Source of the DNA: Tomitella biformata AHU 1821
GTDB lineage: Bacteria > Actinomycetota > Actinomycetes > Mycobacteriales > Mycobacteriaceae
DNA: 64,000 bases
Reading direction: 5' to 3'
Assembly (NCBI RefSeq): GCF_000524475.1
Contig: NZ_BAVQ01000009.1
Location: 1-64,000, forward strand
Part shown: piece after piece, positions 1 through 64,000 of the stretch
How positions within the stretch are numbered: position 1 is the first letter of the stretch
How the letters are laid out: each line of letters begins with the position of its first letter
Notes under the pieces: generated by a model
The model's database searches: none
The model's input: the letters and a program-made list of their open reading frames with translations, nothing else
What the model was told of the DNA's origin: nothing
Translations under genes and position numbers: made by a program

Positions 1-146
1 CACCAGACCTCTCCCACCTTCGACCCTAGCGGGCCGTCGAGCTGGGAAAACCCAACACCAAAACGATATAAGCCATTCTGATCGCACGCATCGCGCTCGC
101 TTTCGCCGTGGGGGTTCGGGATAGCTCCACCTCCCGCGAGACAGAG

Positions 147-165
147 CGAGGTGAGCCTAACCTAA
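147..165. promoter_or_regulatory. Candidate IdeR/DtxR iron box
   Basis: The sequence CGAGGTGAGCCTAACCTAA matches 15 of 19 positions of the classical DtxR/IdeR consensus (TTAGGTTAGGCTAACCTAA), with the right half perfect. It lies about 70 bp upstream of the ArsR gene. It could also serve a gene reading leftwards out of the window. Function is inferred from the match only. Confidence 0.5.
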
Positions 166-197
166 GTCCGACAAGGTTGCGGCGATCCCGCGGGCCA

Positions 198-244
198 TTG
201 CGCAGCTCCGCACCCCGGGGTAACGTACAACCTTATGGTTGCAC
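198..244 (+). promoter_or_regulatory. Leaderless promoter and autoregulatory palindrome of the ArsR gene
   Basis: A -35-like TTGCGC (198-203), a 17-bp spacer and a -10-like TAACGT (221-226) place the transcript start on or next to the ATG at 235. No Shine-Dalgarno precedes that ATG. The palindrome CAACC-TTAT-GGTTG (228-241), extending to 225-244 with one mismatch per arm, covers the start codon itself. This is what an autorepressed, leaderless ArsR gene would look like. Promoter and operator are inferred by eye. Confidence 0.45.
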
Positions 245-567
245 TTGAGTTGAGCGACGCCGAGGTGGATCGAATTTTCCAAGCCCTCGCGGACGCCACC
301 CGCCGCGACATCGTCACCCGGGTCATCCAGAACGAGCAGTCCGTCTCCACCCTCGCCCAGCACTACGACATGAGTTTCGCCGCGGTGCAAAAACACGTGG
401 CGGTGCTGCAACGGGCCTCGCTCATCACCAAGCAGCGCCGGGGGAGGGAGCAGATCGTGCATGGCAACATGGCCGCCCTCCGCAAGGCCGCCACGCTGCT
501 CGACGCCTATGAGCAGCTGTGGGGCCATCGCCTACAGCAGATCGCCGACGTCCTCGCCGAAGATTGA
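235..567 (+). CDS. ArsR/SmtB-family winged-helix repressor
   Basis: This is a 110-aa winged-helix DNA-binding protein with the ArsR core at about residues 10-85. The recognition helix lies near residues 45-60 (SFAAVQKHVAVLQ). The metal-binding ELCVCDL-type cysteines are absent, so it is probably not a metal sensor. It sits 14 bp upstream of an SRPBCC (AHSA1-type) gene, a pairing very common in Actinobacteria where the ArsR protein controls the pair. The ATG is chosen because the only dyad and the -10 fit a leaderless start there. Ligand unknown. Confidence 0.85.
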   Translation: MVALELSDAEVDRIFQALADATRRDIVTRVIQNEQSVSTLAQHYDMSFAAVQKHVAVLQRASLITKQRRGREQIVHGNMAALRKAATLLDAYEQLWGHRLQQIADVLAED

Positions 568-581
568 GAAGGGATTTCATC

Positions 582-1070
582 ATGACTGTCATCAGTTCGA
601 AGAAGGACCTCGCCGCCTTGCGCATGACGATCGTCGCGGAGTTCGACGCGACCATCGAGCGCGTCTGGCAGATCTGGGCGGACCCGCGCAAGCTCGAGCG
701 TTGGTGGGGTCCGCCGACGTGGCCGGCGACGTTCGCCCGCCACGACTTCACCGTCGGCGGCGAGTCCCGCTACTTCATGACCGGCCCCGAGGGCGAGAAG
801 GCACCCGGCTGGTGGCGGATGACCGCCATCGACGGCCCCCACAGCCTCGAGTTCGACGACGGATTCGCCGGCGAGGACGGCGAGCCCGATCCGGCGATGC
901 CCACCATCCACGCCGCCGTTGCCCTGGAGGCGTCCGGCGCCAAGACGCGAATGTCCATCGTCAGCACGTTCGCCACGACCGAGCAGTTCGAGCAGGTCAT
1001 CGAGATGGGTATGGAGGAGGGCATGACGGAGGCGATGGGCCAGATCGACGCGATCCTGACCGAGGGCTAA
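582..1070 (+). CDS. SRPBCC / AHSA1-domain protein
   Basis: A 162-aa START-like hydrophobic-pocket protein of the activator-of-Hsp90-ATPase-like family. The diagnostic N-terminal pattern is visible: a beta strand, then TIERVWQIWADP and LERWWGPP at residues 25-45, followed by the FTVGG turn. These proteins bind small hydrophobic ligands, and no catalytic residues can be assigned. The ATG at 582 is preceded by AAGGG at 569-573, 8 nt upstream, and the gene is almost certainly co-transcribed with the ArsR gene. An upstream in-frame ATG at 519 would overlap the regulator by about 50 bp and has no ribosome-binding site. Confidence 0.82.
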   Translation: MTVISSKKDLAALRMTIVAEFDATIERVWQIWADPRKLERWWGPPTWPATFARHDFTVGGESRYFMTGPEGEKAPGWWRMTAIDGPHSLEFDDGFAGEDGEPDPAMPTIHAAVALEASGAKTRMSIVSTFATTEQFEQVIEMGMEEGMTEAMGQIDAILTEG

Positions 1071-1080
1071 GCGCCGCCAA

Positions 1081-2535
1081 TCAGATGGCCAACCGAGCAG
1101 CGTCCGCGCGGGCCTGCCGCGCCCGCTGCAACTCGAGTCCGTAGAGCAGGCCGAAGGTGAAGCCGTTCTCGCCCGGCGCCACGTCTGCGCGGGCCCCGAG
1201 GATTCGGAGCGTTCTCGCGGCGACGACGCTGTCCTGGTGCTCACCAAGCACCTGCTGGAGCACCTTGAACCGGGCGACCTTTTTCCTCGCCCCGCCAAGG
1301 ACGGGCGCGGCGAGCTCGTAGGCGTAGCGGGCGCGCTTGGCCGCTTTGCGGGCGCGGTGCAGGTCGGCGTCGCCGCCGCTCGCCGCCGCCGCGGCCACCC
1401 GGCGGACCGCCTGCCGATCGGCCCGTCGCGCATGCCGTCCGATCCCGTCGGGATCTCGCGCCGCCGCCATGACCAACGGCGGGACTGTCCGCCACCTGGC
1501 CAACGCCGCCAGCAGCGCCCGATAGCGGTCCCCGTCGAGGGCGATGCGCACCTCGTCCTGGCGCCGGATCTGCTCAGCAAGTAGATCGCTCTCGATCCGG
1601 GCGGACACCGGCCCCAGCACCAACTCGGCGGGGAGGTCCGTCAACGCCTTCGCGAACCGCTTCCGTTGCACTTGGCGGTCGCGCACCTCACCGAGCAGCC
1701 CTGCATACCAGGACAACTCCGTGTCGAGCCCCGCTGATTCGCCGGGATCAAGCAATGGGCCGAATACCCGCAGCGTGCTGCGGAGGCGTCGGGCCCCAAC
1801 CCGCGTGGAGTGCACTGCGTCCAGACCCCGGCGGAACCACACATCGCCAGCCACGATCGCCTGGACCTGCGCCTCCAGGTAGCGGGTGAGCGCCGCCACC
1901 GTTGTGGCGCTCGCGCCCGCAGCGCTGACCCCATCGTGGTGGTCCCCGAGCGCCCGGCTCAGTTTCGACGGATGCCGCGATGGCCGCGCGCCGGCCCGGA
2001 TGAGGCGTTTGCCGATCGCCCTCAGCACCCTCGCGTCCGCATCCTCGCCAAGTTCGACCTCCACCTCGCGCCACTCGCTGGCGACAGCGCCGTCACCTGT
2101 GACGGTCGCTCGCACTCGGTCGTCGGCAACCTCGGCCAGCAGTCGCCCGTCGCGGCCGTGGAGACGCGTCGTGCGCCGCACCGTCGTCAGAGTGGCCACC
2201 GGGCGCACACACTTGCCGAGGGCCACACCCGAGACCAGGCTCCCCAACTCGTCGGGCACTGCATCGCCCTCGCCCAAGAGCACCCGGATCTCCGTGCGCG
2301 CCTTGTCTGCGGGAACTTTCAGCTGCCACCCGACATCGGCATCCCCAGTCCGTCGGCGCAGTGTGATGCGCTGGCGCAGCAAATCGAGGTCCGCGGTGTC
2401 GTAATAGGCGCTGTCGAGGTTGACCGTGGCCTCCTCGATTCGGCCACCCGCGGGGAGTAGCCCATCGAGAGCCGGGCGGACAAACTTGCGCCCCACCTCG
2501 TATTTGTCTTCTCGCTCGATCTGCGTCGTCGCCAT
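1081..2535 (-). CDS. CYTH and CHAD domain protein
   Basis: A 484-aa protein with an N-terminal CYTH domain (about residues 1-200), the triphosphate tunnel fold. Its ExExK signature is visible as EREDK near residue 7, followed by alternating basic and acidic strands (LRRRT, WQLKVP). The CHAD domain (about 215-484) is helical and rich in conserved histidine and basic residues (LHRARKAAKRARYAYEL). CYTH domains hydrolyse triphosphates and CHAD domains bind polyphosphate, so a role in polyphosphate or triphosphate metabolism is likely. It converges on the SRPBCC gene and diverges from the 2H ligase gene, with 58 bp between starts. No strong ribosome-binding site is visible. Confidence 0.9.
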   Translation of the reverse strand: MATTQIEREDKYEVGRKFVRPALDGLLPAGGRIEEATVNLDSAYYDTADLDLLRQRITLRRRTGDADVGWQLKVPADKARTEIRVLLGEGDAVPDELGSLVSGVALGKCVRPVATLTTVRRTTRLHGRDGRLLAEVADDRVRATVTGDGAVASEWREVEVELGEDADARVLRAIGKRLIRAGARPSRHPSKLSRALGDHHDGVSAAGASATTVAALTRYLEAQVQAIVAGDVWFRRGLDAVHSTRVGARRLRSTLRVFGPLLDPGESAGLDTELSWYAGLLGEVRDRQVQRKRFAKALTDLPAELVLGPVSARIESDLLAEQIRRQDEVRIALDGDRYRALLAALARWRTVPPLVMAAARDPDGIGRHARRADRQAVRRVAAAAASGGDADLHRARKAAKRARYAYELAAPVLGGARKKVARFKVLQQVLGEHQDSVVAARTLRILGARADVAPGENGFTFGLLYGLELQRARQARADAARLAI

Positions 2536-2593
2536 CCATCTATTCTGCGCGAGAACTCATAAAGGGTCTTGGACTCGCAGCTAGCCTGGAATC

Positions 2594-3154
2594 ATGGAGC
2601 GGCCCATCAGGCGAGTGTTCGCGGCAATCGTTCCGCCCTTGGCCGTGCGCGAAGACCTGGCCCGACGTCTCGCCGCCGCCTCGGACGTCCGCTGGACTCC
2701 GGCGCCGAACATGCACGTCACTCTGGTATTCGAGCCTGCCTGCGCGGACGTGCCAGAGCTCATCACGCGGCTGGGCTCGGCCGTCGCCGGCCACCGAGCA
2801 TTCCGGTTGCGGATCGGCGGGGCGGGCTCATTCCAGGCCCGACGCGGCTACACCCTGTGGATGGCTGCGCGGGGCGCAATCGAGGCGGATCAGACCGCAC
2901 TGCGCGCAGTGCGGGTCGCCGTCGGGGCCCGAGCGGACGCCGTCGGGCACTTGACCCTCGCCCGGGTCCGCGAGTCCGTGGATACGGCCGCCGCGCTCGC
3001 CACGATTGCCGCGCTGCCCACGCACGAGTGGCCGGTGGAGGAGGTCTGGCTGTACGAGTCGGTCCTGGCCGGGGGCCCGGACGGGCGGTCGCGGTACGAC
3101 CCGCTCGCCCGGTTTCCCCTGGCGCCTACACCGGGGCCTCCGCGAACTCCTTGA
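2594..3154 (+). CDS. thpR: RNA 2',3'-cyclic phosphodiesterase (2H / LigT family)
   Basis: A 186-aa 2H phosphoesterase. The two HxTx signatures that define the active site are at residues 41-44 (HVTL) and 119-122 (HLTL). Each contributes a histidine and a threonine that handle the cyclic phosphate. The opening MERPIRRVFAAIVPP is typical of ThpR/LigT. The family opens 2',3'-cyclic phosphates and can join 2'-5' RNA ends. The natural domain ends near YDPLARFPL, so the last ten Pro-rich residues look like a run-on into a region that may carry a small antisense gene. Confidence 0.87.
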   Translation: MERPIRRVFAAIVPPLAVREDLARRLAAASDVRWTPAPNMHVTLVFEPACADVPELITRLGSAVAGHRAFRLRIGGAGSFQARRGYTLWMAARGAIEADQTALRAVRVAVGARADAVGHLTLARVRESVDTAAALATIAALPTHEWPVEEVWLYESVLAGGPDGRSRYDPLARFPLAPTPGPPRTP

Positions 3155-3239
3155 ACGCCGTCATGATCTTCAGGCCGGGTGTCCCGGTGATCGGCTCGAA
3201 GGAGAGCGGACCGTCCTGCCCCCATGTGAGCAACCGCAT
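3126..3239 (-). pseudogene. Possible short or broken reading frame
   Basis: On the minus strand, ATG at 3239 opens a 37-aa frame beginning MRLLTWGQDGPLSFEP and ending EFAEAPV, with protein-like composition. Immediately upstream in the same frame a TAG at 3240-3242 follows TYEVWWA, and the frame continues further upstream without an obvious start. This looks like the end of a slightly longer gene interrupted by a nonsense codon, or a small gene without a good ribosome-binding site. It overlaps the 3' end of the 2H ligase gene by 29 bp. I do not recognise the family. Confidence 0.22.
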
Positions 3240-3301
3240 CTACGCCCACCACACCTCGTACGTATTGTTGGGGTCGTCTGTCCCAATCTGAGGAGATCTC
3301 C

Positions 3302-3436
3302 ATGTGCTACCCCGTTCCCTGCTCGGCCTGCGCGAAGACGACCTGGGCCGGCTGCGGCGAGCACGTTGACGAGGTCATGGTCAATGTCGCCGAGCAGCAG
3401 CGCTGCGCCTGCGAGAACCCCGTCCCCGTCGGCTAG
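3302..3436 (+). CDS. Small Cys-rich putative metal-binding protein (44 aa)
   Basis: A 44-aa protein with six cysteines at positions 2, 7, 10, 18, 35 and 37 and a histidine at 21 (MCYPVPCSACAKTTWAGCG opening, RCAC near the end). The spacing resembles a treble-clef or zinc-ribbon microprotein. Very similar small proteins of unknown function occur widely in high-GC Actinobacteria. The ATG follows GAGGAG by 7 nt, a strong ribosome-binding site that supports real translation. Metal binding is inferred from the cysteines and the partner is unknown. Confidence 0.75.
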   Translation: MCYPVPCSACAKTTWAGCGEHVDEVMVNVAEQQRCACENPVPVG

Positions 3437-3497
3437 TTGTCGTCCCTGGGGACGTTGCTAACGTCAAGACCCTCGATGGGCGGCGACCAATCCAGGC

Positions 3498-5432
3498 TTA
3501 AATTTCTGCGCCAGCGCGGTACCCCTCTGCGATTGCGTGGCTCAAACGTCTCGGAGACACACAATCTCCGATCACGCTCACACCATCGCCGACCTCCATA
3601 TCGAACGGCGTCACCGGGATTCGCGGCTGATGCCAAACCGTAAGCACAGACCCGGTCTCGATGTCCCCGACACCGAACAGTGGCCTCAGCACCAGAGTGT
3701 CTGCCGGATTATCGGGCACTATCAATGAGTGTCCGACTCGGAGCTCGACGCCGGCCTCGCCCAGTCGAGACAACAACGGCCCCGCGCTCTCCGCAGGTAC
3801 CCTCGATGCCAGCGCCGTCAGCGCCGTGGCGAAGGTGACCTGCCAACCATTACGGGCCAATGCCTCGGCCGCGCTGTAGGCGGGCCAAAATCCGTCGCCC
3901 TCGTCGTATACGAGAGCGCGTTTCCCTTGAACCTCCGGAAGGCTCCCCAGCAGGACATCATCGACGCTCGCTGTGGGACGCCCGCTCAGCTGGGTTGGCG
4001 GGCTCGCTGGCCGGGAGCCGGTGGCGAGCACGATGTGGTCCGCTGTGGATCGGATCTCGGCAATGTCATCGACCTCGATACCCGCCGCCAGATTCACATC
4101 AACTTTGAGGCGCCTGAGCTCGCGTTCCAGGTAATCGATGGCATCGATGAACGCCGCCCGGTGGGGGGACGCGGCCGCGATCCGCGCCGCACCGCCGAGC
4201 TCGATCTCCTTCTCGAACAGTGTCACTTGGTGACCTCGCCCGGCGGCCACCCTGGCGGCCTCCATCCCGGCAGGGCCACCGCCGATGATGTAGACCTCCT
4301 TGGCGTGCGGAGCCTTGATCCCCACTCCCGCGTGCCGCCCCCGCCCTACCTCAGCATTGACCGCGCAATGCAGGTGCGGGTCGAAGGCTCGGCAGTCCTG
4401 GTTGATCCCCAGGCATCCTCGGATCTCGCCCAGTCGGCCAGTCTCCGACTTCACCGGCAGATCAGGGTCAGCGATCAGCGCCCTGGCCATGCCCACCAAG
4501 TCAGCGTGTCCGGACTTGATGGCGTGTTCGGCGGTCGCGGCGTCGCGGATCCGCTGACCGACCAGCGTCGTCACCCCGGTCGCCGCCCGCACCCGAGACG
4601 CGGAGGGCACAGCGACGGCGTCGGGATTGGTGGAGTCCTTGACGTATTTGCCGCGTGTGCCATGGGTGATGCTGAAGTAGTCCACCCCGAGGTCCGTCAG
4701 GTTCTCCGCGATCCGCACGCAGTCTTCGATACCCATGCCACCGGGAATCTCCTCTTCGCCGCTGAGCCGGACGCCAAGAGCGAAGCCCACTGGCATCACC
4801 GAGCGCATAGCCTCCATCACCATTCGCATAAACCGCATCCGGTTCTCAAACGAACCGCCGAAGTCGTCGCTGCGCCGGTTCGTCAACGAGGACATGAATT
4901 GCGCCGGGAGGTAGCCGTGCGCGGCGTGGATCTCCACCCCGTCAGCACCTGCTTTGACCAGATTCTCGGTGGAGACCCGCCATCCCTCAACAATGCCCTC
5001 GATCTCGCGCACGGTCAGCTCATGCGGCGGATAGGCATCCCGCACGGTCTTGATCGGCGATGGCGCGACCGGTGCCGCCTCCGACTCGCCGCCGATGAAC
5101 TCGCGCCCAAGGTGGCACAGTTGCCCCACGAACCGTGCACCGTGTCGATGGATGACCTCAACCTTGGCCGCCGTGGACGGCACGAATTCGTCTAAGTAGG
5201 CCTCCACCAGCTTCCTCGACCGCAGCGTTGTCGTCGGATGCACCACGGTGGCCCCGCCGATGATCAGGCCGACGCCCCCGGCAGCGAGCCGCTCGAAGTG
5301 GCCGGTGTCCCCCAGGGTGGGAATGCCATGATCGACCATGCTGGTGCCCGCGGGTAGCGCCACCAGGCGGTTCTTCAAGGTCATCCCGCCCACCTGAAGA
5401 GGTGAGAAAAGGCGGGGGAATTCGGTGCTCAT
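3498..5432 (-). CDS. OYE/FadH-type NADH:flavin oxidoreductase with a C-terminal NAD(P)H-binding module
   Basis: A 644-aa member of the 2,4-dienoyl-CoA reductase / trimethylamine dehydrogenase group. The N-terminal FMN TIM barrel spans about 1-335 (EIHAAHGYL at 168-176), an iron-sulfur linker lies at 340-356, and a FAD/NAD(P) module starts at GGGPAG (384-389). The family's four-Cys [4Fe-4S] signature is CxxCxxxC...C, but here residue 343 is Ile, leaving Cys340, Cys347 and Cys356. It probably reduces an enone or dienoyl intermediate. I start at MSTEF (5432), preceded by AAAGGTCC; an upstream ATG at 5456 is possible. Dyad site 5460-5477 lies just upstream. Confidence 0.85.
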   Translation of the reverse strand: MSTEFPRLFSPLQVGGMTLKNRLVALPAGTSMVDHGIPTLGDTGHFERLAAGGVGLIIGGATVVHPTTTLRSRKLVEAYLDEFVPSTAAKVEVIHRHGARFVGQLCHLGREFIGGESEAAPVAPSPIKTVRDAYPPHELTVREIEGIVEGWRVSTENLVKAGADGVEIHAAHGYLPAQFMSSLTNRRSDDFGGSFENRMRFMRMVMEAMRSVMPVGFALGVRLSGEEEIPGGMGIEDCVRIAENLTDLGVDYFSITHGTRGKYVKDSTNPDAVAVPSASRVRAATGVTTLVGQRIRDAATAEHAIKSGHADLVGMARALIADPDLPVKSETGRLGEIRGCLGINQDCRAFDPHLHCAVNAEVGRGRHAGVGIKAPHAKEVYIIGGGPAGMEAARVAAGRGHQVTLFEKEIELGGAARIAAASPHRAAFIDAIDYLERELRRLKVDVNLAAGIEVDDIAEIRSTADHIVLATGSRPASPPTQLSGRPTASVDDVLLGSLPEVQGKRALVYDEGDGFWPAYSAAEALARNGWQVTFATALTALASRVPAESAGPLLSRLGEAGVELRVGHSLIVPDNPADTLVLRPLFGVGDIETGSVLTVWHQPRIPVTPFDMEVGDGVSVIGDCVSPRRLSHAIAEGYRAGAEI

Positions 5433-5459
5433 ACTGGACCTTTCGCGATGCCGCAATAC

Positions 5460-5477
5460 CGTACTGAGTTCAGTTCT
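5460..5477. promoter_or_regulatory. Regulon operator site 1 (OYE gene)
   Basis: CGTACTGAGTTCAGTTCT matches the dyad TGAACTGA-N2-TCAGTTCA at 13 of 16 specified bases, with the inner ACTGA/TCAGT arms perfect. It lies 27 bp upstream of the OYE start codon on the minus strand. Confidence 0.6.
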
Positions 5478-5595
5478 GCTTCATTGAGCGTAGGCCCACC
5501 GGCACCCGCGAGGCAAGGATCGCGAAAGCGCGTAGACAGCCTCGGCTCGCAGCGCACACCGCAGCATGGCCGCGGCCAACGCAATCGCAGCGACG

Positions 5596-5642
5596 TTGAC
5601 AGGCCCCGAGCAGGCAAACTAAAGTGAGTTCGATTCTGGTCA
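5596..5642 (+). promoter_or_regulatory. Promoter and degenerate regulon operator site 6 (acyl-CoA dehydrogenase)
   Basis: TTGACA (5596-5601), a 17-bp spacer, CTAAAG (5619-5624), then TGAGTTCGATTCTGGTCA (5625-5642). The last element matches 11 of 16 dyad positions and keeps the TGA...TCA ends. The order -35, 17 bp, -10, operator is the same as at the other sites of the island. The match is weaker than the other five. Confidence 0.45.
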
Positions 5643-5669
5643 ATGGCCACAGAGGATGGAGTCCACACC

Positions 5670-6827
5670 ATGACAGTCCTAGATATCGACATATCGGCGA
5701 GCATCTCCAGTGTGGTTCCAGTGGTACCGACCACAGAAGAGACCGATCTGCGGGAAGCCGTGCGCTCGCTCTTAGCGGCACAAGATGGAATCGAGCAGAT
5801 CCGCCAGCTCGCCGAACTGGAGCCTGGGTACTCAGTTGAGCTGTGGTCCCTACTCGCCGACTCGATGTCGATCAACACGATCGCCGTCCCGGAATCATCT
5901 GGCGGGCTGGGGTACGGCGTCGCCTACCTCTCGGCAGTCATCGAGGAGTGCGGCCGTGAGCTGCGACCGGAACCGGTGCTCGGCTCCGCTGCCATCGGCG
6001 TGCCGGCGCTGCTGCTTGGACAGGATTCGACGCTCGAGCCGATGCTGTCTGGCGCGCTGAGCGGGCAACTCGTCGTCGCGGCCAGCGCGCTGAGCCGCAA
6101 TTCGGACGCCATCGAGGCCGCCCCCGAGGCCGACGGCTGGCGACTCACCGGCACGGCCCATAATGTGCCAGGCGGGCACTTGGCGGACATCCTCGTGGTC
6201 TCCGCCGAGACGAGCTCGGGCCGGGGCCTTTTCGCGGTGGGCTCGGACTCGCACTTGGATAGGCAGCGTCATGAGTCGATTGATCCAACCCGACCGCTGA
6301 CCTCGATCTCGTTCTCCTCGACCGCCGCGATCGCGTTGTCTCTCGGCACGCAGACCGAGGCGGAGATAACGACCCTCCGAAATCGCGCGGTGATCGCGCT
6401 CGCGGCCGAGAATGTCGGGATCTGCGACCGCCTTTTCGAGATGACCTGTGAGTACACCCGATCACGCAAGCAGTTCGACCGGCCCATCGCCTCATTTCAG
6501 GCGATCAAGCACCGCCTCGCAGACATGCTCCTGAGCGTTGAGCGCGCGCGATCGGCGGCGCTCTACGCCGCCGCCCATTTCGACTACGACCCGTCCACCG
6601 CCCATCTTGCGGCCGCCACGGCCGGGGCTGTGTGCGCGGAGGCGGCGCAGCATATTGCCGCCGAGTCAATCCAACTCCACGGCGGGATCGGATTCACGTG
6701 GGAGCATCCGGTGCATAGCTACTACCGGCGCGTGCTGACCAACGAATCCTTGTACGGCGACGCGACCTCGCATCGGCGAGAGATCGCCCGGCACCTTGGC
6801 CTCGCCAAGAACAGCGATTTGACCTGA
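5670..6827 (+). CDS. Acyl-CoA dehydrogenase family protein
   Basis: A 385-aa FAD-dependent acyl-CoA dehydrogenase fold. The C-terminal signatures RSRKQFDRPIASFQ and IQLHGGIGFTWEHPVHSYYRR are clear. The usual catalytic-Glu motif near the C-terminus (YEGT) is absent and replaced by NESLYGDATSHR, as in subunits that act in heteromeric acyl-CoA dehydrogenases of steroid and terpenoid catabolism. It may therefore need a partner such as the enzyme at 24700-25908. The start at 5670 has GGAG 8 nt upstream; an ATG at 5643 directly abuts the operator and is less likely. The TetR gene follows 51 bp later. Confidence 0.87.
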   Translation: MTVLDIDISASISSVVPVVPTTEETDLREAVRSLLAAQDGIEQIRQLAELEPGYSVELWSLLADSMSINTIAVPESSGGLGYGVAYLSAVIEECGRELRPEPVLGSAAIGVPALLLGQDSTLEPMLSGALSGQLVVAASALSRNSDAIEAAPEADGWRLTGTAHNVPGGHLADILVVSAETSSGRGLFAVGSDSHLDRQRHESIDPTRPLTSISFSSTAAIALSLGTQTEAEITTLRNRAVIALAAENVGICDRLFEMTCEYTRSRKQFDRPIASFQAIKHRLADMLLSVERARSAALYAAAHFDYDPSTAHLAAATAGAVCAEAAQHIAAESIQLHGGIGFTWEHPVHSYYRRVLTNESLYGDATSHRREIARHLGLAKNSDLT

Positions 6828-6830
6828 CTT

Positions 6831-6853
6831 CAAGTTACTTGTGGGTACACTTG
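6831..6853. promoter_or_regulatory. Candidate TetR operator
   Basis: CAAGTTACTTG (6831-6841) is a perfect 11-bp palindrome, followed by a third ACTTG half at 6849-6853. It lies 26-48 bp upstream of the TetR start codon, a typical autoregulation position, and differs from the TGAACTGA dyad of the island. Confidence 0.4.
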
Positions 6854-6878
6854 CATCGATCTACACGAAGGAGAGCAG

Positions 6879-7505
6879 ATGTCCGTGGCACCTGAGGTGC
6901 GTAAAGAGGGGCCACGATCCAAGCGGGCCTCTATCCTGACCGCCGCCATCGAACAGTTCGGCGAGGTCGGATACGAGCACACCAAGTGGGCGTCCATCGC
7001 CGGCGAGGTGGGCATCGGGCAAACTGCGCTGTACCACTACTTCGAGTCGAAGGCGCACTGCCTGCTGACCATCATGCAGTTGGAGCTCACCGATTCAGCC
7101 GCGAGATTCACCACTGGGACAGAGGGAATCGCTGACTCTGAGGAGATGCTCCGGTCTGCAGTAGCCGCATCGCTCCACGGATCCCCCATCGATGCTCTGC
7201 AGCGCCGCATTCTCCAGAATCACATGGACATCCTGGCCTCCCCGCGCCAGTCCGAAAAAGAAGAGGCAGAACGTCTGCACTCACGTGAACTCGTGGCCGA
7301 GATCGAACGAAATTGGACGAATCTGCTGAAGAGCGGGATGGACGACGGGACCTTCAACGCCGATATCGATCCGCGGGTGAGTGCGAGATTAGTGCTGGGT
7401 GTTCTGGTCAGCGTGTGGCGCTGGTACCGGCCCGGGGGTCCGATGCCCCTCGATGAACTGATCGACTCCGTCTCCGACGCAGTCGTTCGAATGGTGCGAG
7501 CCTAA
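6879..7505 (+). CDS. TetR/AcrR-family transcriptional regulator
   Basis: A 208-aa regulator. The N-terminal TetR HTH covers about residues 18-65 (ILTAAIEQFGEVGYEHTKW, then IGQTALYHYFESKAHCL). The remainder is the ligand-binding helical domain, with WRWYRPGGPMPLDEL, a C-terminal feature common to KstR2/FadR-type TetR proteins of lipid catabolism. It is the only regulator in the island, so it is the first candidate for island control, though the motif at its own promoter differs from the repeated dyad. The ribosome-binding site AAGGAG is 8 nt upstream of the ATG. Confidence 0.88.
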   Translation: MSVAPEVRKEGPRSKRASILTAAIEQFGEVGYEHTKWASIAGEVGIGQTALYHYFESKAHCLLTIMQLELTDSAARFTTGTEGIADSEEMLRSAVAASLHGSPIDALQRRILQNHMDILASPRQSEKEEAERLHSRELVAEIERNWTNLLKSGMDDGTFNADIDPRVSARLVLGVLVSVWRWYRPGGPMPLDELIDSVSDAVVRMVRA

Positions 7506-7554
7506 TTTCGCGTGCCGCCTACTGGGGTAACCCACTTCGGCGGCACGCGAAATT
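7504..7554. terminator. Bidirectional terminator with long nested stem
   Basis: AATTTCGCGTGCCGCC (7504-7519) and its exact reverse complement (7539-7554) form a perfect 16-bp stem. The 19-nt loop carries a small inner TGGG/CCCA hairpin. It sits between the convergent TetR and MDR genes and the A/T ends supply U-rich tails on both strands. Confidence 0.7.
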
Positions 7555-7588
7555 CCAGCACCGAGCCCCGGCTAGACCATGCCCATCG

Positions 7589-8623
7589 TTATTCGATCCG
7601 GCACAGGGTCTTGCCCACGTGGCTTCCGTTCAACATCGAGACCAACGCTGCGGGCGCCGCCGCCACGCCAGAGAACACCGTGCTCCGCCAGGACAGGCGC
7701 TTCTCGGCGAGGTGCGCACCGATCTCCGCCTGCATCTCTGCCTCGAGATGCAGGAATGAGCCGGCGCGAAATCCCTGCATGCTGGCCTCTTTGGCGACCA
7801 GCTGGAACAGCTTCGACGGCCCCGGGTCGGGAGTTGATCCGTCGTATTCGGAGACCGCCCCGCACAGCGCTATTCTCCCGCCATGCCGTAGGTTTCCCAC
7901 CGCCGCAGTCAGGTGCCCCGCGCCGACGTTGTCGAAGTACTTGTCGATACCGCTGGGCGCAAGGCGGCGGAGCGCCTCATCAATGGACTCGCTGCGATAG
8001 TCGAACACGTCAGACAACCCGAGTTCACCGGTCAGATAGTCCAGCTTCTGCTGGCCGCCCGCGGAGCCGATCACCCGGCAGCCTCGTAGTTTCGCTAATT
8101 GGGCGGCGATGCTGCCCACCGCCCCTGCGGCCGCCGACACCCAGACGACATCGCCGGGCTGGACCGCAAGCACCCCGACCAATCCGGCGTAGGCCGTGAG
8201 CCCCGAGCTCCCCAGCGGCCCCAGGAACCATTCCAGGGGGAGGCTGCCGGGGCGCACCTTGGCGAGAGCGCCGTAGCCTCCCAGCGAACCGGCGCCCCCG
8301 ACAACTGCATACTCTCTGAAACCGTGCATGTGGGAGACGATGTCCCCCACTTCGAATCCATCGCAACGACTTTCGACCACCGCGCCCAAGGCCAAGCCGG
8401 GCAACGGCTCGTTCAAGCCCACTGGCGGGAGGTAGCCCGGAGGCGTGGCCGCCGCCAGCCGGATCCGTATCGAGGGGTCGACCGATAGCCATAGGTTGCG
8501 GACGAGCACCTCGCCTGCGGCCGGTTCCGGAATTGCCGCGTCAACGACCTCCAAGTCGCCCTCGGCCAATCGGCCATGCGGCCGACGGCGGAGCCGCAGC
8601 ATCTGATTGCCGTCCAGACTCAT
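7589..8623 (-). CDS. NADP-dependent medium-chain reductase (PTGR/CurA type)
   Basis: A 344-aa zinc-independent member of the leukotriene B4 dehydrogenase / curcumin reductase branch. Visible features are LWLSVDPSIRIRL near residue 47, the nucleotide-binding stretch AAAGAVGSIAAQLAKLRG near 155, and YFDNVGAG. These enzymes reduce the double bond of enones with NADPH. It is the last gene of the run starting at 12919, with 28 bp to the preceding SDR. A step reducing an unsaturated cyclic ketone or enoyl compound is plausible here; the substrate is unknown. Confidence 0.87.
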   Translation of the reverse strand: MSLDGNQMLRLRRRPHGRLAEGDLEVVDAAIPEPAAGEVLVRNLWLSVDPSIRIRLAAATPPGYLPPVGLNEPLPGLALGAVVESRCDGFEVGDIVSHMHGFREYAVVGGAGSLGGYGALAKVRPGSLPLEWFLGPLGSSGLTAYAGLVGVLAVQPGDVVWVSAAAGAVGSIAAQLAKLRGCRVIGSAGGQQKLDYLTGELGLSDVFDYRSESIDEALRRLAPSGIDKYFDNVGAGHLTAAVGNLRHGGRIALCGAVSEYDGSTPDPGPSKLFQLVAKEASMQGFRAGSFLHLEAEMQAEIGAHLAEKRLSWRSTVFSGVAAAPAALVSMLNGSHVGKTLCRIE

Positions 8624-8651
8624 TGCTCCACCTTTCGCGGCCGCAGCCGAA

Positions 8652-9437
8652 TCACGCGACGGTGAACTGTCCGCCGTTGGTCAACAGAATCGCTCCAACC
8701 ACATTCGCGGCGGCCGGAGAAGCCAAGTAGAGGATCGACTCGGCGATCTCCTCGGCCGTCGCATAACCTCTGGCCGGCCCAGCCTCCATCGCCGCCCGCA
8801 GGTGCGCCGGCGTGCGCGCAGCCATCCCCGTATCAACTGGCCCAGGCGCCACCACGTTGACCCGAATTCCATACGGCAGCAACTCTTTTGCCGCTGCCTG
8901 GCTCAGCGCATGCACGCCGGACTTAGACGCGGCATAGTGCGGATAGCCCGTGAGAGTGTCGAAGGCCGACGACGAGCCAACTGTCACAATCGCGCCGCCG
9001 CTTCCCCGCATCACTCGGGCACCGGCGCGGAGCAGATGGAAGGTCCCGTCGAGGTTGACGCGCATAACGCGCCGCCACGCCTCGTCGGATAGCCGGCTCA
9101 GCACGTCCACCGGTGCCCCGGATTCGGCTGCCTCGTAGATCCACTTCTTGCTCTCGGGATCGTCCACCCCGGCCGCATGCACGATGACGTCGATTCGGCC
9201 CGACGCCTGGACCGCCTCATCGATCGCGCGGTCCACCTGTGCCGGGTCTCCGACATCTACGCCCAGGGCGGTGGCCCGCTCTAGTTTGCTGGAGGTTGCC
9301 TCCGCTGTGCCGTGCGCGATGTCTACGGCATAGATGTGCTCGGCTCCACGCGCGGCCAACAGTCCGCATGTCGCGGCCCCGATCCCCGAGCCAGCCCCGG
9401 TGACAAGGCAAACTTTTCCCGCGAACTGATCCTTCAC
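8652..9437 (-). CDS. SDR-family oxidoreductase
   Basis: A 261-aa classical short-chain dehydrogenase. The cofactor motif TGAGSGIG is at about residues 14-21, the catalytic Ser lies in VGSSSAF, and YAASKSG carries the YxxxK pair. The C-terminal AILLTNGGQFTVA is the usual end. The acidic residue VDIAHG after beta-2 suggests NAD(H). It lies 29 bp downstream of the first substrate-binding protein gene in the same minus-strand operon and probably oxidises a secondary alcohol of the pathway. Confidence 0.87.
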   Translation of the reverse strand: MKDQFAGKVCLVTGAGSGIGAATCGLLAARGAEHIYAVDIAHGTAEATSSKLERATALGVDVGDPAQVDRAIDEAVQASGRIDVIVHAAGVDDPESKKWIYEAAESGAPVDVLSRLSDEAWRRVMRVNLDGTFHLLRAGARVMRGSGGAIVTVGSSSAFDTLTGYPHYAASKSGVHALSQAAAKELLPYGIRVNVVAPGPVDTGMAARTPAHLRAAMEAGPARGYATAEEIAESILYLASPAAANVVGAILLTNGGQFTVA

Positions 9438-9466
9438 TGATATCTCCCTAGTGCGGCCAGTGACAC

Positions 9467-10498
9467 TTAGCGGAAGAGTGTCTCTAGTTCGGTGCGGTAG
9501 CGCTGAGCGCCCTCACCGACGGTTACTTCGAGGTTCTGATCTGGAACTTCCTGCGCAGCGGCCAGTGACCCCGTCACTCCGGGAAGAACGGAGGCATACC
9601 CCACGGAGGTCGCTTCCTGGCCGGGCACGGTCACCATGAAGTTCGCCAATACCTGGGCCGCGTTCGGGTGCGGGGAGGTCCCCATCACCAGTCCGTACCA
9701 CTTGGCACCCCAAATGTGCTCGCCAGCGGTCCACTCGACCGGAGCTCCGGCCTCCTTGGAGGGAAGCATCGGGTCAGCCATCAGCCCGGCGCTGATCTCG
9801 CCTGATGCCAGTGCCTGTCCGAGCGGCTGGTTGCTGGGGTAGATCCGCGGCTCCTGCGCGGCCAGGTCGGTGAGGTATTCCCGACCGCCATAGTTGGCCT
9901 CGATATGCGAGTAGTAGTCAAGGTAGGTCGGGGACGTCGCGGGATTGACGATGCCGACCTTGTCCTTTAGCGCCGGATCCAGTAGGTCTGCGGGCTCCTC
10001 AATGCCGTTCGGCAGCAAGTCCGTGTTCCAGCCCAGGCCCAGGATGACCGCGCCCTCAAGGAAGAACCGATCGTCGACGATGCTGGTGGCGCGATTGTAT
10101 TCGGGATTGTCGAAGTCGGGGCCGATGATCGAGGCCGCGACATCGGAGTCCGCGTTGGCTTGCATCCACGAGACGTCGGTGATGACGGCGACGTCGCCGA
10201 TGCCCTTACCCGAACGGGTCTCGGCGTCCATTTTCGCCAGGAGGTCGGAGTCGACGCCGCGGACCACTTCGAGGTCGATCTCCGGGTAGGCCGTCTCGAA
10301 AGCCGTCTCGAGTGCTGCCAGCCTGGGGGCAGCCTGGGTCGAGTAGATCGTCACCTTGCCCTCGTTATTGGCAGCGGCAACGACGTCCTCCCAGCTGCCC
10401 TCGACGGGGCCGGTGGTCCCAGTGGAACCGCCGCAGGCGGCAACGGCCACCGCGGTCACTGCCATGACGGCCAGAAGCCGAATTTTTCCAGCGTTCAT
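9467..10498 (-). CDS. ABC importer substrate-binding lipoprotein (family 1), paralogue 1
   Basis: A 343-aa extracellular solute-binding protein. Its signal sequence ends in a lipobox (AVAVAAC, Cys about 20), so it is membrane-anchored outside the cell. The fold resembles Fe(III)/organic-acid binding proteins (GKVTIYSTQ at the start of the mature domain, GLGWNTDLLP in the middle, HPNAAQVLANFMV towards the end). It retains a tyrosine cluster (TYLDYYSH) at the usual ligand site where its two paralogues differ. I start at MNAGK (10498), whose ATG overlaps the TAA of the flavoprotein gene by one base. No permease is adjacent; it presumably shares the importer at 14883-17767. Confidence 0.85.
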   Translation of the reverse strand: MNAGKIRLLAVMAVTAVAVAACGGSTGTTGPVEGSWEDVVAAANNEGKVTIYSTQAAPRLAALETAFETAYPEIDLEVVRGVDSDLLAKMDAETRSGKGIGDVAVITDVSWMQANADSDVAASIIGPDFDNPEYNRATSIVDDRFFLEGAVILGLGWNTDLLPNGIEEPADLLDPALKDKVGIVNPATSPTYLDYYSHIEANYGGREYLTDLAAQEPRIYPSNQPLGQALASGEISAGLMADPMLPSKEAGAPVEWTAGEHIWGAKWYGLVMGTSPHPNAAQVLANFMVTVPGQEATSVGYASVLPGVTGSLAAAQEVPDQNLEVTVGEGAQRYRTELETLFR

Positions 10499-11841
10499 TA
10501 TGATGCCTTTCCTGCAATTGATGTGTTGGCTGCGGCGAGACCGAAGACGAGCGCAGAGGCGATACCGCCCGCGTATGCGCGGCGCCACAGTCCGCCGGTG
10601 TCTGAGCCTGCCGCTAGCAGGCCTGGAATCGGATCGCCGAGATCGGTCAAGACCCGAGCGTTTTTGTCGATGCGGAGTCCCTGGAAGGGGAAGGTGATCG
10701 CCGGAATGGTCTCAATGACGTAGTACGGCGGGGTGGTGAGCGGTTCCCGGTCACGCAGACGCCCGGGCGTCGGTTCGCCAGTGGCGACCTGGGCGTTGAA
10801 CTCTTCGATGGCCGTGGCGATCGCGGTCCCGTCGTAGCCCCATTCCTCCGGAAGATAGGCCAGCTCGGAGAGCGTCTCAGCCTTCCCGACCCGCCCACCC
10901 CGCTTGCTGGCCAGCGCGAACTTGTCGACGGCGACGGCACCGTCGACGTACGAGCCGAGCATCCACTGCTGGTAGACGCGCTCATCGGCGATGAGCAGGC
11001 CCCGCGACTCGGGTTGGTCGAGCAGCTCCATGGTGGTGAGGTGGTCCCCGAGCGTCTCATCGGTGAAGCGCTCGTTGGCGAGGTTGAACAGCAGCGCGTG
11101 CTCGCTGTAGTAGAGCGAGAGGTCGACGAAGTCCGCGTCGGTGAATGCGACGCCGCTGGGGATCAGATGGCCGTAGAAGCCCGCATTCTCGAATCCGGTT
11201 GCTGCACCCGCCGCAACCCCTAGCCGATAGCCAGTCCCCGTGCTGCGGGGGTTCGAGCGCAGCGGCATCTGCGCCGCCGCCGGCCCCAGCAGCTCCGTCA
11301 ATAACTCCGGGCTGCCCTGGAACCCGCCGGTGGCGAGCAGGACGTGGTCCGCCAGCACGTCTTGCGCCACGCCCGCCCGGGTCACCGCAATACCGGTGAC
11401 GACGCCGTCGTCAGTGAGTAGGCCGTCCACAGTCGTCTCGAGCCAGACAGCCCCGCCTGCATCAAGCGTCTTCCGCCGGCAGTTGTCAACGTACTGGTTG
11501 GTGTCGAATTTATGACCGCGCCCGCCAAAGTCAAGGATGCGCTGGGAGGCGCCCACCTCGACCCCCATCGACGCGATCCATTGCACACCCTCGTCGAAGC
11601 CGTCCACCAACGCGTGCCGGAGGGTCTCATCGCCAGCCGGGTTCGCGCGGTCCATCACCTCCCGATCGGGCGCGGTCCACGCGTAACCGGCGTACCGCGC
11701 CGATCCGCCAACCTCGCCGCCAATCTCCACCACCAGCACAGACTGCCCGGCCGTCGCCGCGCGCGCGGCCGCGGTCAACCCAGCCATGCCTGCTCCGACC
11801 ACCACGAGGTCATACCTGTTCATGCTCTGTTGACTACCCAT
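10498..11841 (-). CDS. FAD-dependent oxidoreductase (fumarate reductase / ketosteroid dehydrogenase-like flavoprotein)
   Basis: A 447-aa flavoprotein with an N-terminal dinucleotide fold (VVVGAGMAGLTAA at about 11-23 of this start) and the C-terminal FAD contact AGSDTGGLWRRAYAGGIASALVFG. The family includes 3-ketosteroid-delta-1-dehydrogenase, tricarballylate dehydrogenase and fumarate reductases. The length is nearer to TcuA-like proteins (about 450-470) than to KstD (510 or more). It probably introduces or removes a double bond next to a carbonyl. The ATG at 11841 is preceded by AAAGGA 5 nt upstream; the in-frame MNRYD at 11823 is the alternative. Confidence 0.83.
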   Translation of the reverse strand: MGSQQSMNRYDLVVVGAGMAGLTAAARAATAGQSVLVVEIGGEVGGSARYAGYAWTAPDREVMDRANPAGDETLRHALVDGFDEGVQWIASMGVEVGASQRILDFGGRGHKFDTNQYVDNCRRKTLDAGGAVWLETTVDGLLTDDGVVTGIAVTRAGVAQDVLADHVLLATGGFQGSPELLTELLGPAAAQMPLRSNPRSTGTGYRLGVAAGAATGFENAGFYGHLIPSGVAFTDADFVDLSLYYSEHALLFNLANERFTDETLGDHLTTMELLDQPESRGLLIADERVYQQWMLGSYVDGAVAVDKFALASKRGGRVGKAETLSELAYLPEEWGYDGTAIATAIEEFNAQVATGEPTPGRLRDREPLTTPPYYVIETIPAITFPFQGLRIDKNARVLTDLGDPIPGLLAAGSDTGGLWRRAYAGGIASALVFGLAAANTSIAGKAS

Positions 11842-11875
11842 TACCGTCCTTTAGCTGGTCTTTACAGGTCTTCCA

Positions 11876-12919
11876 CTACTGAATAAACATCTGGCCCCAC
11901 TGCTGCTGAAACTTCGTCACCGCCTCGGGCGTCAGAGCATCGATGTCCGGGATCGGGGTGTCTTGTGCGCGCGCGACCGCGCCGGGGATATCGGGCAGCG
12001 CGGACGCATAGCCGGCGGAGAGCGCTTCCTGGCCCTCCGGTGTCACCATGAAGTTCGCCAAGACCTGGGCCGCGTTGGGGTGCGGTGCGGCCGCGAGCAC
12101 ATGGCTGTACCAGGGCGTGCCCCAGGCTGGTTCCGGCAGCGTCCAGCCGACGGGCGCGCCCGTGGCCTGCTCCCGCACCAGCGGCTGCACCATCGGGGTG
12201 GCCACGATCTCGCCGGAGTTCAGAGCCTGCGCGATACCGAGTGAGCTCGGATAGATACGCGGAGCCAGCGCGGCCAGGCGTTCATTGAAGTCACTGCCCC
12301 AGTTCTGGTCGAAGAACTGGAATTGGTCGATCACCGCCGCGAATCCGGACGGATTGACCACGCCGATCTTTCCGCGCAAGGACTCGGTCAGCAGATCCTG
12401 CGGCGTTTCGAGTCCCCCAGGGAGTAGCTCGGTGTTCCACCCGAGCGCCATGACGGCCGCACTCGTGAGGAACAGTTTGTCATCAAGGACGCTGCGATCA
12501 CGCTCATACACGGGGTTGTCAAAGGCCGGCCCCACGAGGTTCAACGAGTAATCGCCGGACTCCGCCGCCCGCGTGGTCCACGCCGGATCTGAGGTCATGT
12601 GCACATCCGCGGTGCCCTTCCCCGTCCGCTGCTCCGTCTCCACCCGCGGGTTGATCTCGACATCGGTACCCCGGGTGAACTCCATGGAGATGCCCGGATA
12701 CGCCGACTCGAACGCCTCCTTCAGCAACTGCAGATTGTCCGGATGCTGCGTCGAGTACAGATAGACGCTGCCCTCCTGCTCCGCCGCCGCCACAACGTCC
12801 GCCCAGCTCCCGGCCACCGGCCCAGACGCGGTCTCGGCTGCGGAACTGCAAGCGGCTGCGGCCGCAACCGCTACCACCGCGCCAAGAGCTCCTGCGATCC
12901 GCCGAATACGCTTGCGCAC
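11876..12919 (-). CDS. ABC importer substrate-binding lipoprotein (family 1), paralogue 2
   Basis: A 347-aa lipoprotein with signal sequence and lipobox AAAAAC (Cys about 24). The mature domain starts with GSWADVVAAAEQEGSVYLYSTQ-like sequence shared with the other two paralogues. The central ligand region reads IDQFQFFDQNWG, without the tyrosine pair of paralogue 1. It is the first gene of the operon that also holds the flavoprotein, paralogue 1, an SDR and the MDR reductase. Its promoter (TTGACA, 17 bp, TTAGTT) runs straight into regulon dyad 12934-12951. Confidence 0.86.
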   Translation of the reverse strand: MRKRIRRIAGALGAVVAVAAAAACSSAAETASGPVAGSWADVVAAAEQEGSVYLYSTQHPDNLQLLKEAFESAYPGISMEFTRGTDVEINPRVETEQRTGKGTADVHMTSDPAWTTRAAESGDYSLNLVGPAFDNPVYERDRSVLDDKLFLTSAAVMALGWNTELLPGGLETPQDLLTESLRGKIGVVNPSGFAAVIDQFQFFDQNWGSDFNERLAALAPRIYPSSLGIAQALNSGEIVATPMVQPLVREQATGAPVGWTLPEPAWGTPWYSHVLAAAPHPNAAQVLANFMVTPEGQEALSAGYASALPDIPGAVARAQDTPIPDIDALTPEAVTKFQQQWGQMFIQ

Positions 12920-12933
12920 AAGACCCTCCTTGG

Positions 12934-12980
12934 TAAACTGATTTCAGTTCAAACTAATCGACCGGCCGGTGTGGTGTCAA
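12934..12980 (-). promoter_or_regulatory. Promoter and regulon operator site 2 (substrate-binding protein 2 operon)
   Basis: On the minus strand TTGACA (12980-12975), exactly 17 bp, TTAGTT (12957-12952), then TGAACTGAAATCAGTTTA (12951-12934). The dyad matches TGAACTGA-N2-TCAGTTCA at 15 of 16 positions. An operator directly downstream of the -10 would cover the transcription start, so repression is expected. The site may also affect the divergent alcohol dehydrogenase gene starting at 13029. Confidence 0.7.
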
Positions 12981-13028
12981 TCACTCACTGACCTGACCCG
13001 CAGCCTCCTAGCCGAAAGAAGGGCACCA

Positions 13029-14090
13029 ATGGCGTCCCGAAACATGCTTGCCGTGCAGTTGACCGAGTGGGGCAGCGAGCCCACTGCGCGGGAAGTGCCT
13101 GTCCCCACACCCACGGGCACCGAACTGCTGATCGCTGTCGGCGCCGCCGGGCTCTGCAGGTCCGACCTGCACGTGATGGATACTGCGCCCGGGAAATTCG
13201 CCTACTCACTGCCAATGACTCTGGGACACGAGGTCGCCGGCACGGTTGTCGAGGCGGGGCCCGACGCTGACCATGCCAGGATCGGCGACTCCGTTGTGGT
13301 CCATGGCATCTGGGGCTGCGGAGCCTGCCGGAACTGCCTTCGGGGTCGGGAGAACTACTGCCTGTGTCTCGGCGTCGACGCCAACGGCCGCCGGCTCCCG
13401 CTGGGCAACGGCCTGGGCCACGACGGCGGCCTGGCCCAAGCCATGCTGGTCCCGCACGCGCGCCATCTCGTGAACACCGGCGACCTCGACCCCGTGCGTT
13501 CCGCGCCCCTGGCGGACGCGGGTCTGACCGCCTACCACGCGATCTCCGAGCACCGCGCGCTACTCGACCACAACTCCGTGTGCGCGGTCGTCGGCGTGGG
13601 CGGCCTTGGCCACATGGCGGTGCAGATCCTCCGGACCATGGGCGTCGGGCAGATCGTCGCGGTCGACACCCACGACGACGCGCTCAGCCTGGCCCGGAGC
13701 CTTGGCGCGCATAGCGCGGCCACCACACTGTCCGCGGGGCTCGGCGGAAATCTCGCCGATGTCGTGTTCGATTTCGTTGGCTCTCAGCGCACCCTGGAGG
13801 ACGGGCTGTCCGCCTTGGCACCGGGCGGACGATTGGTCGCCGTGGGCAGCGCCGGCGGCCAATTGGCCGTGTCCAAGGATCTCGGGCTGGCCACGGGCTG
13901 GTCCGTGAGCGCCCCGTTCTGGGGTTCGGCGGGCGACCTCGCAGCGGTGGTGGACCTCGCGCAACGCCGCGAGCTCGAGGTCACCTCCACCACGTTCGAC
14001 CTCATTGACGCTGTGGAGGTGTACCGAGAGCTACGGCACGGCCACATCAGTGGCCGTGCCGTAGTGATTCCCCCGCCACTGGAGTTGTAA
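13029..14090 (+). CDS. Zinc-dependent alcohol dehydrogenase
   Basis: A 353-aa medium-chain dehydrogenase. The catalytic-zinc region is visible as GLCRSDLH and GHEVAGTV, the structural-zinc cysteines as GCGACRNCLRGRENYC, and the Rossmann motif as VVGVGGLGHMAVQ. It should oxidise a primary or secondary alcohol with NAD(P)+. The true start at 13029 has AGAAGGG 5 nt upstream; the open frame before it is not coding. It diverges from the substrate-binding protein 2 operon and converges with the SDR at 14109. Its last 60 bases form a strong hairpin. Confidence 0.88.
   Translation: MASRNMLAVQLTEWGSEPTAREVPVPTPTGTELLIAVGAAGLCRSDLHVMDTAPGKFAYSLPMTLGHEVAGTVVEAGPDADHARIGDSVVVHGIWGCGACRNCLRGRENYCLCLGVDANGRRLPLGNGLGHDGGLAQAMLVPHARHLVNTGDLDPVRSAPLADAGLTAYHAISEHRALLDHNSVCAVVGVGGLGHMAVQILRTMGVGQIVAVDTHDDALSLARSLGAHSAATTLSAGLGGNLADVVFDFVGSQRTLEDGLSALAPGGRLVAVGSAGGQLAVSKDLGLATGWSVSAPFWGSAGDLAAVVDLAQRRELEVTSTTFDLIDAVEVYRELRHGHISGRAVVIPPPLEL
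14031..14064. terminator. Perfect hairpin inside the 3' end of the alcohol dehydrogenase gene
   Basis: CTACGGCACGGCCAC (14031-14045), loop ATCA, and its exact complement (14050-14064) form a 15-bp stem that lies wholly within coding sequence, ending 26 bp before the stop codon. The gap to the convergent SDR is only 18 bp, so this may be the terminator for the SDR transcript, or for both, placed inside the reading frame. Confidence 0.5.
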
Positions 14091-14108
14091 CGCTCCAATT
14101 TCTACGCT

Positions 14109-14873
14109 CTAGGCGCAGGTCCAGCCTCCGTCGACATACAGCTCGCTGCCGGTGACGTACCGTGCGTCGTCACCGGCAAGGTAGGCCACCGCGGCGGCGA
14201 TGTCCTCCGCCTTGCCCAGCCGCCCCATCGGAGTGTTCGCGAGCATCGCCGCATGGCGATCTGTGCCCTCATACCGCTCCATCAACTGGTCTGTGCCGAT
14301 GAACCCAGGGTGCACCGAGTTCACGCGCACGCCCTTCTGCGCCCAATGGAGTGCAGCGTTCTTGGTCATCGTGCGCACCGCGCCCTTCGCGGCGGCATAA
14401 GCCAGGCTGTTGCCCAAACCGCCGACGGAGCCCAGGATCGAGCAGATGTTGACGACCGAGCCCCCACCGGTCTCCTCGATCGCCGCCCCGGCATGCTTCA
14501 TCCCAAGCCAGGTGCCGGTTTGGCTGATATCGATGACCTTTTGGTACGTCTCGAGCTCCTCGTCCACAACGCTTGCGAGGCTGCCTGCGGCGGCGTTGTT
14601 GATCAGCACATCGAGTGTGGAGTATTTGTCCATGACGGCCGCGATCACGCCCGCCCACTCGTCCTCACTCGAGATATCCAATGTCGCACCGTAGTGCCGC
14701 GCGTGACCGGGCAGGCCCGCGATGAGGTCGTCGATCGGTGTGCCGACCAGGTCGGTGGCCACAACCGCAGCGCCCTCCTGAGCCAGGCGGCGGGCGATTT
14801 CGCCCCCCAGCCCACCGGTGGCGCCGGTGACCAGCGCCACCTTTCCCTCTAGTCGAGTCTCGCCTACTGCCAT
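14109..14873 (-). CDS. SDR-family oxidoreductase
   Basis: A 254-aa classical SDR with TGATGGLG at about residues 15-22, the NAA motif LINNAAAG, YAAAKGA (YxxxK), and the C-terminal SELYVDGGWTCA. Similar to FabG, glucose and cyclic-alcohol dehydrogenases. It is the last gene of the operon beginning with substrate-binding protein 3, placed 9 bp after the permease gene. The substrate is unknown; oxidation of a ring or beta-hydroxyl is plausible. Confidence 0.87.
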   Translation of the reverse strand: MAVGETRLEGKVALVTGATGGLGGEIARRLAQEGAAVVATDLVGTPIDDLIAGLPGHARHYGATLDISSEDEWAGVIAAVMDKYSTLDVLINNAAAGSLASVVDEELETYQKVIDISQTGTWLGMKHAGAAIEETGGGSVVNICSILGSVGGLGNSLAYAAAKGAVRTMTKNAALHWAQKGVRVNSVHPGFIGTDQLMERYEGTDRHAAMLANTPMGRLGKAEDIAAAVAYLAGDDARYVTGSELYVDGGWTCA

Positions 14874-14882
14874 CTGGTCCTC

Positions 14883-16616
14883 CTATAGCTTGCTGAGCAC
14901 GTTGCGGCCACCAACCAGCATGGCCAGGATTACGCCGATGCTGGTCACCGCGGTCATCAGGAGCGCCATGGCTGCGACCAGCGGATAGGAGCCGTTCTGC
15001 CACATGTCATAGAGCAGTGTCCCCATGACCTGGGTGGTCGATGCCCGCACTAGCAGGGAGGCGGCGAACTCGTGCGTGAGCAGGATGAACATCAGCGCCA
15101 CCGCACCTAGAATCGCCGGCCGCATCAGCGGGAGCATGATGCGCAGGTTGGTCACCATCGGCGAGGCCCCGCTGGTGGCGGACGCCTCGGTATAGGCATT
15201 GCCCAGCGACAGCATCGCCGTCATCTGCATTCGAGTTGCGAACGGCAGCATCAAGACGATGTAGACCAGGATGATCACTGTGCGAGTCCCGTAGAGGATC
15301 AGCGGCGGCTCGGTGTAGGTGAGCAGGAACCCCACGCCGAAGATCACGGCCGGGATACCCAGCGGCAGCGAGGCCATCAGGTCGCCGATCAGGCTGAGAA
15401 TCTTGAAACGCCGACCGCGCACCAGAAGGTTCGCCAGCATGTAGCCGATCGGCACACACACGGCCACGGCACCGAGCGAGGTGACCACGCTGGTGATCAC
15501 CGATTCCATGACGGCCGGATCGTCCACCAGCGCCCGGAAGTTGTCGAGCGTCAGCAGGCTCCAGGACAGTGAGCTCGACCAGTATGGCGTCAGAGACACG
15601 ATGACCAGACCGATAATGGGAATCACCAGGGCGAATAGCGCGAACACCATGATGGTGACGCTTGCCCAGCGCGCACGGCCACCGGATGGCGCGAAGGCTT
15701 TGCCGCCGTGCGTGACGAAGCGACTCTGGTTTCCCAGCAGGTATTTTTGCACCAGGACCAACACGATGCCGAAGATCACCAGCGGAGATCCCGCGGCAGC
15801 CGCGGCAGCGAAGTCTGAGGGCGATTCCGACACTCTTCGGAACATGTCGGTGGTGAGCACGTTGACGCCGTTGTTCTGTCCGAGCAGCAGGGGGCCGGTG
15901 AACTGTCCAAGGCCGAGCAGGAACGCGATTCCGCCGCCGTAGACCAGAGACGGGCGCAGCAGCGGCAAGACCACGCGGAAGAAGACCCCGACGGTGGAGG
16001 AGCCGCTGATCTGCGCGGCCTCCAGATGCTCGCTGCTGATGTTCTGCATACCGGCGCTGACGAACAGATAGACGAAGGACGTCAGCCCAAAACCGGTGAG
16101 GATGATGATCCACGGCACCGTGTACACGTCGATGGGGCCGGTATCGCTATCGCTCCACCACATGATCTTCCGCAGGATCACATTGAGGTACCCCGGGCCC
16201 GGCGAGAGCAGGAAGGCCCAGCCGACGATGTTCGCGACGGCGGGCATCACGATCGGCATGATCGGGATCACCCGCAGGAATCCCATGCGATCGGGCAACC
16301 GGCTCGCGGCAAAGGCGAGCAGCGTTCCGAGGACCATGGCAATCACCAAGGAGCCCAACGCCAATGCCACAGTGGTCCAGATGGTCTCCGCGATATCGAA
16401 CCGGCCGTACTGGCTCTTATATCCCTGGGCGCCGTCCTCGAACGCCAAGATCTGCAGCCGGACCATCGGCACGACTACGAGGTATGCCAGCACCGCCAAG
16501 AGAATGCTGTAGCCGATCCGCGCACGCCAGTGCGCCGACACGGAGAACGTCCGGAACCCGGTGGGGGCTGGTGGCGTTGTCGGCGTCGCGGACGCTGCTG
16601 GCGCCATGGTGCTCAT
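14883..16616 (-). CDS. ABC importer permease, fused two-domain type
   Basis: A 577-aa inner-membrane protein made of two homologous permease halves of about six helices each, like FbpB/AfuB ferric transport permeases. Each half has an EAA-type cytoplasmic loop: LEAAQISGSSTVGVFF in the first and TEASATSGASPM in the second, where the ATPase docks. The start ATG overlaps the ATPase stop codon (ATGA). With the ATPase and three binding lipoproteins it forms the island's only complete ABC importer. The cargo is probably an organic acid pathway substrate rather than iron, judged from context. Confidence 0.87.
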   Translation of the reverse strand: MSTMAPAASATPTTPPAPTGFRTFSVSAHWRARIGYSILLAVLAYLVVVPMVRLQILAFEDGAQGYKSQYGRFDIAETIWTTVALALGSLVIAMVLGTLLAFAASRLPDRMGFLRVIPIMPIVMPAVANIVGWAFLLSPGPGYLNVILRKIMWWSDSDTGPIDVYTVPWIIILTGFGLTSFVYLFVSAGMQNISSEHLEAAQISGSSTVGVFFRVVLPLLRPSLVYGGGIAFLLGLGQFTGPLLLGQNNGVNVLTTDMFRRVSESPSDFAAAAAAGSPLVIFGIVLVLVQKYLLGNQSRFVTHGGKAFAPSGGRARWASVTIMVFALFALVIPIIGLVIVSLTPYWSSSLSWSLLTLDNFRALVDDPAVMESVITSVVTSLGAVAVCVPIGYMLANLLVRGRRFKILSLIGDLMASLPLGIPAVIFGVGFLLTYTEPPLILYGTRTVIILVYIVLMLPFATRMQMTAMLSLGNAYTEASATSGASPMVTNLRIMLPLMRPAILGAVALMFILLTHEFAASLLVRASTTQVMGTLLYDMWQNGSYPLVAAMALLMTAVTSIGVILAMLVGGRNVLSKL

Positions 16617-17767
16617 GCGTGGCCTCCGGCTCCGCTGGACACGGAGTCCACGGCGCCGTCGACGTCAGGGGCGAATACGCGCAGAGCTGACGGCGAGAAA
16701 CTCACCACCATGGGGTCACCGGTCTGGCTCTTCTTCAGCGTGGCGCTGTGCTCGACGGCCGGGGCTCGCAGGATGAGCTTGTCGGCGCCGCTTCGGACGG
16801 TGACGTCGTAGTAGCGGCCCCCGTACTCGTAGTCGACGAGTTCCGCGTGCAGGGCCACATTCCCTGCGGGCACCTCGGAGGCGGAAGCGTGCAGGGAGAC
16901 GTCGTCGGGACGCAAACGCCCAATCGCCGCGTCAGCGCGGTCGGGAACCCCGCGGACCACCGCACGGCTGAGGTCCACCTGGTCCCCAGCAGCTGTCTCC
17001 CACCCGTGGGGCCCACGGCGGAGTTCAATCCGGTTGGACATACCGATGAAGGCCGCCACGTACTCGGATACCGGGTTCTCGAACACGGCCTCGGGAGCCT
17101 CGTACTGCTCGATCTTCCCGGACTTCATGATCGCCACTCGGTCACCGAGCGCGAACGCCTCAGACTGATCGTGGGTGACGAACACTGCGGTGAACCCCAG
17201 CTGCTGGTGGAGCCGGTGGATCTGCGACCGCACTTGGTCCCGCAGCCTCGCATCGAGGTTGCTGAGCGGCTCATCGAACAACACCAGATCCGGCTTGGCG
17301 ACCAGTCCCCGCGCCACGGCGACGCGCTGCTGCTGGCCACCACTGAGCTGCGACGGGAAGCGGTCCAAGAGGCCCTCGCAGTCGACCATCGCGGCGGCCG
17401 TCTCGACCGAGCCGTCGCGCATCTCCGACCGCATCTTCCGGACCTTGAGCGGGTAGCCGATGTTTCTGCGCACGGTCATGTGTGGCCAGAGCGCATACGA
17501 CTGGAAGACCATGCCGATGTTGCGCTTGTGCGCCGGCACGTCAACGTTCGCGGCGGCATCGAACATCTTCTGCCCCTTGAAGGTGATCTCGCCGCCCTGC
17601 GGTGTCTCCAGGCCAGCGAGGCACCTGAGCGTCGTGGTCTTCCCACATCCGCTGGGCCCGAGGAGGACGAGGAATTCCCCGTCCTCGATGGGGAGGTCCA
17701 GATTGTCGACAACCACGTTGTCGCCATACTTCTTAACCAGGCCATTTACTGTGAATTGCGTAGTCAT
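16613..17767 (-). CDS. ABC importer ATP-binding protein
   Basis: A 384-aa CUT/Fe-type ATPase: Walker A GPSGCGKT at 37-44, signature LSGGQQQR near 138, Walker B LVLFDEP and the H-loop in FVTHDQSEAF. The C-terminal 130 residues form a TOBE-like regulatory domain. I start at MTTQF (17767), with GGAG 8 nt upstream and the ATG overlapping the SDR stop; the longer open frame upstream reads through the SDR gene out of frame. It energises the permease at 14883-16616. Confidence 0.9.
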   Translation of the reverse strand: MTTQFTVNGLVKKYGDNVVVDNLDLPIEDGEFLVLLGPSGCGKTTTLRCLAGLETPQGGEITFKGQKMFDAAANVDVPAHKRNIGMVFQSYALWPHMTVRRNIGYPLKVRKMRSEMRDGSVETAAAMVDCEGLLDRFPSQLSGGQQQRVAVARGLVAKPDLVLFDEPLSNLDARLRDQVRSQIHRLHQQLGFTAVFVTHDQSEAFALGDRVAIMKSGKIEQYEAPEAVFENPVSEYVAAFIGMSNRIELRRGPHGWETAAGDQVDLSRAVVRGVPDRADAAIGRLRPDDVSLHASASEVPAGNVALHAELVDYEYGGRYYDVTVRSGADKLILRAPAVEHSATLKKSQTGDPMVVSFSPSALRVFAPDVDGAVDSVSSGAGGHA

Positions 17768-18588
17768 TTCCCGCTCTCCGCGTTCTTCTTCTTCTTCGAG
17801 GTATGCACGCCTGCGGCGGTTCCACCGTCGACTAGGAGGTCCACACCGTTGACATAGCTGCTGCGACGATCGACCAGGAACAGGATCGCCTCTGCCACCT
17901 CGCCTGGCGATCCGCGGCGCTGGAGCGGGATGCTGCGCACATAGGCTTCCACATCGTCCGCAGCAAAATCTGGTAAGTCGGTGATACCGGTCTCGATGCT
18001 GCCAGGGCACACGCTGTTTACTCTAATTCCCTTGTGCGCCAACTCAATTGCAGCCACTCGACTTAGGGCCCGTACCCCGAACTTAGCCGCGCCATACGCG
18101 CCGAGCTCCGCAGTGGCCAGCACGCCGCGGAGCGAGGAGATGTTCACCACCGCGCCGCCCGGCACCATGTGGCGCGCGGCTGACCGCACACCGAGGAAGG
18201 TGCCCACCAGGTTGAGGTCGATCATTCGTCGGAAGGACTCGAGCGAGGTCTCCGCCAGGGGCGCCTTCATCGCCGCCCCTGCCGAGTTCACCAAGACCGT
18301 CAGCGGAGCCCCATCCGCTGCCATCTGGTCCACGGCCGCATCCCACGATTGCTCATCTCGCACGTCTAGGACTCGGAATCGATCTGCGGCTCCGAACTCC
18401 GCCGCGGTGCGACGCCCCTGCTCCTCATCGATGTCGGTGGGGTACACAAGCGCGCCCTCGCTGGCCAGCAAAGCCGCCGTCGCCGCCCCGATGCCGTTTG
18501 CCGCGCCGGTCACGAGCACGCCGACCCCGCGCAGGCCGCCCGCGGGCGCCACTCCGGCCGGACCGCCGGAGACTTCGGATGAGGTCAC
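17764..18588 (-). CDS. SDR-family oxidoreductase
   Basis: A 274-aa SDR starting at GTG 18588 (VTSSEVSGG), which overlaps the stop of the substrate-binding protein gene as GTGA. Signatures: GVLVTGAANGIGAA at about 22-35, LVNSAGAAM, ISSLRG, and YGAAKFG. The C-terminus VDLLVDGGTAAGVHTSKKKKN carries an unusual lysine tail after the normal SDR end. It is embedded between binding-protein and ATPase genes, which ties transport to the first oxidation steps. The upstream ATG at 18852 would overlap the previous gene by 260 bp and is rejected. Confidence 0.84.
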   Translation of the reverse strand: MTSSEVSGGPAGVAPAGGLRGVGVLVTGAANGIGAATAALLASEGALVYPTDIDEEQGRRTAAEFGAADRFRVLDVRDEQSWDAAVDQMAADGAPLTVLVNSAGAAMKAPLAETSLESFRRMIDLNLVGTFLGVRSAARHMVPGGAVVNISSLRGVLATAELGAYGAAKFGVRALSRVAAIELAHKGIRVNSVCPGSIETGITDLPDFAADDVEAYVRSIPLQRRGSPGEVAEAILFLVDRRSSYVNGVDLLVDGGTAAGVHTSKKKKNAESGK

Positions 18589-19619
18589 TGGAACACCTCG
18601 GACCACTGCTGCGAGTACTCGCGGACCTTGTCCGGAGTGAGGTCGGCGGTGTTCGGCATCGTGATCTCCTGGGCCCGGGCCACAGCGCCGGGGATATCTG
18701 GCAACACAGCGGCGTAGCCGGAGTTCAGCGCGGTCTGGCCCTCTTGGCCCAACATGAAGTTGACGAGCACCTGCGCGGCGTTGGGATGCGGCGCGACATT
18801 GAGGACTTGGGTGTACCACGGGGTGCCCCACGGCGAGGACGGCAGCGCCCAATCGACGGGCGCGCCACTGTCCACTTCGGTGACGAGGGGCTGGACTGAG
18901 GGCGCCACTGAGATCTCACCGGAGGTCAGCGCCTGCGCGACGCCTAGTGCGCTCGGGTAGACGCGGGGGCCGAGCTCGGCGACCTGGCTCCAGAAGTCCT
19001 GCCCGTAGGTGTCCGCGTAGAAGCGGTACATGTCCACGTAGGAGGCGATCCCGGTCGGGTTGACGATCCCGATCTTGCCGCTGTAGGCAGGGTTGATGAT
19101 GTCCTCCGGCTTGCTGAGCCCGTCTGGGACCGCGTCGGTGTTCCAGCCGAGCGCGAACACCGCCGCGCTGGTCAGGGCGAACTTGTCATCGATCACGCTG
19201 GCTGACCGGTCGTACTCGGGTGCATCCAGATTCGGAGCCACCAGGTCCGTGGAGTAGGTCCCGGACTTCGCCGCGATGTCGATCCACGCCGCGTCCGTGA
19301 GCATGTGGACGTCGGCGATGCCCTTCCCGGTCTTATTCTCGGTCTCCACCCGTGGGTTGATCTCCGGGTCGGTCCCCCGCACGAAACTCATCGTGATCTC
19401 GGGGTATTCGGACTCGAAGGCCGCCTTGAGCGCTTCCAGGTTCGCCGGCTTCTGGCTTGAATAGAGCATCACCTCGCCCTCTTCGTTGGCTGCCGCGACG
19501 ATCTCGTCCCAGCTGCCATCCACGGGAGCAGTAGCACCACCACCGCTGCTGCACGCCGAGACTCCAAGGACGACGGCGGCCGACAGCAACGCTGTCACCG
19601 CACGCGATAACTTCATCAT
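18585..19619 (-). CDS. ABC importer substrate-binding lipoprotein (family 1), paralogue 3
   Basis: A 344-aa lipoprotein with lipobox GVSAC (Cys about 23). The mature part opens GSWDEIVAAANEEGEVMLYSSQ-like, clearly paralogous to the proteins at 9467 and 11876, and carries GLSKPEDIINPAYSGKIGIVNP. The ligand region is YVDMYRFYADTYG, different again from the other two. It leads the operon with the SDR, ATPase, permease and second SDR, so it is probably the primary receptor of the transporter. Confidence 0.87.
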   Translation of the reverse strand: MMKLSRAVTALLSAAVVLGVSACSSGGGATAPVDGSWDEIVAAANEEGEVMLYSSQKPANLEALKAAFESEYPEITMSFVRGTDPEINPRVETENKTGKGIADVHMLTDAAWIDIAAKSGTYSTDLVAPNLDAPEYDRSASVIDDKFALTSAAVFALGWNTDAVPDGLSKPEDIINPAYSGKIGIVNPTGIASYVDMYRFYADTYGQDFWSQVAELGPRVYPSALGVAQALTSGEISVAPSVQPLVTEVDSGAPVDWALPSSPWGTPWYTQVLNVAPHPNAAQVLVNFMLGQEGQTALNSGYAAVLPDIPGAVARAQEITMPNTADLTPDKVREYSQQWSEVFQ

Positions 19620-19730
19620 GTTTTACGTTCCTTTCGTGGCTGTCGTACGGCCCTCGGCGACAGGCGGTCCCCCCGAACTGCATGTGCGGGTCGTCCAGTC
19701 GGCAATCCTCTGGGTCCCACCCCAGGTCAG

Positions 19731-19779
19731 TGAACCGATCTCAGTTCAGGACTCTAACGTGGTCATGTTGTGATGTCAA
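19731..19779 (-). promoter_or_regulatory. Promoter and regulon operator site 3 (ABC importer operon)
   Basis: On the minus strand TTGACA (19779-19774), 17 bp, TAGAGT (19756-19751), 2 bp, then TGAACTGAGATCGGTTCA (19748-19731), 15 of 16 dyad positions. The layout is the same as at 12934-12980 and 22263-22310. Confidence 0.7.
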
Positions 19780-19821
19780 TCACCAGCTTGGAGGCCATAA
19801 ACACCCCCTGCGGCCAACCCC

Positions 19822-21450
19822 TCAGCGCTGGCGTCGCAACCGGCGGCGAGGCGCTCGAATGCGGCCGAAACCCGTTGGCTCCATGAGGAATCGACGCGTG
19901 GAGTCCTCGACGAGGTGCCCGGCCAATCGAGCCCTAACCCGGCCTTCCGGGATGGTCAACCGATCCCGTTCTTGGGCCAGAAAGTCATCCCAGACATGGA
20001 AGGTGGAGAGCTCCACAAACGTCCCTGGGTCGCTCATGTCCTCCCAAACGACGCAATCCACGGCTCCGAGCCGGAGCCGCGATAGCCGAACCTCGCGCAT
20101 ATCCCGGACGAACTCGGCACGCCGATCCGGTCGGACCACATAGCGCGTCTCCACTCCCGCCCTCCGGCCACGCATATCGGAGTCAGCCACCCGGTCCCAC
20201 TCCGGGTCGGAGCTGCCCGCGGGCTCCGGCACCAGCTCGTCGCCGCCACGAATCCGAACTCGGAGGAAGGTCGCGCTGGCGGCGCCCATCAAAACCGCGC
20301 TGATGAACAGCGCTGGCACCAGTCCAAGCCAGTCCGCCACGAGGCCCCAAGTCATGGCGCCGGCGGCCTGCACCGCCTGCCCGGTCACGATCAGGATCCC
20401 GAGCACTTGCGCCCGAATCCACGCCGGCACCACATGGTGCGCCGCCACCATCCACGTGCTCTGCACCGCCACCCAAGCGGCGCCCGCCACCACCATCAGC
20501 CCAGACACACCTGGAACCGAGGGGATCACCGCCATGCCCGCCAACACAACGGCGTAGGCGATGGCGCCAAGCGCCACAAACGAATTCCAGGACAAGCGGC
20601 GACGCAACGGCATCAGCAGCAAGGTCCCCATCACTGCGCCGATCCCGATGGCACCGGAGACCAGCCCGAATTCGAAGGTGGTCGCATGCAATCGCTCATT
20701 CGCAACTATCGGGAGCAGCGCCCACAGCGCGCTAGACGGCACTCCAAACGCGACCATCAAGAGCAGCAGAGTGCGCATCCAGCTCGAGTGCCGGATGAAT
20801 CGGGTTGCCGTCGCAATGTGCTGGGTCCAGGAGTCGGGCGCGCGCCCTCGCCCCGAGTCGCGCGGCACCTGCCAGGCGGCGATCGCGGCGCACACCGCGA
20901 ACACCACGGCGACCGCCACAAATGTGGCCGAGGTGCCGAACGTCGCCAGGATCGCCCCGCCGATCACCGGCCCCACCGCGCGCGCACCGTTGAAGACGGC
21001 GCCATCGAGCGCTGGCACCACAGCCATCAGCGGCCGGTCGACAAGATGGGGCAGCAGCGCCTGCCAGACGATCGCCATGGTCGCCAGACCCGCGCCGGCC
21101 ACGAATACCGTGGACATAAGCACGGCGACCCCGACCACGTCCAGCGTAGCCAAGATCGCGGCTACCGCCGAGATCCCCGCCAGCGCCACCGACGCGGAAA
21201 CGAGCAGCAGCCGGTGCCCGACCACATCCGCCACAGCGCCGATCGGCAGGCCGAGGAGGAAGAAGGGCAGGCTCGCGGCCACCTGAACCGTGGCGACGAC
21301 GGTCGCAGACTCGCCCCCCACGGTGAGAATCCACTGCGCCGCAAGGACGATGATCCAGACGCCCACGGAAATGCCGAGCTCAACGGGGACCAGGAGCCGG
21401 AAACGACGCACCCGCAACGGCGCGAACAACCCCACTTGACCCCCGCTCAT
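19822..21450 (-). CDS. MFS transporter of the DUF894/EntS-like family
   Basis: A 542-aa protein with about 12 membrane segments over residues 1-420. The C-terminal soluble domain of about 110 residues (VETRYVVRPDRRAEFVRDM, then FHVWDDFLAQERDRLT) resembles the ferredoxin-like monooxygenase fold often attached to this MFS_3 group. These proteins usually export small molecules. It follows the two SnoaL-fold genes by 37 bp in a minus-strand operon governed by regulon site 4. It may export or relieve a toxic intermediate; direction is not provable from sequence. Confidence 0.82.
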   Translation of the reverse strand: MSGGQVGLFAPLRVRRFRLLVPVELGISVGVWIIVLAAQWILTVGGESATVVATVQVAASLPFFLLGLPIGAVADVVGHRLLLVSASVALAGISAVAAILATLDVVGVAVLMSTVFVAGAGLATMAIVWQALLPHLVDRPLMAVVPALDGAVFNGARAVGPVIGGAILATFGTSATFVAVAVVFAVCAAIAAWQVPRDSGRGRAPDSWTQHIATATRFIRHSSWMRTLLLLMVAFGVPSSALWALLPIVANERLHATTFEFGLVSGAIGIGAVMGTLLLMPLRRRLSWNSFVALGAIAYAVVLAGMAVIPSVPGVSGLMVVAGAAWVAVQSTWMVAAHHVVPAWIRAQVLGILIVTGQAVQAAGAMTWGLVADWLGLVPALFISAVLMGAASATFLRVRIRGGDELVPEPAGSSDPEWDRVADSDMRGRRAGVETRYVVRPDRRAEFVRDMREVRLSRLRLGAVDCVVWEDMSDPGTFVELSTFHVWDDFLAQERDRLTIPEGRVRARLAGHLVEDSTRRFLMEPTGFGRIRAPRRRLRRQR

Positions 21451-21487
21451 CGCGGAGCCGGCCTTCCCCTCGGCGCCCGGCCGACCA

Positions 21488-21862
21488 TCAGGCGAAGTCG
21501 ACCTCGGGCGTTCGGGCGATCAGCAACCTCCGCACCTGCCCGGCACTGTCAATTTGCGCCGTCGCGGTGAAGGACGCTTCGAACTCCCCCGCCCGGGTGG
21601 TCCGCCCAAGCACCAACTCATGGCCGGATGCCGCCACACCGACGTCGACGTGGTGGATCAGGGTGCTCTTCTCCCGTTGCGCGAGGTAGCCGATCAGCCC
21701 ATCGCGGTCGCCGACAAATTCCGCAGACTGTCCATCCCCCTTCGAGAACTGGACCGACATCACGAAATCACTGGTGATCATGTCCAGGACGTGATCGGGC
21801 GCGTCGGAGTCCATGTGGGCGAACCACTGGGCGAGCACCGGAGTCGTCATTGCGTTGGTCAT
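21488..21862 (-). CDS. SnoaL-like (NTF2-fold) protein
   Basis: A 124-aa single-domain cone-shaped NTF2-fold protein (opening LAQWFAHMDSDAPDHVLDMITSDF). The fold includes ketosteroid isomerase, limonene-epoxide hydrolase and SnoaL cyclases, but catalytic residues cannot be assigned safely. Its ATG overlaps the stop of the preceding SnoaL-like gene, so the two are translationally coupled and may form a heteromer. Isomerase, hydratase or epoxide hydrolase activity in the pathway is possible. Confidence 0.75.
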   Translation of the reverse strand: MTNAMTTPVLAQWFAHMDSDAPDHVLDMITSDFVMSVQFSKGDGQSAEFVGDRDGLIGYLAQREKSTLIHHVDVGVAASGHELVLGRTTRAGEFEASFTATAQIDSAGQVRRLLIARTPEVDFA

Positions 21863-22224
21863 CGAACCTCTCCTGCCGGTAGAACCGAGAACTCGGCGCT
21901 GAATGCGACCTGGTAGCGGTCGATCAGGCCGTCCGCGCCGATATGCATGACGCCGGTGAAGTAGCCCGTGGTGCGCTCGCCGTTCTCCGTCACCTCACCC
22001 TGCGCGAACTCCAGGTCCCCGTCGGCGGCGGCGCGCAGGACCACATGCTGACGGTCCACCGGGGGCCGGCCGCGCAGGTAGCTGAGCATCTCTGACCTCC
22101 CCCTACCCCGATTTTCGCCGGTCGGGAGGATCATCGCGAACTCCACGTCTTCGGCGAGGAGAGCTGTCGCCTCCTCCAGCCGCCCGCTGTCGAGCGTCGC
22201 GTAGTACTTCTCCATTTTTGCCAT
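21859..22224 (-). CDS. SnoaL-like (NTF2-fold) protein
   Basis: A 121-aa NTF2-fold protein (YYATLDSGRLEEATALLAEDVEF opening, IGADGLIDRYQVAF strand near the end). It is first in the SnoaL-SnoaL-MFS operon. Start 22224 (MAKMEK) directly abuts regulon dyad 4 and has no Shine-Dalgarno; the -10-like TAAATT is 6 nt upstream, which fits leaderless translation. MEK at 22215 is the alternative. Function as for its neighbour, unknown. Confidence 0.75.
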   Translation of the reverse strand: MAKMEKYYATLDSGRLEEATALLAEDVEFAMILPTGENRGRGRSEMLSYLRGRPPVDRQHVVLRAAADGDLEFAQGEVTENGERTTGYFTGVMHIGADGLIDRYQVAFSAEFSVLPAGEVR

Positions 22225-22259
22225 AAAGTGAATTTAGTTCAGGACTTCCCCGCTGTCGA
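22224..22259 (-). promoter_or_regulatory. Leaderless promoter and regulon operator site 4 (SnoaL-MFS operon)
   Basis: On the minus strand TCGACA (22259-22254), 17 bp, TAAATT (22236-22231), 6 nt, ATG. The dyad TGAACTAAATTCACTTTA (22241-22224) contains the -10, ends on the first base of the ATG and matches the consensus at 12 of 16 positions. Confidence 0.55.
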
Positions 22260-22262
22260 GTC

Positions 22263-22310
22263 TTGACATCCATCACACCGCAAGATAGAACTTGAACCGA
22301 ATCCAGTTCA
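22263..22310 (+). promoter_or_regulatory. Promoter and regulon operator site 5 (enoyl-CoA hydratase operon)
   Basis: TTGACA (22263-22268), 17 bp, TAGAAC (22286-22291), 1 bp, then TGAACCGAATCCAGTTCA (22293-22310), which matches 14 of 16 dyad positions. It drives the long plus-strand operon 22331-32590. The -35 regions of this and the divergent SnoaL promoter are only 3 bp apart. Confidence 0.7.
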
Positions 22311-22330
22311 TCTAGCGAAAAGGTGCCCCC

Positions 22331-23119
22331 ATGATCGACACCGACCACATCATCCTCGAAAAAGACGGTCCCATCGCTCGCGTTTGGCTCAACCGCCCCC
22401 ACAAGAAGAACGCGGTCACCCCGGAGCTGTTGCACCGACTGGACGAGATCATCGTCGAGGTCGACAACGACCCTGAGCTGCGAGTTCTGGTGCTGCGCGG
22501 CCGCGGCAACATGTTCTGCTCCGGCTTCGACCTCGACATCCTGCTCAAGGACTACGTCGGCAGCACCAACGCGATGGACGTCGCCGTGCTCTCCGCCAAG
22601 GTCTGCGACCGCCTGTACTCGATGAACACGCCGTCGGTCGCGGTCCTCGAGGACTACGTCACCGCGGGCGGCTTCGAGCTGATGATCTCCTGCGACTTCG
22701 CCGTCGCCGCGGACGATGCCAAGATCGGCGATTTCCACATCCGCCGCGCGCTGTTCGGCGGCGCCGGCCCGATCTACCGCCTGCCGCGCATGATCGGCAT
22801 CCGCAAGACCAAGGAGCTGATGCTCACCGGCAAGCTGCTCTCCGGCAAGGAGGCGACCGAGTGGGACCTCATCAACGCCTCGGCCCCGGCCGACAAGCTC
22901 GACGAGCTGGTGGATGATTTCATCGCACCGCTCATCGACAAGAGCCCGTTCATGATGAAGCTGACCAAGATGACCATCGACCGCGGCCTCGACGCCGACA
23001 TCCAGTCGCTGATGGTCATGGAACACCTCGCGGTGGGCAACGCCCTGCAGTCCGAGGACGGCCGCGAAGGCGTCCAGGCATTCCTGGAGAAGCGCGAGCC
23101 CGTGTGGACCGGCCGCTAA
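22331..23119 (+). CDS. Enoyl-CoA hydratase/isomerase (crotonase) family protein
   Basis: A 262-aa crotonase-fold enzyme. The oxyanion-hole segments are visible as RGRGNMFCSGFDLD and EDYVTAGGFELMISCD, the latter with the first catalytic Glu. The second crotonase Glu, normally in a PE...LG segment, appears by eye to be replaced in KIGDFHIRRALFGGAGPIYRLP. The protein may thus be an isomerase or ring-opening hydrolase rather than a plain hydratase. It is the first gene of the main degradation operon, 21 bp behind regulon site 5, with AAAGGTG upstream of the ATG. Confidence 0.87.
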   Translation: MIDTDHIILEKDGPIARVWLNRPHKKNAVTPELLHRLDEIIVEVDNDPELRVLVLRGRGNMFCSGFDLDILLKDYVGSTNAMDVAVLSAKVCDRLYSMNTPSVAVLEDYVTAGGFELMISCDFAVAADDAKIGDFHIRRALFGGAGPIYRLPRMIGIRKTKELMLTGKLLSGKEATEWDLINASAPADKLDELVDDFIAPLIDKSPFMMKLTKMTIDRGLDADIQSLMVMEHLAVGNALQSEDGREGVQAFLEKREPVWTGR

Positions 23120-23155
23120 CGAGCAAGCACTGACAACCGGGACCGGAGGAACATA

Positions 23156-23527
23156 ATGAAGCGCCAACAAGCCGTACTGCAGGGCTCGGAGTGCAGCACC
23201 TGCGGCGCCGTCGGCTTCCCAGCGAGCGAGCATTGCGCGCGCTGCGCCACACCGACGGCGCAACCCCGCGAGCTGAGCCGGGAGGGCACCGTCTGGACGT
23301 ACACAGTTCAGCAGTTCGCGCCCAAGTCGCCGCCTTATGTTCCTCCGCCCGAGGGCTTTTCACCCTTCGCGGTCGGATTCGTAGAGCTCCCCGAGGGCAT
23401 CCGCATCAGCGCCATTCTCGACTGCGAAGACTTCACCGACCTCACGGGCGCGCACGCCGTCCTGGTCGCCACCGAACCCGTGCCGCGGTTCGCCGTGAAA
23501 CCACACACCGAAGAGGTGAACGGATGA
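23156..23527 (+). CDS. DUF35 zinc-ribbon / OB-fold protein
   Basis: A 123-aa protein with an N-terminal rubredoxin-like zinc ribbon (CSTCGAVGFPASEHCARC, residues 13-30) and a C-terminal OB fold. DUF35 proteins partner with thiolase-like enzymes, as in ChsH2-Ltp2 of the cholesterol side-chain retro-aldol step and in acetoacetyl-CoA-forming complexes. The next gene, a thiolase, overlaps it by ATGA, supporting a complex. The ribosome-binding site GGAGGA precedes the ATG. Confidence 0.88.
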   Translation: MKRQQAVLQGSECSTCGAVGFPASEHCARCATPTAQPRELSREGTVWTYTVQQFAPKSPPYVPPPEGFSPFAVGFVELPEGIRISAILDCEDFTDLTGAHAVLVATEPVPRFAVKPHTEEVNG

Positions 23528-24675
23528 ACGACGACGTCGTAATCATCGGGGCCGGACTATCTAAGTTCGGCCGGCAGCCCGGAATCACCGGACGCCAGAT
23601 GGCGGTGACCGCCATCCAGACGGCACTCACCGACGCGGGCATCCAGTGGCCGGACGTGCAAGTCGCCTTCGGTGGCAGCGATGGCTCCGGTTTGGCGGAC
23701 ACCCTGGTCGCCGAGCTCGGTCTCACCGGAATCCCCTTCACCAACGTCAAAAATGGCTGCGCCACCGGCGGCAGCGCACTGATCTCCGCGGTAAACGCGG
23801 TTCGAGCCGGTGCCGCCGAGATCGCCCTGGCCGTCGGGTTCGACAAACATCCCCGCGGCGCCTTCGACCCGCAGCCTGCGGACTGGGGCTTGCCCGAGGG
23901 GTACGGCGAGGCCGGCCTCATGGTCACCACGCAGTTCTTCGGCTCCAAGATCGCGCGCTATATGCGCCAGCACGGGATCAGCAACAACACGCTGGCCCGG
24001 GTTGCCGAGAAGGCCTACCGAAACGGCAGCCTGAACCCCAATGCATGGCGCCGGGACCCCATGTCCCTGGAACAAATCCGTGATGCGGACATGGTCAACG
24101 ATCCCCTGACTCGTTACATGTTCTGCTCCCCCGGCGAGGGCGGAGCGGCCATCATCGTCGCCACCCCCAGCGCAGCACGCCGACTGGGCGCCCGCCCGGT
24201 GCGGATTCGCGCAATCAGCCATCAGACCCGACGCTTCGGCTCCTTCGAGGTCTTCAGTCCCGCGGTCCAGGGCAGCGGAGAGCCGCCCAGCGTGAGTGCG
24301 GACGCGGCGCGAGCGGCCTTCGCTCAAGCCGGGATCCTCCCCACCGAGGTCAACGTGGCACAGCTGCAGGACACCGAGAGCGGTGCCGAGATCATGCATA
24401 TGGCGGAAGCCGGATTCTGTGAGCACGGCGAGCAGGAATCGTGGATCACCAATGGCGACACCGAGATCGGCGGCCGGCTACCGGTCAACACCGACGGCGG
24501 TTGCATCGCCAACGGCGAGCCCATCGGGGCCTCCGGCCTGCGGCAAGTCCACGAGGTCGTGACGCAGTTGCGCGGCGACGCCGGGGCCCGCCAGGTACCG
24601 AACTCCCCCAAGGTTGGGTTCACCCACGTGTACGGGGCACCGGGCATCAGCGCGTGCACTGTCCTGACGGTCTGA
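23524..24675 (+). CDS. Thiolase-superfamily protein, SCP-x/Ltp type
   Basis: A 383-aa thiolase-like protein. The nucleophile Cys is present in NVKNGCATGGSALISA (near residue 79). The catalytic His motif of ordinary thiolases (GHPxGA) reads GEPIGASG here, so His is replaced by Glu, and the last CxG motif is missing (YGAPGISACTVL). Together with the coupled DUF35 gene, this points to a specialised acyl-CoA thiolase or Ltp2-like retro-aldolase. It cleaves a chain or ring fragment; the substrate is unknown. Confidence 0.87.
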   Translation: MNDDVVIIGAGLSKFGRQPGITGRQMAVTAIQTALTDAGIQWPDVQVAFGGSDGSGLADTLVAELGLTGIPFTNVKNGCATGGSALISAVNAVRAGAAEIALAVGFDKHPRGAFDPQPADWGLPEGYGEAGLMVTTQFFGSKIARYMRQHGISNNTLARVAEKAYRNGSLNPNAWRRDPMSLEQIRDADMVNDPLTRYMFCSPGEGGAAIIVATPSAARRLGARPVRIRAISHQTRRFGSFEVFSPAVQGSGEPPSVSADAARAAFAQAGILPTEVNVAQLQDTESGAEIMHMAEAGFCEHGEQESWITNGDTEIGGRLPVNTDGGCIANGEPIGASGLRQVHEVVTQLRGDAGARQVPNSPKVGFTHVYGAPGISACTVLTV

Positions 24676-24699
24676 CTCAAGGATCGAGACGAGAAATCG

Positions 24700-25908
24700 A
24701 TGACCACACATACCCCCTCTGATCTGGCTGCCTTCACGGAGAAGGCCCGGACTTGGCTCGCCACCGTCGCCCTCCCCCGCTCGAGCAGCAAGTGGGGGGA
24801 AGGTTCGGATTCCGTGGCGGTGTTCGAGAACTGGACCGCCGCCGAGGAACGCGCGCACACCGATGCCATCGCGGCCTATGAGCAGCAGAAGTTCGACGCC
24901 GGCTGGGGCGCATTGACCTCGCCCCAGGTGTACGGCGGCCAAGACCTGCCGATGTCGTACGAGCTCGCCTTTCGCAGCGCAGAAGAAGAGTTCGACGTGC
25001 CCAGGCGCACCGAGATGTTCTCTGTCACACAGAATTTGGTGGCGCCGACCATCGCGCAGTGGGGCACGCCGGACCAGCGTGAACGTTACGTCCGCGCGAT
25101 GCTGCGGACTGACCTCATCGCCTGCCAACTGTTCTCGGAGACCGAGGCTGGCTCCGACCTGGCGGCGGTGCGCACCAAGGCCGTCCTCGATGACTCGGGC
25201 ATGTGGACGCTCAACGGGCACAAGGTGTGGACCTCAGGTGCGCGGGTGGCGGACTTCGGTGTCGCCGTCTGCCGAACCGATCCCAGCGCGCCCAAACACA
25301 AAGGCATGACCGTCTTCCTCGTCCCGATGGACGCCCCGGGGCTCAGTGTGCGGCCAATCCGTCAGATGACCGGCGGCACCTCCTTCAACGAGGTCTACCT
25401 CGAGGACGTGCGCCTCGAGGACCAGTACCGGCTGGGCCCCGTGGGCCAGGGCTGGTCGGTCGCGCTAACCGTGCTGGCCGCGGAGCGGTTGGACGGGGCC
25501 AATCTCGGCCTGGCCAATGCCGACCAAGCGATCGCGCTGGCACAGAACCTCGGCCGCGACCTCACGGAGATCGAGCGCGACAAGGTGGCCGACCTCGCCA
25601 CCCGCATCATGGTCCAACGCATCGCCGGGATGCGCGTGGCACAGGCGATGGTCAACGGCGTCGAACCCGGGCCGGAGGCCTCGCTCGGCAAGCTGCTCGC
25701 CACCGACACGATGGCCCGCACCAGCGAGGTGGCCCGGCTCCTCCTGGGTTCGGATCTCGTCGCCGACCACAGCGGGTGGGGTCGGTTCGCCTGGTCCCAG
25801 CACGTCCTCGGCGCGCCCGGCTACCGCATCGCCGGTGGCACAGACGAGATCCAGCACAACATCATCGCCGAGCGGGTGCTTGGCCTACCTAGGGAGCCTC
25901 GACCATGA
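24700..25908 (+). CDS. Acyl-CoA dehydrogenase
   Basis: A 402-aa FAD-dependent dehydrogenase: QLFSETEAGSDLAAVRTKA (FAD/substrate loop), NGHKVWTSGA, and C-terminal GGTDEIQHNIIAERVLGLP. The short-chain-type catalytic Glu (YEGT) is absent, Gly at that position; the base probably lies elsewhere, as in FadE29-type enzymes. These often work as hetero-oligomers with a partner such as the 5670-6827 protein. It is coupled by ATGA overlap to the kinase gene. Confidence 0.88.
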   Translation: MTTHTPSDLAAFTEKARTWLATVALPRSSSKWGEGSDSVAVFENWTAAEERAHTDAIAAYEQQKFDAGWGALTSPQVYGGQDLPMSYELAFRSAEEEFDVPRRTEMFSVTQNLVAPTIAQWGTPDQRERYVRAMLRTDLIACQLFSETEAGSDLAAVRTKAVLDDSGMWTLNGHKVWTSGARVADFGVAVCRTDPSAPKHKGMTVFLVPMDAPGLSVRPIRQMTGGTSFNEVYLEDVRLEDQYRLGPVGQGWSVALTVLAAERLDGANLGLANADQAIALAQNLGRDLTEIERDKVADLATRIMVQRIAGMRVAQAMVNGVEPGPEASLGKLLATDTMARTSEVARLLLGSDLVADHSGWGRFAWSQHVLGAPGYRIAGGTDEIQHNIIAERVLGLPREPRP

Positions 25909-26867
25909 ATGCCGGACTTCAGCAAAGAGTTTCGGACACCCTCCAGCAGACCCGGGGCCTGACGCTCACCTCGTTCGAGGTCCTTCCGGGCGGGCATTCC
26001 GGACTGACCTACCGGGTTGGCACCGATGGCGGCGACCTCGTGGTCAAGGCTGTGCCGGAGGGCCAGCGCCCCATCGGCCGACATGACATGCTCCGCCAGG
26101 CGGCGATCCTCACCGCACTCGCTGATACCGATGTGCCGGTACCCGGAGTCGTCGCGATCGATCGGTCCGAACCAGCGTGGTTTGCCATGGATCTCATCGT
26201 CGGGGAATCGCTGGAGCCGGTGCTTGATGATCCGGCTGTCCGCGCTGAACTCGCCGCCGCCCGGATGCTTCGAGCGGCGCAGATCCTGCCCCGCCTCCAC
26301 GCCGTCGACTGGCGGACTCTCCCCGATGCGGGCGAGGCGCTGACGCCCGCGGACGAGCTCGCGCGCTGGGCAAAGACCCTACATGCGGTGCCACCGGCCT
26401 TGGTCGAGGGCGGCGAGCAGCTTCTCGAGCTCCTCGCAGCCACAGTCCCTGCCCCCATGGCTCCGACACTTGTGCACGGAGACTACCGACTGGGCAATAT
26501 CATCTCGGCTGATCTTGAGCCGGCGGCGCTCATCGACTGGGAAATTTGGAGCATCGGCGATCCACGCGTCGAGTTGGGTTGGTTCCTCGTGTTCGCCGAC
26601 GGCGCCAACTTCCCCGGTGTCGGCCGCGAGGTCCCTGGCCTCCCCAGCGCGGCAGAACTGATCGCCGCCTATACCGAGTCTGCGGACGGACTCCCCGACA
26701 TGGCGTGGTTCAACGCTCTGGGGCGGCTAAAGATGGCCGCCATCATGGGCCACAACCTGCGCCGACACCGCGAGGGCCGGCATCACGACCCCGCTCAAGA
26801 GATGCTCCCCGCCACAATCAACCGGCTCATCGAAACCGGTACCGCCCTGCTGTCCGCTGCGCACTAA
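25905..26867 (+). CDS. Aminoglycoside-phosphotransferase-like kinase (ACAD10/11- and LvaA-type)
   Basis: A 320-aa APH-fold kinase. The catalytic loop VHGDYRLGNII is at about residues 190-200 and the metal-binding IDWEIWSIGDPRVELGW replaces the DFG of protein kinases. That DWE-x-x-x-IGDP form is characteristic of the kinase domain of ACAD10/ACAD11 and of LvaA, which phosphorylates 4-hydroxyacyl-CoA. The next gene but 32 bp is an acyl-CoA dehydrogenase of the matching type. I infer that the pair converts a hydroxyacyl-CoA to the enoyl-CoA by phosphorylation and elimination. It is not an antibiotic-resistance gene by context. Confidence 0.85.
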   Translation: MNAGLQQRVSDTLQQTRGLTLTSFEVLPGGHSGLTYRVGTDGGDLVVKAVPEGQRPIGRHDMLRQAAILTALADTDVPVPGVVAIDRSEPAWFAMDLIVGESLEPVLDDPAVRAELAAARMLRAAQILPRLHAVDWRTLPDAGEALTPADELARWAKTLHAVPPALVEGGEQLLELLAATVPAPMAPTLVHGDYRLGNIISADLEPAALIDWEIWSIGDPRVELGWFLVFADGANFPGVGREVPGLPSAAELIAAYTESADGLPDMAWFNALGRLKMAAIMGHNLRRHREGRHHDPAQEMLPATINRLIETGTALLSAAH

Positions 26868-26899
26868 CCGGCCCACTTTTCCCCGCCTGGAGGCTCATC

Positions 26900-28102
26900 A
26901 TGGATTTCTCCTACTCTCCCAAGACCGTCGAGTTAGCCGAAAAGCTCGAATCCTTCATGGCCGACCATGTGTTCCCGGCCGAGCGCGTCTACGACGAGCA
27001 GATCGCCGCCAACGCCAATCCGCACGAGCAACCGCAGATCATGCGTAACCTGCAACAGATCGCCCGGGACCAGGGCCTGTGGAACCTGTTCATGACCCAC
27101 GACGGGCTGGGTGCCGGCCTCACCAATCTCGAGTACGCGCCCCTCGCCGAGATCGTCGGCCGCTCGATCATCGGCAACGAGGCGATCAACTGCTCCGCGC
27201 CGGACACCGGCAACATGGAGATCCTGACCATGTACGGGACCGAGGCGCAGAAAGAGCAGTGGCTCAAGCCGCTGCTCGACTGCGACATCCGCTCCGCCTT
27301 CGCGATGACCGAGCCGGCGGTGGCGTCCTCGGACGCCACCAACATCACCTCGACGATCATCCGGGACGGCGACGAATACGTCCTCAACGGCCGCAAGTGG
27401 TACACCTCCGGCATCCTCGACCCCGATTGCAAGCTGATCATCTTCATGGGCAAGTCCGATCCGGACGGCCCCACCTATCGGCAGCAGTCCATGATCTTGG
27501 TGCCGGCCGACGCGCCGGGCGTCGAGGTGCTCCGCGACCTGCCCATGTTCGGCTTCACGGATCGGCTCGGCCACGGTGAGGTCCAGTTCACGGACGTGCG
27601 GGTGCCGGTGACGAACATGCTCGGGGCCGAGGGCGACGGCTTCGCCATTGCGCAGGGACGACTGGGGCCGGGCCGGATGCATTACGCGATGCGCGCTGTC
27701 GGTATCGCGGAGCGGGCCCTGGAGATGATGGTCCGACGATCGCTGGAGCGCGTCGCGTTCGGCGAGCCGCTGGCCAATCGCGGCGTCATCCGCGAGTGGA
27801 TCGCGCGTAGCCGCATCGACATCGATCAGATCCGGCTCCAAGTGCTGTACGCCTCGTGGCTGATGGACACCCAGGGCAATGCCTCCGCACGGTCGGAGGT
27901 GGCGGCGATCAAGGTCTCGGCCATGGACATCGCCCACGAGGTGGTCAACCGCGCCGTGCAGACCTTCGGCGCCGCCGGAGTCAGCAACGACACCATCCTC
28001 GCTCGGCTGCACGCCATCACGCGAGCACTGCAGATCGCCGACGGGCCCAATGAGGTCCATCTGCGCACCATCGCCCGACTGGAGATCAAGAAATACTCAT
28101 GA
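26900..28102 (+). CDS. Acyl-CoA dehydrogenase, ACAD10/11 (LvaC) type
   Basis: A 400-aa acyl-CoA dehydrogenase: SAFAMTEPAVASSDATNI (FAD loop), RKWYTSGILDPDCKLIIFMGK, and C-terminal DGPNEVHLRTIARLEI, features of the ACAD10/11 subgroup rather than classical FadE. It follows the kinase gene by 32 bp and overlaps the next SDR by ATGA. In levulinate catabolism the corresponding LvaC acts with LvaA on 4-phosphoacyl-CoA. The start at 26900 has CTGGAGG upstream; the longer open frame before it is spurious. Confidence 0.88.
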   Translation: MDFSYSPKTVELAEKLESFMADHVFPAERVYDEQIAANANPHEQPQIMRNLQQIARDQGLWNLFMTHDGLGAGLTNLEYAPLAEIVGRSIIGNEAINCSAPDTGNMEILTMYGTEAQKEQWLKPLLDCDIRSAFAMTEPAVASSDATNITSTIIRDGDEYVLNGRKWYTSGILDPDCKLIIFMGKSDPDGPTYRQQSMILVPADAPGVEVLRDLPMFGFTDRLGHGEVQFTDVRVPVTNMLGAEGDGFAIAQGRLGPGRMHYAMRAVGIAERALEMMVRRSLERVAFGEPLANRGVIREWIARSRIDIDQIRLQVLYASWLMDTQGNASARSEVAAIKVSAMDIAHEVVNRAVQTFGAAGVSNDTILARLHAITRALQIADGPNEVHLRTIARLEIKKYS

Positions 28103-28851
28103 GCACAGACTTGACCGGAAAAGTAGCGCTGGTGACCGGAGCCAGCCGCGGCCTGGGGCTGGCTATCGCCCGCGGGCTCAAAGAGGCCGGCGCCACCGTC
28201 ATCGTGTCCAGCCGCAAGATCGAGGCCTGCGATGAGGTCGTCGCCGCCCTCGACGGGGGCCCCGGCGAGGCGTACCCGCTGGCCCTGCACGTTGGCCGCT
28301 GGGACGAGCTCGAGCCCGCCGTCGACGGCATCATCGAGCGCCACGGCCGGCTCGACATCCTGGTCAACAACGCCGGGATCGCGCCGCTGGCAGACAACCT
28401 GATGTCGGTCTCGGAAGCCTTGTGGGACAAGACTATCGAGGTCAACGTGAAGGGCCCTTTCCGCCTCATGGCAGTGGTCGGGGACCGCATGCGCGCGGCC
28501 GGCGGCGGCTCCATCATCAATATCTCGAGCATCGGTGCGCTCCGACCGAGCCCCGCCGAGGCCATGTACGCGGCCGCCAAGAGCGGGCTCAACGCGTTAA
28601 CGCAGGCCTTCGCCCAGGAATACGCTCCGACAGTGCGGGTCAACTGCGTCCTGCCAGGGAGCTTCGCCACCGATATGGCCGAGAACTGGGACGAGGAGTT
28701 CATCGGCCTGGTCACGGACGGGCTGCCGGCTGGCCGCCTCGGGGATCCGCGGGAGATCGCGGGCATGGTGACGCACCTCGCGGGCGACAACGCCGGTTAC
28801 ACCACCGGGGCGTTGATCCCGGTGGATGGCGGCCGGACCGCGGTCTACTGA
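28099..28851 (+). CDS. SDR-family oxidoreductase
   Basis: A 250-aa classical SDR: TGASRGLG at about 13-20, LVNNAGIAP, catalytic Ser in NISSIGAL, YAAAKSG, and C-terminal GALIPVDGGRTAVY. An Arg/Ser after beta-2 (SSRKIEA) suggests NADP(H). It is coupled by ATGA to the preceding acyl-CoA dehydrogenase. It probably acts on a hydroxyacyl-CoA or cyclic alcohol of the pathway. Confidence 0.87.
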   Translation: MSTDLTGKVALVTGASRGLGLAIARGLKEAGATVIVSSRKIEACDEVVAALDGGPGEAYPLALHVGRWDELEPAVDGIIERHGRLDILVNNAGIAPLADNLMSVSEALWDKTIEVNVKGPFRLMAVVGDRMRAAGGGSIINISSIGALRPSPAEAMYAAAKSGLNALTQAFAQEYAPTVRVNCVLPGSFATDMAENWDEEFIGLVTDGLPAGRLGDPREIAGMVTHLAGDNAGYTTGALIPVDGGRTAVY

Positions 28852-28865
28852 CGGAGATGACAAAT

Positions 28866-29648
28866 ATGACCGAATCAACCACAGCAGAACTATTGTCAGG
28901 AATGTTCGGCCTCCACGGCAAGACCGCGGTAGTCACTGGGGCGTCATCGGGGCTCGGGCTGGGTTTCGCCACCACGCTCGCCGCGGCTGGCGCGACCGTG
29001 GTGGCCGCGGCCCGGCGGCTCGACCGGCTCGAGCAACTCGCCGCAGACAATCCGACGATCATCCCTGTGCAGTGCGATGTCACCTCCGATACCGACCGCC
29101 AAGCGCTCATCGAGCGGGCTTTCAAGGTGACGGGCACCGTCGACATCCTCATCAACAACGCGGGGATGCCGGGGCCCCCGGACGCCGAGCAGGAGACTGC
29201 GGAGGGATTCTCGTCCCTCCTCGATCTGAATTTGGCGGCCGGATTCCACCTTTCCACCGCACTGACCCGTCGTCTTGACGAGGGCGCGAGCACCTCCATC
29301 ATCAACATCTCCTCGGTGATCGGCCTCGTGTCGACCGCCCCTATTGGCGGGGCCTCTTATGCCGCGTCCAAGGCGGGCACGCTTGGCATGACCCGAGAGC
29401 TCGCTGGGCAATGGGGCCGGCGTGGGATCCGGGTGAACGCGGTCGTGCCCGGTTGGTTCGACACCGACATGACCGATGGGCTGTTCGCCAACGAGAAGTC
29501 CGCCGGATGGGTTCGCCGGAACACCATGCTCGGCCGAGGCGGCCAGCCCGGCGAGGTCAACGGGGCGATCGTCTTCCTGGCCTCAGATGCCTCGAGTTAC
29601 GTCACCGGCCAGACCCTCGTCGTCGATGGTGGTTGGACGGCGCGATGA
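28866..29648 (+). CDS. SDR-family oxidoreductase
   Basis: A 260-aa SDR: TGASSGLGLG at about 25-34, LINNAGMP, ISSVIGL, YAASKAG, end TLVVDGGWTAR. I choose the ATG at 28866 (MTEST) because GGAG at 28853-28856 is 9 nt upstream; an in-frame ATG at 28857 directly abuts that GGAG. It is the fifth SDR of the island. Presumably it oxidises another hydroxyl, or the same at different stereochemistry. Confidence 0.86.
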   Translation: MTESTTAELLSGMFGLHGKTAVVTGASSGLGLGFATTLAAAGATVVAAARRLDRLEQLAADNPTIIPVQCDVTSDTDRQALIERAFKVTGTVDILINNAGMPGPPDAEQETAEGFSSLLDLNLAAGFHLSTALTRRLDEGASTSIINISSVIGLVSTAPIGGASYAASKAGTLGMTRELAGQWGRRGIRVNAVVPGWFDTDMTDGLFANEKSAGWVRRNTMLGRGGQPGEVNGAIVFLASDASSYVTGQTLVVDGGWTAR

Positions 29649-29674
29649 GCAGGACAACCCCGACTCCGGTGCTC

Positions 29675-29698
29675 CCCTCCGCGATAGATTGCGGAGGG
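29675..29698 (+). terminator. Intra-operon hairpin
   Basis: CCCTCCGC (29675-29682), 8-nt loop, GCGGAGGG (29691-29698) in the 88-bp gap between the SDR and the ligase. There is no T-run, so it is more likely an attenuator or a processing element than a full stop. An exact half-site TCAGTTCA of the regulon dyad follows at 29716-29723. Confidence 0.35.
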
Positions 29699-29736
29699 CG
29701 CAGCGCGCCACAGCATCAGTTCAGAGGTGATTTCGT

Positions 29737-31227
29737 GTGAGAATTCTGGCATCCGAGATGCGCGCCCGTGCGCGCGTGTCTCCCGACCTCGTCGCCGTGA
29801 TCGACCAGTACGGCGAGCATTCGTTGGGCGTGCTGATGGCCGCGGCGGAGGCGATGGCTGGCGCACTCGCCTGGCATACCTCCTCCGCGCCGACCGCCAT
29901 CGTCGCCGCCGACAACAGCTGGCGCACCCTCGCCTCCGCGATCGCCGTCGGGCTCCGCGGCGGTGTCGTCGCGGTACTGAGCCCCCATGCCACGGCCGGA
30001 GAGTTCGCGCTCGCTCTCGCCGACATCGAGCCCGACGTCGTGATCGCCGACCAGTCCATCGCCGAGCGATGGGGCGTCGACGCGGAGGATTTCCCCCACC
30101 TGCTGCCCGGCTGCGCCGGTCGAGACATCCTGGCCGCCAGCCAGTTCGGCTCGATCGATCGGTGGCGGGACGGAGCCGTGATCGCCATGACCTCCGGCAG
30201 CACCGGCAGGCCAAAATGCGTGGTGCAGACCGAGGAAGCGCTCCGATACGCGGCGCAATCGACCATTGATGTCGTCGGGCTGAGGCCAGAGGATGCCATT
30301 GGCGCATTCGTCCCGCTGTCCTCTGTGGCGGCCGCCTGCTTCGGAATGTATCTGCCCGCATATCTCGGTGGCACCATGGTGTGCGTCGAGAGGTGGACCC
30401 CCACGGTTGCGCTCCACGCGATCCGAGACCACCAGGTGGCATGGACCATGCTCGTGCCCACTATGGCGCTGCAGCTGTCGGTCGCCGAGGGCTCTGAGCA
30501 GCCGCTGACCAGCTTGCGCGCGATGACAGTCGGCGGCGGGCCGATGAATGTGCGAGCACTGCAGGAGGCCGAGGAGAAGCTGGGCACAGTGTTCCTGCGC
30601 GTGTTCGGCATGTCGGAGTGCCTCGGGCACACCACCCCGGCCCTCGACGATCCGCCCGAGACGCGTCTCGGGCGTGATGGCCGCCCCTTCCCCGGGACCA
30701 TCGTGCGGGCCGTCGACAGCGCCGGTACCTCCCTGCCCCCCGGGCAGATCGGCGATGCACAGGTCCGCGGACCATCGATGTTCCTGGGATACGCCCGCGA
30801 CGGCGTCCCCCAGTTGCCCGAGCTCACAGCCGACGGCTTCCTGCCCACCGGAGACTTGGTGGAAATCGGGGAAGACGGCTTCATCCAGGTGATGGGCAGG
30901 CAGAAGCAGATCATCATTCGCGGCGGCCGAAACATCGACATCAACGAGGTCGAGAGCGCCATCGCCCACATACCCGGCATCGTGCAGGTGTGCGTCGTGC
31001 CTGTGCCAGACGATCTCCTCGGCGAACGGGCCGCGGCGCTGATCGTCACCGGCGGTGCGGAGATGACTTTGCAATCGGTGACCGAACGGCTCGACCATGC
31101 TGGATTCCCCAAATTCAAATGGCCGGAGTATCTGTTCACGGTCGATGACCTGCCCCAAAACCGCGTCGGGAAGCTCTCCCGGCCCGACGCCGTCCAACTG
31201 GCCCGCGAACTCGCCGGCCAAGCCTGA
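29737..31227 (+). CDS. AMP-forming acyl-CoA ligase
   Basis: A 496-aa ANL-superfamily ligase starting at GTG 29737, with AGAGGTGA 6 nt upstream. Core motifs: MTSGSTGRPKC (P-loop, about 150), VFGMSECLGHT, PTGDLVEIGEDGF, IIIRGGRNIDINEVE, and the adenylation Lys in QNRVGKLSR. It would activate a free carboxylic acid to its CoA thioester with ATP, which is the entry point into the beta-oxidation part of the island. Length and motifs are near to cyclohexanecarboxylate-CoA ligase-type enzymes, but the acid is not identified. Confidence 0.88.
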   Translation: MRILASEMRARARVSPDLVAVIDQYGEHSLGVLMAAAEAMAGALAWHTSSAPTAIVAADNSWRTLASAIAVGLRGGVVAVLSPHATAGEFALALADIEPDVVIADQSIAERWGVDAEDFPHLLPGCAGRDILAASQFGSIDRWRDGAVIAMTSGSTGRPKCVVQTEEALRYAAQSTIDVVGLRPEDAIGAFVPLSSVAAACFGMYLPAYLGGTMVCVERWTPTVALHAIRDHQVAWTMLVPTMALQLSVAEGSEQPLTSLRAMTVGGGPMNVRALQEAEEKLGTVFLRVFGMSECLGHTTPALDDPPETRLGRDGRPFPGTIVRAVDSAGTSLPPGQIGDAQVRGPSMFLGYARDGVPQLPELTADGFLPTGDLVEIGEDGFIQVMGRQKQIIIRGGRNIDINEVESAIAHIPGIVQVCVVPVPDDLLGERAAALIVTGGAEMTLQSVTERLDHAGFPKFKWPEYLFTVDDLPQNRVGKLSRPDAVQLARELAGQA

Positions 31228-31247
31228 ACACAAACCGAGAGGAAATT

Positions 31248-31583
31248 ATGTTCAATCTGATGGTTCTAGCCTCCAGGCCCAGCGACTGGACCCACGAGCA
31301 GTACATCGAGTGGTGGCGCGGCGAGCACGCCGAGGTGACTTACCCGCTGCCGGGGCTGCTGCGCTGGCAGCACACCGAGATTGTGGAGGGGATCGATGAG
31401 AAGTCCGCGGGGTGGGATGGGCTCTCGATCCTGAGCTTCGAATCCCGCGAGGCCTTGGATGCCGCGCTGGCCAGCGACGAGTGGAAGGCTGCCATCGCGC
31501 ACGTTGGGGACATGCGCGGCCGCCGGATGATCTGGTACGGCAACGAGCAGACGATGGTGCCGTTGACCGACTCCGGATCATGA
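31248..31583 (+). CDS. EthD-domain protein
   Basis: A 111-aa ferredoxin-like dimeric alpha/beta barrel (FNLMVLASRPSDWTHEQYIEWWRGEHAEV). EthD-like proteins often accompany degradation operons; a few act as decarboxylases or cyclases, most are unassigned. Conserved Trp and His residues in WWRGEHAE line the likely pocket. It is 20 bp after the ligase gene and overlaps the metallo-hydrolase gene by ATGA. Confidence 0.8.
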   Translation: MFNLMVLASRPSDWTHEQYIEWWRGEHAEVTYPLPGLLRWQHTEIVEGIDEKSAGWDGLSILSFESREALDAALASDEWKAAIAHVGDMRGRRMIWYGNEQTMVPLTDSGS

Positions 31584-32590
31584 CCCTTGAGTGGGTGGAG
31601 CCCGGCTGCCACCCGGTCGCCGACGGCGTCTACCGGATTCCGCTGACGCTGCCCCAGGACGGTCTCCGCGCGGTGAATGTCTATGTGCTCGAGACCGATT
31701 CGGGTCTCGCCCTGATCGACGGCGGATGGCATCGCCCCGACACCTACCTCGAATTCTCGACCGCATTGGCCGAGATCGGACGGAGTCCGGACGAGGTCCA
31801 CGACGTCTACGTCACGCATATTCACCGCGACCACTACACCTTCGCCGTCGAGTTGCGCCGGCGTCATGGGGCACGCGTCCATCTCGGGTCGAAGGAGGCC
31901 GCCGGCCTGGATGAGATCGCCCTCGTCAACAGCAACGTGCCCGAGACGTCCCTTGGCGAGCTTCGGCGGGCTGGCGCCCCCCAGCTCGCCGCGGACGCCT
32001 ACGCGCTCACCGTGGACGAGCCGTTCGACCTGGCAGATTGGGAGACGCCCGACGGCTGGCTCTCCCCCGGCATGCTGCCGCTGGCCGGCCGCAATATCGA
32101 GGCCGTCCACACACCCGGACATACCAAGGGACACATCGTCTTCCACGACCACGACAACTCCCTGTCCTTTACCGGGGACCACATCCTGCCGAGGATCACC
32201 CCCTCGATCGGGTTTGAGCTGGGTAAACCTGATCTGCCGCTGGGGCGGTTCCTCGACTCTTTAACCATGATGGCGGACGACGACACTCACACCGTCGCCC
32301 CCGCCCACGGCGCCGTCGGCGGCAAGGTCGGATCACGGGCGCGCGATCTGCTCAGACATCACGATGTCCGGCTCGACCAGATTCTAGAGATCCTGGATCA
32401 GTGCGGACCCCAGAACGGGCATGCGGTGGCGTCGACCCTGACCTGGACTGGCCGCAATCGCTCGTTCGCCAGCCTCGACACGCTGAACCAGATGTTCGCG
32501 GTGTGCGAGACGATGGCGCATCTCAATCTCCTCGTGGTGCGGGGCGAGCTCTCACTCGGTCACGCGGACGAGGTCAGCGTTTACAGCTGA
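31580..32590 (+). CDS. Metallo-beta-lactamase-fold hydrolase
   Basis: A 336-aa MBL-fold protein. The metal site HxHxDH is visible as HIHRDH near residue 76, with HTPGHTKGH and GDHILPRITPS providing the further ligands. The longer C-terminal helical region (from about 260) suits a thioesterase, lactonase or glyoxalase-II-like enzyme. As the last gene of the operon it may open a lactone or release an acid from CoA. The start is fixed by overlap with the EthD stop codon. Confidence 0.85.
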   Translation: MTLEWVEPGCHPVADGVYRIPLTLPQDGLRAVNVYVLETDSGLALIDGGWHRPDTYLEFSTALAEIGRSPDEVHDVYVTHIHRDHYTFAVELRRRHGARVHLGSKEAAGLDEIALVNSNVPETSLGELRRAGAPQLAADAYALTVDEPFDLADWETPDGWLSPGMLPLAGRNIEAVHTPGHTKGHIVFHDHDNSLSFTGDHILPRITPSIGFELGKPDLPLGRFLDSLTMMADDDTHTVAPAHGAVGGKVGSRARDLLRHHDVRLDQILEILDQCGPQNGHAVASTLTWTGRNRSFASLDTLNQMFAVCETMAHLNLLVVRGELSLGHADEVSVYS

Positions 32591-32594
32591 GGCA

Positions 32595-33644
32595 TCACGG
32601 CACGCGGTGGGTCCACTCCGCGCGGCTGAACTTCGTCGCCACCAGCTCCCGCGCCTCGGCCAACTCGCCTGGCGTGTAGTCGCTGTCGCGGGTGTCGTAC
32701 TGCGCGCGGAAGTGCTCCGCGAAGGACGTGAGGATCGCCGCGCGCGTCATCCCGGTCTGCGAGCGCAGCGGGTCCACCCGCTTGGCCGCGCTCTTGGTCC
32801 CCTTGTCGGACATCTTCTCCCGGCCGATGCGCAGCACCTGCGTCATCTTCGCCGCGTCGATGTCATAGGCCATCGTCACGTGGTGCAGCACCGCGCCGTT
32901 CGCGAACCGCTTCTGCGCGGCCCCGGCGATCTTGCCCTTATCCGAGGCGATGTCGTTGAGCGGCACATACCGGGCGTTGATCCCCACCTCCGCGAGCGCG
33001 CCCATCACCCACTCGTCGAGGAACGCGTAGGACCGCTCGAAACTCAAACCCTCCACCAGCGACCCCGGCACGACGAGGGAATACGTTACGCAGTTGCCGG
33101 GCTCCATGAACATCGCGCCGCCGCCGGAGATCCGCCGCACCACGCCGATGCCATGCGCTGCCGCCTGCTCCTCATCGACCTCGTTGCGCACCGACTGAAA
33201 CGAGCCGATCACCACCAGCGGCGAGTCCCAGTCCCAGAACCGCAGGGTGGGCGGGCGCTGCCCGGTCGCGACCTCGCGGGCGATCACCTCGTCCAGCGCG
33301 ACGTGCATCGCGGGGTCCAGCACCACCGGCCCGATGACGTCGAAGGTGTGGTCCGCCCAGCTCGTCGCGTGCCCCAGCGCCCGCCGGACCGCGATGCCCA
33401 CCGACTCGGGGGTGAAGCCAATCATCGACACCGACTCGTCCAGCCGGGTCGTGATCGCCGTCGCAAGCTGCTCGACATTCGCGTCGGCGGGCATGCCGGT
33501 CAGCGCCGCGTTGATCTCGGCCAGCGCCTCGTCAGGCTCAAGGAAGAAGTCTCCCGAGACCGCGACGTTGGCAAGGAGCCCGTCCACCACATCGACCTCG
33601 ACCGCGACCAGCTTGCCGCCCAAGACTTTGTATTCTCCGCGCAT
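32595..33644 (-). CDS. Lipoate-protein ligase family protein with N-terminal accessory domain
   Basis: A 349-aa protein. The catalytic LplA/BPL domain lies at about 100-349, with RRISGGGAMFMEPGNCVTY and KIAGAAQKR...LHHVT carrying the lysine and lipoyl-AMP contacts. It ends in ATKFSRAEW, the normal end of that domain. The first 95 residues (GGKLVAVEVDVVDG, SGDFFLEP) look like the small LplA C-terminal accessory domain, here placed in front. It would attach lipoate to GcvH or 2-oxoacid dehydrogenases; gcvH lies 7 kb away. It is convergent with the catabolic operon, 4 bp apart. Confidence 0.82.
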   Translation of the reverse strand: MRGEYKVLGGKLVAVEVDVVDGLLANVAVSGDFFLEPDEALAEINAALTGMPADANVEQLATAITTRLDESVSMIGFTPESVGIAVRRALGHATSWADHTFDVIGPVVLDPAMHVALDEVIAREVATGQRPPTLRFWDWDSPLVVIGSFQSVRNEVDEEQAAAHGIGVVRRISGGGAMFMEPGNCVTYSLVVPGSLVEGLSFERSYAFLDEWVMGALAEVGINARYVPLNDIASDKGKIAGAAQKRFANGAVLHHVTMAYDIDAAKMTQVLRIGREKMSDKGTKSAAKRVDPLRSQTGMTRAAILTSFAEHFRAQYDTRDSDYTPGELAEARELVATKFSRAEWTHRVP

Positions 33645-33732
33645 CTTCTTACCCTATCGAGGCTGTTGCCGAATCGTGGAGAAGACGTCTCGACGACCGG
33701 CTCCCCGGCGGTTCTGGCGTCGGGCCCGGCCC

Positions 33733-34524
33733 CTAGTCCACGTTCGGCGCCCACTGCACGCCGTTGATGTGGCTACCGCCATCGACAAAGAGGGTGTTGC
33801 CCGTCAAGTACCGGCAATCGTCGCCGCCGAGGAACACTGCGACGGGGCCGATGTCGTCCAGCGGATCGCCAAGGCGGCCCATGGGATTCGCGGCGTCCAT
33901 CCGCGCGGCGTTCTCCGGGCTTGCCGCCGCCATCCGGTTGTAGGCGTCGCTCTTCGCCCCGGGGCAGATGATGTTGCAGCAGATCTGGTGCTCAGCCCAT
34001 TCGCGCGCGGCAGTGCGGGTGAGCGTGCGCAGTGCCTCCTTCGCCATGTTGTATGCCACCGAGTACATGTGGGCGTTGACGCCGTTGAGCGAGGCAATGT
34101 TGATCACCCGCCCCGTGCCGTGCTTGCTCAACTCGGGAAACGCGGCCTGCATCCCCCAGAACGCCGCCATCGCCCCCACCTCGAACCCGGCCCGAACCGA
34201 CCCCTCCGGCGTCTTCTCCAGCCGCGCATAAGGGATTCCGCCCCAGGCGTTGTTGACCAGCACGTCGAGGCGGCCGAAGTGCTCGACGGCAGTGGCGATC
34301 ATGTCCTGGACCTGCTGCCTGTCGGCGACATCGGTGCGAACGAACTCGACGTTCGCCCCGTACTGCTCACGGAGCTCGGTCGCGGCCTTGGCACCGGCCT
34401 CCTCGTTGAGCTCGGCGATCAGCACATTCGCACCGGCCTGGACATACGCCTCCGCGATGCCCCGGCCGATCCCCAGACCGCCCCCGGTGATCACCGCAGA
34501 CCTGCCAGCCAACCGTTCAGACAT
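33733..34524 (-). CDS. SDR-family oxidoreductase
   Basis: A 263-aa SDR starting at ATG 34524, with GGGAG 7 nt upstream. Motifs: ITGGGLGIGRG, LVNNAWGG (NAG loop variant with Trp), NIASLNG, YNMAKEA, end TLFVDGGSHINGVQ. The NAW loop and absence of the usual G after A are unusual. Its upstream open frame of 61 codons is not coding. It stands alone between the lipoate ligase and an orphan binding protein, outside the dyad-controlled operons. Confidence 0.84.
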   Translation of the reverse strand: MSERLAGRSAVITGGGLGIGRGIAEAYVQAGANVLIAELNEEAGAKAATELREQYGANVEFVRTDVADRQQVQDMIATAVEHFGRLDVLVNNAWGGIPYARLEKTPEGSVRAGFEVGAMAAFWGMQAAFPELSKHGTGRVINIASLNGVNAHMYSVAYNMAKEALRTLTRTAAREWAEHQICCNIICPGAKSDAYNRMAAASPENAARMDAANPMGRLGDPLDDIGPVAVFLGGDDCRYLTGNTLFVDGGSHINGVQWAPNVD

Positions 34525-34818
34525 CTCGTCACTCCCATCATCGACAACCGTGGCCTCGCGCGGCGGGGCCCTCCGGAATTCCTCGTCACCATCCGACAAT
34601 GGGGCCGCCCATGAGGGCGGCACGGTCTCACTGAACAGGACTCCGCAATCCAGGCGACACCGGGCGTTGGGCACTGTGTGCCACAACCCCCGACAACCCC
34701 GGGCCACGGAACGCCAAAGGATGCCGGAGATCGGCTACCACGATCATTTCTGGGTACTTCGTGGTGCCGCAATATCCGTCGCCCTTGATCGGCGGACCAG
34801 GAATAAGGAGAACAACAC
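34525..34818. other. Intergenic region with a short dyad
   Basis: About 290 bp between divergent genes. No convincing gene is seen. GGCAC-TGT-GTGCC (34670-34682) is a short inverted repeat that could be an operator. None of the 18-bp regulon dyads of the island occurs here. Confidence 0.4.
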
Positions 34819-36423
34819 GTGTTGAGTTCAAGAGGCCGCGCGAGTATCGCAGCCGTCGTGGTGCTGGGCAGCCTGGTACTGGCGTCCTGTGCCAGCGGCG
34901 GCAGCGATGGAGCCACCGCGGGCGGTGGCAGCGATGACGCCACCACCATGGGATTGATCGGAAACCAGCCCGACGGCGGGGATCCCATCAGCGGCGGCAA
35001 GCTCACCTATGCCTCGTACTCGCCCATCGCAAGCCTGGACCCCACGGTCACCATGCCGTCGGGCGCGACGGGGGCGTCGGAGCTCAGCGCCGTCTACGAC
35101 GTGCTGGCACGCTGGGACCCGGTCGATGACACCTTCAAGCCGCAGTTGGCGCAGGAGATCACGCCGAACGAGGACTTCACGTCCTGGACCGTGACCCTGC
35201 GCGACGGCGTCAACTTCAGCGACGGCACCCCGCTGAACGCCGAGGCCGTCACCTGGAGCATCGACCGCTTCGTCGAGAAGAAGGGCCTCAACGGCCAGCT
35301 GATCTCGGAGGGTGTCGCCTCGACCACCACCCCGGACGAGCACACCGTGGTGTTCGATCTGCACCAGCCCTCGGCCACTTTCCCCGCGCTGCTGGCCGCC
35401 GGCCCCGGCATCATCGTGGCGCCCAGCTCGGTGCAGGGCGATGAGTTCACCCCGATCGGCGCAGGCCCGTTCACCGTCGAGCGCTTCGCCCCCCAGGATG
35501 AGCTTGTCCTCGCCCCCAAGGCCGACTACTGGGGCGGCAAGCCGTACCTGGACCAGCTTCGCTTTGTGAACATCGCCGGTGACCAGGCGAAGATCGACGC
35601 GATGGACTCCGGCGGCATCCAGATGGCCTATCTCCGCAGCCCGGAGACCGTCACCGCGGCCCGTGAAGCCGGGGGCGTCGGCATGCAGGAGATCAACAGC
35701 CTCGGCAACTTCGGCATGATCAACAACAGCGAAGGCCGCCCCGGCGCCGACATCCGCGTCCGCAAGGCCATGGCCTACGCGATCGACCCCGCCCAGATCG
35801 ACCAGCGCGTCGCCAACGGCACCGGCCTGCCCGGGTCCGAGATCTTCATGCCCTGGTCCAAGTGGCACACCGAGAGCACCCCGATCACCCAGGACACGGC
35901 CAAGGCGAAGGAGTTGCTCGACGAGGCCAAGGCCGACGGCTACGACGGGCACCTGACCTACACGTCGCTCTCCGCGCCCACCGCGCAGGCCCAGGCCCTC
36001 TCCGTGCAGGCACAGCTGCAGGCGGTCGGTTTCAATGTCGAGATCGTGTACCTCAACAACGCCACCGATGTCACCAAGCGCAACTACATCGAGCGCGACT
36101 TCGATATCAGCCGCGGCGCCGCCAGCCTCATGGAGCAGGACCCCTACATCCGCTTGGACAGCTCCCTGAGCAGCACCTCCCCCTCCAACGCCCTCGGCTT
36201 CTCCGATCCGGCGATGGATGCCGCGCTGGAGGAGTTGCAGACGGCGACCACGGACGACGCGAAGCGCGCGGCCATCGCCAAGATCCAGACGGTGGTCAAC
36301 GAGGAGGTCCCGTTCCTGTCCTGGGGCGCGCAGGCCACCTTCATCACCTGGCAGGACGACGTGCACGGCGTCAAGCCCAGCCTCGACACCGTCATCCTGT
36401 TCGACAAGGCGTGGATCGGCTAG
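34819..36423 (+). CDS. ABC transporter substrate-binding lipoprotein, family 5 (peptide/nickel type)
   Basis: A 534-aa DppA/OppA-class lipoprotein starting at GTG 34819, with AAGGAG 8 nt upstream. The signal sequence ends LVLASC (lipobox Cys about 24), followed by a Gly/Ser/Asp-rich linker. The core has [32 protein letters not shown] and the C-terminal [14 protein letters not shown]. It would bind peptides or other small solutes outside the cell. No permease or ATPase of this type is in the window, so it is an orphan or pairs with a distant transporter. Confidence 0.87.
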
Positions 36424-36445
36424 TAAAAGTTCTCGATCCACAGTT

Positions 36446-36480
36446 GACCGGCGCGGCTCCCATTGGGAGCCGCGCCGGTC
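36446..36480 (+). terminator. Strong terminator after the family-5 binding protein
   Basis: A perfect 16-bp GC-rich stem, GACCGGCGCGGCTCCC (36446-36461) with its complement at 36465-36480 and a 3-nt ATT loop, starting 23 bp after the stop codon. A weak GTTT follows. It isolates the gene from gcvP. Confidence 0.75.
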
Positions 36481-36682
36481 GCGTTTGCCACCGCGTCCCA
36501 CCCAGCAACGTGCCCGCATCCACACAGGTGTCGCTGGCCCCGTCCAGCGACCGACGGGCCAAGCACACCTGATGGCCCGAATGCTAGGACTAACGTACGG
36601 AAGAACGGGCCACCGCCGTCCCGGCTGTGTAATGTCAGGCCCACCACAACTGCATTCGCCGAACCGAGACTGGAGCCACCGC

Positions 36683-39532
36683 GTGTTCGATTCACCCTCC
36701 GGCGAGTTTCCCGGCCGTCACATCGGCCCCGATGCCGACGCGGCCCGCCACATGCTCGATACGCTGGGTTATGAGAGCCTCGACGCTCTGATCGACGCCG
36801 CCGTACCCGCTCAGATCCGCAGCACCTACGCGATGGACCTGCCGTCCGCGCGCACCGAGCAGGAGGTGCTGGCGACGCTGCGTGCGCTCTCCGAGCGGAA
36901 CAGGCCGCGCATCCAGATGATCGGCCTGGGCTACCACGACACCGTCACCCCGGCAGTGTTGCGGCGCAACATACTCGAGTCCCCTGCCTGGTACACGGCC
37001 TATACGCCGTATCAGCCCGAGATCTCGCAGGGCCGGCTCGAGGCGCTGCTGACGTTCCAAACCCTGATCGAGGACCTCACCGCCCTGCCGCTGGCGGGGG
37101 CCTCCCTGCTCGACGAGGCCACCGCCGTCATGGAGGCCGTGCTGCTGATGCGCCGCGCCAACAAGGCGAAGCCGGAGTCCGCGGTGGTGGTGCTCGACGC
37201 CGACTGCCTCCCGCAGACCCTCGCCGTGGTGCAGGGGCGGGCCGAGCCGATGGGCATCCGCGTGGTGCTCGCGGACCTGACGACCGGGCTGCCCGACGGC
37301 GACATCTTCGGCGTCGTGCTGCAGGCCCCCGGCGCGAGCGGCGCCGTGCGCGACAACGCGCCGCTGATCGCGCAGGCCAAGGCGCGCGGCGCGTTCGCCG
37401 CCGTCGCCGCGGACCTGCTGTCGCTGACGCTGCTCACTCCGCCCGGCGAGCAGGGCGCGGACATCGCGATCGGCTCGGCGCAGCGCTTCGGCGTGCCGCT
37501 ATTCTTCGGCGGCCCCCACGCCGGGTACATCGCCGTGCGGGCGGGCCTGGAACGCATGCTCCCGGGCCGCCTCGTCGGAGTCTCCGTCGACGCCGCCGGG
37601 AAGACCGCCCACCGCCTGGCCCTGCAGACCCGCGAGCAGCACATCCGCCGGGAGAAGGCCACCAGCAACATCTGCACCGCCCAGGCCCTACTGGCCAATG
37701 TCGCGGCGATGTACGCCGTCTACCACGGCCCAGAAGGCTTGCGCGCCATCGCAACCCGCGTCCACGTGCACGCCAGCTCGATCGCCGAGGGGCTGCGTAC
37801 CGCCGGGCACGTCATTGTCCACGACACGTTCTTCGACACCGTCCTCGTCGAGGTCCGCGGCTGGGCCCGCGATGTGGTGGCGCGCGCCGAGCGCGACGGC
37901 ATCAATCTGCGACTGGTGGACCCGAACTTCGTCGCGGTCTCGTGCGACGAGCTCACCACAACCGGCATCGTCGAGCGGGTCGTCGACGCCTTCCGCATCG
38001 GGATCCAGGCCGACGCGGCCGAGCCCAGCCCGGGACCGGCACTGCCCCAAGCGCTGCTGCGCACCTCGAAGTTCCTGCAGCACCCGGTCTTCGCGCAATA
38101 CCAGTCGGAGACCGCGATCATGCGCTACCTACGCAGACTCTCCGATAAGGACCTGGCGCTGGACCGCACGATGATCCCCTTGGGCTCGTGCACCATGAAG
38201 CTGAACTCCGCCGTGGAGATGGAGCCGATCAGCTGGCCCGGCTTCGCCAGCATCCACCCGCTCGCCCCGAGGGCCCAGACCCGCGGCTACCGGGAGCTGA
38301 TCGCCGACCTCGAGGACTGGCTCGCCGAGATCACCGGCTATGACCGAGTCTCGTTGCAGCCCAACGCCGGATCGCAGGGCGAGCTGGCTGGCCTGCTCGC
38401 GATCCACCACTACCACGCCAGCCGCGGCGACCATTCCCGCAACGTGTGCCTGATCCCGCAGTCCGCGCACGGCACCAATGCCGCGTCCGCCGTGCTTGCC
38501 GGGATGCGCGTGGTGGTCGTCGCCACCGCCGAGAACGGCAACATCGACCTGGCGGACCTGCGGGCAAAGATCGCCGCCCACGAGGGCATGGTCGCCGCGA
38601 TCATGCTGACCTATCCCTCGACGCATGGCGTGTATGAGGGGGAGGTGACGACGGTCTGCGAGCTGGTGCACGACGCCGGCGGCCAGGTCTACGTCGACGG
38701 CGCCAACCTCAACGCGCTCGTCGGGCTCGCGCAGCCCGGGCAGTTCGGCGGCGACGTCTCACACCTGAACCTGCACAAGACGTTCTGCATCCCCCACGGC
38801 GGCGGCGGCCCCGGCGTCGGGCCCGTCGCGGTGCGCGCGCACCTCGCCCCGTTCTTGCCTGCGGACCCGCTGAATGCACGGGCCGAGGGGTTCGGGCCGC
38901 CGGTCTCGGCGGCCAACTACGGCTCCGCCGGGATCCTGCCGATCACCTGGGCCTACATCGCGCTCATGGGGCCAGACGGGCTCACCAGCGCGACCACGAC
39001 GGCCGTCCTCACCGCGAACTACGTGGCGCGCTCGCTGACCGAGCACTACCCGGTGCTGTACACCGGGCCGGCGGGGCTGGTGGCCCACGAGTGCATCCTC
39101 GACCTGCGCGCCATCACCAAGGCCACGGGCGTGACAGCCGAGGACGTCGCTAAGCGGCTGATCGACTACGGCTTCCACGCGCCGACACTGTCTTTCCCCG
39201 TGGGCGGCACCCTCATGGTCGAGCCCACCGAGTCGGAGGATCTGGCCGAGCTGGACCGGTTCATCGCGGCGATGATCGCGATCCGCGGCGAGATCGACCG
39301 AGTCGGCAGCGGCGAGTGGCCCCTGGCCGAGAGCCCGCTGCGCCAGGCCCCGCACACTGCGGAGATGGTCACGGCCGACGAGTGGAAGCTGCCGTACTCG
39401 CGCCAGCTCGCGGCGTACCCCGTGCCGACCCTGCACGCTGCGAAGTACTGGCCGCCGGTGCGCCGCATCGACGGCGTGCACGGGGACCGCAACCTCGTTT
39501 GCTCCTGCCCCCCGCCCGAGCACTACGCCTAA
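36683..39532 (+). CDS. gcvP: Glycine dehydrogenase (decarboxylating), P protein
   Basis: A 949-aa PLP-dependent P protein of the glycine cleavage system, the usual length for the single-chain form. The PLP lysine is in [18 protein letters not shown]. The N-terminal half has the P-protein opening [17 protein letters not shown] and SLLDEATA. The start is GTG 36683 (VFDSPSG), GGAG 7 nt upstream; the frame is open much further upstream but overlaps the terminator. It decarboxylates glycine and transfers the aminomethyl group to lipoyl-GcvH. First gene of gcvP-gcvT-gcvH. Confidence 0.96.
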
Positions 39533-39555
39533 CTCGTCCGCAGCCAGGAGGCCTC

Positions 39556-40644
39556 ATGTCCGCCACCCCATTGCTCGACGAGCATCGCGCGCTCGACGCC
39601 CACTTCACCGACTTCGCAGGCTGGCAGATGCCGCTGAAGTACGGCAGCGAGCTGACCGAGCACCACGCCGTCCGCACGGCCGCCGGGCTGTTCGACCTCT
39701 CCCACATGGGCGAGATCGCCGTGACCGGGCCCGGCGCCGCCGCAGCACTGGACCACGCGCTGAGCGGCGAGCTGTCCAGGGTGGCGATCGGCCGCGCCAA
39801 GTACTCGCTGCTGTGCGATGCGGACGGCGGGGTCCTCGACGACCTCGTCATCTACCGCCTCGCCGACGAGCACTTCCTCGTGGTCGCCAACGCCGCCAAC
39901 ACTTCGACGGTGCTCAAGGAATTGTGTTTCCGGGCAACGAGTTTCGACGCGATCGTGGAGGACCAATCGGCCACCACGGCGCTGATCGCGGTGCAGGGCC
40001 CGCTCGCCCTGTCCATCGTGGCGTCGCTATCCGCGGAGCCCTCGATAGCCAGCGGTCTTCGGTACTACGCCGCCGCTCCAGCCGTGGTGGCCGACGTCGA
40101 CGTCCTGCTCTCCCGCACCGGTTACACCGGAGAGGACGGCTTCGAGCTGTATCTGCCGAATGCCCAGGCCCCAGCGCTGTGGCGGGGCCTGCTCGCGGCG
40201 ACCCTCGCCGTCGGGGGGCTGCCCGCAGGCCTCGCCTGCCGGGACACCCTGCGCCTCGAGGCGGGAATGGCCCTGTACGGCAATGAGCTTTCTGCCGACG
40301 TCAACCCGTACGAGGCGGGGCTCGGCAGGGTTGTGGCGCTCAGCAAGGATTTTGTGGGACGTGCTGCGCTGCAACGACTCTCCGCGCAGGGGCCGGCACG
40401 GGTCCTGGTCGGGCTCAGTGGCGAGGGGCGGCGCGCAGCGCGCGCCGGCTATCCCGTCCTCGCCGACGGCGAGCCCATCGGCGCCGTCACATCCGGGGCC
40501 TTGTCCCCCACCCTCGGCCACCCCATCGCGTTGGCGTACGTCGACCCGGCCGTGTCCGAGGTCGGCACCACCGTCGACGTCGACATCCGAGGCAAGAGCG
40601 TTCCCTACGAGATCACTGCCTTCCCGTTCTACCGCCGTTCCTGA
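39556..40644 (+). CDS. gcvT: Aminomethyltransferase, T protein of glycine cleavage
   Basis: A 362-aa folate-dependent T protein. Family features: AGWQMPLKYGS and FDLSHMGEI near the N-terminus, GYTGEDGFELYLP, and CRDTLRLEAGMALYGNEL. It moves the methylene group from GcvH to tetrahydrofolate and releases ammonia. It begins 23 bp after gcvP with CCAGGAGGCC upstream of the ATG, and is followed by gcvH after 30 bp. The length is typical. Confidence 0.95.
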   Translation: MSATPLLDEHRALDAHFTDFAGWQMPLKYGSELTEHHAVRTAAGLFDLSHMGEIAVTGPGAAAALDHALSGELSRVAIGRAKYSLLCDADGGVLDDLVIYRLADEHFLVVANAANTSTVLKELCFRATSFDAIVEDQSATTALIAVQGPLALSIVASLSAEPSIASGLRYYAAAPAVVADVDVLLSRTGYTGEDGFELYLPNAQAPALWRGLLAATLAVGGLPAGLACRDTLRLEAGMALYGNELSADVNPYEAGLGRVVALSKDFVGRAALQRLSAQGPARVLVGLSGEGRRAARAGYPVLADGEPIGAVTSGALSPTLGHPIALAYVDPAVSEVGTTVDVDIRGKSVPYEITAFPFYRRS

Positions 40645-40674
40645 TCAGCAGCCACCACCCCGAGAGGTATCGCC

Positions 40675-41073
40675 ATGTCCGACAACGCTTTCCCTGATGA
40701 CCGCAGCTACACCAGCGACCACGAGTGGATCCTCATCGCGCCCGGCGCCGAGTTGCCGGACGCCCCCGTCCGCGTCGGCATCACCTCGGTGGCGGTGGAG
40801 GCGCTCGGCGAGCTCGTCTTCGTGGAGCTGCCCGAGGTCGGGGCCACGGTGTCCGTCGGCCAGTCGTGCGGCGAGGTCGAGTCCACCAAGACCGTCTCGG
40901 ACCTGTTCCCGCCGGTCACCGGCGAGATCACCGCCGTCAACGCCGCCGCGGTCGAGGAGCCGGGCCTGGTCAACTCCGACCCGTACGGCGAGGGCTGGCT
41001 GTTCGAGGTGCGACCGAGCGCGGCGGGCGAGCTGCTCACCGCGGCCGAGTACGCGGAGCAGAACGGGGACTGA
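40675..41073 (+). CDS. gcvH: Glycine cleavage system H protein
   Basis: A 132-aa lipoyl-carrier protein. The lipoylated lysine lies in EVESTKTVSDLFPPVTGEI (about residue 68). The opening SYTSDHEWI and the end TAAEYAE are standard. It shuttles the aminomethyl group between GcvP and GcvT and needs lipoylation, perhaps by the ligase at 32595. The intervening 17 bp to the convergent LCP gene show no terminator. Confidence 0.95.
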   Translation: MSDNAFPDDRSYTSDHEWILIAPGAELPDAPVRVGITSVAVEALGELVFVELPEVGATVSVGQSCGEVESTKTVSDLFPPVTGEITAVNAAAVEEPGLVNSDPYGEGWLFEVRPSAAGELLTAAEYAEQNGD

Positions 41074-41090
41074 GAACTAACCTCGCCGCA

Positions 41091-42728
41091 TCAATCCACG
41101 CAGGGCACGCCGGTGTCCGCACGGATGGGCGCACCCGCCGCCCCATGCTCCGGGCTCGCATCCGACGAGGTCGCGGCGGTGCCTCCCGGGGCCGCCGGGG
41201 TCGTCGTGCTCACCACCGATGCCACCTCCTCCATCTCGCCGAACTGCGGCGGTGCCATCGGGCTGTCGTCCCCGAGCGTGAGCGTCACCCTGCCGGCCGG
41301 CAGGGACGAGCCTGCGGTCGCGGTCACCCAGTACTTGGCGGCGAGGATCTGTGCGAGCGCCTCTCCGCCGGGGCCGTAGGTCACCGTCGTCATGTCCTTC
41401 TCCGTGCCTGAGATGATCTCGCCGACCTGGTAGCCGACCGCCGCGAGTACGTCCGCGGTGGCGCCGGCCAACCCCGCCCGGGGCGTGGCGTTGACGACGT
41501 CGACAACCTCCCTGCCCGTCGGCGTCCCGTGCGCCACGGCCTCGGCGGCGCTGGAGGCACCAAAGAGCCTCGCGACCTCGGCGCGCAGGCGGGCGGGGTT
41601 GACCAGGTTGACGTCCTGGCCGTCGACCGTCTCGTAGCCCTCGATGGGCAGGGTCTGGAAGTCGACGGAGCCCGAGGTCAGATTGCCCGCCTGGGTCGCA
41701 AACGCCACCGGGTCCATCCCGGAGTCCAGGACGATGTCCTTCTTGACCACGTCCAGCAGCGACTGCATCTTGCCGACGTTCCCGACCACGCCCGCGCTCT
41801 TGAGGTTCGCGATCACCGCGGCGATGAACGCCTGCTGGCGATGCGTCCGATCCAGGTCGCCGTTGTCGAGCCCGTGGCGCTGGCGCACGAAGGACAGCGC
41901 CTGCGACGGGTCCAACTCCTGGACGCCGGCGGGGAAGTCGGCCCCGGAGAAATCGTCTTGGACCGGCCCGTTCAGGCACACCGTCAGCGGCCCGAGGGCC
42001 TGCGCGATGTGATAGAAACCGATGAGATTGACCTCCGCGAAGTGGTCGATCGGGACCTGCAGCAGATTCTGCACCGTCGCGAGAGTGGACTTCCGGCCGG
42101 CATCGCGGGTCCGTTGCTCCAGCGTCGCCGGGTCGCTAACCCCCGCCTCCTCCAGCCGGATCCCCTCGTCGTACTTGGCCAGCCCGTAGGCCTCCTTGAT
42201 CTTGCGCATGCCGTAGCCCGGGACGGCCACGTAGTCGTCGCGGGGAATCGCCACCGCGGTGGCCCGGCCGCCGTCGCCCGGCACATGCAGGAGGATCAGC
42301 GTGTTGGTGTTGTAGCCGCCGACGTCGCTGTCGCCGGCGTGCAGCTCGTCGGTGACGAACTGGGCGGGCAGGTCGCTGCCGTCCATCGCCTTGCGGCTGT
42401 CCAGGCCGATGAGCAGGATGTTCACGTCGCCGTGCGCGGACTTGGGCGCGTCGTCGCCCAGGGCGCTGAGCGCGTCGGAGACGTAGAACCCGGAGACCAG
42501 GTTGGTCTTGACCGCCCAGGCCAAGCCCACCACGCACAGGACCAGCACGGAGACGAGGGCCGTCAGCGTCCTCGCGAGGCGGCGGGCCCACGGGGCCCAC
42601 GGGGTCCGCGCGGGCGTCGCCCGGCGACGGCCGGCTCGGTGCCGGGACCCTCGCACGGGGGCAGCGCCGTGGCCTGCCGGCGAGGGGTCGCGGTCTGGGT
42701 CATGGGACACCCCGGTAATAGTACCCAC
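41091..42728 (-). CDS. LytR-CpsA-Psr (LCP) family cell-wall ligase
   Basis: A 545-aa membrane-anchored protein. A basic, Arg-rich N-terminal tail and one transmembrane helix (about 50-72, TLTALVSVLVLCVVGLAWAV) precede the LCP domain (about 95-330). That domain has LLIGLDSR, NTDTLIL-like NTNTLILLHVP, IPRDDYVAVPG and the Arg-rich RQRHGLDNGDLDRTHRQQ. The C-terminal LytR_C domain follows (about 400-500). LCP enzymes attach arabinogalactan or other glycopolymers to peptidoglycan. It starts a minus-strand set with surface-glycan genes upstream but is not tightly coupled to them. Confidence 0.9.
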   Translation of the reverse strand: MGTITGVSHDPDRDPSPAGHGAAPVRGSRHRAGRRRATPARTPWAPWARRLARTLTALVSVLVLCVVGLAWAVKTNLVSGFYVSDALSALGDDAPKSAHGDVNILLIGLDSRKAMDGSDLPAQFVTDELHAGDSDVGGYNTNTLILLHVPGDGGRATAVAIPRDDYVAVPGYGMRKIKEAYGLAKYDEGIRLEEAGVSDPATLEQRTRDAGRKSTLATVQNLLQVPIDHFAEVNLIGFYHIAQALGPLTVCLNGPVQDDFSGADFPAGVQELDPSQALSFVRQRHGLDNGDLDRTHRQQAFIAAVIANLKSAGVVGNVGKMQSLLDVVKKDIVLDSGMDPVAFATQAGNLTSGSVDFQTLPIEGYETVDGQDVNLVNPARLRAEVARLFGASSAAEAVAHGTPTGREVVDVVNATPRAGLAGATADVLAAVGYQVGEIISGTEKDMTTVTYGPGGEALAQILAAKYWVTATAGSSLPAGRVTLTLGDDSPMAPPQFGEMEEVASVVSTTTPAAPGGTAATSSDASPEHGAAGAPIRADTGVPCVD

Positions 42729-42806
42729 CGTTCGTGTGCGACGACCTGCGGGAACTACCCAGCGGTCCCGGTCAATCGGGCACGTTGGAGGCCGACGGCA
42801 CCGCGG

Positions 42807-43238
42807 CTACCGGCGGCGGAACGAGATGTAGCGGTGGCCGAAGAAACTGATGCCGGCCACCAGCAGCATCACCACCGCCTGAGCGGGCAGGGGCGGGGCG
42901 CCCAGCGTGGACACCGCCACCGTCACTAGGACCAGGTTCAGCGCGAGCCCGCCGGAGTTGACGCCGATGAACGCGATCAGGTCGCGCAGCACGTGCCCGC
43001 GCACCCGGAACACCAGCGTGCGATGCAGGACGAAGGCGATCAGCACGCTCACGCTGTACGCGAGGATCACCGCGAGCTGGTAGAGCCGGTCGTCGTCGAG
43101 CACCCAGGACCACAGGACGAACAGCACGTACCCGATCACCGTGTTGGCGACGCCGACGATGGCGAACGCAATCGGCTGGTGGCGCACCACCCGCAATAGC
43201 GGGCCGGGGTCCACCTCCGCCCCGGCGTCCCCCGTCAC
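42807..43238 (-). CDS. GtrA-family membrane protein
   Basis: A 143-aa protein with four predicted membrane helices (IAFAIVGVANTVIGYVLFVLW, then three more), ending in FFGHRYISFRRR, the typical GtrA C-terminus. GtrA-like proteins are thought to flip or channel undecaprenyl-linked sugars for glycosylation. It starts at GTG 43238, overlapping the YfhO-like stop codon (GTGA). The larger upstream reading frame is spurious. Confidence 0.85.
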   Translation of the reverse strand: MTGDAGAEVDPGPLLRVVRHQPIAFAIVGVANTVIGYVLFVLWSWVLDDDRLYQLAVILAYSVSVLIAFVLHRTLVFRVRGHVLRDLIAFIGVNSGGLALNLVLVTVAVSTLGAPPLPAQAVVMLLVAGISFFGHRYISFRRR

Positions 43239-45424
43239 GCCGGGGCCATCCGGTCCGCGCGGCGGCGGCGCAGGTGCAGCCACTCGAGCACCCCCAGGCC
43301 GGCGAGCCCGACGAGCATCGCCGCGCCACCGATCTTCCAGCCTGGCGGACGCCAGGACAGCACCAGCTCCGCGTCCTGGGTTCCAGCCGGAATATCCACG
43401 GAGACAAAGGACTTGGCGACGACATCGATGGGCACGGGGCGGCCGTCGAGCGTCGCCCGGTAACCCGGCCAGCCCAGGCGTGCGAAGACCACCCGCCCGC
43501 CGTCGGCCGAGCTGACCCGCGCCCGGCTCGTCAGATCCGACTCGCCCAACGAGATCGCCTGCACACCTTGGGTATCCGCGATCCGACCATCGCGAGTGGA
43601 GACGGGGCCATCGACCCGTTCGAGCACCGAGATCTGCTGCTCGTGGCCGGGGTAGTCGACCCATTTCCAGCCGTCGGGCGCGGCCTGGCCCCGCGCGTCC
43701 GGATACAGGGCGCGCTGCAGCACCACGCGGTCCACCTTCATCAGGTCCACTACGGTGCGCCCGGTGGTCGGCTCCACCGTAAAGGCCCGCCGGAACGCGT
43801 CGGGACACACACTCATATCCCAACGCATGCAGAGCATCTCACCGAACCAGTAGTAGCCGTTGGGCGTGTAGCCGCTGGTGTAGTCCAGTTCCAGATTCTT
43901 CGCGTAGTGGCCGAACGCCAGGGAGCCGTATGCGCCGTCGAGTGATTTCTCGCCGGGCGCGATGAGGGCGCGGTCCGCGAGTTGCAGTGTGGTGCCCTCG
44001 AAGTCGGGGAACGCGGACATCATCTCCGAGCGCACCTCGGGCAGGTTCCAGCTCATCGGGGTCGGCTGGACACCTTTGACCTGGGCGTAGGCGATCGGCG
44101 GGACCGCCACGATGGCGAGGAGGCAGGCCGCGGCGACGCCCCGGTTGTGGCCGAGCCACAGCATCGCCGCCCCGAGCGCGAGCACCACGAGCACGGCCAC
44201 GAGGTGCCAGCCCAGCCGGTGCGGCGCCGCCGATGCGGAGCGGACCAGCAGCAGCGCCACGAGCACCCCTGCCGCGATCGCCCGGCGACGCCAATCGCGG
44301 GTGGTGGCGCAGCGGCCGAGGAGCACGCACACCAGCACCAGCAGCCCGATCGCGAGCATCGGCAGCACCCGGGCCGGCCAGCGCAGGGGGCCGATCGAGC
44401 CCGGACCGGCGGTCCACATCAGCATGATGACGGTGAACACCGCGACGCCGGTGAGCTCGCGCGCGGCGGACCGGGCCTTGCCCCAGTCGATGAACGCCAG
44501 CGCCGGGATGAGGAACCAGGCGATGTAGACCACTGGCATCGGCTGGACATAGCCCCACCAGGACGTGAACGCCGGCAGGGTGCTGGGCAGGCTGGCGTTG
44601 AGAGACTCCGACCACGGGACCGTCAGGAACGGGTCATTGTTGATCTGCGAGGTGCCGCGCCAGGTCACCTGCGCGGACAGCAGGCTCGGCAGGTAGGTCA
44701 GCAGACCGGCCAGCGCGGCGCACGCGGAGACGGTGAGCAGCCGCACCGACGGCTGCCAGCGGCGCTGGTAGACGACCTCCCCGATGGCGACCGCGCCGAT
44801 CATCAGGCCCGCCTCCACGGCGGGGAAGACGTACTGCACCGACATGGCCAGGTAGAGGAACACAAACGTGGGGATGGGCCCGCTACGCCCGCGGCTGTAA
44901 CGGACCCCAGACGCCCACGCGTGCACCACCCACGCGGTGCCGGTGAAGGCCGTCATCCAGCTGGCCTCGTCGAAGAACAGCAGGAAGCCGGTGAAGGGGA
45001 TCGACACGCCCGCCACCGCCGCCCACGGTGCCTTCGACCCGTACTCGAGACAGATGCGGTAGACGCCGAGGCCGAGGATCACGGCGAAGACCAGCTTCAC
45101 GACGGTGGCGTACAAAGCAAGGTTGTCGATGGACGGCGCGATCAGGTCGATCAGCAGCTGGGGCGGGTTGAGCAGCCCCACCTCCTCGATCGTGTTATTG
45201 CCCGCCATCCAGTGCTCCGGGACCATCAAAGGGAAGTCGCCGTCGCGCAGCCTGCGGCCCACCATCACCCACATCGGGGCGTACTGGGACTCCGTGTCGT
45301 CGGTGTAGAAGTGCCGCGCGTTCGCCAGCACCACGGCGAGGTATCCCACGATAATTCCGGCGACGGTGATCAAGCCCCACCGATGCACATCCCGTCTGGC
45401 CACCTCGCGGATCTCCACCCTCAT
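43235..45424 (-). CDS. YfhO-like polytopic membrane protein
   Basis: A 729-aa membrane protein with about 13 hydrophobic helices and a soluble C-terminal beta domain (ARLGWPGYRATLDGRPVPIDV) followed by a last helix and a basic tail. Such proteins are linked to glycosylation of cell-wall polymers, acting with polyprenol-linked sugar glycosyltransferases. I start at MRVEI (45424); a GTG at 45475 is possible. It is coupled to gtrA, and a family-2 glycosyltransferase is divergent, so a sugar-decoration pathway is likely. Confidence 0.78.
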   Translation of the reverse strand: MRVEIREVARRDVHRWGLITVAGIIVGYLAVVLANARHFYTDDTESQYAPMWVMVGRRLRDGDFPLMVPEHWMAGNNTIEEVGLLNPPQLLIDLIAPSIDNLALYATVVKLVFAVILGLGVYRICLEYGSKAPWAAVAGVSIPFTGFLLFFDEASWMTAFTGTAWVVHAWASGVRYSRGRSGPIPTFVFLYLAMSVQYVFPAVEAGLMIGAVAIGEVVYQRRWQPSVRLLTVSACAALAGLLTYLPSLLSAQVTWRGTSQINNDPFLTVPWSESLNASLPSTLPAFTSWWGYVQPMPVVYIAWFLIPALAFIDWGKARSAARELTGVAVFTVIMLMWTAGPGSIGPLRWPARVLPMLAIGLLVLVCVLLGRCATTRDWRRRAIAAGVLVALLLVRSASAAPHRLGWHLVAVLVVLALGAAMLWLGHNRGVAAACLLAIVAVPPIAYAQVKGVQPTPMSWNLPEVRSEMMSAFPDFEGTTLQLADRALIAPGEKSLDGAYGSLAFGHYAKNLELDYTSGYTPNGYYWFGEMLCMRWDMSVCPDAFRRAFTVEPTTGRTVVDLMKVDRVVLQRALYPDARGQAAPDGWKWVDYPGHEQQISVLERVDGPVSTRDGRIADTQGVQAISLGESDLTSRARVSSADGGRVVFARLGWPGYRATLDGRPVPIDVVAKSFVSVDIPAGTQDAELVLSWRPPGWKIGGAAMLVGLAGLGVLEWLHLRRRRADRMAPA

Positions 45425-45559
45425 ATCCAATCCGGCCAGCGAGGACCTTGTCGTGTGCACGCTCGTGATGTGCACGTTAACAGCGCTGTGAGACGGCCAT
45501 CACGGCGCGTGTTATTGTTCGCGGCGGCGTAGTTCTCACAGCGCCCGGGAGGAGATTCG

Positions 45560-46525
45560 GTGCACTCGATCTCCATTGTGGTACCCGTGTATCAGGGAGA
45601 GCAGACAATATCCGCGCTGGTCCACGAGCTGGACGCACTTGCCGGCCCCTGCGTGACCCCCGGCGGCGCGGAGTTCTCCGTCGACGAGATCGTCTTGGTC
45701 CACGACCATGGCCCCGACGAGTCGGACCGGGTGCTCCTCGACCTGGAGCGCCGCTTCGGCCAAGTGCGGGTGGTGTGGCTCAGCCGCAACTTCGGCCAGG
45801 ACGCCGCGACCATCGCCGGGCTGGCGGCGGCGCGCGGCGAGTGGATCGCCACCATGGACGAGGACGGGCAGCACGACCCCGCGTTCATCGGCGCGTTCCT
45901 CGACGCGGCGATCGCCGACCGCGCCGACCTCGTGTACTCCAGCCCCACCAACACCCGCCCGCACGGGCTGCTGCGCAACCTCACCTCCCGCGGCGCAAAG
46001 ATGGTGCTGTCCACCGTGTTCGCGTTCCCCGCGTCGACCCGGTTCGAGAGCTTCCGGCTGATCCGCGGCGACATCGGCCGCCAGTTGGCCGATGTCGCCG
46101 CCAACGGCGCCTACCTCGACGTGGCGCTGACCTGGGTGGTGGGCGAGACGGCCACGGTGCCCGTCGTCCTGCGCGCGGAGGGCCGTGAGGAGTCCGGCTA
46201 CAACTACCGGCGGCTGTTCGCGCTGTTCTGGAAGATGGTGCTGTGCAGCGGGACTCGCGGCCTTCGCCTGGTCAGCCTGCTCGGGATCACCCTCACGATC
46301 GTCGGCGCGGTGATGGCCGTGGTGATCATCGTCCAGGCGCTCGCGGATGGCGGCGCCAACCCGGAGGGCTGGGCGTCGATCGTCGTGGTGCTGCTGGTGT
46401 GCTCCGGGGCGACCCTGCTGTCCCTCGGGCTGATCGCCGAATACCTCGGGGTGGCTCTGCACATCCTGGTGGGCAAGCCCCTCTACCTGACTGTCGACGC
46501 ACCCCGGCCCGGCATCGCCGAATGA
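45560..46525 (+). CDS. Family-2 glycosyltransferase (polyprenol-phosphate sugar type)
   Basis: A 321-aa GT2 enzyme starting at GTG 45560 after GGAGGAGA. N-terminal SIVVPVYQGEQ, the metal-binding MDEDGQHDP, and two C-terminal membrane helices (VSLLGITLTIVGAVMAVVIIV and VVVLLVCSGATLLSLGLIAEYL) match GtrB/dolichol-phosphate-mannose synthase-like enzymes. It transfers a sugar from a nucleotide donor to polyprenol phosphate at the membrane. The next gene, a sugar aminotransferase, overlaps by ATGA. Together with GtrA and the YfhO-like protein it suggests a complete lipid-linked sugar flipping route. Confidence 0.88.
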   Translation: MHSISIVVPVYQGEQTISALVHELDALAGPCVTPGGAEFSVDEIVLVHDHGPDESDRVLLDLERRFGQVRVVWLSRNFGQDAATIAGLAAARGEWIATMDEDGQHDPAFIGAFLDAAIADRADLVYSSPTNTRPHGLLRNLTSRGAKMVLSTVFAFPASTRFESFRLIRGDIGRQLADVAANGAYLDVALTWVVGETATVPVVLRAEGREESGYNYRRLFALFWKMVLCSGTRGLRLVSLLGITLTIVGAVMAVVIIVQALADGGANPEGWASIVVVLLVCSGATLLSLGLIAEYLGVALHILVGKPLYLTVDAPRPGIAE

Positions 46526-47661
46526 CCGACGAGCGCATCCTCTTCAGCCGGCCGTTCCGAGCCGCCGCCGAGCTGGCGAACGTGGCCGTGGTGCTCGGCT
46601 CGGACCACGTGCACGGCGACGGCCCGTTCACCGGCTCCGCGACCGCTCGCCTGCGGGCGATCACCGGCGCGCCGCACGCCCTGCTCACCACATCCTGCAC
46701 CCACGCCCTCGAGCTCGCGGCGCTGCTGCTGCAGGTGGGCCCGGGCGACGAGGTGATCGTGCCCAGCTTCGCCTTCACCTCCGCCGCGACTGCCGTGGCG
46801 CTGCGCGGGGCGACGGTCGTATTCGTCGACATCGACCTCGCCACCGGCAACATCGACGTGGCCGCCGTCGCCGACGCCATCACCGCGCGCACCAAGGCCG
46901 TGGTGGCGCTGCACTACGGCGGGGTGGCTGTCGACCTGGCGCCGCTGCTGGAACTGACGGCGCAGCACGGCATCTCGCTGATCGAGGACAACGCGCACGG
47001 GCTCGGCGGAACCTGGCGCGGGCGCATCCTTGGCACCATCGGCGACATCGGCACCCAGAGCTTCCACGACACCAAGAATGTGCACTGCGGCGAGGGCGGG
47101 GCACTGCTGCTGACCGACGAGAAGCTGATGTGCCGGGCCGAGCTCATCCGCGAGAAGGGCACCGACCGGGCGAGTTTCCTGCGGGGCCAGGTGGACAAGT
47201 ACTCCTGGCAGGACATCGGCTCCAGCTACCTGCCCAGCGAGCTCAACGCCGCGGTGCTCGACGCGCAGCTCGCAGAGTTCGACACCATCCAGGCCGGCAG
47301 GCACCGCGTGTGGGACATCTACCGGGCCGAGCTGTCGGACTGGGCGCTCCGCCGCGACGTCCACCTCATGACCATCCCGCCCGAGCGGGGGCACACGGCG
47401 CACCTGTTCTACCTGCGCATGCCCAGCCCGGACCTGCGTGATGGCCTGATCGCGCACCTCGCGCAGCGCGGGGTCTCCGCGCCGTTCCACTACATCCCGC
47501 TGGACTCGAGCCGGGCCGGCCAGAAGTACGGCCGCACGCCCGTGCCCTGCGTGCGCAGCGCCGAGTTCTCCTCGACCATCCTGCGGCTGCCCCTGTGGCC
47601 CGACCTCCCGGATGACCAGGTGGCGCGCGTCGTCGACGGGGTCATCGCGTACAGCAGGTGA
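46522..47661 (+). CDS. DegT/DnrJ/EryC1/StrS-family sugar aminotransferase (WecE-like)
   Basis: A 379-aa PLP enzyme. The PLP lysine lies in SFHDTKNVHCGEGGAL. FTSAATAVALRGATVVFVDID and IEDNAHGLGG are family signatures. Its opening (ILFSRPFRAAAELANV) resembles dTDP-4-keto-6-deoxyglucose transaminases (WecE/RffA). It probably makes an amino-deoxy sugar nucleotide that feeds the preceding glycosyltransferase. The start is fixed by ATGA overlap. Confidence 0.88.
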   Translation: MTDERILFSRPFRAAAELANVAVVLGSDHVHGDGPFTGSATARLRAITGAPHALLTTSCTHALELAALLLQVGPGDEVIVPSFAFTSAATAVALRGATVVFVDIDLATGNIDVAAVADAITARTKAVVALHYGGVAVDLAPLLELTAQHGISLIEDNAHGLGGTWRGRILGTIGDIGTQSFHDTKNVHCGEGGALLLTDEKLMCRAELIREKGTDRASFLRGQVDKYSWQDIGSSYLPSELNAAVLDAQLAEFDTIQAGRHRVWDIYRAELSDWALRRDVHLMTIPPERGHTAHLFYLRMPSPDLRDGLIAHLAQRGVSAPFHYIPLDSSRAGQKYGRTPVPCVRSAEFSSTILRLPLWPDLPDDQVARVVDGVIAYSR

Positions 47662-47846
47662 CCCCGGGTGGAATGCGGATCGCCCCCGGCCGCAATGGGC
47701 CAGGGGCGCCAATGAACGCGAGGATCACCGCCAGCTGATAAAGCCGGCCGTCACGGGCGGCGACCGGTTCGCGTCTTAGGTGGCGAACAATTCAAACGCA
47801 GATGGCCCCCGGAATTCCGGGGGCCATCCGAGCATTTTTGCGCTGA
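47662..47846. other. Intergenic region with terminator palindrome
   Basis: About 185 bp after the aminotransferase. Nothing coding is convincing. The perfect palindrome GATGGCCCCCGGAA-TTCCGGGGGCCATC (47801-47828) is annotated separately. Confidence 0.5.
47801..47828. terminator. 28-bp perfect palindrome, terminator
   Basis: A 14-bp stem with no fixed loop (two complementary halves touching at 47814/47815). It lies 18 bp beyond the stop codon of the minus-strand 21-aa peptide gene and is followed by TGCGTTTG on that strand. On the plus strand it is followed by CGAGCATTTTTG, so it may work both ways. Confidence 0.65.
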
Positions 47847-47912
47847 TTAAAGAATGATTCCGAGGCCGATGAGCAGGCCAACAACGGCCAGTCCGAGAGA
47901 TCCGAGCAGCAT
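47847..47912 (-). CDS. 21-aa hydrophobic peptide
   Basis: ATG at 47912 opens a 21-codon frame rich in Leu, Gly, Ile and Val (MLLGSLGLAVVGLLIGLGII start), with no charged residue at all. AAAGGG lies 7 nt upstream. A promoter-like TTGTTG-17-TATGGT lies about 35-65 bp upstream, and a strong palindrome terminator follows the TAA. The peptide could be a membrane microprotein, a type-I toxin-like peptide or a regulator of the neighbouring operon. I do not recognise a family. Confidence 0.55.
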   Translation of the reverse strand: MLLGSLGLAVVGLLIGLGIIL

Positions 47913-47946
47913 GATGCATCCCTTTCAGATAGTTGGATATTTTCTA

Positions 47947-47975
47947 CCATAGACAAATTTGTCGCATTCAACAAC
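47947..47975 (-). promoter_or_regulatory. AT-rich promoter with 12-bp palindrome upstream of the 21-aa peptide
   Basis: In GC-rich surroundings the minus strand reads TTGTTG (-35-like), then a 17-bp spacer and TATGGT (-10-like). The spacer contains the perfect palindrome GACAAATTTGTC (47952-47963), which would suit a repressor site. Positions are by eye. Confidence 0.4.
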
Positions 47976-47988
47976 TTTCAATTACTTC

Positions 47989-49437
47989 TTACCGATCGGG
48001 AAGGCCATCCAGCGGATCTAACTGCCACCCGGCCCCGACGCGAATCAGGTTGCGGGCCAGCGGCATCTGGTGCGAGGCGCTCTCCACGATGTGCATGAGG
48101 TAGCCGGCGGTGTTGACGAATACCACGATGTCCCCCACCGCGAGTCCACGGGGAAAGCGCATGCGCCGCAACGTGATCAGCTCTGCCTCGATGCAATACG
48201 CGCCCACCAGGAAGCCCTCCGCCGCCGGCGAGCGGTCCGCCGCGGGATCGGGGTTGGGCAGCAGGATCGGGTCCACAAGGAAGTCGTCCGCCGCGGACCG
48301 GCACTGGGTTCGGTTCATTGCCAGCACCGCGAGCCACGAGCCGTCCGCCAGCTGCTTGCGCGCCTCCACCCGGGCCGCTGTCAGTCCGCAGCCCTCGAGC
48401 AGCGCGCGCCCCGGCTCCAGCTGCAGCGCCAACCCCAGTCGGCGCAAGCGGACGGCAGCGCTCTCTCCTGCCCCGCCCGCAGGGGTTCCGTCCAGAATCT
48501 GCCGCAGCCAGTCACCGACGATCGTCTCCTGCCAGGCCGGGTACACCGCAGGCGCACCGTGGATCTGTCCGCCGTGGACCGCGAGGCCGAGGCCCTTATT
48601 GCGCCACGTCTGCTCGGGCCCGTCGCCCAGCAGGCCCGCTCGGTGCGCCTGCCAGAACTCCTGCCACGGAGCGGGGTCGTCCAGGTAGCGGATGGGGATG
48701 CCGCCGCCCAGGTCGACAAAGCGCAGCGTGGCCCCGGTCTGCTCCACCAGGTCGAGCATGCGGTGCAGCATGACGACTCGGTCGCCAATGTCGTAGCCGT
48801 CCAGGTGCACGTGCAAGCCGACAACCTCGACGTGCGCGCCGGGATCCGTGAGCAGCCCGCGGACCTCGCCCACCGGCAGGCCAAAGCGCGACAGCGGCCG
48901 GTGCGGCAGGTCCGGGGCCACGCGCGGCGCGATGCGGGCAAAGATCCCGTTAGCCGCCGCGCACGCCCGGATCGCCGCCAGCTCGTCGGCGCTGTCGACC
49001 GAGATCGCCACCCCTGCGCGGATCGCACGGTCCAGCACCCGCGCGGGCTTGACCGCCGCAGTCAGGATGACCTTTTCTGGTTCCACCCCGCGGGCGAGCA
49101 CCTGCGCCAACTCGTCGTCGCTGGAGACGTCGATGCCATGGCCCGCGGCGGCGGCCTGATCCACCAGAGCCAGTGCCTTATTCGCCTTGCGCGCGAAGCA
49201 AATTCGGACCGTGACCCCCAGCTCGGCCCCGGCCGCCACCAAGGCCGCCGCATTCGCTGTCAACGGTTCAGGGTCGATGAGGTTCACGGGGGAACCGTGC
49301 GCGGTCAGCAGCTCGGCCAGCCCCACGTGGTCCAACGTCTCGACTTGCCATGGCCGCAGCCGGCCCGGCAGCGGCACCAGCCCCGCCATCGCGTCCCGGA
49401 GTCCGGGCGCTGGGCCCGCGGCGTGCTCGTCCATCAC
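47989..49437 (-). CDS. Y4yA-family PLP-dependent decarboxylase-like protein
   Basis: A 482-aa fold-III PLP enzyme resembling diaminopimelate and ornithine decarboxylases. The PLP lysine is in FARKANKALAL near residue 84. VHLDGYDIGDR, FVDLGGGIPIRYLDDP and GAYCIEAELITLRRMRFPRG mark the barrel and the second domain. The family is named after rhizobial Y4yA. It is third in an operon with a SbnA-like enzyme and a FAD/NAD(P)-binding protein. It may decarboxylate an unusual amino acid, much as SbnH does in staphyloferrin B synthesis; the product here is unknown. Confidence 0.82.
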   Translation of the reverse strand: MMDEHAAGPAPGLRDAMAGLVPLPGRLRPWQVETLDHVGLAELLTAHGSPVNLIDPEPLTANAAALVAAGAELGVTVRICFARKANKALALVDQAAAAGHGIDVSSDDELAQVLARGVEPEKVILTAAVKPARVLDRAIRAGVAISVDSADELAAIRACAAANGIFARIAPRVAPDLPHRPLSRFGLPVGEVRGLLTDPGAHVEVVGLHVHLDGYDIGDRVVMLHRMLDLVEQTGATLRFVDLGGGIPIRYLDDPAPWQEFWQAHRAGLLGDGPEQTWRNKGLGLAVHGGQIHGAPAVYPAWQETIVGDWLRQILDGTPAGGAGESAAVRLRRLGLALQLEPGRALLEGCGLTAARVEARKQLADGSWLAVLAMNRTQCRSAADDFLVDPILLPNPDPAADRSPAAEGFLVGAYCIEAELITLRRMRFPRGLAVGDIVVFVNTAGYLMHIVESASHQMPLARNLIRVGAGWQLDPLDGLPDR

Positions 49438-49447
49438 AGCTCCTCCG

Positions 49448-50989
49448 TCATCTCACACTCATCTTGAGGTCCGAGCCGAGCCGGGCCGCCATCCGGGCGC
49501 CCCAGCGGTCCAGTCCTGGATGCTGGACCCGGGTCAGCGTGTCGTTGCCGATGACGACGTCCTCGGTGACACGTCCCGCCGCAGAGAGCCCCGGAACCGG
49601 CGCGCCGTCGGCCCCGATCACCCGGGCCTGCCCGTCCACGTCGACTCCCCGGCGCGCGCCCCTAGTCCGGGCCAGGCCACGCTCGGCCAGCGCGGACCAC
49701 AGCGCCGACCCCAGGTGCAGACCCGGTGGCGCGAGCACCGCGTCCACCACGAGCCCGGCGCCGGTGGCGCGCACCGCGTCCGGGAGGGTGCCCCCGGCGC
49801 GGACCCGCAGGCGGCCGGACGCCAACAGCCCCGCGAGGATGCGCGCGTTGACCAGGGGCGGGCCGAACGCCAGCCGTTCGAGCTCCGGGCTCAGCTCTCG
49901 GTAGCCGGGCCAACCGGCGGGGTGCGGGCCGCAGTCCTGCTCAGCGCGCGCGACCACCACCGGATACAGCCAGCGCCAGGCCTCTCCGAGCGCCCAGCGG
50001 GCATCTGGCGGCCGCCGCCCGCTGGCGATGGAGATGGAGGTGCGCAGCCGGCGCAGCGCCTGCGCGGTCACGTCTCCTGCAACGCTCACGGGTGCCGTCA
50101 GCCGCGCCCACTCCCGGTCGATCTCCCCCGCACGCCCGGGGCCGAGGAGCATCGCCGCCGCGTCCTGGATCAGTGGGCCCAGCGGCCGCTCGCCCGCCCA
50201 CGCCTCCGGTCCGCCGACGGGCATCGCCGCGCGCAGCCGCGCCCGCACCACGTCGCCGGGCTTGGCCTCCATGAGACGGCCGGTCCGACTCCACCAGGTG
50301 AGCCGCGGGCGCTGGCCCCCGCCCTCGGAGGTGAATGCGAGGGCAGTGTCGATCGCCGTGAGCGCCGCGCCGCGGATGAGCACTGCGGCCTGCGGGCCCG
50401 CCACGTCCGCCGCCCGGGCAACCAGGCTCGGCAGCGGCAGCGCCTGGATCGCCGCGACACCCTCGACCCGTCCGGGCAACTGTCCCGGCCAGGTGGGCGC
50501 GTGGCCGGTCAGGACCAGCACCTCGTCGAAGTTCCCGTACGACGCCTGGCCGGTCTGGATTCGCCACCGCCCGGGCGCGCGCTGATCAGGCTCGGTCAGC
50601 AGGGCGAACTCCCGCACGTGGCACAGCCGATCGCCCCAGTGCTCGGCCAGCCGACCGGCCATCGCCGTCAGATAGCGCCCCGCGAGGGCCCGCGCGGGGA
50701 ACTGGTCGCCGTCGTGCGCGCCGGTCGCCCGCCGCCAGTCCTCAAAGGACGGCAGGAGCCGCGCCGGCCCGCCGGGGACCGCCAGGCCGGCGTCGATGGC
50801 GTCGGCCCGCAGGTTCAAGCGCGCCCAGCCCGGCAGGTCAGCCTCATAGGCCGCCCCGACGCCGAGGTCCGTGGACGGGTCGAAGATCGTCACCGTCGTC
50901 GCAGCCGCGCACACGCCGTGCGCCACAAGGCGTTCCAACGCGAACACCGCGCGCGGGCCACCGCCGACCAGCGCGATCGAGCCGCCCAT
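49448..50989 (-). CDS. FAD/NAD(P)-binding protein
   Basis: A 513-aa protein with a single dinucleotide-binding start (SIALVGGGPRAVFALERLVAHG) and a middle part with LTGHAPTWPGQLPGRVEGVAAI, like the FAD-NAD(P)-binding family that groups with lysine/ornithine N-hydroxylase-like flavoproteins. It may oxidise or hydroxylate an intermediate of the operon. The start at ATG 50989 overlaps the SbnA-like stop by one base (TGATG). The larger open frame upstream is spurious. Substrate unknown. Confidence 0.75.
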   Translation of the reverse strand: MGGSIALVGGGPRAVFALERLVAHGVCAAATTVTIFDPSTDLGVGAAYEADLPGWARLNLRADAIDAGLAVPGGPARLLPSFEDWRRATGAHDGDQFPARALAGRYLTAMAGRLAEHWGDRLCHVREFALLTEPDQRAPGRWRIQTGQASYGNFDEVLVLTGHAPTWPGQLPGRVEGVAAIQALPLPSLVARAADVAGPQAAVLIRGAALTAIDTALAFTSEGGGQRPRLTWWSRTGRLMEAKPGDVVRARLRAAMPVGGPEAWAGERPLGPLIQDAAAMLLGPGRAGEIDREWARLTAPVSVAGDVTAQALRRLRTSISIASGRRPPDARWALGEAWRWLYPVVVARAEQDCGPHPAGWPGYRELSPELERLAFGPPLVNARILAGLLASGRLRVRAGGTLPDAVRATGAGLVVDAVLAPPGLHLGSALWSALAERGLARTRGARRGVDVDGQARVIGADGAPVPGLSAAGRVTEDVVIGNDTLTRVQHPGLDRWGARMAARLGSDLKMSVR

Positions 50990-52083
50990 CAGGCCGGCTG
51001 CGCCAGCGCGCCCGCGGCGGCAGGCTCGGCGCGCCGCGCGAGCGCGCCCACGATCTCGTCCACCCCCGCCGGCGAAAGACCCAGCTCGCGCTCGAGCCAG
51101 TCTGGGTTGTAGAGCGTGTCGAGGTAGGCCTCTCCGCCGTCGTGCGCGAGCATCGCCACCGTCTGATCGGCCGCCAGGCCCGCGGCGATCCGGGCCGCCG
51201 CCGCCACCACCGCGCCGCCGGAGGCACCGCACAGCAGTGCCTCGCGCCGCAGCATCAGCTGGGCGCCCGCGACGCAATCCTCGTCCGAGACCATCACGAC
51301 GTCGTCCGGCCGGGCCCGCCCCGCCAGGGTGGGGATCACGCCGGCGCCGATCCCAGGAAAGCGCCGCGGCCCGCTCGATGCCCCGAAGATGATGCTGCCC
51401 CGGGTATCGACAGCCACGAGACGGGTGGGGACCTGACGGCTGTCGATGTAGTCCCGCAGGCCCGAGAGCGTGCCGCACGAGGACGCCGCGACGACCACGA
51501 CGTCCGGCGGGCTGCCGGCCTGCGCCCACAGCTCGGCGGCGGTGCCGGCGCAGTGCGCCGCGGGGTTCACGGGGTTCGCGTACTGGTTGGGCCAGTGCCA
51601 GCCCGGATGCGCGGCCAGCGCCGCGCTGACCGCCGCGATCCGCGCGGGCAGCCACTCCCCGCTCACCGGATCCGGCTCGGTCACCCGCATGACATCGGCC
51701 CCATACGCCCGCATCAGGTCCACCTGCCGCGGGTTGGTGCGCGGGTCGACGACGGCGTGGAACGTCACGCCCCGTAGGCAGCACTGCTGGGCGAGGGCGA
51801 CGCCGAGGTTGCCGGAGGTGGACTCGATCACGTGCCCGCCGGTCCGCAGCCCGCTGTGGGCCATCGCGGCGGTCATCATCGCGTCGGCCACCCGGTCCTT
51901 CGCGCTGCCCGCGGGGTTCATCCGCTCCCACTTGACCAGAACCTGCGCGGGCGAGCCTTGAAAAAGCCGGTCCAGCCTGATCAACGGGGTGTTCCCGATC
52001 AGGCCCCGCATGCCGGACACGACGCCGGGCAGCGCAGTCCCGTCATTGTCTCCGCCGACCTCACTCGCACGGTGTTTTCCCAT
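50989..52083 (-). CDS. Cysteine-synthase-like PLP enzyme (SbnA/Y4xP type)
   Basis: A 364-aa fold-II PLP enzyme. GLIGNTPLIRLDRLF opens the domain, PAGSAKDRVADAM holds the PLP lysine (about residue 62), and STSGNLGVALAQQC is the asparagine loop. C-terminal residues beyond 320 resemble SbnA, which makes N-(1-amino-1-carboxyl-2-ethyl)-glutamate from O-phosphoserine for diaminopropionate synthesis, better than true CysK. First gene of the three-gene operon. Upstream (52084-52141) is a short AT-containing gap with no IdeR box. Confidence 0.85.
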   Translation of the reverse strand: MGKHRASEVGGDNDGTALPGVVSGMRGLIGNTPLIRLDRLFQGSPAQVLVKWERMNPAGSAKDRVADAMMTAAMAHSGLRTGGHVIESTSGNLGVALAQQCCLRGVTFHAVVDPRTNPRQVDLMRAYGADVMRVTEPDPVSGEWLPARIAAVSAALAAHPGWHWPNQYANPVNPAAHCAGTAAELWAQAGSPPDVVVVAASSCGTLSGLRDYIDSRQVPTRLVAVDTRGSIIFGASSGPRRFPGIGAGVIPTLAGRARPDDVVMVSDEDCVAGAQLMLRREALLCGASGGAVVAAAARIAAGLAADQTVAMLAHDGGEAYLDTLYNPDWLERELGLSPAGVDEIVGALARRAEPAAAGALAQPA

Positions 52084-52141
52084 ATTTCAAAATGGTACGC
52101 ACGGTTGCCCCGGGTCGCAGGACTTACCGAGAGGCCCGGCC

Positions 52142-53812
52142 TCAGCCCCCGACGCCTACCCGTTCCGCCGCCGTGTACCTGGTCACGAGCGCCGCGGTGG
52201 AGCTGTCCAGCACCGGCGCGTCGGGCGCCGCAGTGCCCTGCAGCTGGTCCAGGATCTGGTTCGCGAGGGTCTTGCCGAGCTCGACGCCCCACTGATCGAA
52301 CGAGCCGACACCCCAGATCCAGCCCTGGGTGAAGACCTTGTGCTCGTAGAGCGCGACCAACTCGCCCAGCGCGTGGGGCGTGAGCTTGTCGACCAGGATC
52401 GTCGAGGTCGGCTGGTTCCCGGGGAACGTGCGATGCGGGACCTGCTCCGGCGCGACACCGTCGCCGAGGGCCTGCGCCGCCGTCTTGCCGAACGCCAGCG
52501 CTTGGGTCTGCGCGAAGAAGTTCGCCATCAACAGATCGTGGTGATTATCCAGCTCATGTGCGGGCCGCAGGATTCCGATGAAATCGCAGGGTGTGAGGGT
52601 GGTGCCCTGGTGCAGAAGCTGAAAGAACGCGTGCTGGCCGTTGGTGCCCGGCGCGCCCCACACGATCGGCGCGGTGTCGATGTCGACCGGGTTGCCGCCG
52701 CGGTCCACGGATTTGCCGTTGCTCTCCATGTCCAGCTGCTGCAGGTAGCCGGGGAAGGCCGCCAGGCGGTGGTCATACGGCAGCACCGCATGGGTCTGGG
52801 CGCCGAGGAAGTTCCGATTCCAGATGCCCAGCAGGGCCAGCAGCACGGGCAGGTTCTGTGTGAGCGGGGCGCTCCGGAAATGCTGGTCCATCGAGTGCGC
52901 GCCGGCCAGGAAGTCCTGGAACTGGGCCGGGCCGATGGAGATCATGAGCGAGAGCCCGATGGCCGAGGGCAGGGAGTAGCGGCCGCCCACCCAGTCCCAG
53001 AACTCGAACATGTTGGCCTCGGCGATGCCGAACTCCGCCACCGCGGCCGTGTTGGTGGAGACCGCGACGAAGTGGCTGCGCACCGCGGCGGGGTCGGCTA
53101 TCGCCGCCAGCAGCCAGCCGCGCGCGGTCTCCGCGTTGGTGAGGGTCTCGATGGTGCCGAACGTCTTCGACGAGACTATGAACAGCGTCTCGTGGGGATC
53201 GAGTCCGCCCAGCGCCTCGGTGATGTCCCCGCCGTCGACGTTCGAGACGAACCGCATCTCCAGGTCCGGGTCGGCGAAGTCGACCAGGGCCCGGCAGGCC
53301 ATCGCGGGGCCGAGGTCGGAGCCGCCGATGCCGATGTTGACGACCGTGCGGATGCGCCGGCCGGTGAACCCGAGCCAGTGCCCGCCCCGCACCTGCTCCG
53401 CGAACTCGGCCATCCGGTCCAGCACCCCGTGGATCTGCGGCATCACGTCCTGCCCGGCCACCGAAAGGACATCGCCGCGGGGCCGCCGCAGCGCGGTGTG
53501 CAGCACGGCCCGGTCCTCCGTGCTGTTGATCGGCGCGCCCGCGAACATCGCCTCGATCGCCTCGCCCAGCCCTGCGGCCTCCGCCAGCTCTGCCAGCAGA
53601 TCGAGGGTCTCAGCGGTGATCCGCTGCTTCGAGTAGTCGAGATAGATGCCGTCGTGCTCGGCGGTGAAACTCGCCCCCCGCCCAGCGTCCGCGGCGAAGA
53701 GGTCCCGCAGGTGCGCGGACTCCATCGCCAGGTGGTGCTCCTGGAGCGCCCGCCACTGTGCCGTCTGTGAGATCGTCGTCGTGGTGATGTGCGCAGTCGT
53801 GGTGATGCTCAT
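52142..53812 (-). CDS. pgi: Glucose-6-phosphate isomerase
   Basis: A 556-aa enzyme interconverting glucose-6-phosphate and fructose-6-phosphate. [16 protein letters not shown] and [10 protein letters not shown] (phosphate contacts), [27 protein letters not shown] and the catalytic His/Lys region towards the C-terminus are conserved. Length is typical. Its ATG overlaps the stop of gnd (ATGA), so tal-gnd-pgi is one operon. Confidence 0.94.
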
Positions 53813-54828
53813 CGGATTGCCGGCCTCTCGTCGTGGCCACCGAAGGCGTGGCGCATCGCGGACAGCGCCTTGTCCCCGAACTCACCCTCCTGACGGGAGC
53901 TGAACCGCTGATACAGCGCGGCGGTGAGCACGTGGGCGGGGATGCCCTCGTCGACGGCGGCCTGCACAGCCCAGCGCCCCTCGCCGGAGTCCGACACCCG
54001 GCCGGAATACTCCGACAGCTTGGGATCCGCGCGCAGCGCCTCTGCCGTCAGGTCCAGCAACCAGGACCCGATGACGCTGCCGCGGCGCCACACCTCGGCG
54101 ATCTCGTCGACCTGGAAGTCGTACTGATAAGCCTCGGGGTTGGCCAGCGGCGCGGTCTCCGCGTCGGCGGCGCGGTCGGCCGCCCCGATGTTGGCGCCGC
54201 GCAGGATCGCGAGGCCCTCGGCCAGTGCGGCCATCTGCCCGTACTCGATGCCGTTGTGCACCATCTTCACGAAGTGCCCCGCCCCGGCCGGGCCGCAGTG
54301 CAGGTAGCCGTGCTCCGCCGGGCTCGGCGCGTCCGGCCCGCCCGGGGTGCGCGGAGCGGCGGTGACGCCCGGCGACAAGGCCCGGAAAATGGGGTCCAGC
54401 CGCTGAACCACCGGCGCTTCCCCGCCGATCATGAGGCAGTAGCCACGGTCGAGGCCGTGCACCCCGCCGCTGGTGCCCACGTCGAGGAAGTCGATGCCCC
54501 GCTCGGCCAATTCTCCTGCGCGCCGCGCCCCGTCGCGGTGGTGGGAGTTGCCGCCGTCGATGATCACATCGCCCTCGTCGAGGACCCCCGCCAACTCGGC
54601 GACCACAGTGTCGGTCACCGCCGCAGGCACCATCACCCAGACCGCGCGCGGCTGCCGAAGCCGAGCCGCCAGCTCCCGGACCCGGGCGACCGCCTCCGCG
54701 CCCTCGGCCTCCAGGCTCGCCGCCGCGTCCCAGTCCTTGTCGTGGATGACGACTTTGTGCCCCGCCTGCATAAGCCGCCGCGCCAGGTTCGCGCCCATCC
54801 GGCCCGCGCCGATAATCCCGATCTGCAT
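53809..54828 (-). CDS. gnd: 6-phosphogluconate dehydrogenase, short NAD-type (GndA/YqeC class)
   Basis: A 339-aa decarboxylating dehydrogenase: [17 protein letters not shown] at the N-terminus, [30 protein letters not shown] and the catalytic [12 protein letters not shown]. The short form (about 300-340 aa) contrasts with the 470-aa Gnd of E. coli and usually prefers NAD+. It makes ribulose-5-phosphate. It starts 1 bp after the tal stop codon (54828) and the longer frame upstream is spurious. Confidence 0.9.
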
Positions 54829-54829
54829 G

Positions 54830-55954
54830 TCAGGCCACCTTGCTCTGGTTGTGGAGGGCGTCGAGGCTCTCCCCGACGCAGGCGAGCAGCGCCCGCCAGG
54901 ATTCTTGGAACTTTGCGATCCCCTCGCGCTCGAGCAGCGTGACCACATAGGTGTAGTCGATGCCGAGCGCGGCAAGGTCGCCGAACACCTGCCGGGCGTC
55001 GCCATAGGTGTCGCTGACCCTGTTCCCACGCACGACGCCGTGGTCCGCGACGGCGTGCAGCGTCGACTCGGGCATGGTGTTGACCGTGTCGGGGGCGACG
55101 AGGTCGATCACATAGCGGGTGTCGTCGAACGTCGGGTCCTTGACTCCGGTCGACGCCCACAGGAGCCGCTGCGGCCGCGCCCCATCCTCCGCGAGCGACT
55201 GCCAGCGCGGCGTCGCGAGCAGCGCCTCGAAGCGCTCGTAGGCTAGGCGCGCGTTCGCGATCGCGGCGTGCCCGCGCACCATCAGCGCCTCCTTGGTGCC
55301 CACCGCGTCCAGCCTGGAATCGATCTCGCTGTCCATCCGGCTGATGAAAAATGATGCGACGGAGGAGATCCCGCCTAAGTCGCGGCTGGCCGCACGGGCC
55401 AGTTCCAGGCCCTCGAGGAAGGCGAGCGACACCGCCTCGTACCGCGCCACCGAGAAGATGAGCGTGGCGTTGACGCTGATGCCCTCCGCCAGGCACGCCG
55501 TGATCGTCGGGAGGCACTCGACGGTGGCGGGGATCTTGATCATCACGTTCGGGCGGTCGATCAGCCAGCGCAGCAGTCGCGCCTCGGCGAGGCTGCCGAC
55601 CGCGTCGTGGGCCAGCCCGGGGTCCACCTCGATGGAGACCCAGCCCTCGCGCCTGCCCGATTCCCGGTGGACCGCGGCCAGCACGTCGCAGGCCGCCCGC
55701 ACGTCCTGGCAGGTCAACCTCCGCGTTGCCTCCGCGGGCCCAGCGCCGCATCGGGCGAGGTCGGCAAGCGCCTCGTCGTAGGCCCCGCCGCCGGTGATCG
55801 CCGCGTGGAAGATCGCAGGGTTGGTCGTCACCCCGCGCACCCCCTGCTCGCGCACCAGTCGCTCGAGGTCGCCGGACCGCAAGCGCGTCCGGCTCAGATC
55901 GTCCAGCCACACCGCGACGCCCGCGTCCGCCAGCTGCTCCACCGAGTTCTGCAT
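54830..55954 (-). CDS. tal: Transaldolase
   Basis: A 374-aa class-I transaldolase. The Schiff-base lysine is in MIKIPATVECLPTI (about residue 137). GVRGVTTNPAIFHAAI and LWASTGVKDPTF are family signatures. It transfers a dihydroxyacetone unit between sugar phosphates in the non-oxidative pentose phosphate pathway. First gene of the tal-gnd-pgi operon, with AAAGGGG 7 nt upstream. Two operator-like dyads lie just upstream, next to the divergent deoR gene. Confidence 0.93.
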   Translation of the reverse strand: MQNSVEQLADAGVAVWLDDLSRTRLRSGDLERLVREQGVRGVTTNPAIFHAAITGGGAYDEALADLARCGAGPAEATRRLTCQDVRAACDVLAAVHRESGRREGWVSIEVDPGLAHDAVGSLAEARLLRWLIDRPNVMIKIPATVECLPTITACLAEGISVNATLIFSVARYEAVSLAFLEGLELARAASRDLGGISSVASFFISRMDSEIDSRLDAVGTKEALMVRGHAAIANARLAYERFEALLATPRWQSLAEDGARPQRLLWASTGVKDPTFDDTRYVIDLVAPDTVNTMPESTLHAVADHGVVRGNRVSDTYGDARQVFGDLAALGIDYTYVVTLLEREGIAKFQESWRALLACVGESLDALHNQSKVA

Positions 55955-55983
55955 GCAAGACCCCTTTGCGATTGACCAATGCT

Positions 55984-56020
55984 TGCACGAATCCGTGCAT
56001 CAACTGCACGCAATCATGCA
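55984..56020. promoter_or_regulatory. Tandem TGCACG dyads upstream of tal
   Basis: TGCACG-AATC-CGTGCA (55984-55999) and TGCACG-CAAT-CATGCA (56005-56020), centres 21 bp (two helical turns) apart. The first arm pair is perfect, the second has one mismatch. TGCATGCA at 55950-55957 overlaps the tal start. Likely operators of the divergent DeoR protein. Confidence 0.6.
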
Positions 56021-56143
56021 ACTGAGGCGGAGTGATGTCAACGGTCTACGCTGCCTCCCGGTAGCATTGCCACCGCAGACAGCGCAGACATGCGCGTTTT
56101 GGCGCAGGCGACCACACCACGATCGGGCACAACAGGGGGCACC

Positions 56144-56908
56144 ATGACGTCGAGCACGCGGCAGCGGGAGATCCTGCACCAACTGCTCGCCGACGGGTAC
56201 GTCGAGGCCAAGGCCCTGGCCGACCGGTTCGAGGTGGACGCCTCGACGATCCGCCGAGACCTGGACGCCCTCGCCCGCGCCGGCCACGTGCAGCGCACTC
56301 ACGGCGGAGCCCGGCCCACGCCCGGCGCGGTGATCGAGCTGCCCTACGCGCTCAAACGGGACACGCAGCTCGCAGAGAAGGCCGCCATCGCCCGCGCCGC
56401 CGCCGACCACGTGCGCGACGGCGACACGGTGATCCTCGACAGTGGATCCACCACTTACGCTGTGGCGCAAGCGCTTCGGCACCGCGAGGGCTTGACGGTG
56501 ATCACCAATGATCTGCGCATCTGCAAGTTCGTCGCCACGATTCCGGGCATGCGTCTGCTGGTCACCGGCGGCGAACTCCTGGACTCCGTCTTCACCCTGA
56601 TCGGCGAGCACGCGCTCCGCTTCTTCGACGACTACACCGCCGACGTGACGTTCCTCGGCGCCGACGCCGTCGACCCGCGCGCCGGCATCACCAACACCAA
56701 CACCCTCGAGGTGCCGATCAAGCGGGCCATGATCGCGGCTGGCCAGCGCACCGTCGTCGTCGCCGACAGCACGAAATTCGGCCGCCGCACCCTGGCGAAG
56801 ATCGCCGCCATCGACGAGGTGGACACGATCCTCACCGACGCGGAGATGCCCGAGGACGTGGCCGCCGACTACGGGCCGCGCCTGACTCGCTGCCCGATTG
56901 AGGCGTAG
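56144..56908 (+). CDS. DeoR/GlpR-family transcriptional regulator
   Basis: A 254-aa regulator with an N-terminal HTH (about 5-55, STRQREILHQLLADGYVEAKAL, VDASTIRRDLDALARAG, then RTHGGA). The C-terminal DeoR sugar-phosphate sensor domain has DSGSTTYAVAQAL and GADAVDPRAGITNTN. It is divergent from tal-gnd-pgi and next to the tandem dyads, so it probably senses a sugar phosphate. Start 56144 has CAGGGGG upstream. Confidence 0.88.
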   Translation: MTSSTRQREILHQLLADGYVEAKALADRFEVDASTIRRDLDALARAGHVQRTHGGARPTPGAVIELPYALKRDTQLAEKAAIARAAADHVRDGDTVILDSGSTTYAVAQALRHREGLTVITNDLRICKFVATIPGMRLLVTGGELLDSVFTLIGEHALRFFDDYTADVTFLGADAVDPRAGITNTNTLEVPIKRAMIAAGQRTVVVADSTKFGRRTLAKIAAIDEVDTILTDAEMPEDVAADYGPRLTRCPIEA

Positions 56909-57050
56909 CTGCGAATCCCCCGGGACCGCCGGGCCACACCACCGGCGAGATCTACCGGCGAGCACCCACACAGCGGCGATTTCAGCGATACTCGCATGGT
57001 GAGCCGGTCACGTCATCGCCCAGCCAGCCACACGACCGTGAGGATGCCCC

Positions 57051-57698
57051 ATGCTGCTCCGCCTGCCCGGCGTCTACCCCCCACAGCAAGACACCTGGCT
57101 GCTCGCCGACGTGCTGGCCGACGAGAAACTGGGTAGCGGGACCCGACTGCTGGACCTCTGCACCGGGACCGGCGCCCTGAGCGTGCGCGCCGCCGACTGC
57201 GGGGCCGGACACGTCACCGCGATCGACATCTCCCGGCGCGCGCTGGCCACCGCCTGGGTCAACTCCCGGCTGCACGGGCATCGGGTTCGCGTGCTGCGCG
57301 GCGACCTCACGGCACCCGTTCGGGATGAGCTGTTCGACGTGGTGGTGTCGAACCCGCCGTATGTCCCGGCGCACGGGGACACACTGCCCACGCGCGGCTC
57401 CGCACGCGCCTGGGACGCCGGCACGGACGGGCGCCTGCTGCTAGACCAGATCTGCGTGCAGGCGCCGGAGGTGCTCGCCACGGGCGGGGTGCTGCTGCTG
57501 GCGCAGTCTGCGCTCAATGGCGTGGCCAAGACCTGGTCGATGCTCGAGGAGCAAGGATTGTCCGTCGAGGTCGCGGCTCAAGTCGACATCCCTTTTGGGC
57601 GAGTGCTCTCCGCTCGCGCGGAGCTCTTCGAGGCGCGCGGACTGATCCGCCCGGGCGAGCGCACAGAGGGGTTGCTGGTGCTCCGCGCCACCAAGTAG
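57051..57698 (+). CDS. HemK2/Mtq2-like protein methyltransferase
   Basis: A 215-aa SAM-dependent methyltransferase. LLDLCTGTGALSVRAAD is the SAM motif near residue 32, and VVSNPPYVPAHGD has the NPPY active site used by enzymes that methylate glutamine amide nitrogens, such as release-factor methyltransferases. Its brevity fits the HemK2 type without the N-terminal PrmC domain. Monocistronic by its neighbours; the 142-bp region upstream holds no clear feature. Confidence 0.83.
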   Translation: MLLRLPGVYPPQQDTWLLADVLADEKLGSGTRLLDLCTGTGALSVRAADCGAGHVTAIDISRRALATAWVNSRLHGHRVRVLRGDLTAPVRDELFDVVVSNPPYVPAHGDTLPTRGSARAWDAGTDGRLLLDQICVQAPEVLATGGVLLLAQSALNGVAKTWSMLEEQGLSVEVAAQVDIPFGRVLSARAELFEARGLIRPGERTEGLLVLRATK

Positions 57699-57730
57699 TC
57701 CGCGCCACCAAGTAGCACGGCGTCAGCGCG

Positions 57731-58789
57731 TCACACGGCCGGGGCGCGGAGCGAGCTCTCGCCCCTCGACCAGCAGCCGGTGATGTGCGCGCCGAGCAGG
57801 TCGTCGAGCGCAAGGCACGCGGCCGCGCCGAAGATGATGTCCGCCGCCAGCTCGGGACGCTGCTGCGCGAGACCACCAGCGAGGTCGCGGACAACGATCT
57901 GCTCATGCACCGAGTCCGCCTCGACGTGCTCGTCGTAGAACAGCGTCGCAGCCCGGCCGAAGCCCAAGCGCCGCAGACCCGCGCTGTAGTCCTTGCTGGG
58001 CGCGGAGGAGGTGGTCTCCACCGCGCACAGGTGCCCCACCAACGCCCCCAGTAGACGCCGGTGCAGCCCGAAGAGGGATAGCGCGTTCAAGCTCGCCAAC
58101 GTCACCGAAGGGACAAGGTCGAGATAGTGCGCGTATTGGCTCGACAGGCCGAGCTCGCGCATCGTCGTCGCGAACAACGTGGAGTGCATCCGCTCGAGGC
58201 GGCCGCCTCCGTACTCGTCCGCCTGCACCTCCACCAACGCGCCCTTCGGCGCCCCCGCGAGCCGCGGGATGCCGAGCGTGTGGACGTCGGCTTCCCGAAG
58301 CTGGTTGAGGGATCGATGGATCAGCACCTCACGGAACTGCTCGACGTCCGCCTCCCGCGCCATGAACGTGGACATGCCCGGCCCGGCGGATGGGGCCGTC
58401 ATCTCCCACAGGCGCGGCACCACAGCCTCGGGGCCATCCTCGGCGGGTACAGCTCCGATCTCGCGCAGCGCGGCCTCGAACACGGCTTCCAAAGTAGCCC
58501 GGCCCGCGAGCAGGTCGAGGTCCCACTCCCACCGGTCCGACACCTCGCTGAGCCCCTGCAAATGCAATTCGTACAGTATCGTGAGCGACAACTGGGCGTC
58601 CTCGTCGAAGACAATCCAGCGATGATCGCGATTCCCATCCACCAGTGCCTGCGCGGCGGCCGCGAAACCTGGGTTCGCTTCGAGGCCGGAGAGCACCGCA
58701 ATCAAATGCGCGCTCAGCGGACCACGCGCGCTCGGCATCGGCATCCGCGTGCCGCGCGGGGCTTCCAGATCGATTTGCATGGAGGACAC
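57731..58789 (-). CDS. Iron-containing redox enzyme (haem-oxygenase-like diiron fold)
   Basis: A 352-aa protein in the iron-containing redox family, about 20 kDa helical domain at 110-330. Likely metal ligands include the EHVEADSVHE segment near residue 285 and a Glu/His set near AHYLDLVPSV. The family includes diiron oxygenases and oxidases on amino acids and fatty acids. The start is GTG 58789 because GGAG lies 5 nt upstream; ATG 58780 is the alternative. It is divergent from the CDGSH gene with no spacer. Confidence 0.72.
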   Translation of the reverse strand: MSSMQIDLEAPRGTRMPMPSARGPLSAHLIAVLSGLEANPGFAAAAQALVDGNRDHRWIVFDEDAQLSLTILYELHLQGLSEVSDRWEWDLDLLAGRATLEAVFEAALREIGAVPAEDGPEAVVPRLWEMTAPSAGPGMSTFMAREADVEQFREVLIHRSLNQLREADVHTLGIPRLAGAPKGALVEVQADEYGGGRLERMHSTLFATTMRELGLSSQYAHYLDLVPSVTLASLNALSLFGLHRRLLGALVGHLCAVETTSSAPSKDYSAGLRRLGFGRAATLFYDEHVEADSVHEQIVVRDLAGGLAQQRPELAADIIFGAAACLALDDLLGAHITGCWSRGESSLRAPAV

Positions 58790-59017
58790 ATGAACTCCGT
58801 TTCCAACCCTCAAAGCGACAATGATGACGTCACCATCACAGTGTGCCCGGACGGGCCACTGCTTGTGCGCGGACCTGTGACCTTAATCGACGCCGACGGG
58901 AATCCGATCAAGAAGGAACGTCCCACCATCGCCCTGTGCCGCTGCCGGGGGACCTCGATAGCCCCCTTCTGCGACGGTACGCACAAGAAGAGGCGGCGTC
59001 GACAGAGCTCGACCTAG
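58790..59017 (+). CDS. CDGSH iron-sulfur domain protein
   Basis: A 75-aa protein with one CDGSH-type motif. CRCRGTSIAPFCDGTHKK shows the C-x-C...C-D-G-x-H ligand set for a [2Fe-2S] cluster (three Cys and one His). The N-terminal VCPDGPLLVRGPV and DGNPIKKERPTIAL are typical of the small actinobacterial form. It probably transfers electrons or clusters, perhaps for the adjacent iron redox enzyme. GGAGG lies 4 nt before the ATG. The stop shares CTAG with the convergent TetR stop. Confidence 0.88.
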   Translation: MNSVSNPQSDNDDVTITVCPDGPLLVRGPVTLIDADGNPIKKERPTIALCRCRGTSIAPFCDGTHKKRRRRQSST

Positions 59018-59715
59018 AGCCTCGGCGGCTGCGCTTGGATCGCCGTCCCCAGCCAACGCCGCAGGTAGGCCCGCAGCTCGTCGTCGGTGCGCGGCGGGCT
59101 GCCGGGGGACAAGAAGAAGGACTGCATCGTGCGCAGCACGTATTCCACGAGTCCCTCGAGCGCCGCGTCGTCGTAGCCGTGCCGCTCCCAGTCCACGTCG
59201 AAGCGCCGGATCATCGTCAGGCCGAACCCCCTCGCCTCGGCGGAGGTGAGGCCGTCGCGGTTCAGGCTCGGGTGGTCGCCGGTGAGCAGGATTCCCAGGT
59301 GAGGGGTGCGGCGCACGTCGGCGAGGGTGAAGATCACGCCCTCGGTCATCGCCTCCGCGGGATCCGCGAGCCCGCGCACCCGCTCTGCCAGCCGGTCGAG
59401 GAAGCCGTCGACCGAAGCGATCGCGGCGGCCCGCATGAGGTCATCCGCCTTGGGGAAGTACCGGTAGACCGTCTGCCGGATCACGCCGAGGGTCTCGGCG
59501 ACGTCGGCGATGCTGATCGCGGTGCCCGTGCGCCCGATCAGCTCGACCGCCGCGTCGACTATCCGCTGCGCCGCATCCTCGTCGTTCTCCGGGGGGCTAC
59601 CGCCCCACCCGCGCCTTCGTGCCAATGCCCGCGTCCTCGACTCGAATCGGTGTCGATCGACTGAGCGTCCATCGGTATCAAGGCCCGAAGGTAGCACAGA
59701 GACGAAAGTGATCAT
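59014..59715 (-). CDS. TetR-family transcriptional regulator
   Basis: A 233-aa TetR protein. The HTH is at about residues 50-95 (IVDAAVELIGRTGTAISIADVAE, VIRQTVYRYFPKADDLM). The long N-terminal extension before it is unusual. The start is uncertain; I use ATG 59715 (MITFVSV), with AAGG nearby, though an ATG at 59730 exists. It is divergent from the hydrolase-AveC pair and probably regulates it through the inverted repeat at 59713-59738. Confidence 0.82.
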   Translation of the reverse strand: MITFVSVLPSGLDTDGRSVDRHRFESRTRALARRRGWGGSPPENDEDAAQRIVDAAVELIGRTGTAISIADVAETLGVIRQTVYRYFPKADDLMRAAAIASVDGFLDRLAERVRGLADPAEAMTEGVIFTLADVRRTPHLGILLTGDHPSLNRDGLTSAEARGFGLTMIRRFDVDWERHGYDDAALEGLVEYVLRTMQSFFLSPGSPPRTDDELRAYLRRWLGTAIQAQPPRL

Positions 59716-59738
59716 ACAACCTTGCGTCATTGTGTATG
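59713..59738. promoter_or_regulatory. Candidate operator for the 59014 TetR gene
   Basis: CATACA (59713-59718) and TGTATG (59733-59738) form a perfect inverted repeat with a 14-bp spacer that overlaps the TetR start codon. Confidence 0.4.
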
Positions 59739-59815
59739 GTCAGTGTCCACGGCTTCGAATCACCAGTGCGGGGCCATCTGACCAGCCCACTTCTCGAATC
59801 ACGAGGTACCGCGCA

Positions 59816-60754
59816 GTGACCGACCTACAGATCCGAAAGATGAACTTCGCATTTGCGGACCACCACGTCCCGTTCCTGTGGAACGAGGCGAATCCGGCGT
59901 GGTCGAGCATGTCCAACGCCGTCTCTTTCCTGGCCATCGGCTTCGAGAAGATGATCCTGTCGCTGATGCGCGAGGTCATCCCCACGATCACCGACCCCGC
60001 GATCGCCGAGGAGGCGGACGCGTTCATGCGCCAGGAGGGCCAGCACTCGGCCGCGCACCGCCAGCACGTGCGGGGCCTGATCACGAGCTATCCCGGCCTG
60101 CAGGAGACGCTCGACGAGGTGGTCGGGGAATTCGACCGACTCTCCGCCGAGACCTCGCTCAACTACCGGCTGGCGTATACCGCCGACCTCGAGGCCACCT
60201 TCACCCCGGTGTTCAAGCTGATGCTCGACAACGAGGCCACCCTGTTCCAGCCGGGCGATGACCGCGTCGCGTCGCTGTTCATCTGGCACTTCGTGGAGGA
60301 GGTGGAGCATCGCAGCTCCGGCCTGAAGATCTTCAACGAGGTGGTGGACAGCGAGTTCTACCGGATGCAGATGGCCCCGTCGATCTTCAACCACGTCCTG
60401 AAGGTCATCATGATCGCCTGCGAGGGCTTCAACGACCACGTCCCCCTCGAGGAGCGGCAGGTCGACGCGATGTCGATGTTCGCCCGCTACCGCGCCAAGC
60501 AGAAGCTCAACAAGTGGCTGCCGGGGCGCACCTACACCTACAACGGCACCTCGCCCCGGGCGTTCGACGGCCTTAAACTCGGCGAGCAGCTCACCGCGTT
60601 GGCCGGCGTCGTCCGCAGCCAGATGCCTGGCCATAACCCCGACCACGAGAACCTGCCCGCGCTCGCCGGGGACTGGTTCCAGCGTTATGACGACGGCTAC
60701 GACGTCACGCGCTGGTACACCGCCTCCGCCAGCGCCAACGGGGGGAAGAGCTGA
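59816..60754 (+). CDS. Predicted metal-dependent hydrolase (PF10118 type)
   Basis: A 312-aa protein starting at GTG 59816, with GAGG 9 nt upstream. RKMNFAFADHHVPFLWNEANPAWSSMSNAVS opens it; the histidine-rich metal sites are MRQEGQHSAAHRQHV (about 70-84) and HFVEEVEHRSSG (about 160-170). The fold is a helical diiron-like hydrolase. These proteins frequently sit beside AveC-like membrane proteins in Actinobacteria, as here, where the stop and the next start overlap (TGATG). Substrate unknown. Confidence 0.8.
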   Translation: MTDLQIRKMNFAFADHHVPFLWNEANPAWSSMSNAVSFLAIGFEKMILSLMREVIPTITDPAIAEEADAFMRQEGQHSAAHRQHVRGLITSYPGLQETLDEVVGEFDRLSAETSLNYRLAYTADLEATFTPVFKLMLDNEATLFQPGDDRVASLFIWHFVEEVEHRSSGLKIFNEVVDSEFYRMQMAPSIFNHVLKVIMIACEGFNDHVPLEERQVDAMSMFARYRAKQKLNKWLPGRTYTYNGTSPRAFDGLKLGEQLTALAGVVRSQMPGHNPDHENLPALAGDWFQRYDDGYDVTRWYTASASANGGKS

Positions 60755-61938
60755 TGTCTAACCTCTGCTCCCCCACCTTCTCCGACCTCGCTGTCCGGAT
60801 GGGCTTCTCCTGCGAGGAAGCCGGCGGCATGATGGAGTTCCGCAGCCCGACGGCGCTGGAGAACTGGACGCTCCCGGTCCTCGAGTACACGATCATCCTC
60901 GGCTCGATCCTCGCGCTGGTGCTCGCGATCGTGCGCCTGCGCCGAGACCGCGACCCCACGAACATCGTGCTGTGGTTCGGGGCCTGCGCCTTCCTATTCA
61001 TCATCGAGCCGCCCCTGTACTTCCCCGCCGCCTTCGGCATCGAACAGCACGTGGACACCATGTTCGCCCACAACGTGTTCACCGTGGACTTCATGTGGGG
61101 CCGGCTCCCGCTCTACATCATCGCCATCTATCCGCTGATGGCCACGATGGCCTTCGAGCTGGTCCGGATGCTCGGGGCCTTCCGCCGCTACAGCGGATTC
61201 GGCGGCGCGCTGATCGGCGCGGCCTGCGTCGGCTTTGTCCACCACGCGTTCTATGAGATCTTCGACCAGCTCGGCCCGCAACTGCGCTGGTGGGAGTGGT
61301 CTCTCGACAACCCCATCAACCAGCCGTTCTTTGACTCCGTCCCCTTCCCCAGCGTCGCCGTGTTCGCCGCGCTGTGGCCGATGTCGCTGGCGTTCTGCGT
61401 GCAGTATTTCGTGGGCCGGCATGTGGACGCGGGCAAGAAGTACACGGGGATCGGCATCGTGTGGCGCACCATCATGGTCGGCCTCACCGCCTCGGTCGGC
61501 GTGTTCATCCTGCCGATTCCGGCGACGGTCCTGGGGATCGGCAGCGACACGCGCCGCGGCTTCGTCTACGGGGCCGAGCTGGCGATCTTGTCGGTGGTCG
61601 CCATCGTGGTGCTGTACCGGCAGTGGTCGCGGCTCCGCGCTGAGGGCTCTGGCCCCGGAAATCAAGGCAGCGGGTACATCAACAAGCCCATCCGCTACTT
61701 CGCGATCTTCTACCTCGCCGTCCTGGCTCTGCTGTGGGCGACCGCGCTGCCCGACTACTTCGGGGCCGTCGACGGCGTCACCGCCAACGGCGATCCCACC
61801 GGCAGCCTCTGGTACACGCTGGGCTGCTTCGCGGTGGGCATCCTGGTGATCGTCGCGACGTACACGGTCCCGCAGGTGGCCCCGGCCCCGGCGGCTGTCG
61901 CGCCCGAGGACGAGCAGGAGTCCGTGCGCACAACCTAA
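60754..61938 (+). CDS. AveC-like (spirocyclase-family) membrane protein
   Basis: A 394-aa polytopic protein with seven to eight membrane segments (WTLPVLEYTIILGSILALVLAIV near residue 40). The remaining pattern PLYIIAIYPLMATMAFELVRMLG, YEIFDQLGPQLRWWEWS and ALPDYFG resembles the AveC family, named for the avermectin spirocyclase. Outside polyketide clusters its role is unclear. It is co-transcribed with the PF10118 hydrolase and probably acts on a lipid or terpenoid substrate in the membrane. A strong terminator follows. Confidence 0.6.
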   Translation: MSNLCSPTFSDLAVRMGFSCEEAGGMMEFRSPTALENWTLPVLEYTIILGSILALVLAIVRLRRDRDPTNIVLWFGACAFLFIIEPPLYFPAAFGIEQHVDTMFAHNVFTVDFMWGRLPLYIIAIYPLMATMAFELVRMLGAFRRYSGFGGALIGAACVGFVHHAFYEIFDQLGPQLRWWEWSLDNPINQPFFDSVPFPSVAVFAALWPMSLAFCVQYFVGRHVDAGKKYTGIGIVWRTIMVGLTASVGVFILPIPATVLGIGSDTRRGFVYGAELAILSVVAIVVLYRQWSRLRAEGSGPGNQGSGYINKPIRYFAIFYLAVLALLWATALPDYFGAVDGVTANGDPTGSLWYTLGCFAVGILVIVATYTVPQVAPAPAAVAPEDEQESVRTT

Positions 61939-61953
61939 GAGCCTCAAGCGCGA

Positions 61954-61983
61954 ACTGCCCCCGGCCATTTGGCCGGGGGCAGT
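61954..61983 (+). terminator. Terminator after the AveC-like gene
   Basis: ACTGCCCCCGGCC (61954-61966), loop ATTT, GGCCGGGGGCAGT (61971-61983): a perfect 13-bp stem 15 bp after the stop codon. A short T-containing tail follows. Confidence 0.75.
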
Positions 61984-62125
61984 CCTATGACGCAGATAAT
62001 GCTGCCGAGGCCGTTCAGCAGGGCGCCGAGGATGGTTCCGACCCCACCTCGTGAACCCCGTGCCGCCACCCGCGGTTGGGTATGGTGCTGACCAGCACAA
62101 TCCACCGATCGTATTGGGAGCACCT

Positions 62126-62491
62126 ATGCCGTATCTCGGCCTGCTGATCATGGCCCTGTGGCTGTTCTCCCTGATCGACGCGATCACCGCGGACGACGGC
62201 GGCATCCGCCACCTGCCGAAGGCCGTATGGGTGATCGCCGTGCTCCTGGTGCCGCTCGTCGGGTCGTTGGCCTGGTTGTTCCTGGGCCGGCCCGTCCGCG
62301 GCCCAGTGTGGGGCGGCGGCACCGGTGGTGGTGCGGCGCGCCGAAATTCCCCATTCCCCGAGTACGAGACCAAACCCGGCCGCTACGTCGCCCAGACCCC
62401 CGAGGCAGACGCGGAGTTCCTGCGCCAGTGTCGGGCCCGCGCCGAGGAGCAGCGGCGCATCGAGCGCGATCGGCGCCGGGCCGAGGGCTGA
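62126..62491 (+). CDS. PLD-nuclease N-terminal-like small membrane protein
   Basis: A 121-aa protein with two transmembrane helices (YLGLLIMALWLFSLIDAI and VWVIAVLLVPLVGSLAWLFLG, the classic PLDNt pair) followed by a polar, Arg/Glu-rich tail. It begins at ATG 62126, with GGGAG 9 nt upstream. No nuclease domain follows, as usual for the stand-alone form. Its role is unknown. Confidence 0.82.
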   Translation: MPYLGLLIMALWLFSLIDAITADDGGIRHLPKAVWVIAVLLVPLVGSLAWLFLGRPVRGPVWGGGTGGGAARRNSPFPEYETKPGRYVAQTPEADAEFLRQCRARAEEQRRIERDRRRAEG

Positions 62492-62552
62492 CCGCAAACC
62501 CGCTATATTCGAGCAGCCGAAGCTGTTCCCGAGCACAGAGGGTGAGGCAACA

Positions 62553-62843
62553 TTGTCCTTCCAGGCGTACCTCGACACCATCGAGGACAAGACCGGCCTG
62601 ACGCCGCGACAGCTTCTCGCGCTGGCGCACGACCGCGGGCTCGACAAACCGCCGGTCAAGGCGGGCGCGATAATCGACTGGCTCAAGGAGGATTACGGCC
62701 TCGGTCGCGGTCACGCGATGGCGGTGGTCCACATTGTCAAGAACGGACCGACGATCAGCGACAAGCACGTCGGCTCCGCGGGTAGCCACCGTGACGAGTC
62801 CACTGAGCTCTGGCTAGACGGAAAGAACAGCAAACCCGCATAA
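62553..62843 (+). CDS. DUF4287 domain protein
   Basis: A 96-aa protein starting at TTG 62553 (LSFQAYLDTIEDKTGLTP) with GGTGAGG upstream. DUF4287 is a small helical domain, here with KAGAIIDWLKEDYGLGRGHAMAVVHIV. No catalytic role is established. It is compact and apparently monocistronic. Confidence 0.8.
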   Translation: MSFQAYLDTIEDKTGLTPRQLLALAHDRGLDKPPVKAGAIIDWLKEDYGLGRGHAMAVVHIVKNGPTISDKHVGSAGSHRDESTELWLDGKNSKPA

Positions 62844-62902
62844 CGTCGCATGCTGCGGCACGCGTGCCTGCGGCCTTCGCGCACCCGATGAGAGGCCTAC
62901 CA

Positions 62903-63913
62903 ATGCGGTTGTCAGTAGTGGACCTGGGGGTCGTTGCCCCGGGCACAGACGAGAAGCAGGCCCTGGCCGACTCGATTCAGCTGGCTCGGCACGTCGAGGA
63001 GTTGGGGTTCCATCGGATCTGGTTCGCCGAGCACCACGTGAGCGCCATGGGCGCCTCGCACCACCCGGAGCTGCTCATCGCAGCCGTCGGGGCCCTGACC
63101 TCTCGGATCCGCGTCGGCTCCGGCGCGGTGTTGATGAACCACTACAGTCCCTTCAAAGTCGCCGAGATGTTCAAGCAGCTCGAGGCGATGTTCCCCGGCC
63201 GCGTCGACCTCGGGATGGGCCGCGCCACCGCCGGGCCGGTCATCGACATGGCGCTGCAGCGCGACCGCCAGCACCCGGCCCAGCCCGACCACACCCAGCA
63301 GGTCGCCGAGACCCTGGCCTGGCTGCACGGCGGCTTCCCCGACGAGCACCCGTTCGCCACGTCGCGGGTGCTGCCGTCGGTGCCCGAGGTGCCGCAAACC
63401 TGGCTGCTCGGGTCCAGTCCCAGCGGATCGAACCTGGCCGCGGGCCTGGGCATCGGCTACACCTTCGCCGGGTTCATCAACCCACCCGGCGCGGCGTCCG
63501 CCCTGCGGAACTATCGCCAGCAATTCCGGCCCCAAGAGTTCGGCTTGCAGCAACCGCGGGCGATCCTGGCCGTCAACGTCACCGTCGGAGACACCGCCAC
63601 CGACGCGCAGCGCCTCGTCGGCTCACCCAAGGCCTATTACGCGCGGCTATACCGGGGCGACACCGGCACCCTCGTGCCCGCCGCCGACGTGGCGGCCAGC
63701 GAGTTGACGCAGGCCGAGCGGGACCAGCCCACCAGCATCGTCAACGGCCAGTGGCCGCAGTTCGTGGCCGGCGACCCCGGTCAGGTCCGGGCCACGTTGG
63801 AGCAGATGGTCGAGGAGAGTGGAGCCGACGAGGTGATGGTGCAGAACCTGATCGCCGACCCCGTGGACCGGCAACACTCGCACACGCTGCTGGCGGAGGC
63901 GTTTGGGCTGTAG
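62903..63913 (+). CDS. LLM-class flavin-dependent oxidoreductase
   Basis: A 336-aa luciferase-like monooxygenase of the MsnO8 type. LSVVDLGVVAPGTDEKQALADS opens it; RIWFAEHHVSAMGASHHPELLIAAVG and VGSGAVLMNHYSPFKVAE bind flavin. It probably oxidises an organic substrate using reduced FMN or F420. The start at 62903 has AGAGG 7 nt upstream; an in-frame ATG at 62888 is less likely. Confidence 0.87.
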   Translation: MRLSVVDLGVVAPGTDEKQALADSIQLARHVEELGFHRIWFAEHHVSAMGASHHPELLIAAVGALTSRIRVGSGAVLMNHYSPFKVAEMFKQLEAMFPGRVDLGMGRATAGPVIDMALQRDRQHPAQPDHTQQVAETLAWLHGGFPDEHPFATSRVLPSVPEVPQTWLLGSSPSGSNLAAGLGIGYTFAGFINPPGAASALRNYRQQFRPQEFGLQQPRAILAVNVTVGDTATDAQRLVGSPKAYYARLYRGDTGTLVPAADVAASELTQAERDQPTSIVNGQWPQFVAGDPGQVRATLEQMVEESGADEVMVQNLIADPVDRQHSHTLLAEAFGL

Positions 63914-63956
63914 CATTGTGCTACGGACCCTACCGCCGCGTGAAGGGACAGAATCC

Positions 63957-64000
63957 ATGCCGAGCGCCACTGACCGCCCCACCCGAGTCGACCGCGAGCT
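63957..64000 (+). CDS. Partial gene running off the window
   Basis: An ATG at 63957 after AAGGGA opens MPSATDRPTRVDREL and continues to the window end. Too short to identify. Confidence 0.5.
   Translation, partial: MPSATDRPTRVDRE

Follow-up and report, generated by a model that had tools for sequence, protein, structure and literature searches.

Which regulator acts on the dyad TGAACTGA-N2-TCAGTTCA, which recurs at promoters along one contig of Tomitella biformata AHU 1821, and which genes does it bring under common control? The window analyzed comprises 64,000 nucleotides of contig NZ_BAVQ01000009.1 (assembly GCF_000524475.1). A preliminary description had listed six such sites and proposed them as an operator for the whole island, leaving the repressor unassigned. 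Five of the six were recovered, at 5460, 12934, 19731, 22224, and 22293 (3, 1, 1, 3, and 2 mismatches, respectively), whereas the sixth, at 5625 to 5642, was not retained. At up to 3 mismatches, these five window sites compare with 0.02 expected, and five or more dyads were reached in none of 100 dinucleotide shuffles of the window. The genome-wide scan for the 18-bp dyad that had been proposed (4.7 Mb, 112 contigs) returned 10 sites at the same threshold, half of them (5) inside the window, and 0 sites for the reversed pattern. The dyad is a real motif. We also scored the window with a matrix built from sites of relatives, without any window sequence; it is not wholly blind, because its training sites were chosen with the consensus of the preliminary description. 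The top eight hits, in descending order 12934, 22224, 19731, 22293, 6820, 5460, 5615, and 5620 (31.6 to 17.5), fall in seven promoter regions, and the best score per window in 10 shuffled windows was 8.0 to 16.8. The five dyads elsewhere in the genome (contigs C97, C110, C111, C34, and C107) have 3 mismatches each and score 8.3 to 21.5, two of them as high as the sites at 6820 and 5460. Among the three best, which were inspected, the one on C97 is upstream of another TetR gene and those on C110 and C111 are within apparent coding sequence.

The proposal that the operator spans the island and the transcription units listed for it stands. From left to right, a putative operator dyad at 5460 to 5477 (3 mismatches; score 20.2, rank 6) precedes a minus-strand gene (3498 to 5456) whose sequence-family matches point to an OYE/FadH-like flavoprotein; its likely ATG at 5432 and its promoter, TTGCCT/TACGCT, were both read by eye. 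For the acyl-CoA dehydrogenase gene that follows (5643 to 6827, plus strand, assigned by domain match), the preliminary description had read the TTGACA order with a weaker dyad at 5625. That register scores 9.6, within the range of the shuffled windows, and was rejected in favor of two overlapping putative operator dyads, at 5615 to 5632 (17.9) and 5620 to 5637 (17.5), which outscore it. Spanning 5615 to 5637 with 5 mismatches each to the consensus, these cover the -10 element of the dehydrogenase promoter, whose TTGACA is at 5596 to 5601. A weaker putative operator dyad absent from the earlier list, at 6820 to 6837 (4 mismatches; 21.1, rank 5), shares bases with the acyl-CoA dehydrogenase stop codon and lies 59 bp before the start codon of a TetR-family gene (6879 to 7505, plus strand; TetR_N and TetR_C_24), the product of which we propose as the owner of the dyad. 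The highest-scoring putative operator dyad, at 12934 to 12951 (1 mismatch; 31.6, rank 1), separates a presumed minus-strand operon inferred from gene order (7589 to 12919; SBP, FAD_binding_2, SBP, SDR, and MDR reductase) from a divergent zinc alcohol dehydrogenase gene (12969 to 14090, plus strand) that begins 18 bp downstream of the dyad end; the minus-strand promoter has its -35 at 12980 to 12975 and its -10 at 12957 to 12952. The presumed importer operon (14109 to 19619, minus strand; SBP, ABC ATPase, fused permease, and SDR) has a putative operator dyad at 19731 to 19748 (1 mismatch; 25.7, rank 3) with a minus-strand -35 at 19779 to 19774 and -10 at 19756 to 19751. Further right, the putative operator dyad at 22224 to 22241 (3 mismatches; 27.5, rank 2) abuts the listed start codon of the SnoaL-MFS operon (19822 to 22224, minus strand), which encodes a SnoaL-like protein, a protein of no named family, and an MFS protein. 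The putative operator dyad at 22293 to 22310 (2 mismatches; 25.6, rank 4), with its -35 at 22263 to 22268 and its -10 at 22286 to 22291, precedes the presumed degradation operon (22331 to 32590, plus strand, right end inferred), in which ECH, thiolase, ACAD, APH-type kinase, ACAD, SDR, SDR (the second read by eye), AMP-ligase, and MBL-fold protein genes follow one another. At 12934, 19731, and 22293, the succession of TTGACA, 17 bp, -10, and dyad was as originally described, with gaps of 0, 2, and 1 bp. Pathway family hits of the steroid, cyclohexane, and 4-hydroxyacid types occur together, all below curated cutoffs.

The phylogenetic footprinting advocated in the preliminary description was anchored on the TetR protein, a scan of named genomes with which returned 139 relatives. 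The best 80 of these 139 loci were used; they extend from Gordonia (up to 76% identity), Nocardia, Rhodococcus, Williamsia, Dietzia, and Nocardioides to Streptomyces and Pseudonocardia, and most of the loci listed share the gene set of the window, whereas four (L081, L103, L114, and L117) have little of it. The dyad is conserved in these homologous clusters: allowing up to 3 mismatches gave 192 sites and none of the reversed pattern, and allowing up to 4 gave 317 and 25. Spacing was strict: at up to 2 mismatches, the 80 loci contained 114 sites with N2 and 14 with N7, and 0 with N0, N1, N3 to N6, or N8. An enumeration of dyads in 61 nonredundant loci that made no use of the earlier motif was headed, once masked-N rows had been set aside, by ACTGA-N7-TCAGT (33 versus 0.3) and ACTGA-N2-TCAGT (32 versus 0.3). 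The dyad is not as common at random positions: of 173 strong sites in the 61 loci, only 1 was inside the body of a window-matched gene and 30 were farther than 250 bp from any such gene, the remainder being upstream of matched genes (ECH, SBP, MBL, OYE, SnoaL, TetR, ACAD, and others). On a plasmid of Rhodococcus sp. BH4, which was outside the training set, 17 of 20 hits scoring at least 12 were intergenic; one was located 58 bp before the TetR gene, within the end of the ligase gene, and two were within other genes. The plasmid record NZ_CP109481 carries no annotated features in the cluster stretch. There is no footprint within the genus, because the four other genomes of the genus examined have neither the TetR gene, nor the permease, nor a close dyad.

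The promoter of the TetR gene itself bears most directly on the assignment. It had been described as carrying a different palindrome; what we found there, at -59, is the same dyad in a weaker version, and this shared dyad points to the local TetR as the repressor. With a matrix trained without TetR promoters, this copy still scores 19.7. The palindrome presumably meant earlier, which had not been spelled out, is CAAGTNACTTG; none of the 80 orthologue loci had an exact copy of it in the 200 bp preceding TetR. When TetR promoters were withheld from training, 37 of 61 loci had a dyad scoring at least 12 in the 200 bp before TetR, compared with 203 of 6,669 blocks, and 12 of 61 loci had one scoring at least 18, compared with 157 of 6,669 blocks; 13 of the 24 TetR promoters that scored below 12 were from Streptomyces. 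In an alignment of the TetR promoter with those of eight relatives, picked among loci already showing the dyad there, the dyad stretch holds 10 of the 12 invariant columns. The same palindrome is hence present at the promoters of the regulator and of its proposed targets, the copy at 6820 being weaker than the target sites. The protein has the domains PF00440 and PF17932 above cutoff, corresponding to the TetR_N helix-turn-helix and a ligand domain, and its structure model (mean pLDDT, 91.4) matches TetR folds. Among 26 sequences chosen from the set, orthologues with 54 to 75% identity to the window protein, 20 of the 23 residues of the recognition region (44 to 66) are invariant and 3 nearly so, a pattern that an unchanging operator would predict.

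The distribution of dyad and regulator was compared across 401 family genomes, including that of T. biformata, in which TetR was scored as present at E ≤ 1e-35 and a dyad as close at up to 2 mismatches; since the genomes are related, the P values serve as guides only. A close dyad was present in 51 of the 57 TetR-positive genomes versus 72 of the 344 TetR-negative genomes (Fisher, 9e-24). All 45 TetR-positive genomes that encode the importer permease (at least 67% identity) have a close dyad, compared with 6 of the 12 that lack it (background, 72 of 344; P = 0.03), so that the association is mostly at the level of the whole cluster. Among the TetR-negative genomes, 19 of 344 contained at least two close dyads; in the 8 of these that were inspected, all sites had 2 mismatches and the TetR relatives did not exceed 33% identity. 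Two such genomes (G096 and G244) each carry two identical sites 15 kb apart, for which we have no explanation. In another (G277, 74% complete), sites occur in a pair separated by 60 bp, as in a true cluster, and the TetR gene may have been lost to assembly gaps. A perfect dyad at G293:C2:5363183 is a candidate distal member.

These TetR-negative genomes with several dyads would suit a reading in which a regulator whose gene lies elsewhere, possibly a second TetR, owns the dyad and the local TetR has other targets. The T. biformata genome does encode 13 other TetR relatives (E ≤ 0.001), and on C97 a gene of the TetR_C_31 type has a 3-mismatch dyad (21.5) 60 bp upstream of its listed start, which could be the operator of that very gene, a case of cross-talk, or a chance match. 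However, those 13 relatives are at most 38% identical to the window protein over the matched stretch, whereas the dyad tracks TetR orthologues of 51 to 77% identity; 10 of the 11 TetR-negative genomes with a more distant permease (up to 59%) lack a close dyad; and the dyad is present in the promoter of the local TetR gene. We consider an owner elsewhere improbable. The TetR protein encoded at 6879 to 7505 is, judged from sequence, very probably an autoregulated repressor that acts on the dyad as its operator, a confidence slightly lowered by the C97 site and by the 6 of 12 result.

That this TetR binds the dyads, and that it represses, is what we infer. Activators exist among TetR-family proteins, and the local TetR might bind the dyads and activate, or do both; the position of the dyads nevertheless favors occlusion, which makes activation very improbable. 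In the window they are on or just behind the -10 element, and in relatives 28 of 79 TTGACA matches (at least 5 of 6 positions; a count without shuffled control) form a peak 28 to 31 bp upstream of it, so that promoter occlusion is likely. Under repression by the local TetR, a dimer, or possibly two overlapping dimers, would occupy the dyads at the seven promoter regions when no inducer is present and would obstruct RNA polymerase in the region of the -10 or the start site, while the weaker dyad at 6820 would limit the synthesis of TetR itself. Once substrate is imported and activated, a CoA thioester intermediate would bind the ligand domain, TetR would be released, and uptake and degradation would be switched on together. 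Second dyads at a 5-bp offset exceed the frequency predicted from self-similarity (observed mean score of 7.6 with 40% at 10 or above; drawn null sites, means of 2.1 to 3.8 with 13 to 20%), which hints at two TetR dimers. Part of this 5-bp overlap is built into the motif through its self-similarity. A fuller version, in which the TetR and half-turn-overlapping tandem dyads define an unreported regulon for an uncharacterized uptake and degradation pathway that ranges from Gordonia as far as Streptomyces and is in part carried by large plasmids, with the 5-bp-offset dyads bound jointly by two dimers and the degree of repression set by how good the second dyad is, is tentative and, taken whole, rather unlikely.

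The inducer is probably an acyl-CoA or other CoA thioester, by analogy with KstR2, AibR, and FadR, which answer CoA thioesters, and because the cluster contains a ligase, acyl-CoA dehydrogenases, a hydratase, and a thiolase. The nearest folds to the TetR model are PfmR, DarR, and KstR2, with AibR and FadR lower in the list; the AibR and FadR structure entries have CoA ligands by entry title. Induction by the free substrate or another small molecule, which would leave the repressor assignment unchanged, is a substantial possibility that we rate below the CoA thioester: the regulon includes the importer, and the nearest folds include the c-di-AMP-binding DarR, but regulators with CoA-type ligands are also near in fold and the cluster pairs an AMP-ligase with several acyl-CoA enzymes.

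PfmR of Thermus thermophilus, likened by fold alone, is the best match (3vpr_B; TM, 0.78/0.86; 30% identity). The dimer-of-dimers DNA complex of DarR (8svd), also near in fold, might serve as a template for dyads with a 5-bp overlap, although DarR is a c-di-AMP regulator. The best NCBIfam match of the window TetR is the model of Bacillus subtilis FadR (5.6e-13), which regulates fatty-acid beta-oxidation genes; its operator, TGAATGA..TCATTCA, has a TGA/TCA layout similar to that of the window dyad, and the ligands of FadR are given as acyl-CoA in the source excerpts. The window protein is not an equivalog of Bacillus FadR (NF053878, 49.1 bits versus a cutoff of 200) or of KstR (NF033703, 24.8 bits versus a cutoff of 280), and no KstR2 model was among the model matches listed for it. 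The KstR2 operator, AnCAAGnnCTTGnT, differs from the window dyad. KstR2 resembles the window TetR as a repressor of a CoA-thioester pathway, late cholesterol degradation, and in fold (4w97; TM, 0.80/0.85), but has about 25% identity to it and a different gene set; excerpts of one paper give its ligands as CoA derivatives (PMC13176608). The published operator closest to the window dyad is the perfect palindrome TGAACTGATCAGTTCA of the abyssomicin cluster, the proposed operator of the TetR-type regulator AbyC, as excerpted from PMC3625739. Likened by operator only, it has both arms identical to those of the window dyad and a TetR-type proposed owner, but it has no spacer and adjoins a drug exporter gene in an antibiotic cluster (same excerpts). 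With up to 3 mismatches allowed, the corresponding N0 form of the TGAACTGA arms had 0 sites in the window; in the 80 loci it had 0 at up to 2 mismatches and 2 at 3. The Thermus FadR site, TTRNACYNRGTNYAA, also differs from the window dyad (PMC5597230, in excerpt). Mycobacterial BkaR is, according to excerpts of PMC3920632, likewise an autoregulatory TetR whose own promoter and target promoters share a conserved palindrome, but its operator core is GTTA(N)T(N4)A(N)TAAC and it controls branched-chain keto-acid genes.

The overall design is that of an ordinary autoregulated TetR catabolic repressor, as in BkaR. A literature search covering titles and abstract openings, with subscription papers outside its reach, returned no account of the N2 dyad or of the cluster; within the literature searched, novelty lies in assigning the repressor, in the N2/N7 dyad, and in the regulon, whose pathway is uncharacterized. 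The TetR-operator pair could be used as a biosensor. The analysis assigns a candidate repressor to an orphan operator, and the motif delimits the gene set of an uncharacterized catabolic pathway, comprising an importer, a ligase, a kinase-plus-dehydrogenase pair, a thiolase, and reductases, that is conserved across actinomycetes. Combined with the clean operator and a predicted inducer of the acyl-CoA type, this gene set makes the substrate of the pathway testable.

Dyads, the paired inverted arms with a 2-bp spacer predicted to act as operators at the promoters of the catabolic cluster, were also detected at a distance from the cluster or from its TetR gene. In the genome of T. biformata itself, another TetR gene, of the TetR_C_31 type and distant from the catabolic cluster, is preceded at 60 bp by a dyad on contig C97 (locus L005, 1501-1518) that scores 21.5 on the matrix built from sites in relatives. 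In a related genome, G293, a perfect dyad (C2:5363183-5363200) is located about 295 kb from the TetR gene of that genome and is possibly a distal member of the regulon. The reversed control pattern, ACTTGACTNNAGTCAAGT, was present in 1 to 4 copies each in many genomes of genus g29, where it is possibly the operator of some other regulator.

Orthologues of the TetR gene at 6879-7505 (+) were found on three large plasmids, namely, L162, L163, and NZ_CP089607.1 (two Rhodococcus records and one Streptomyces record). The dyads were present on L162 and L163, and the catabolic cluster was observed on L162.

Inspection of the sequence revealed an ATG at 5432, preceded by AAAGG, which is more likely the true start of the OYE gene (minus strand) than the annotated TTG at 5456. 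In the presumed degradation operon, the thiolase ORF (23191-24675) has an N-terminus longer by about 110 residues; since an OB-fold protein and a thiolase are encoded by two separate, adjacent genes in Rhodococcus sp. BH4, this ORF may represent a fusion or carry a mis-set start. The APH-type kinase and adjoining acyl-CoA dehydrogenase of the same operon (25905-28102) resemble the two domains of mammalian ACAD10/11 (PDB 8v3v match), described as handling 4-hydroxyacyl-CoAs; by analogy, the pathway may proceed via a 4-hydroxyacyl-CoA intermediate.
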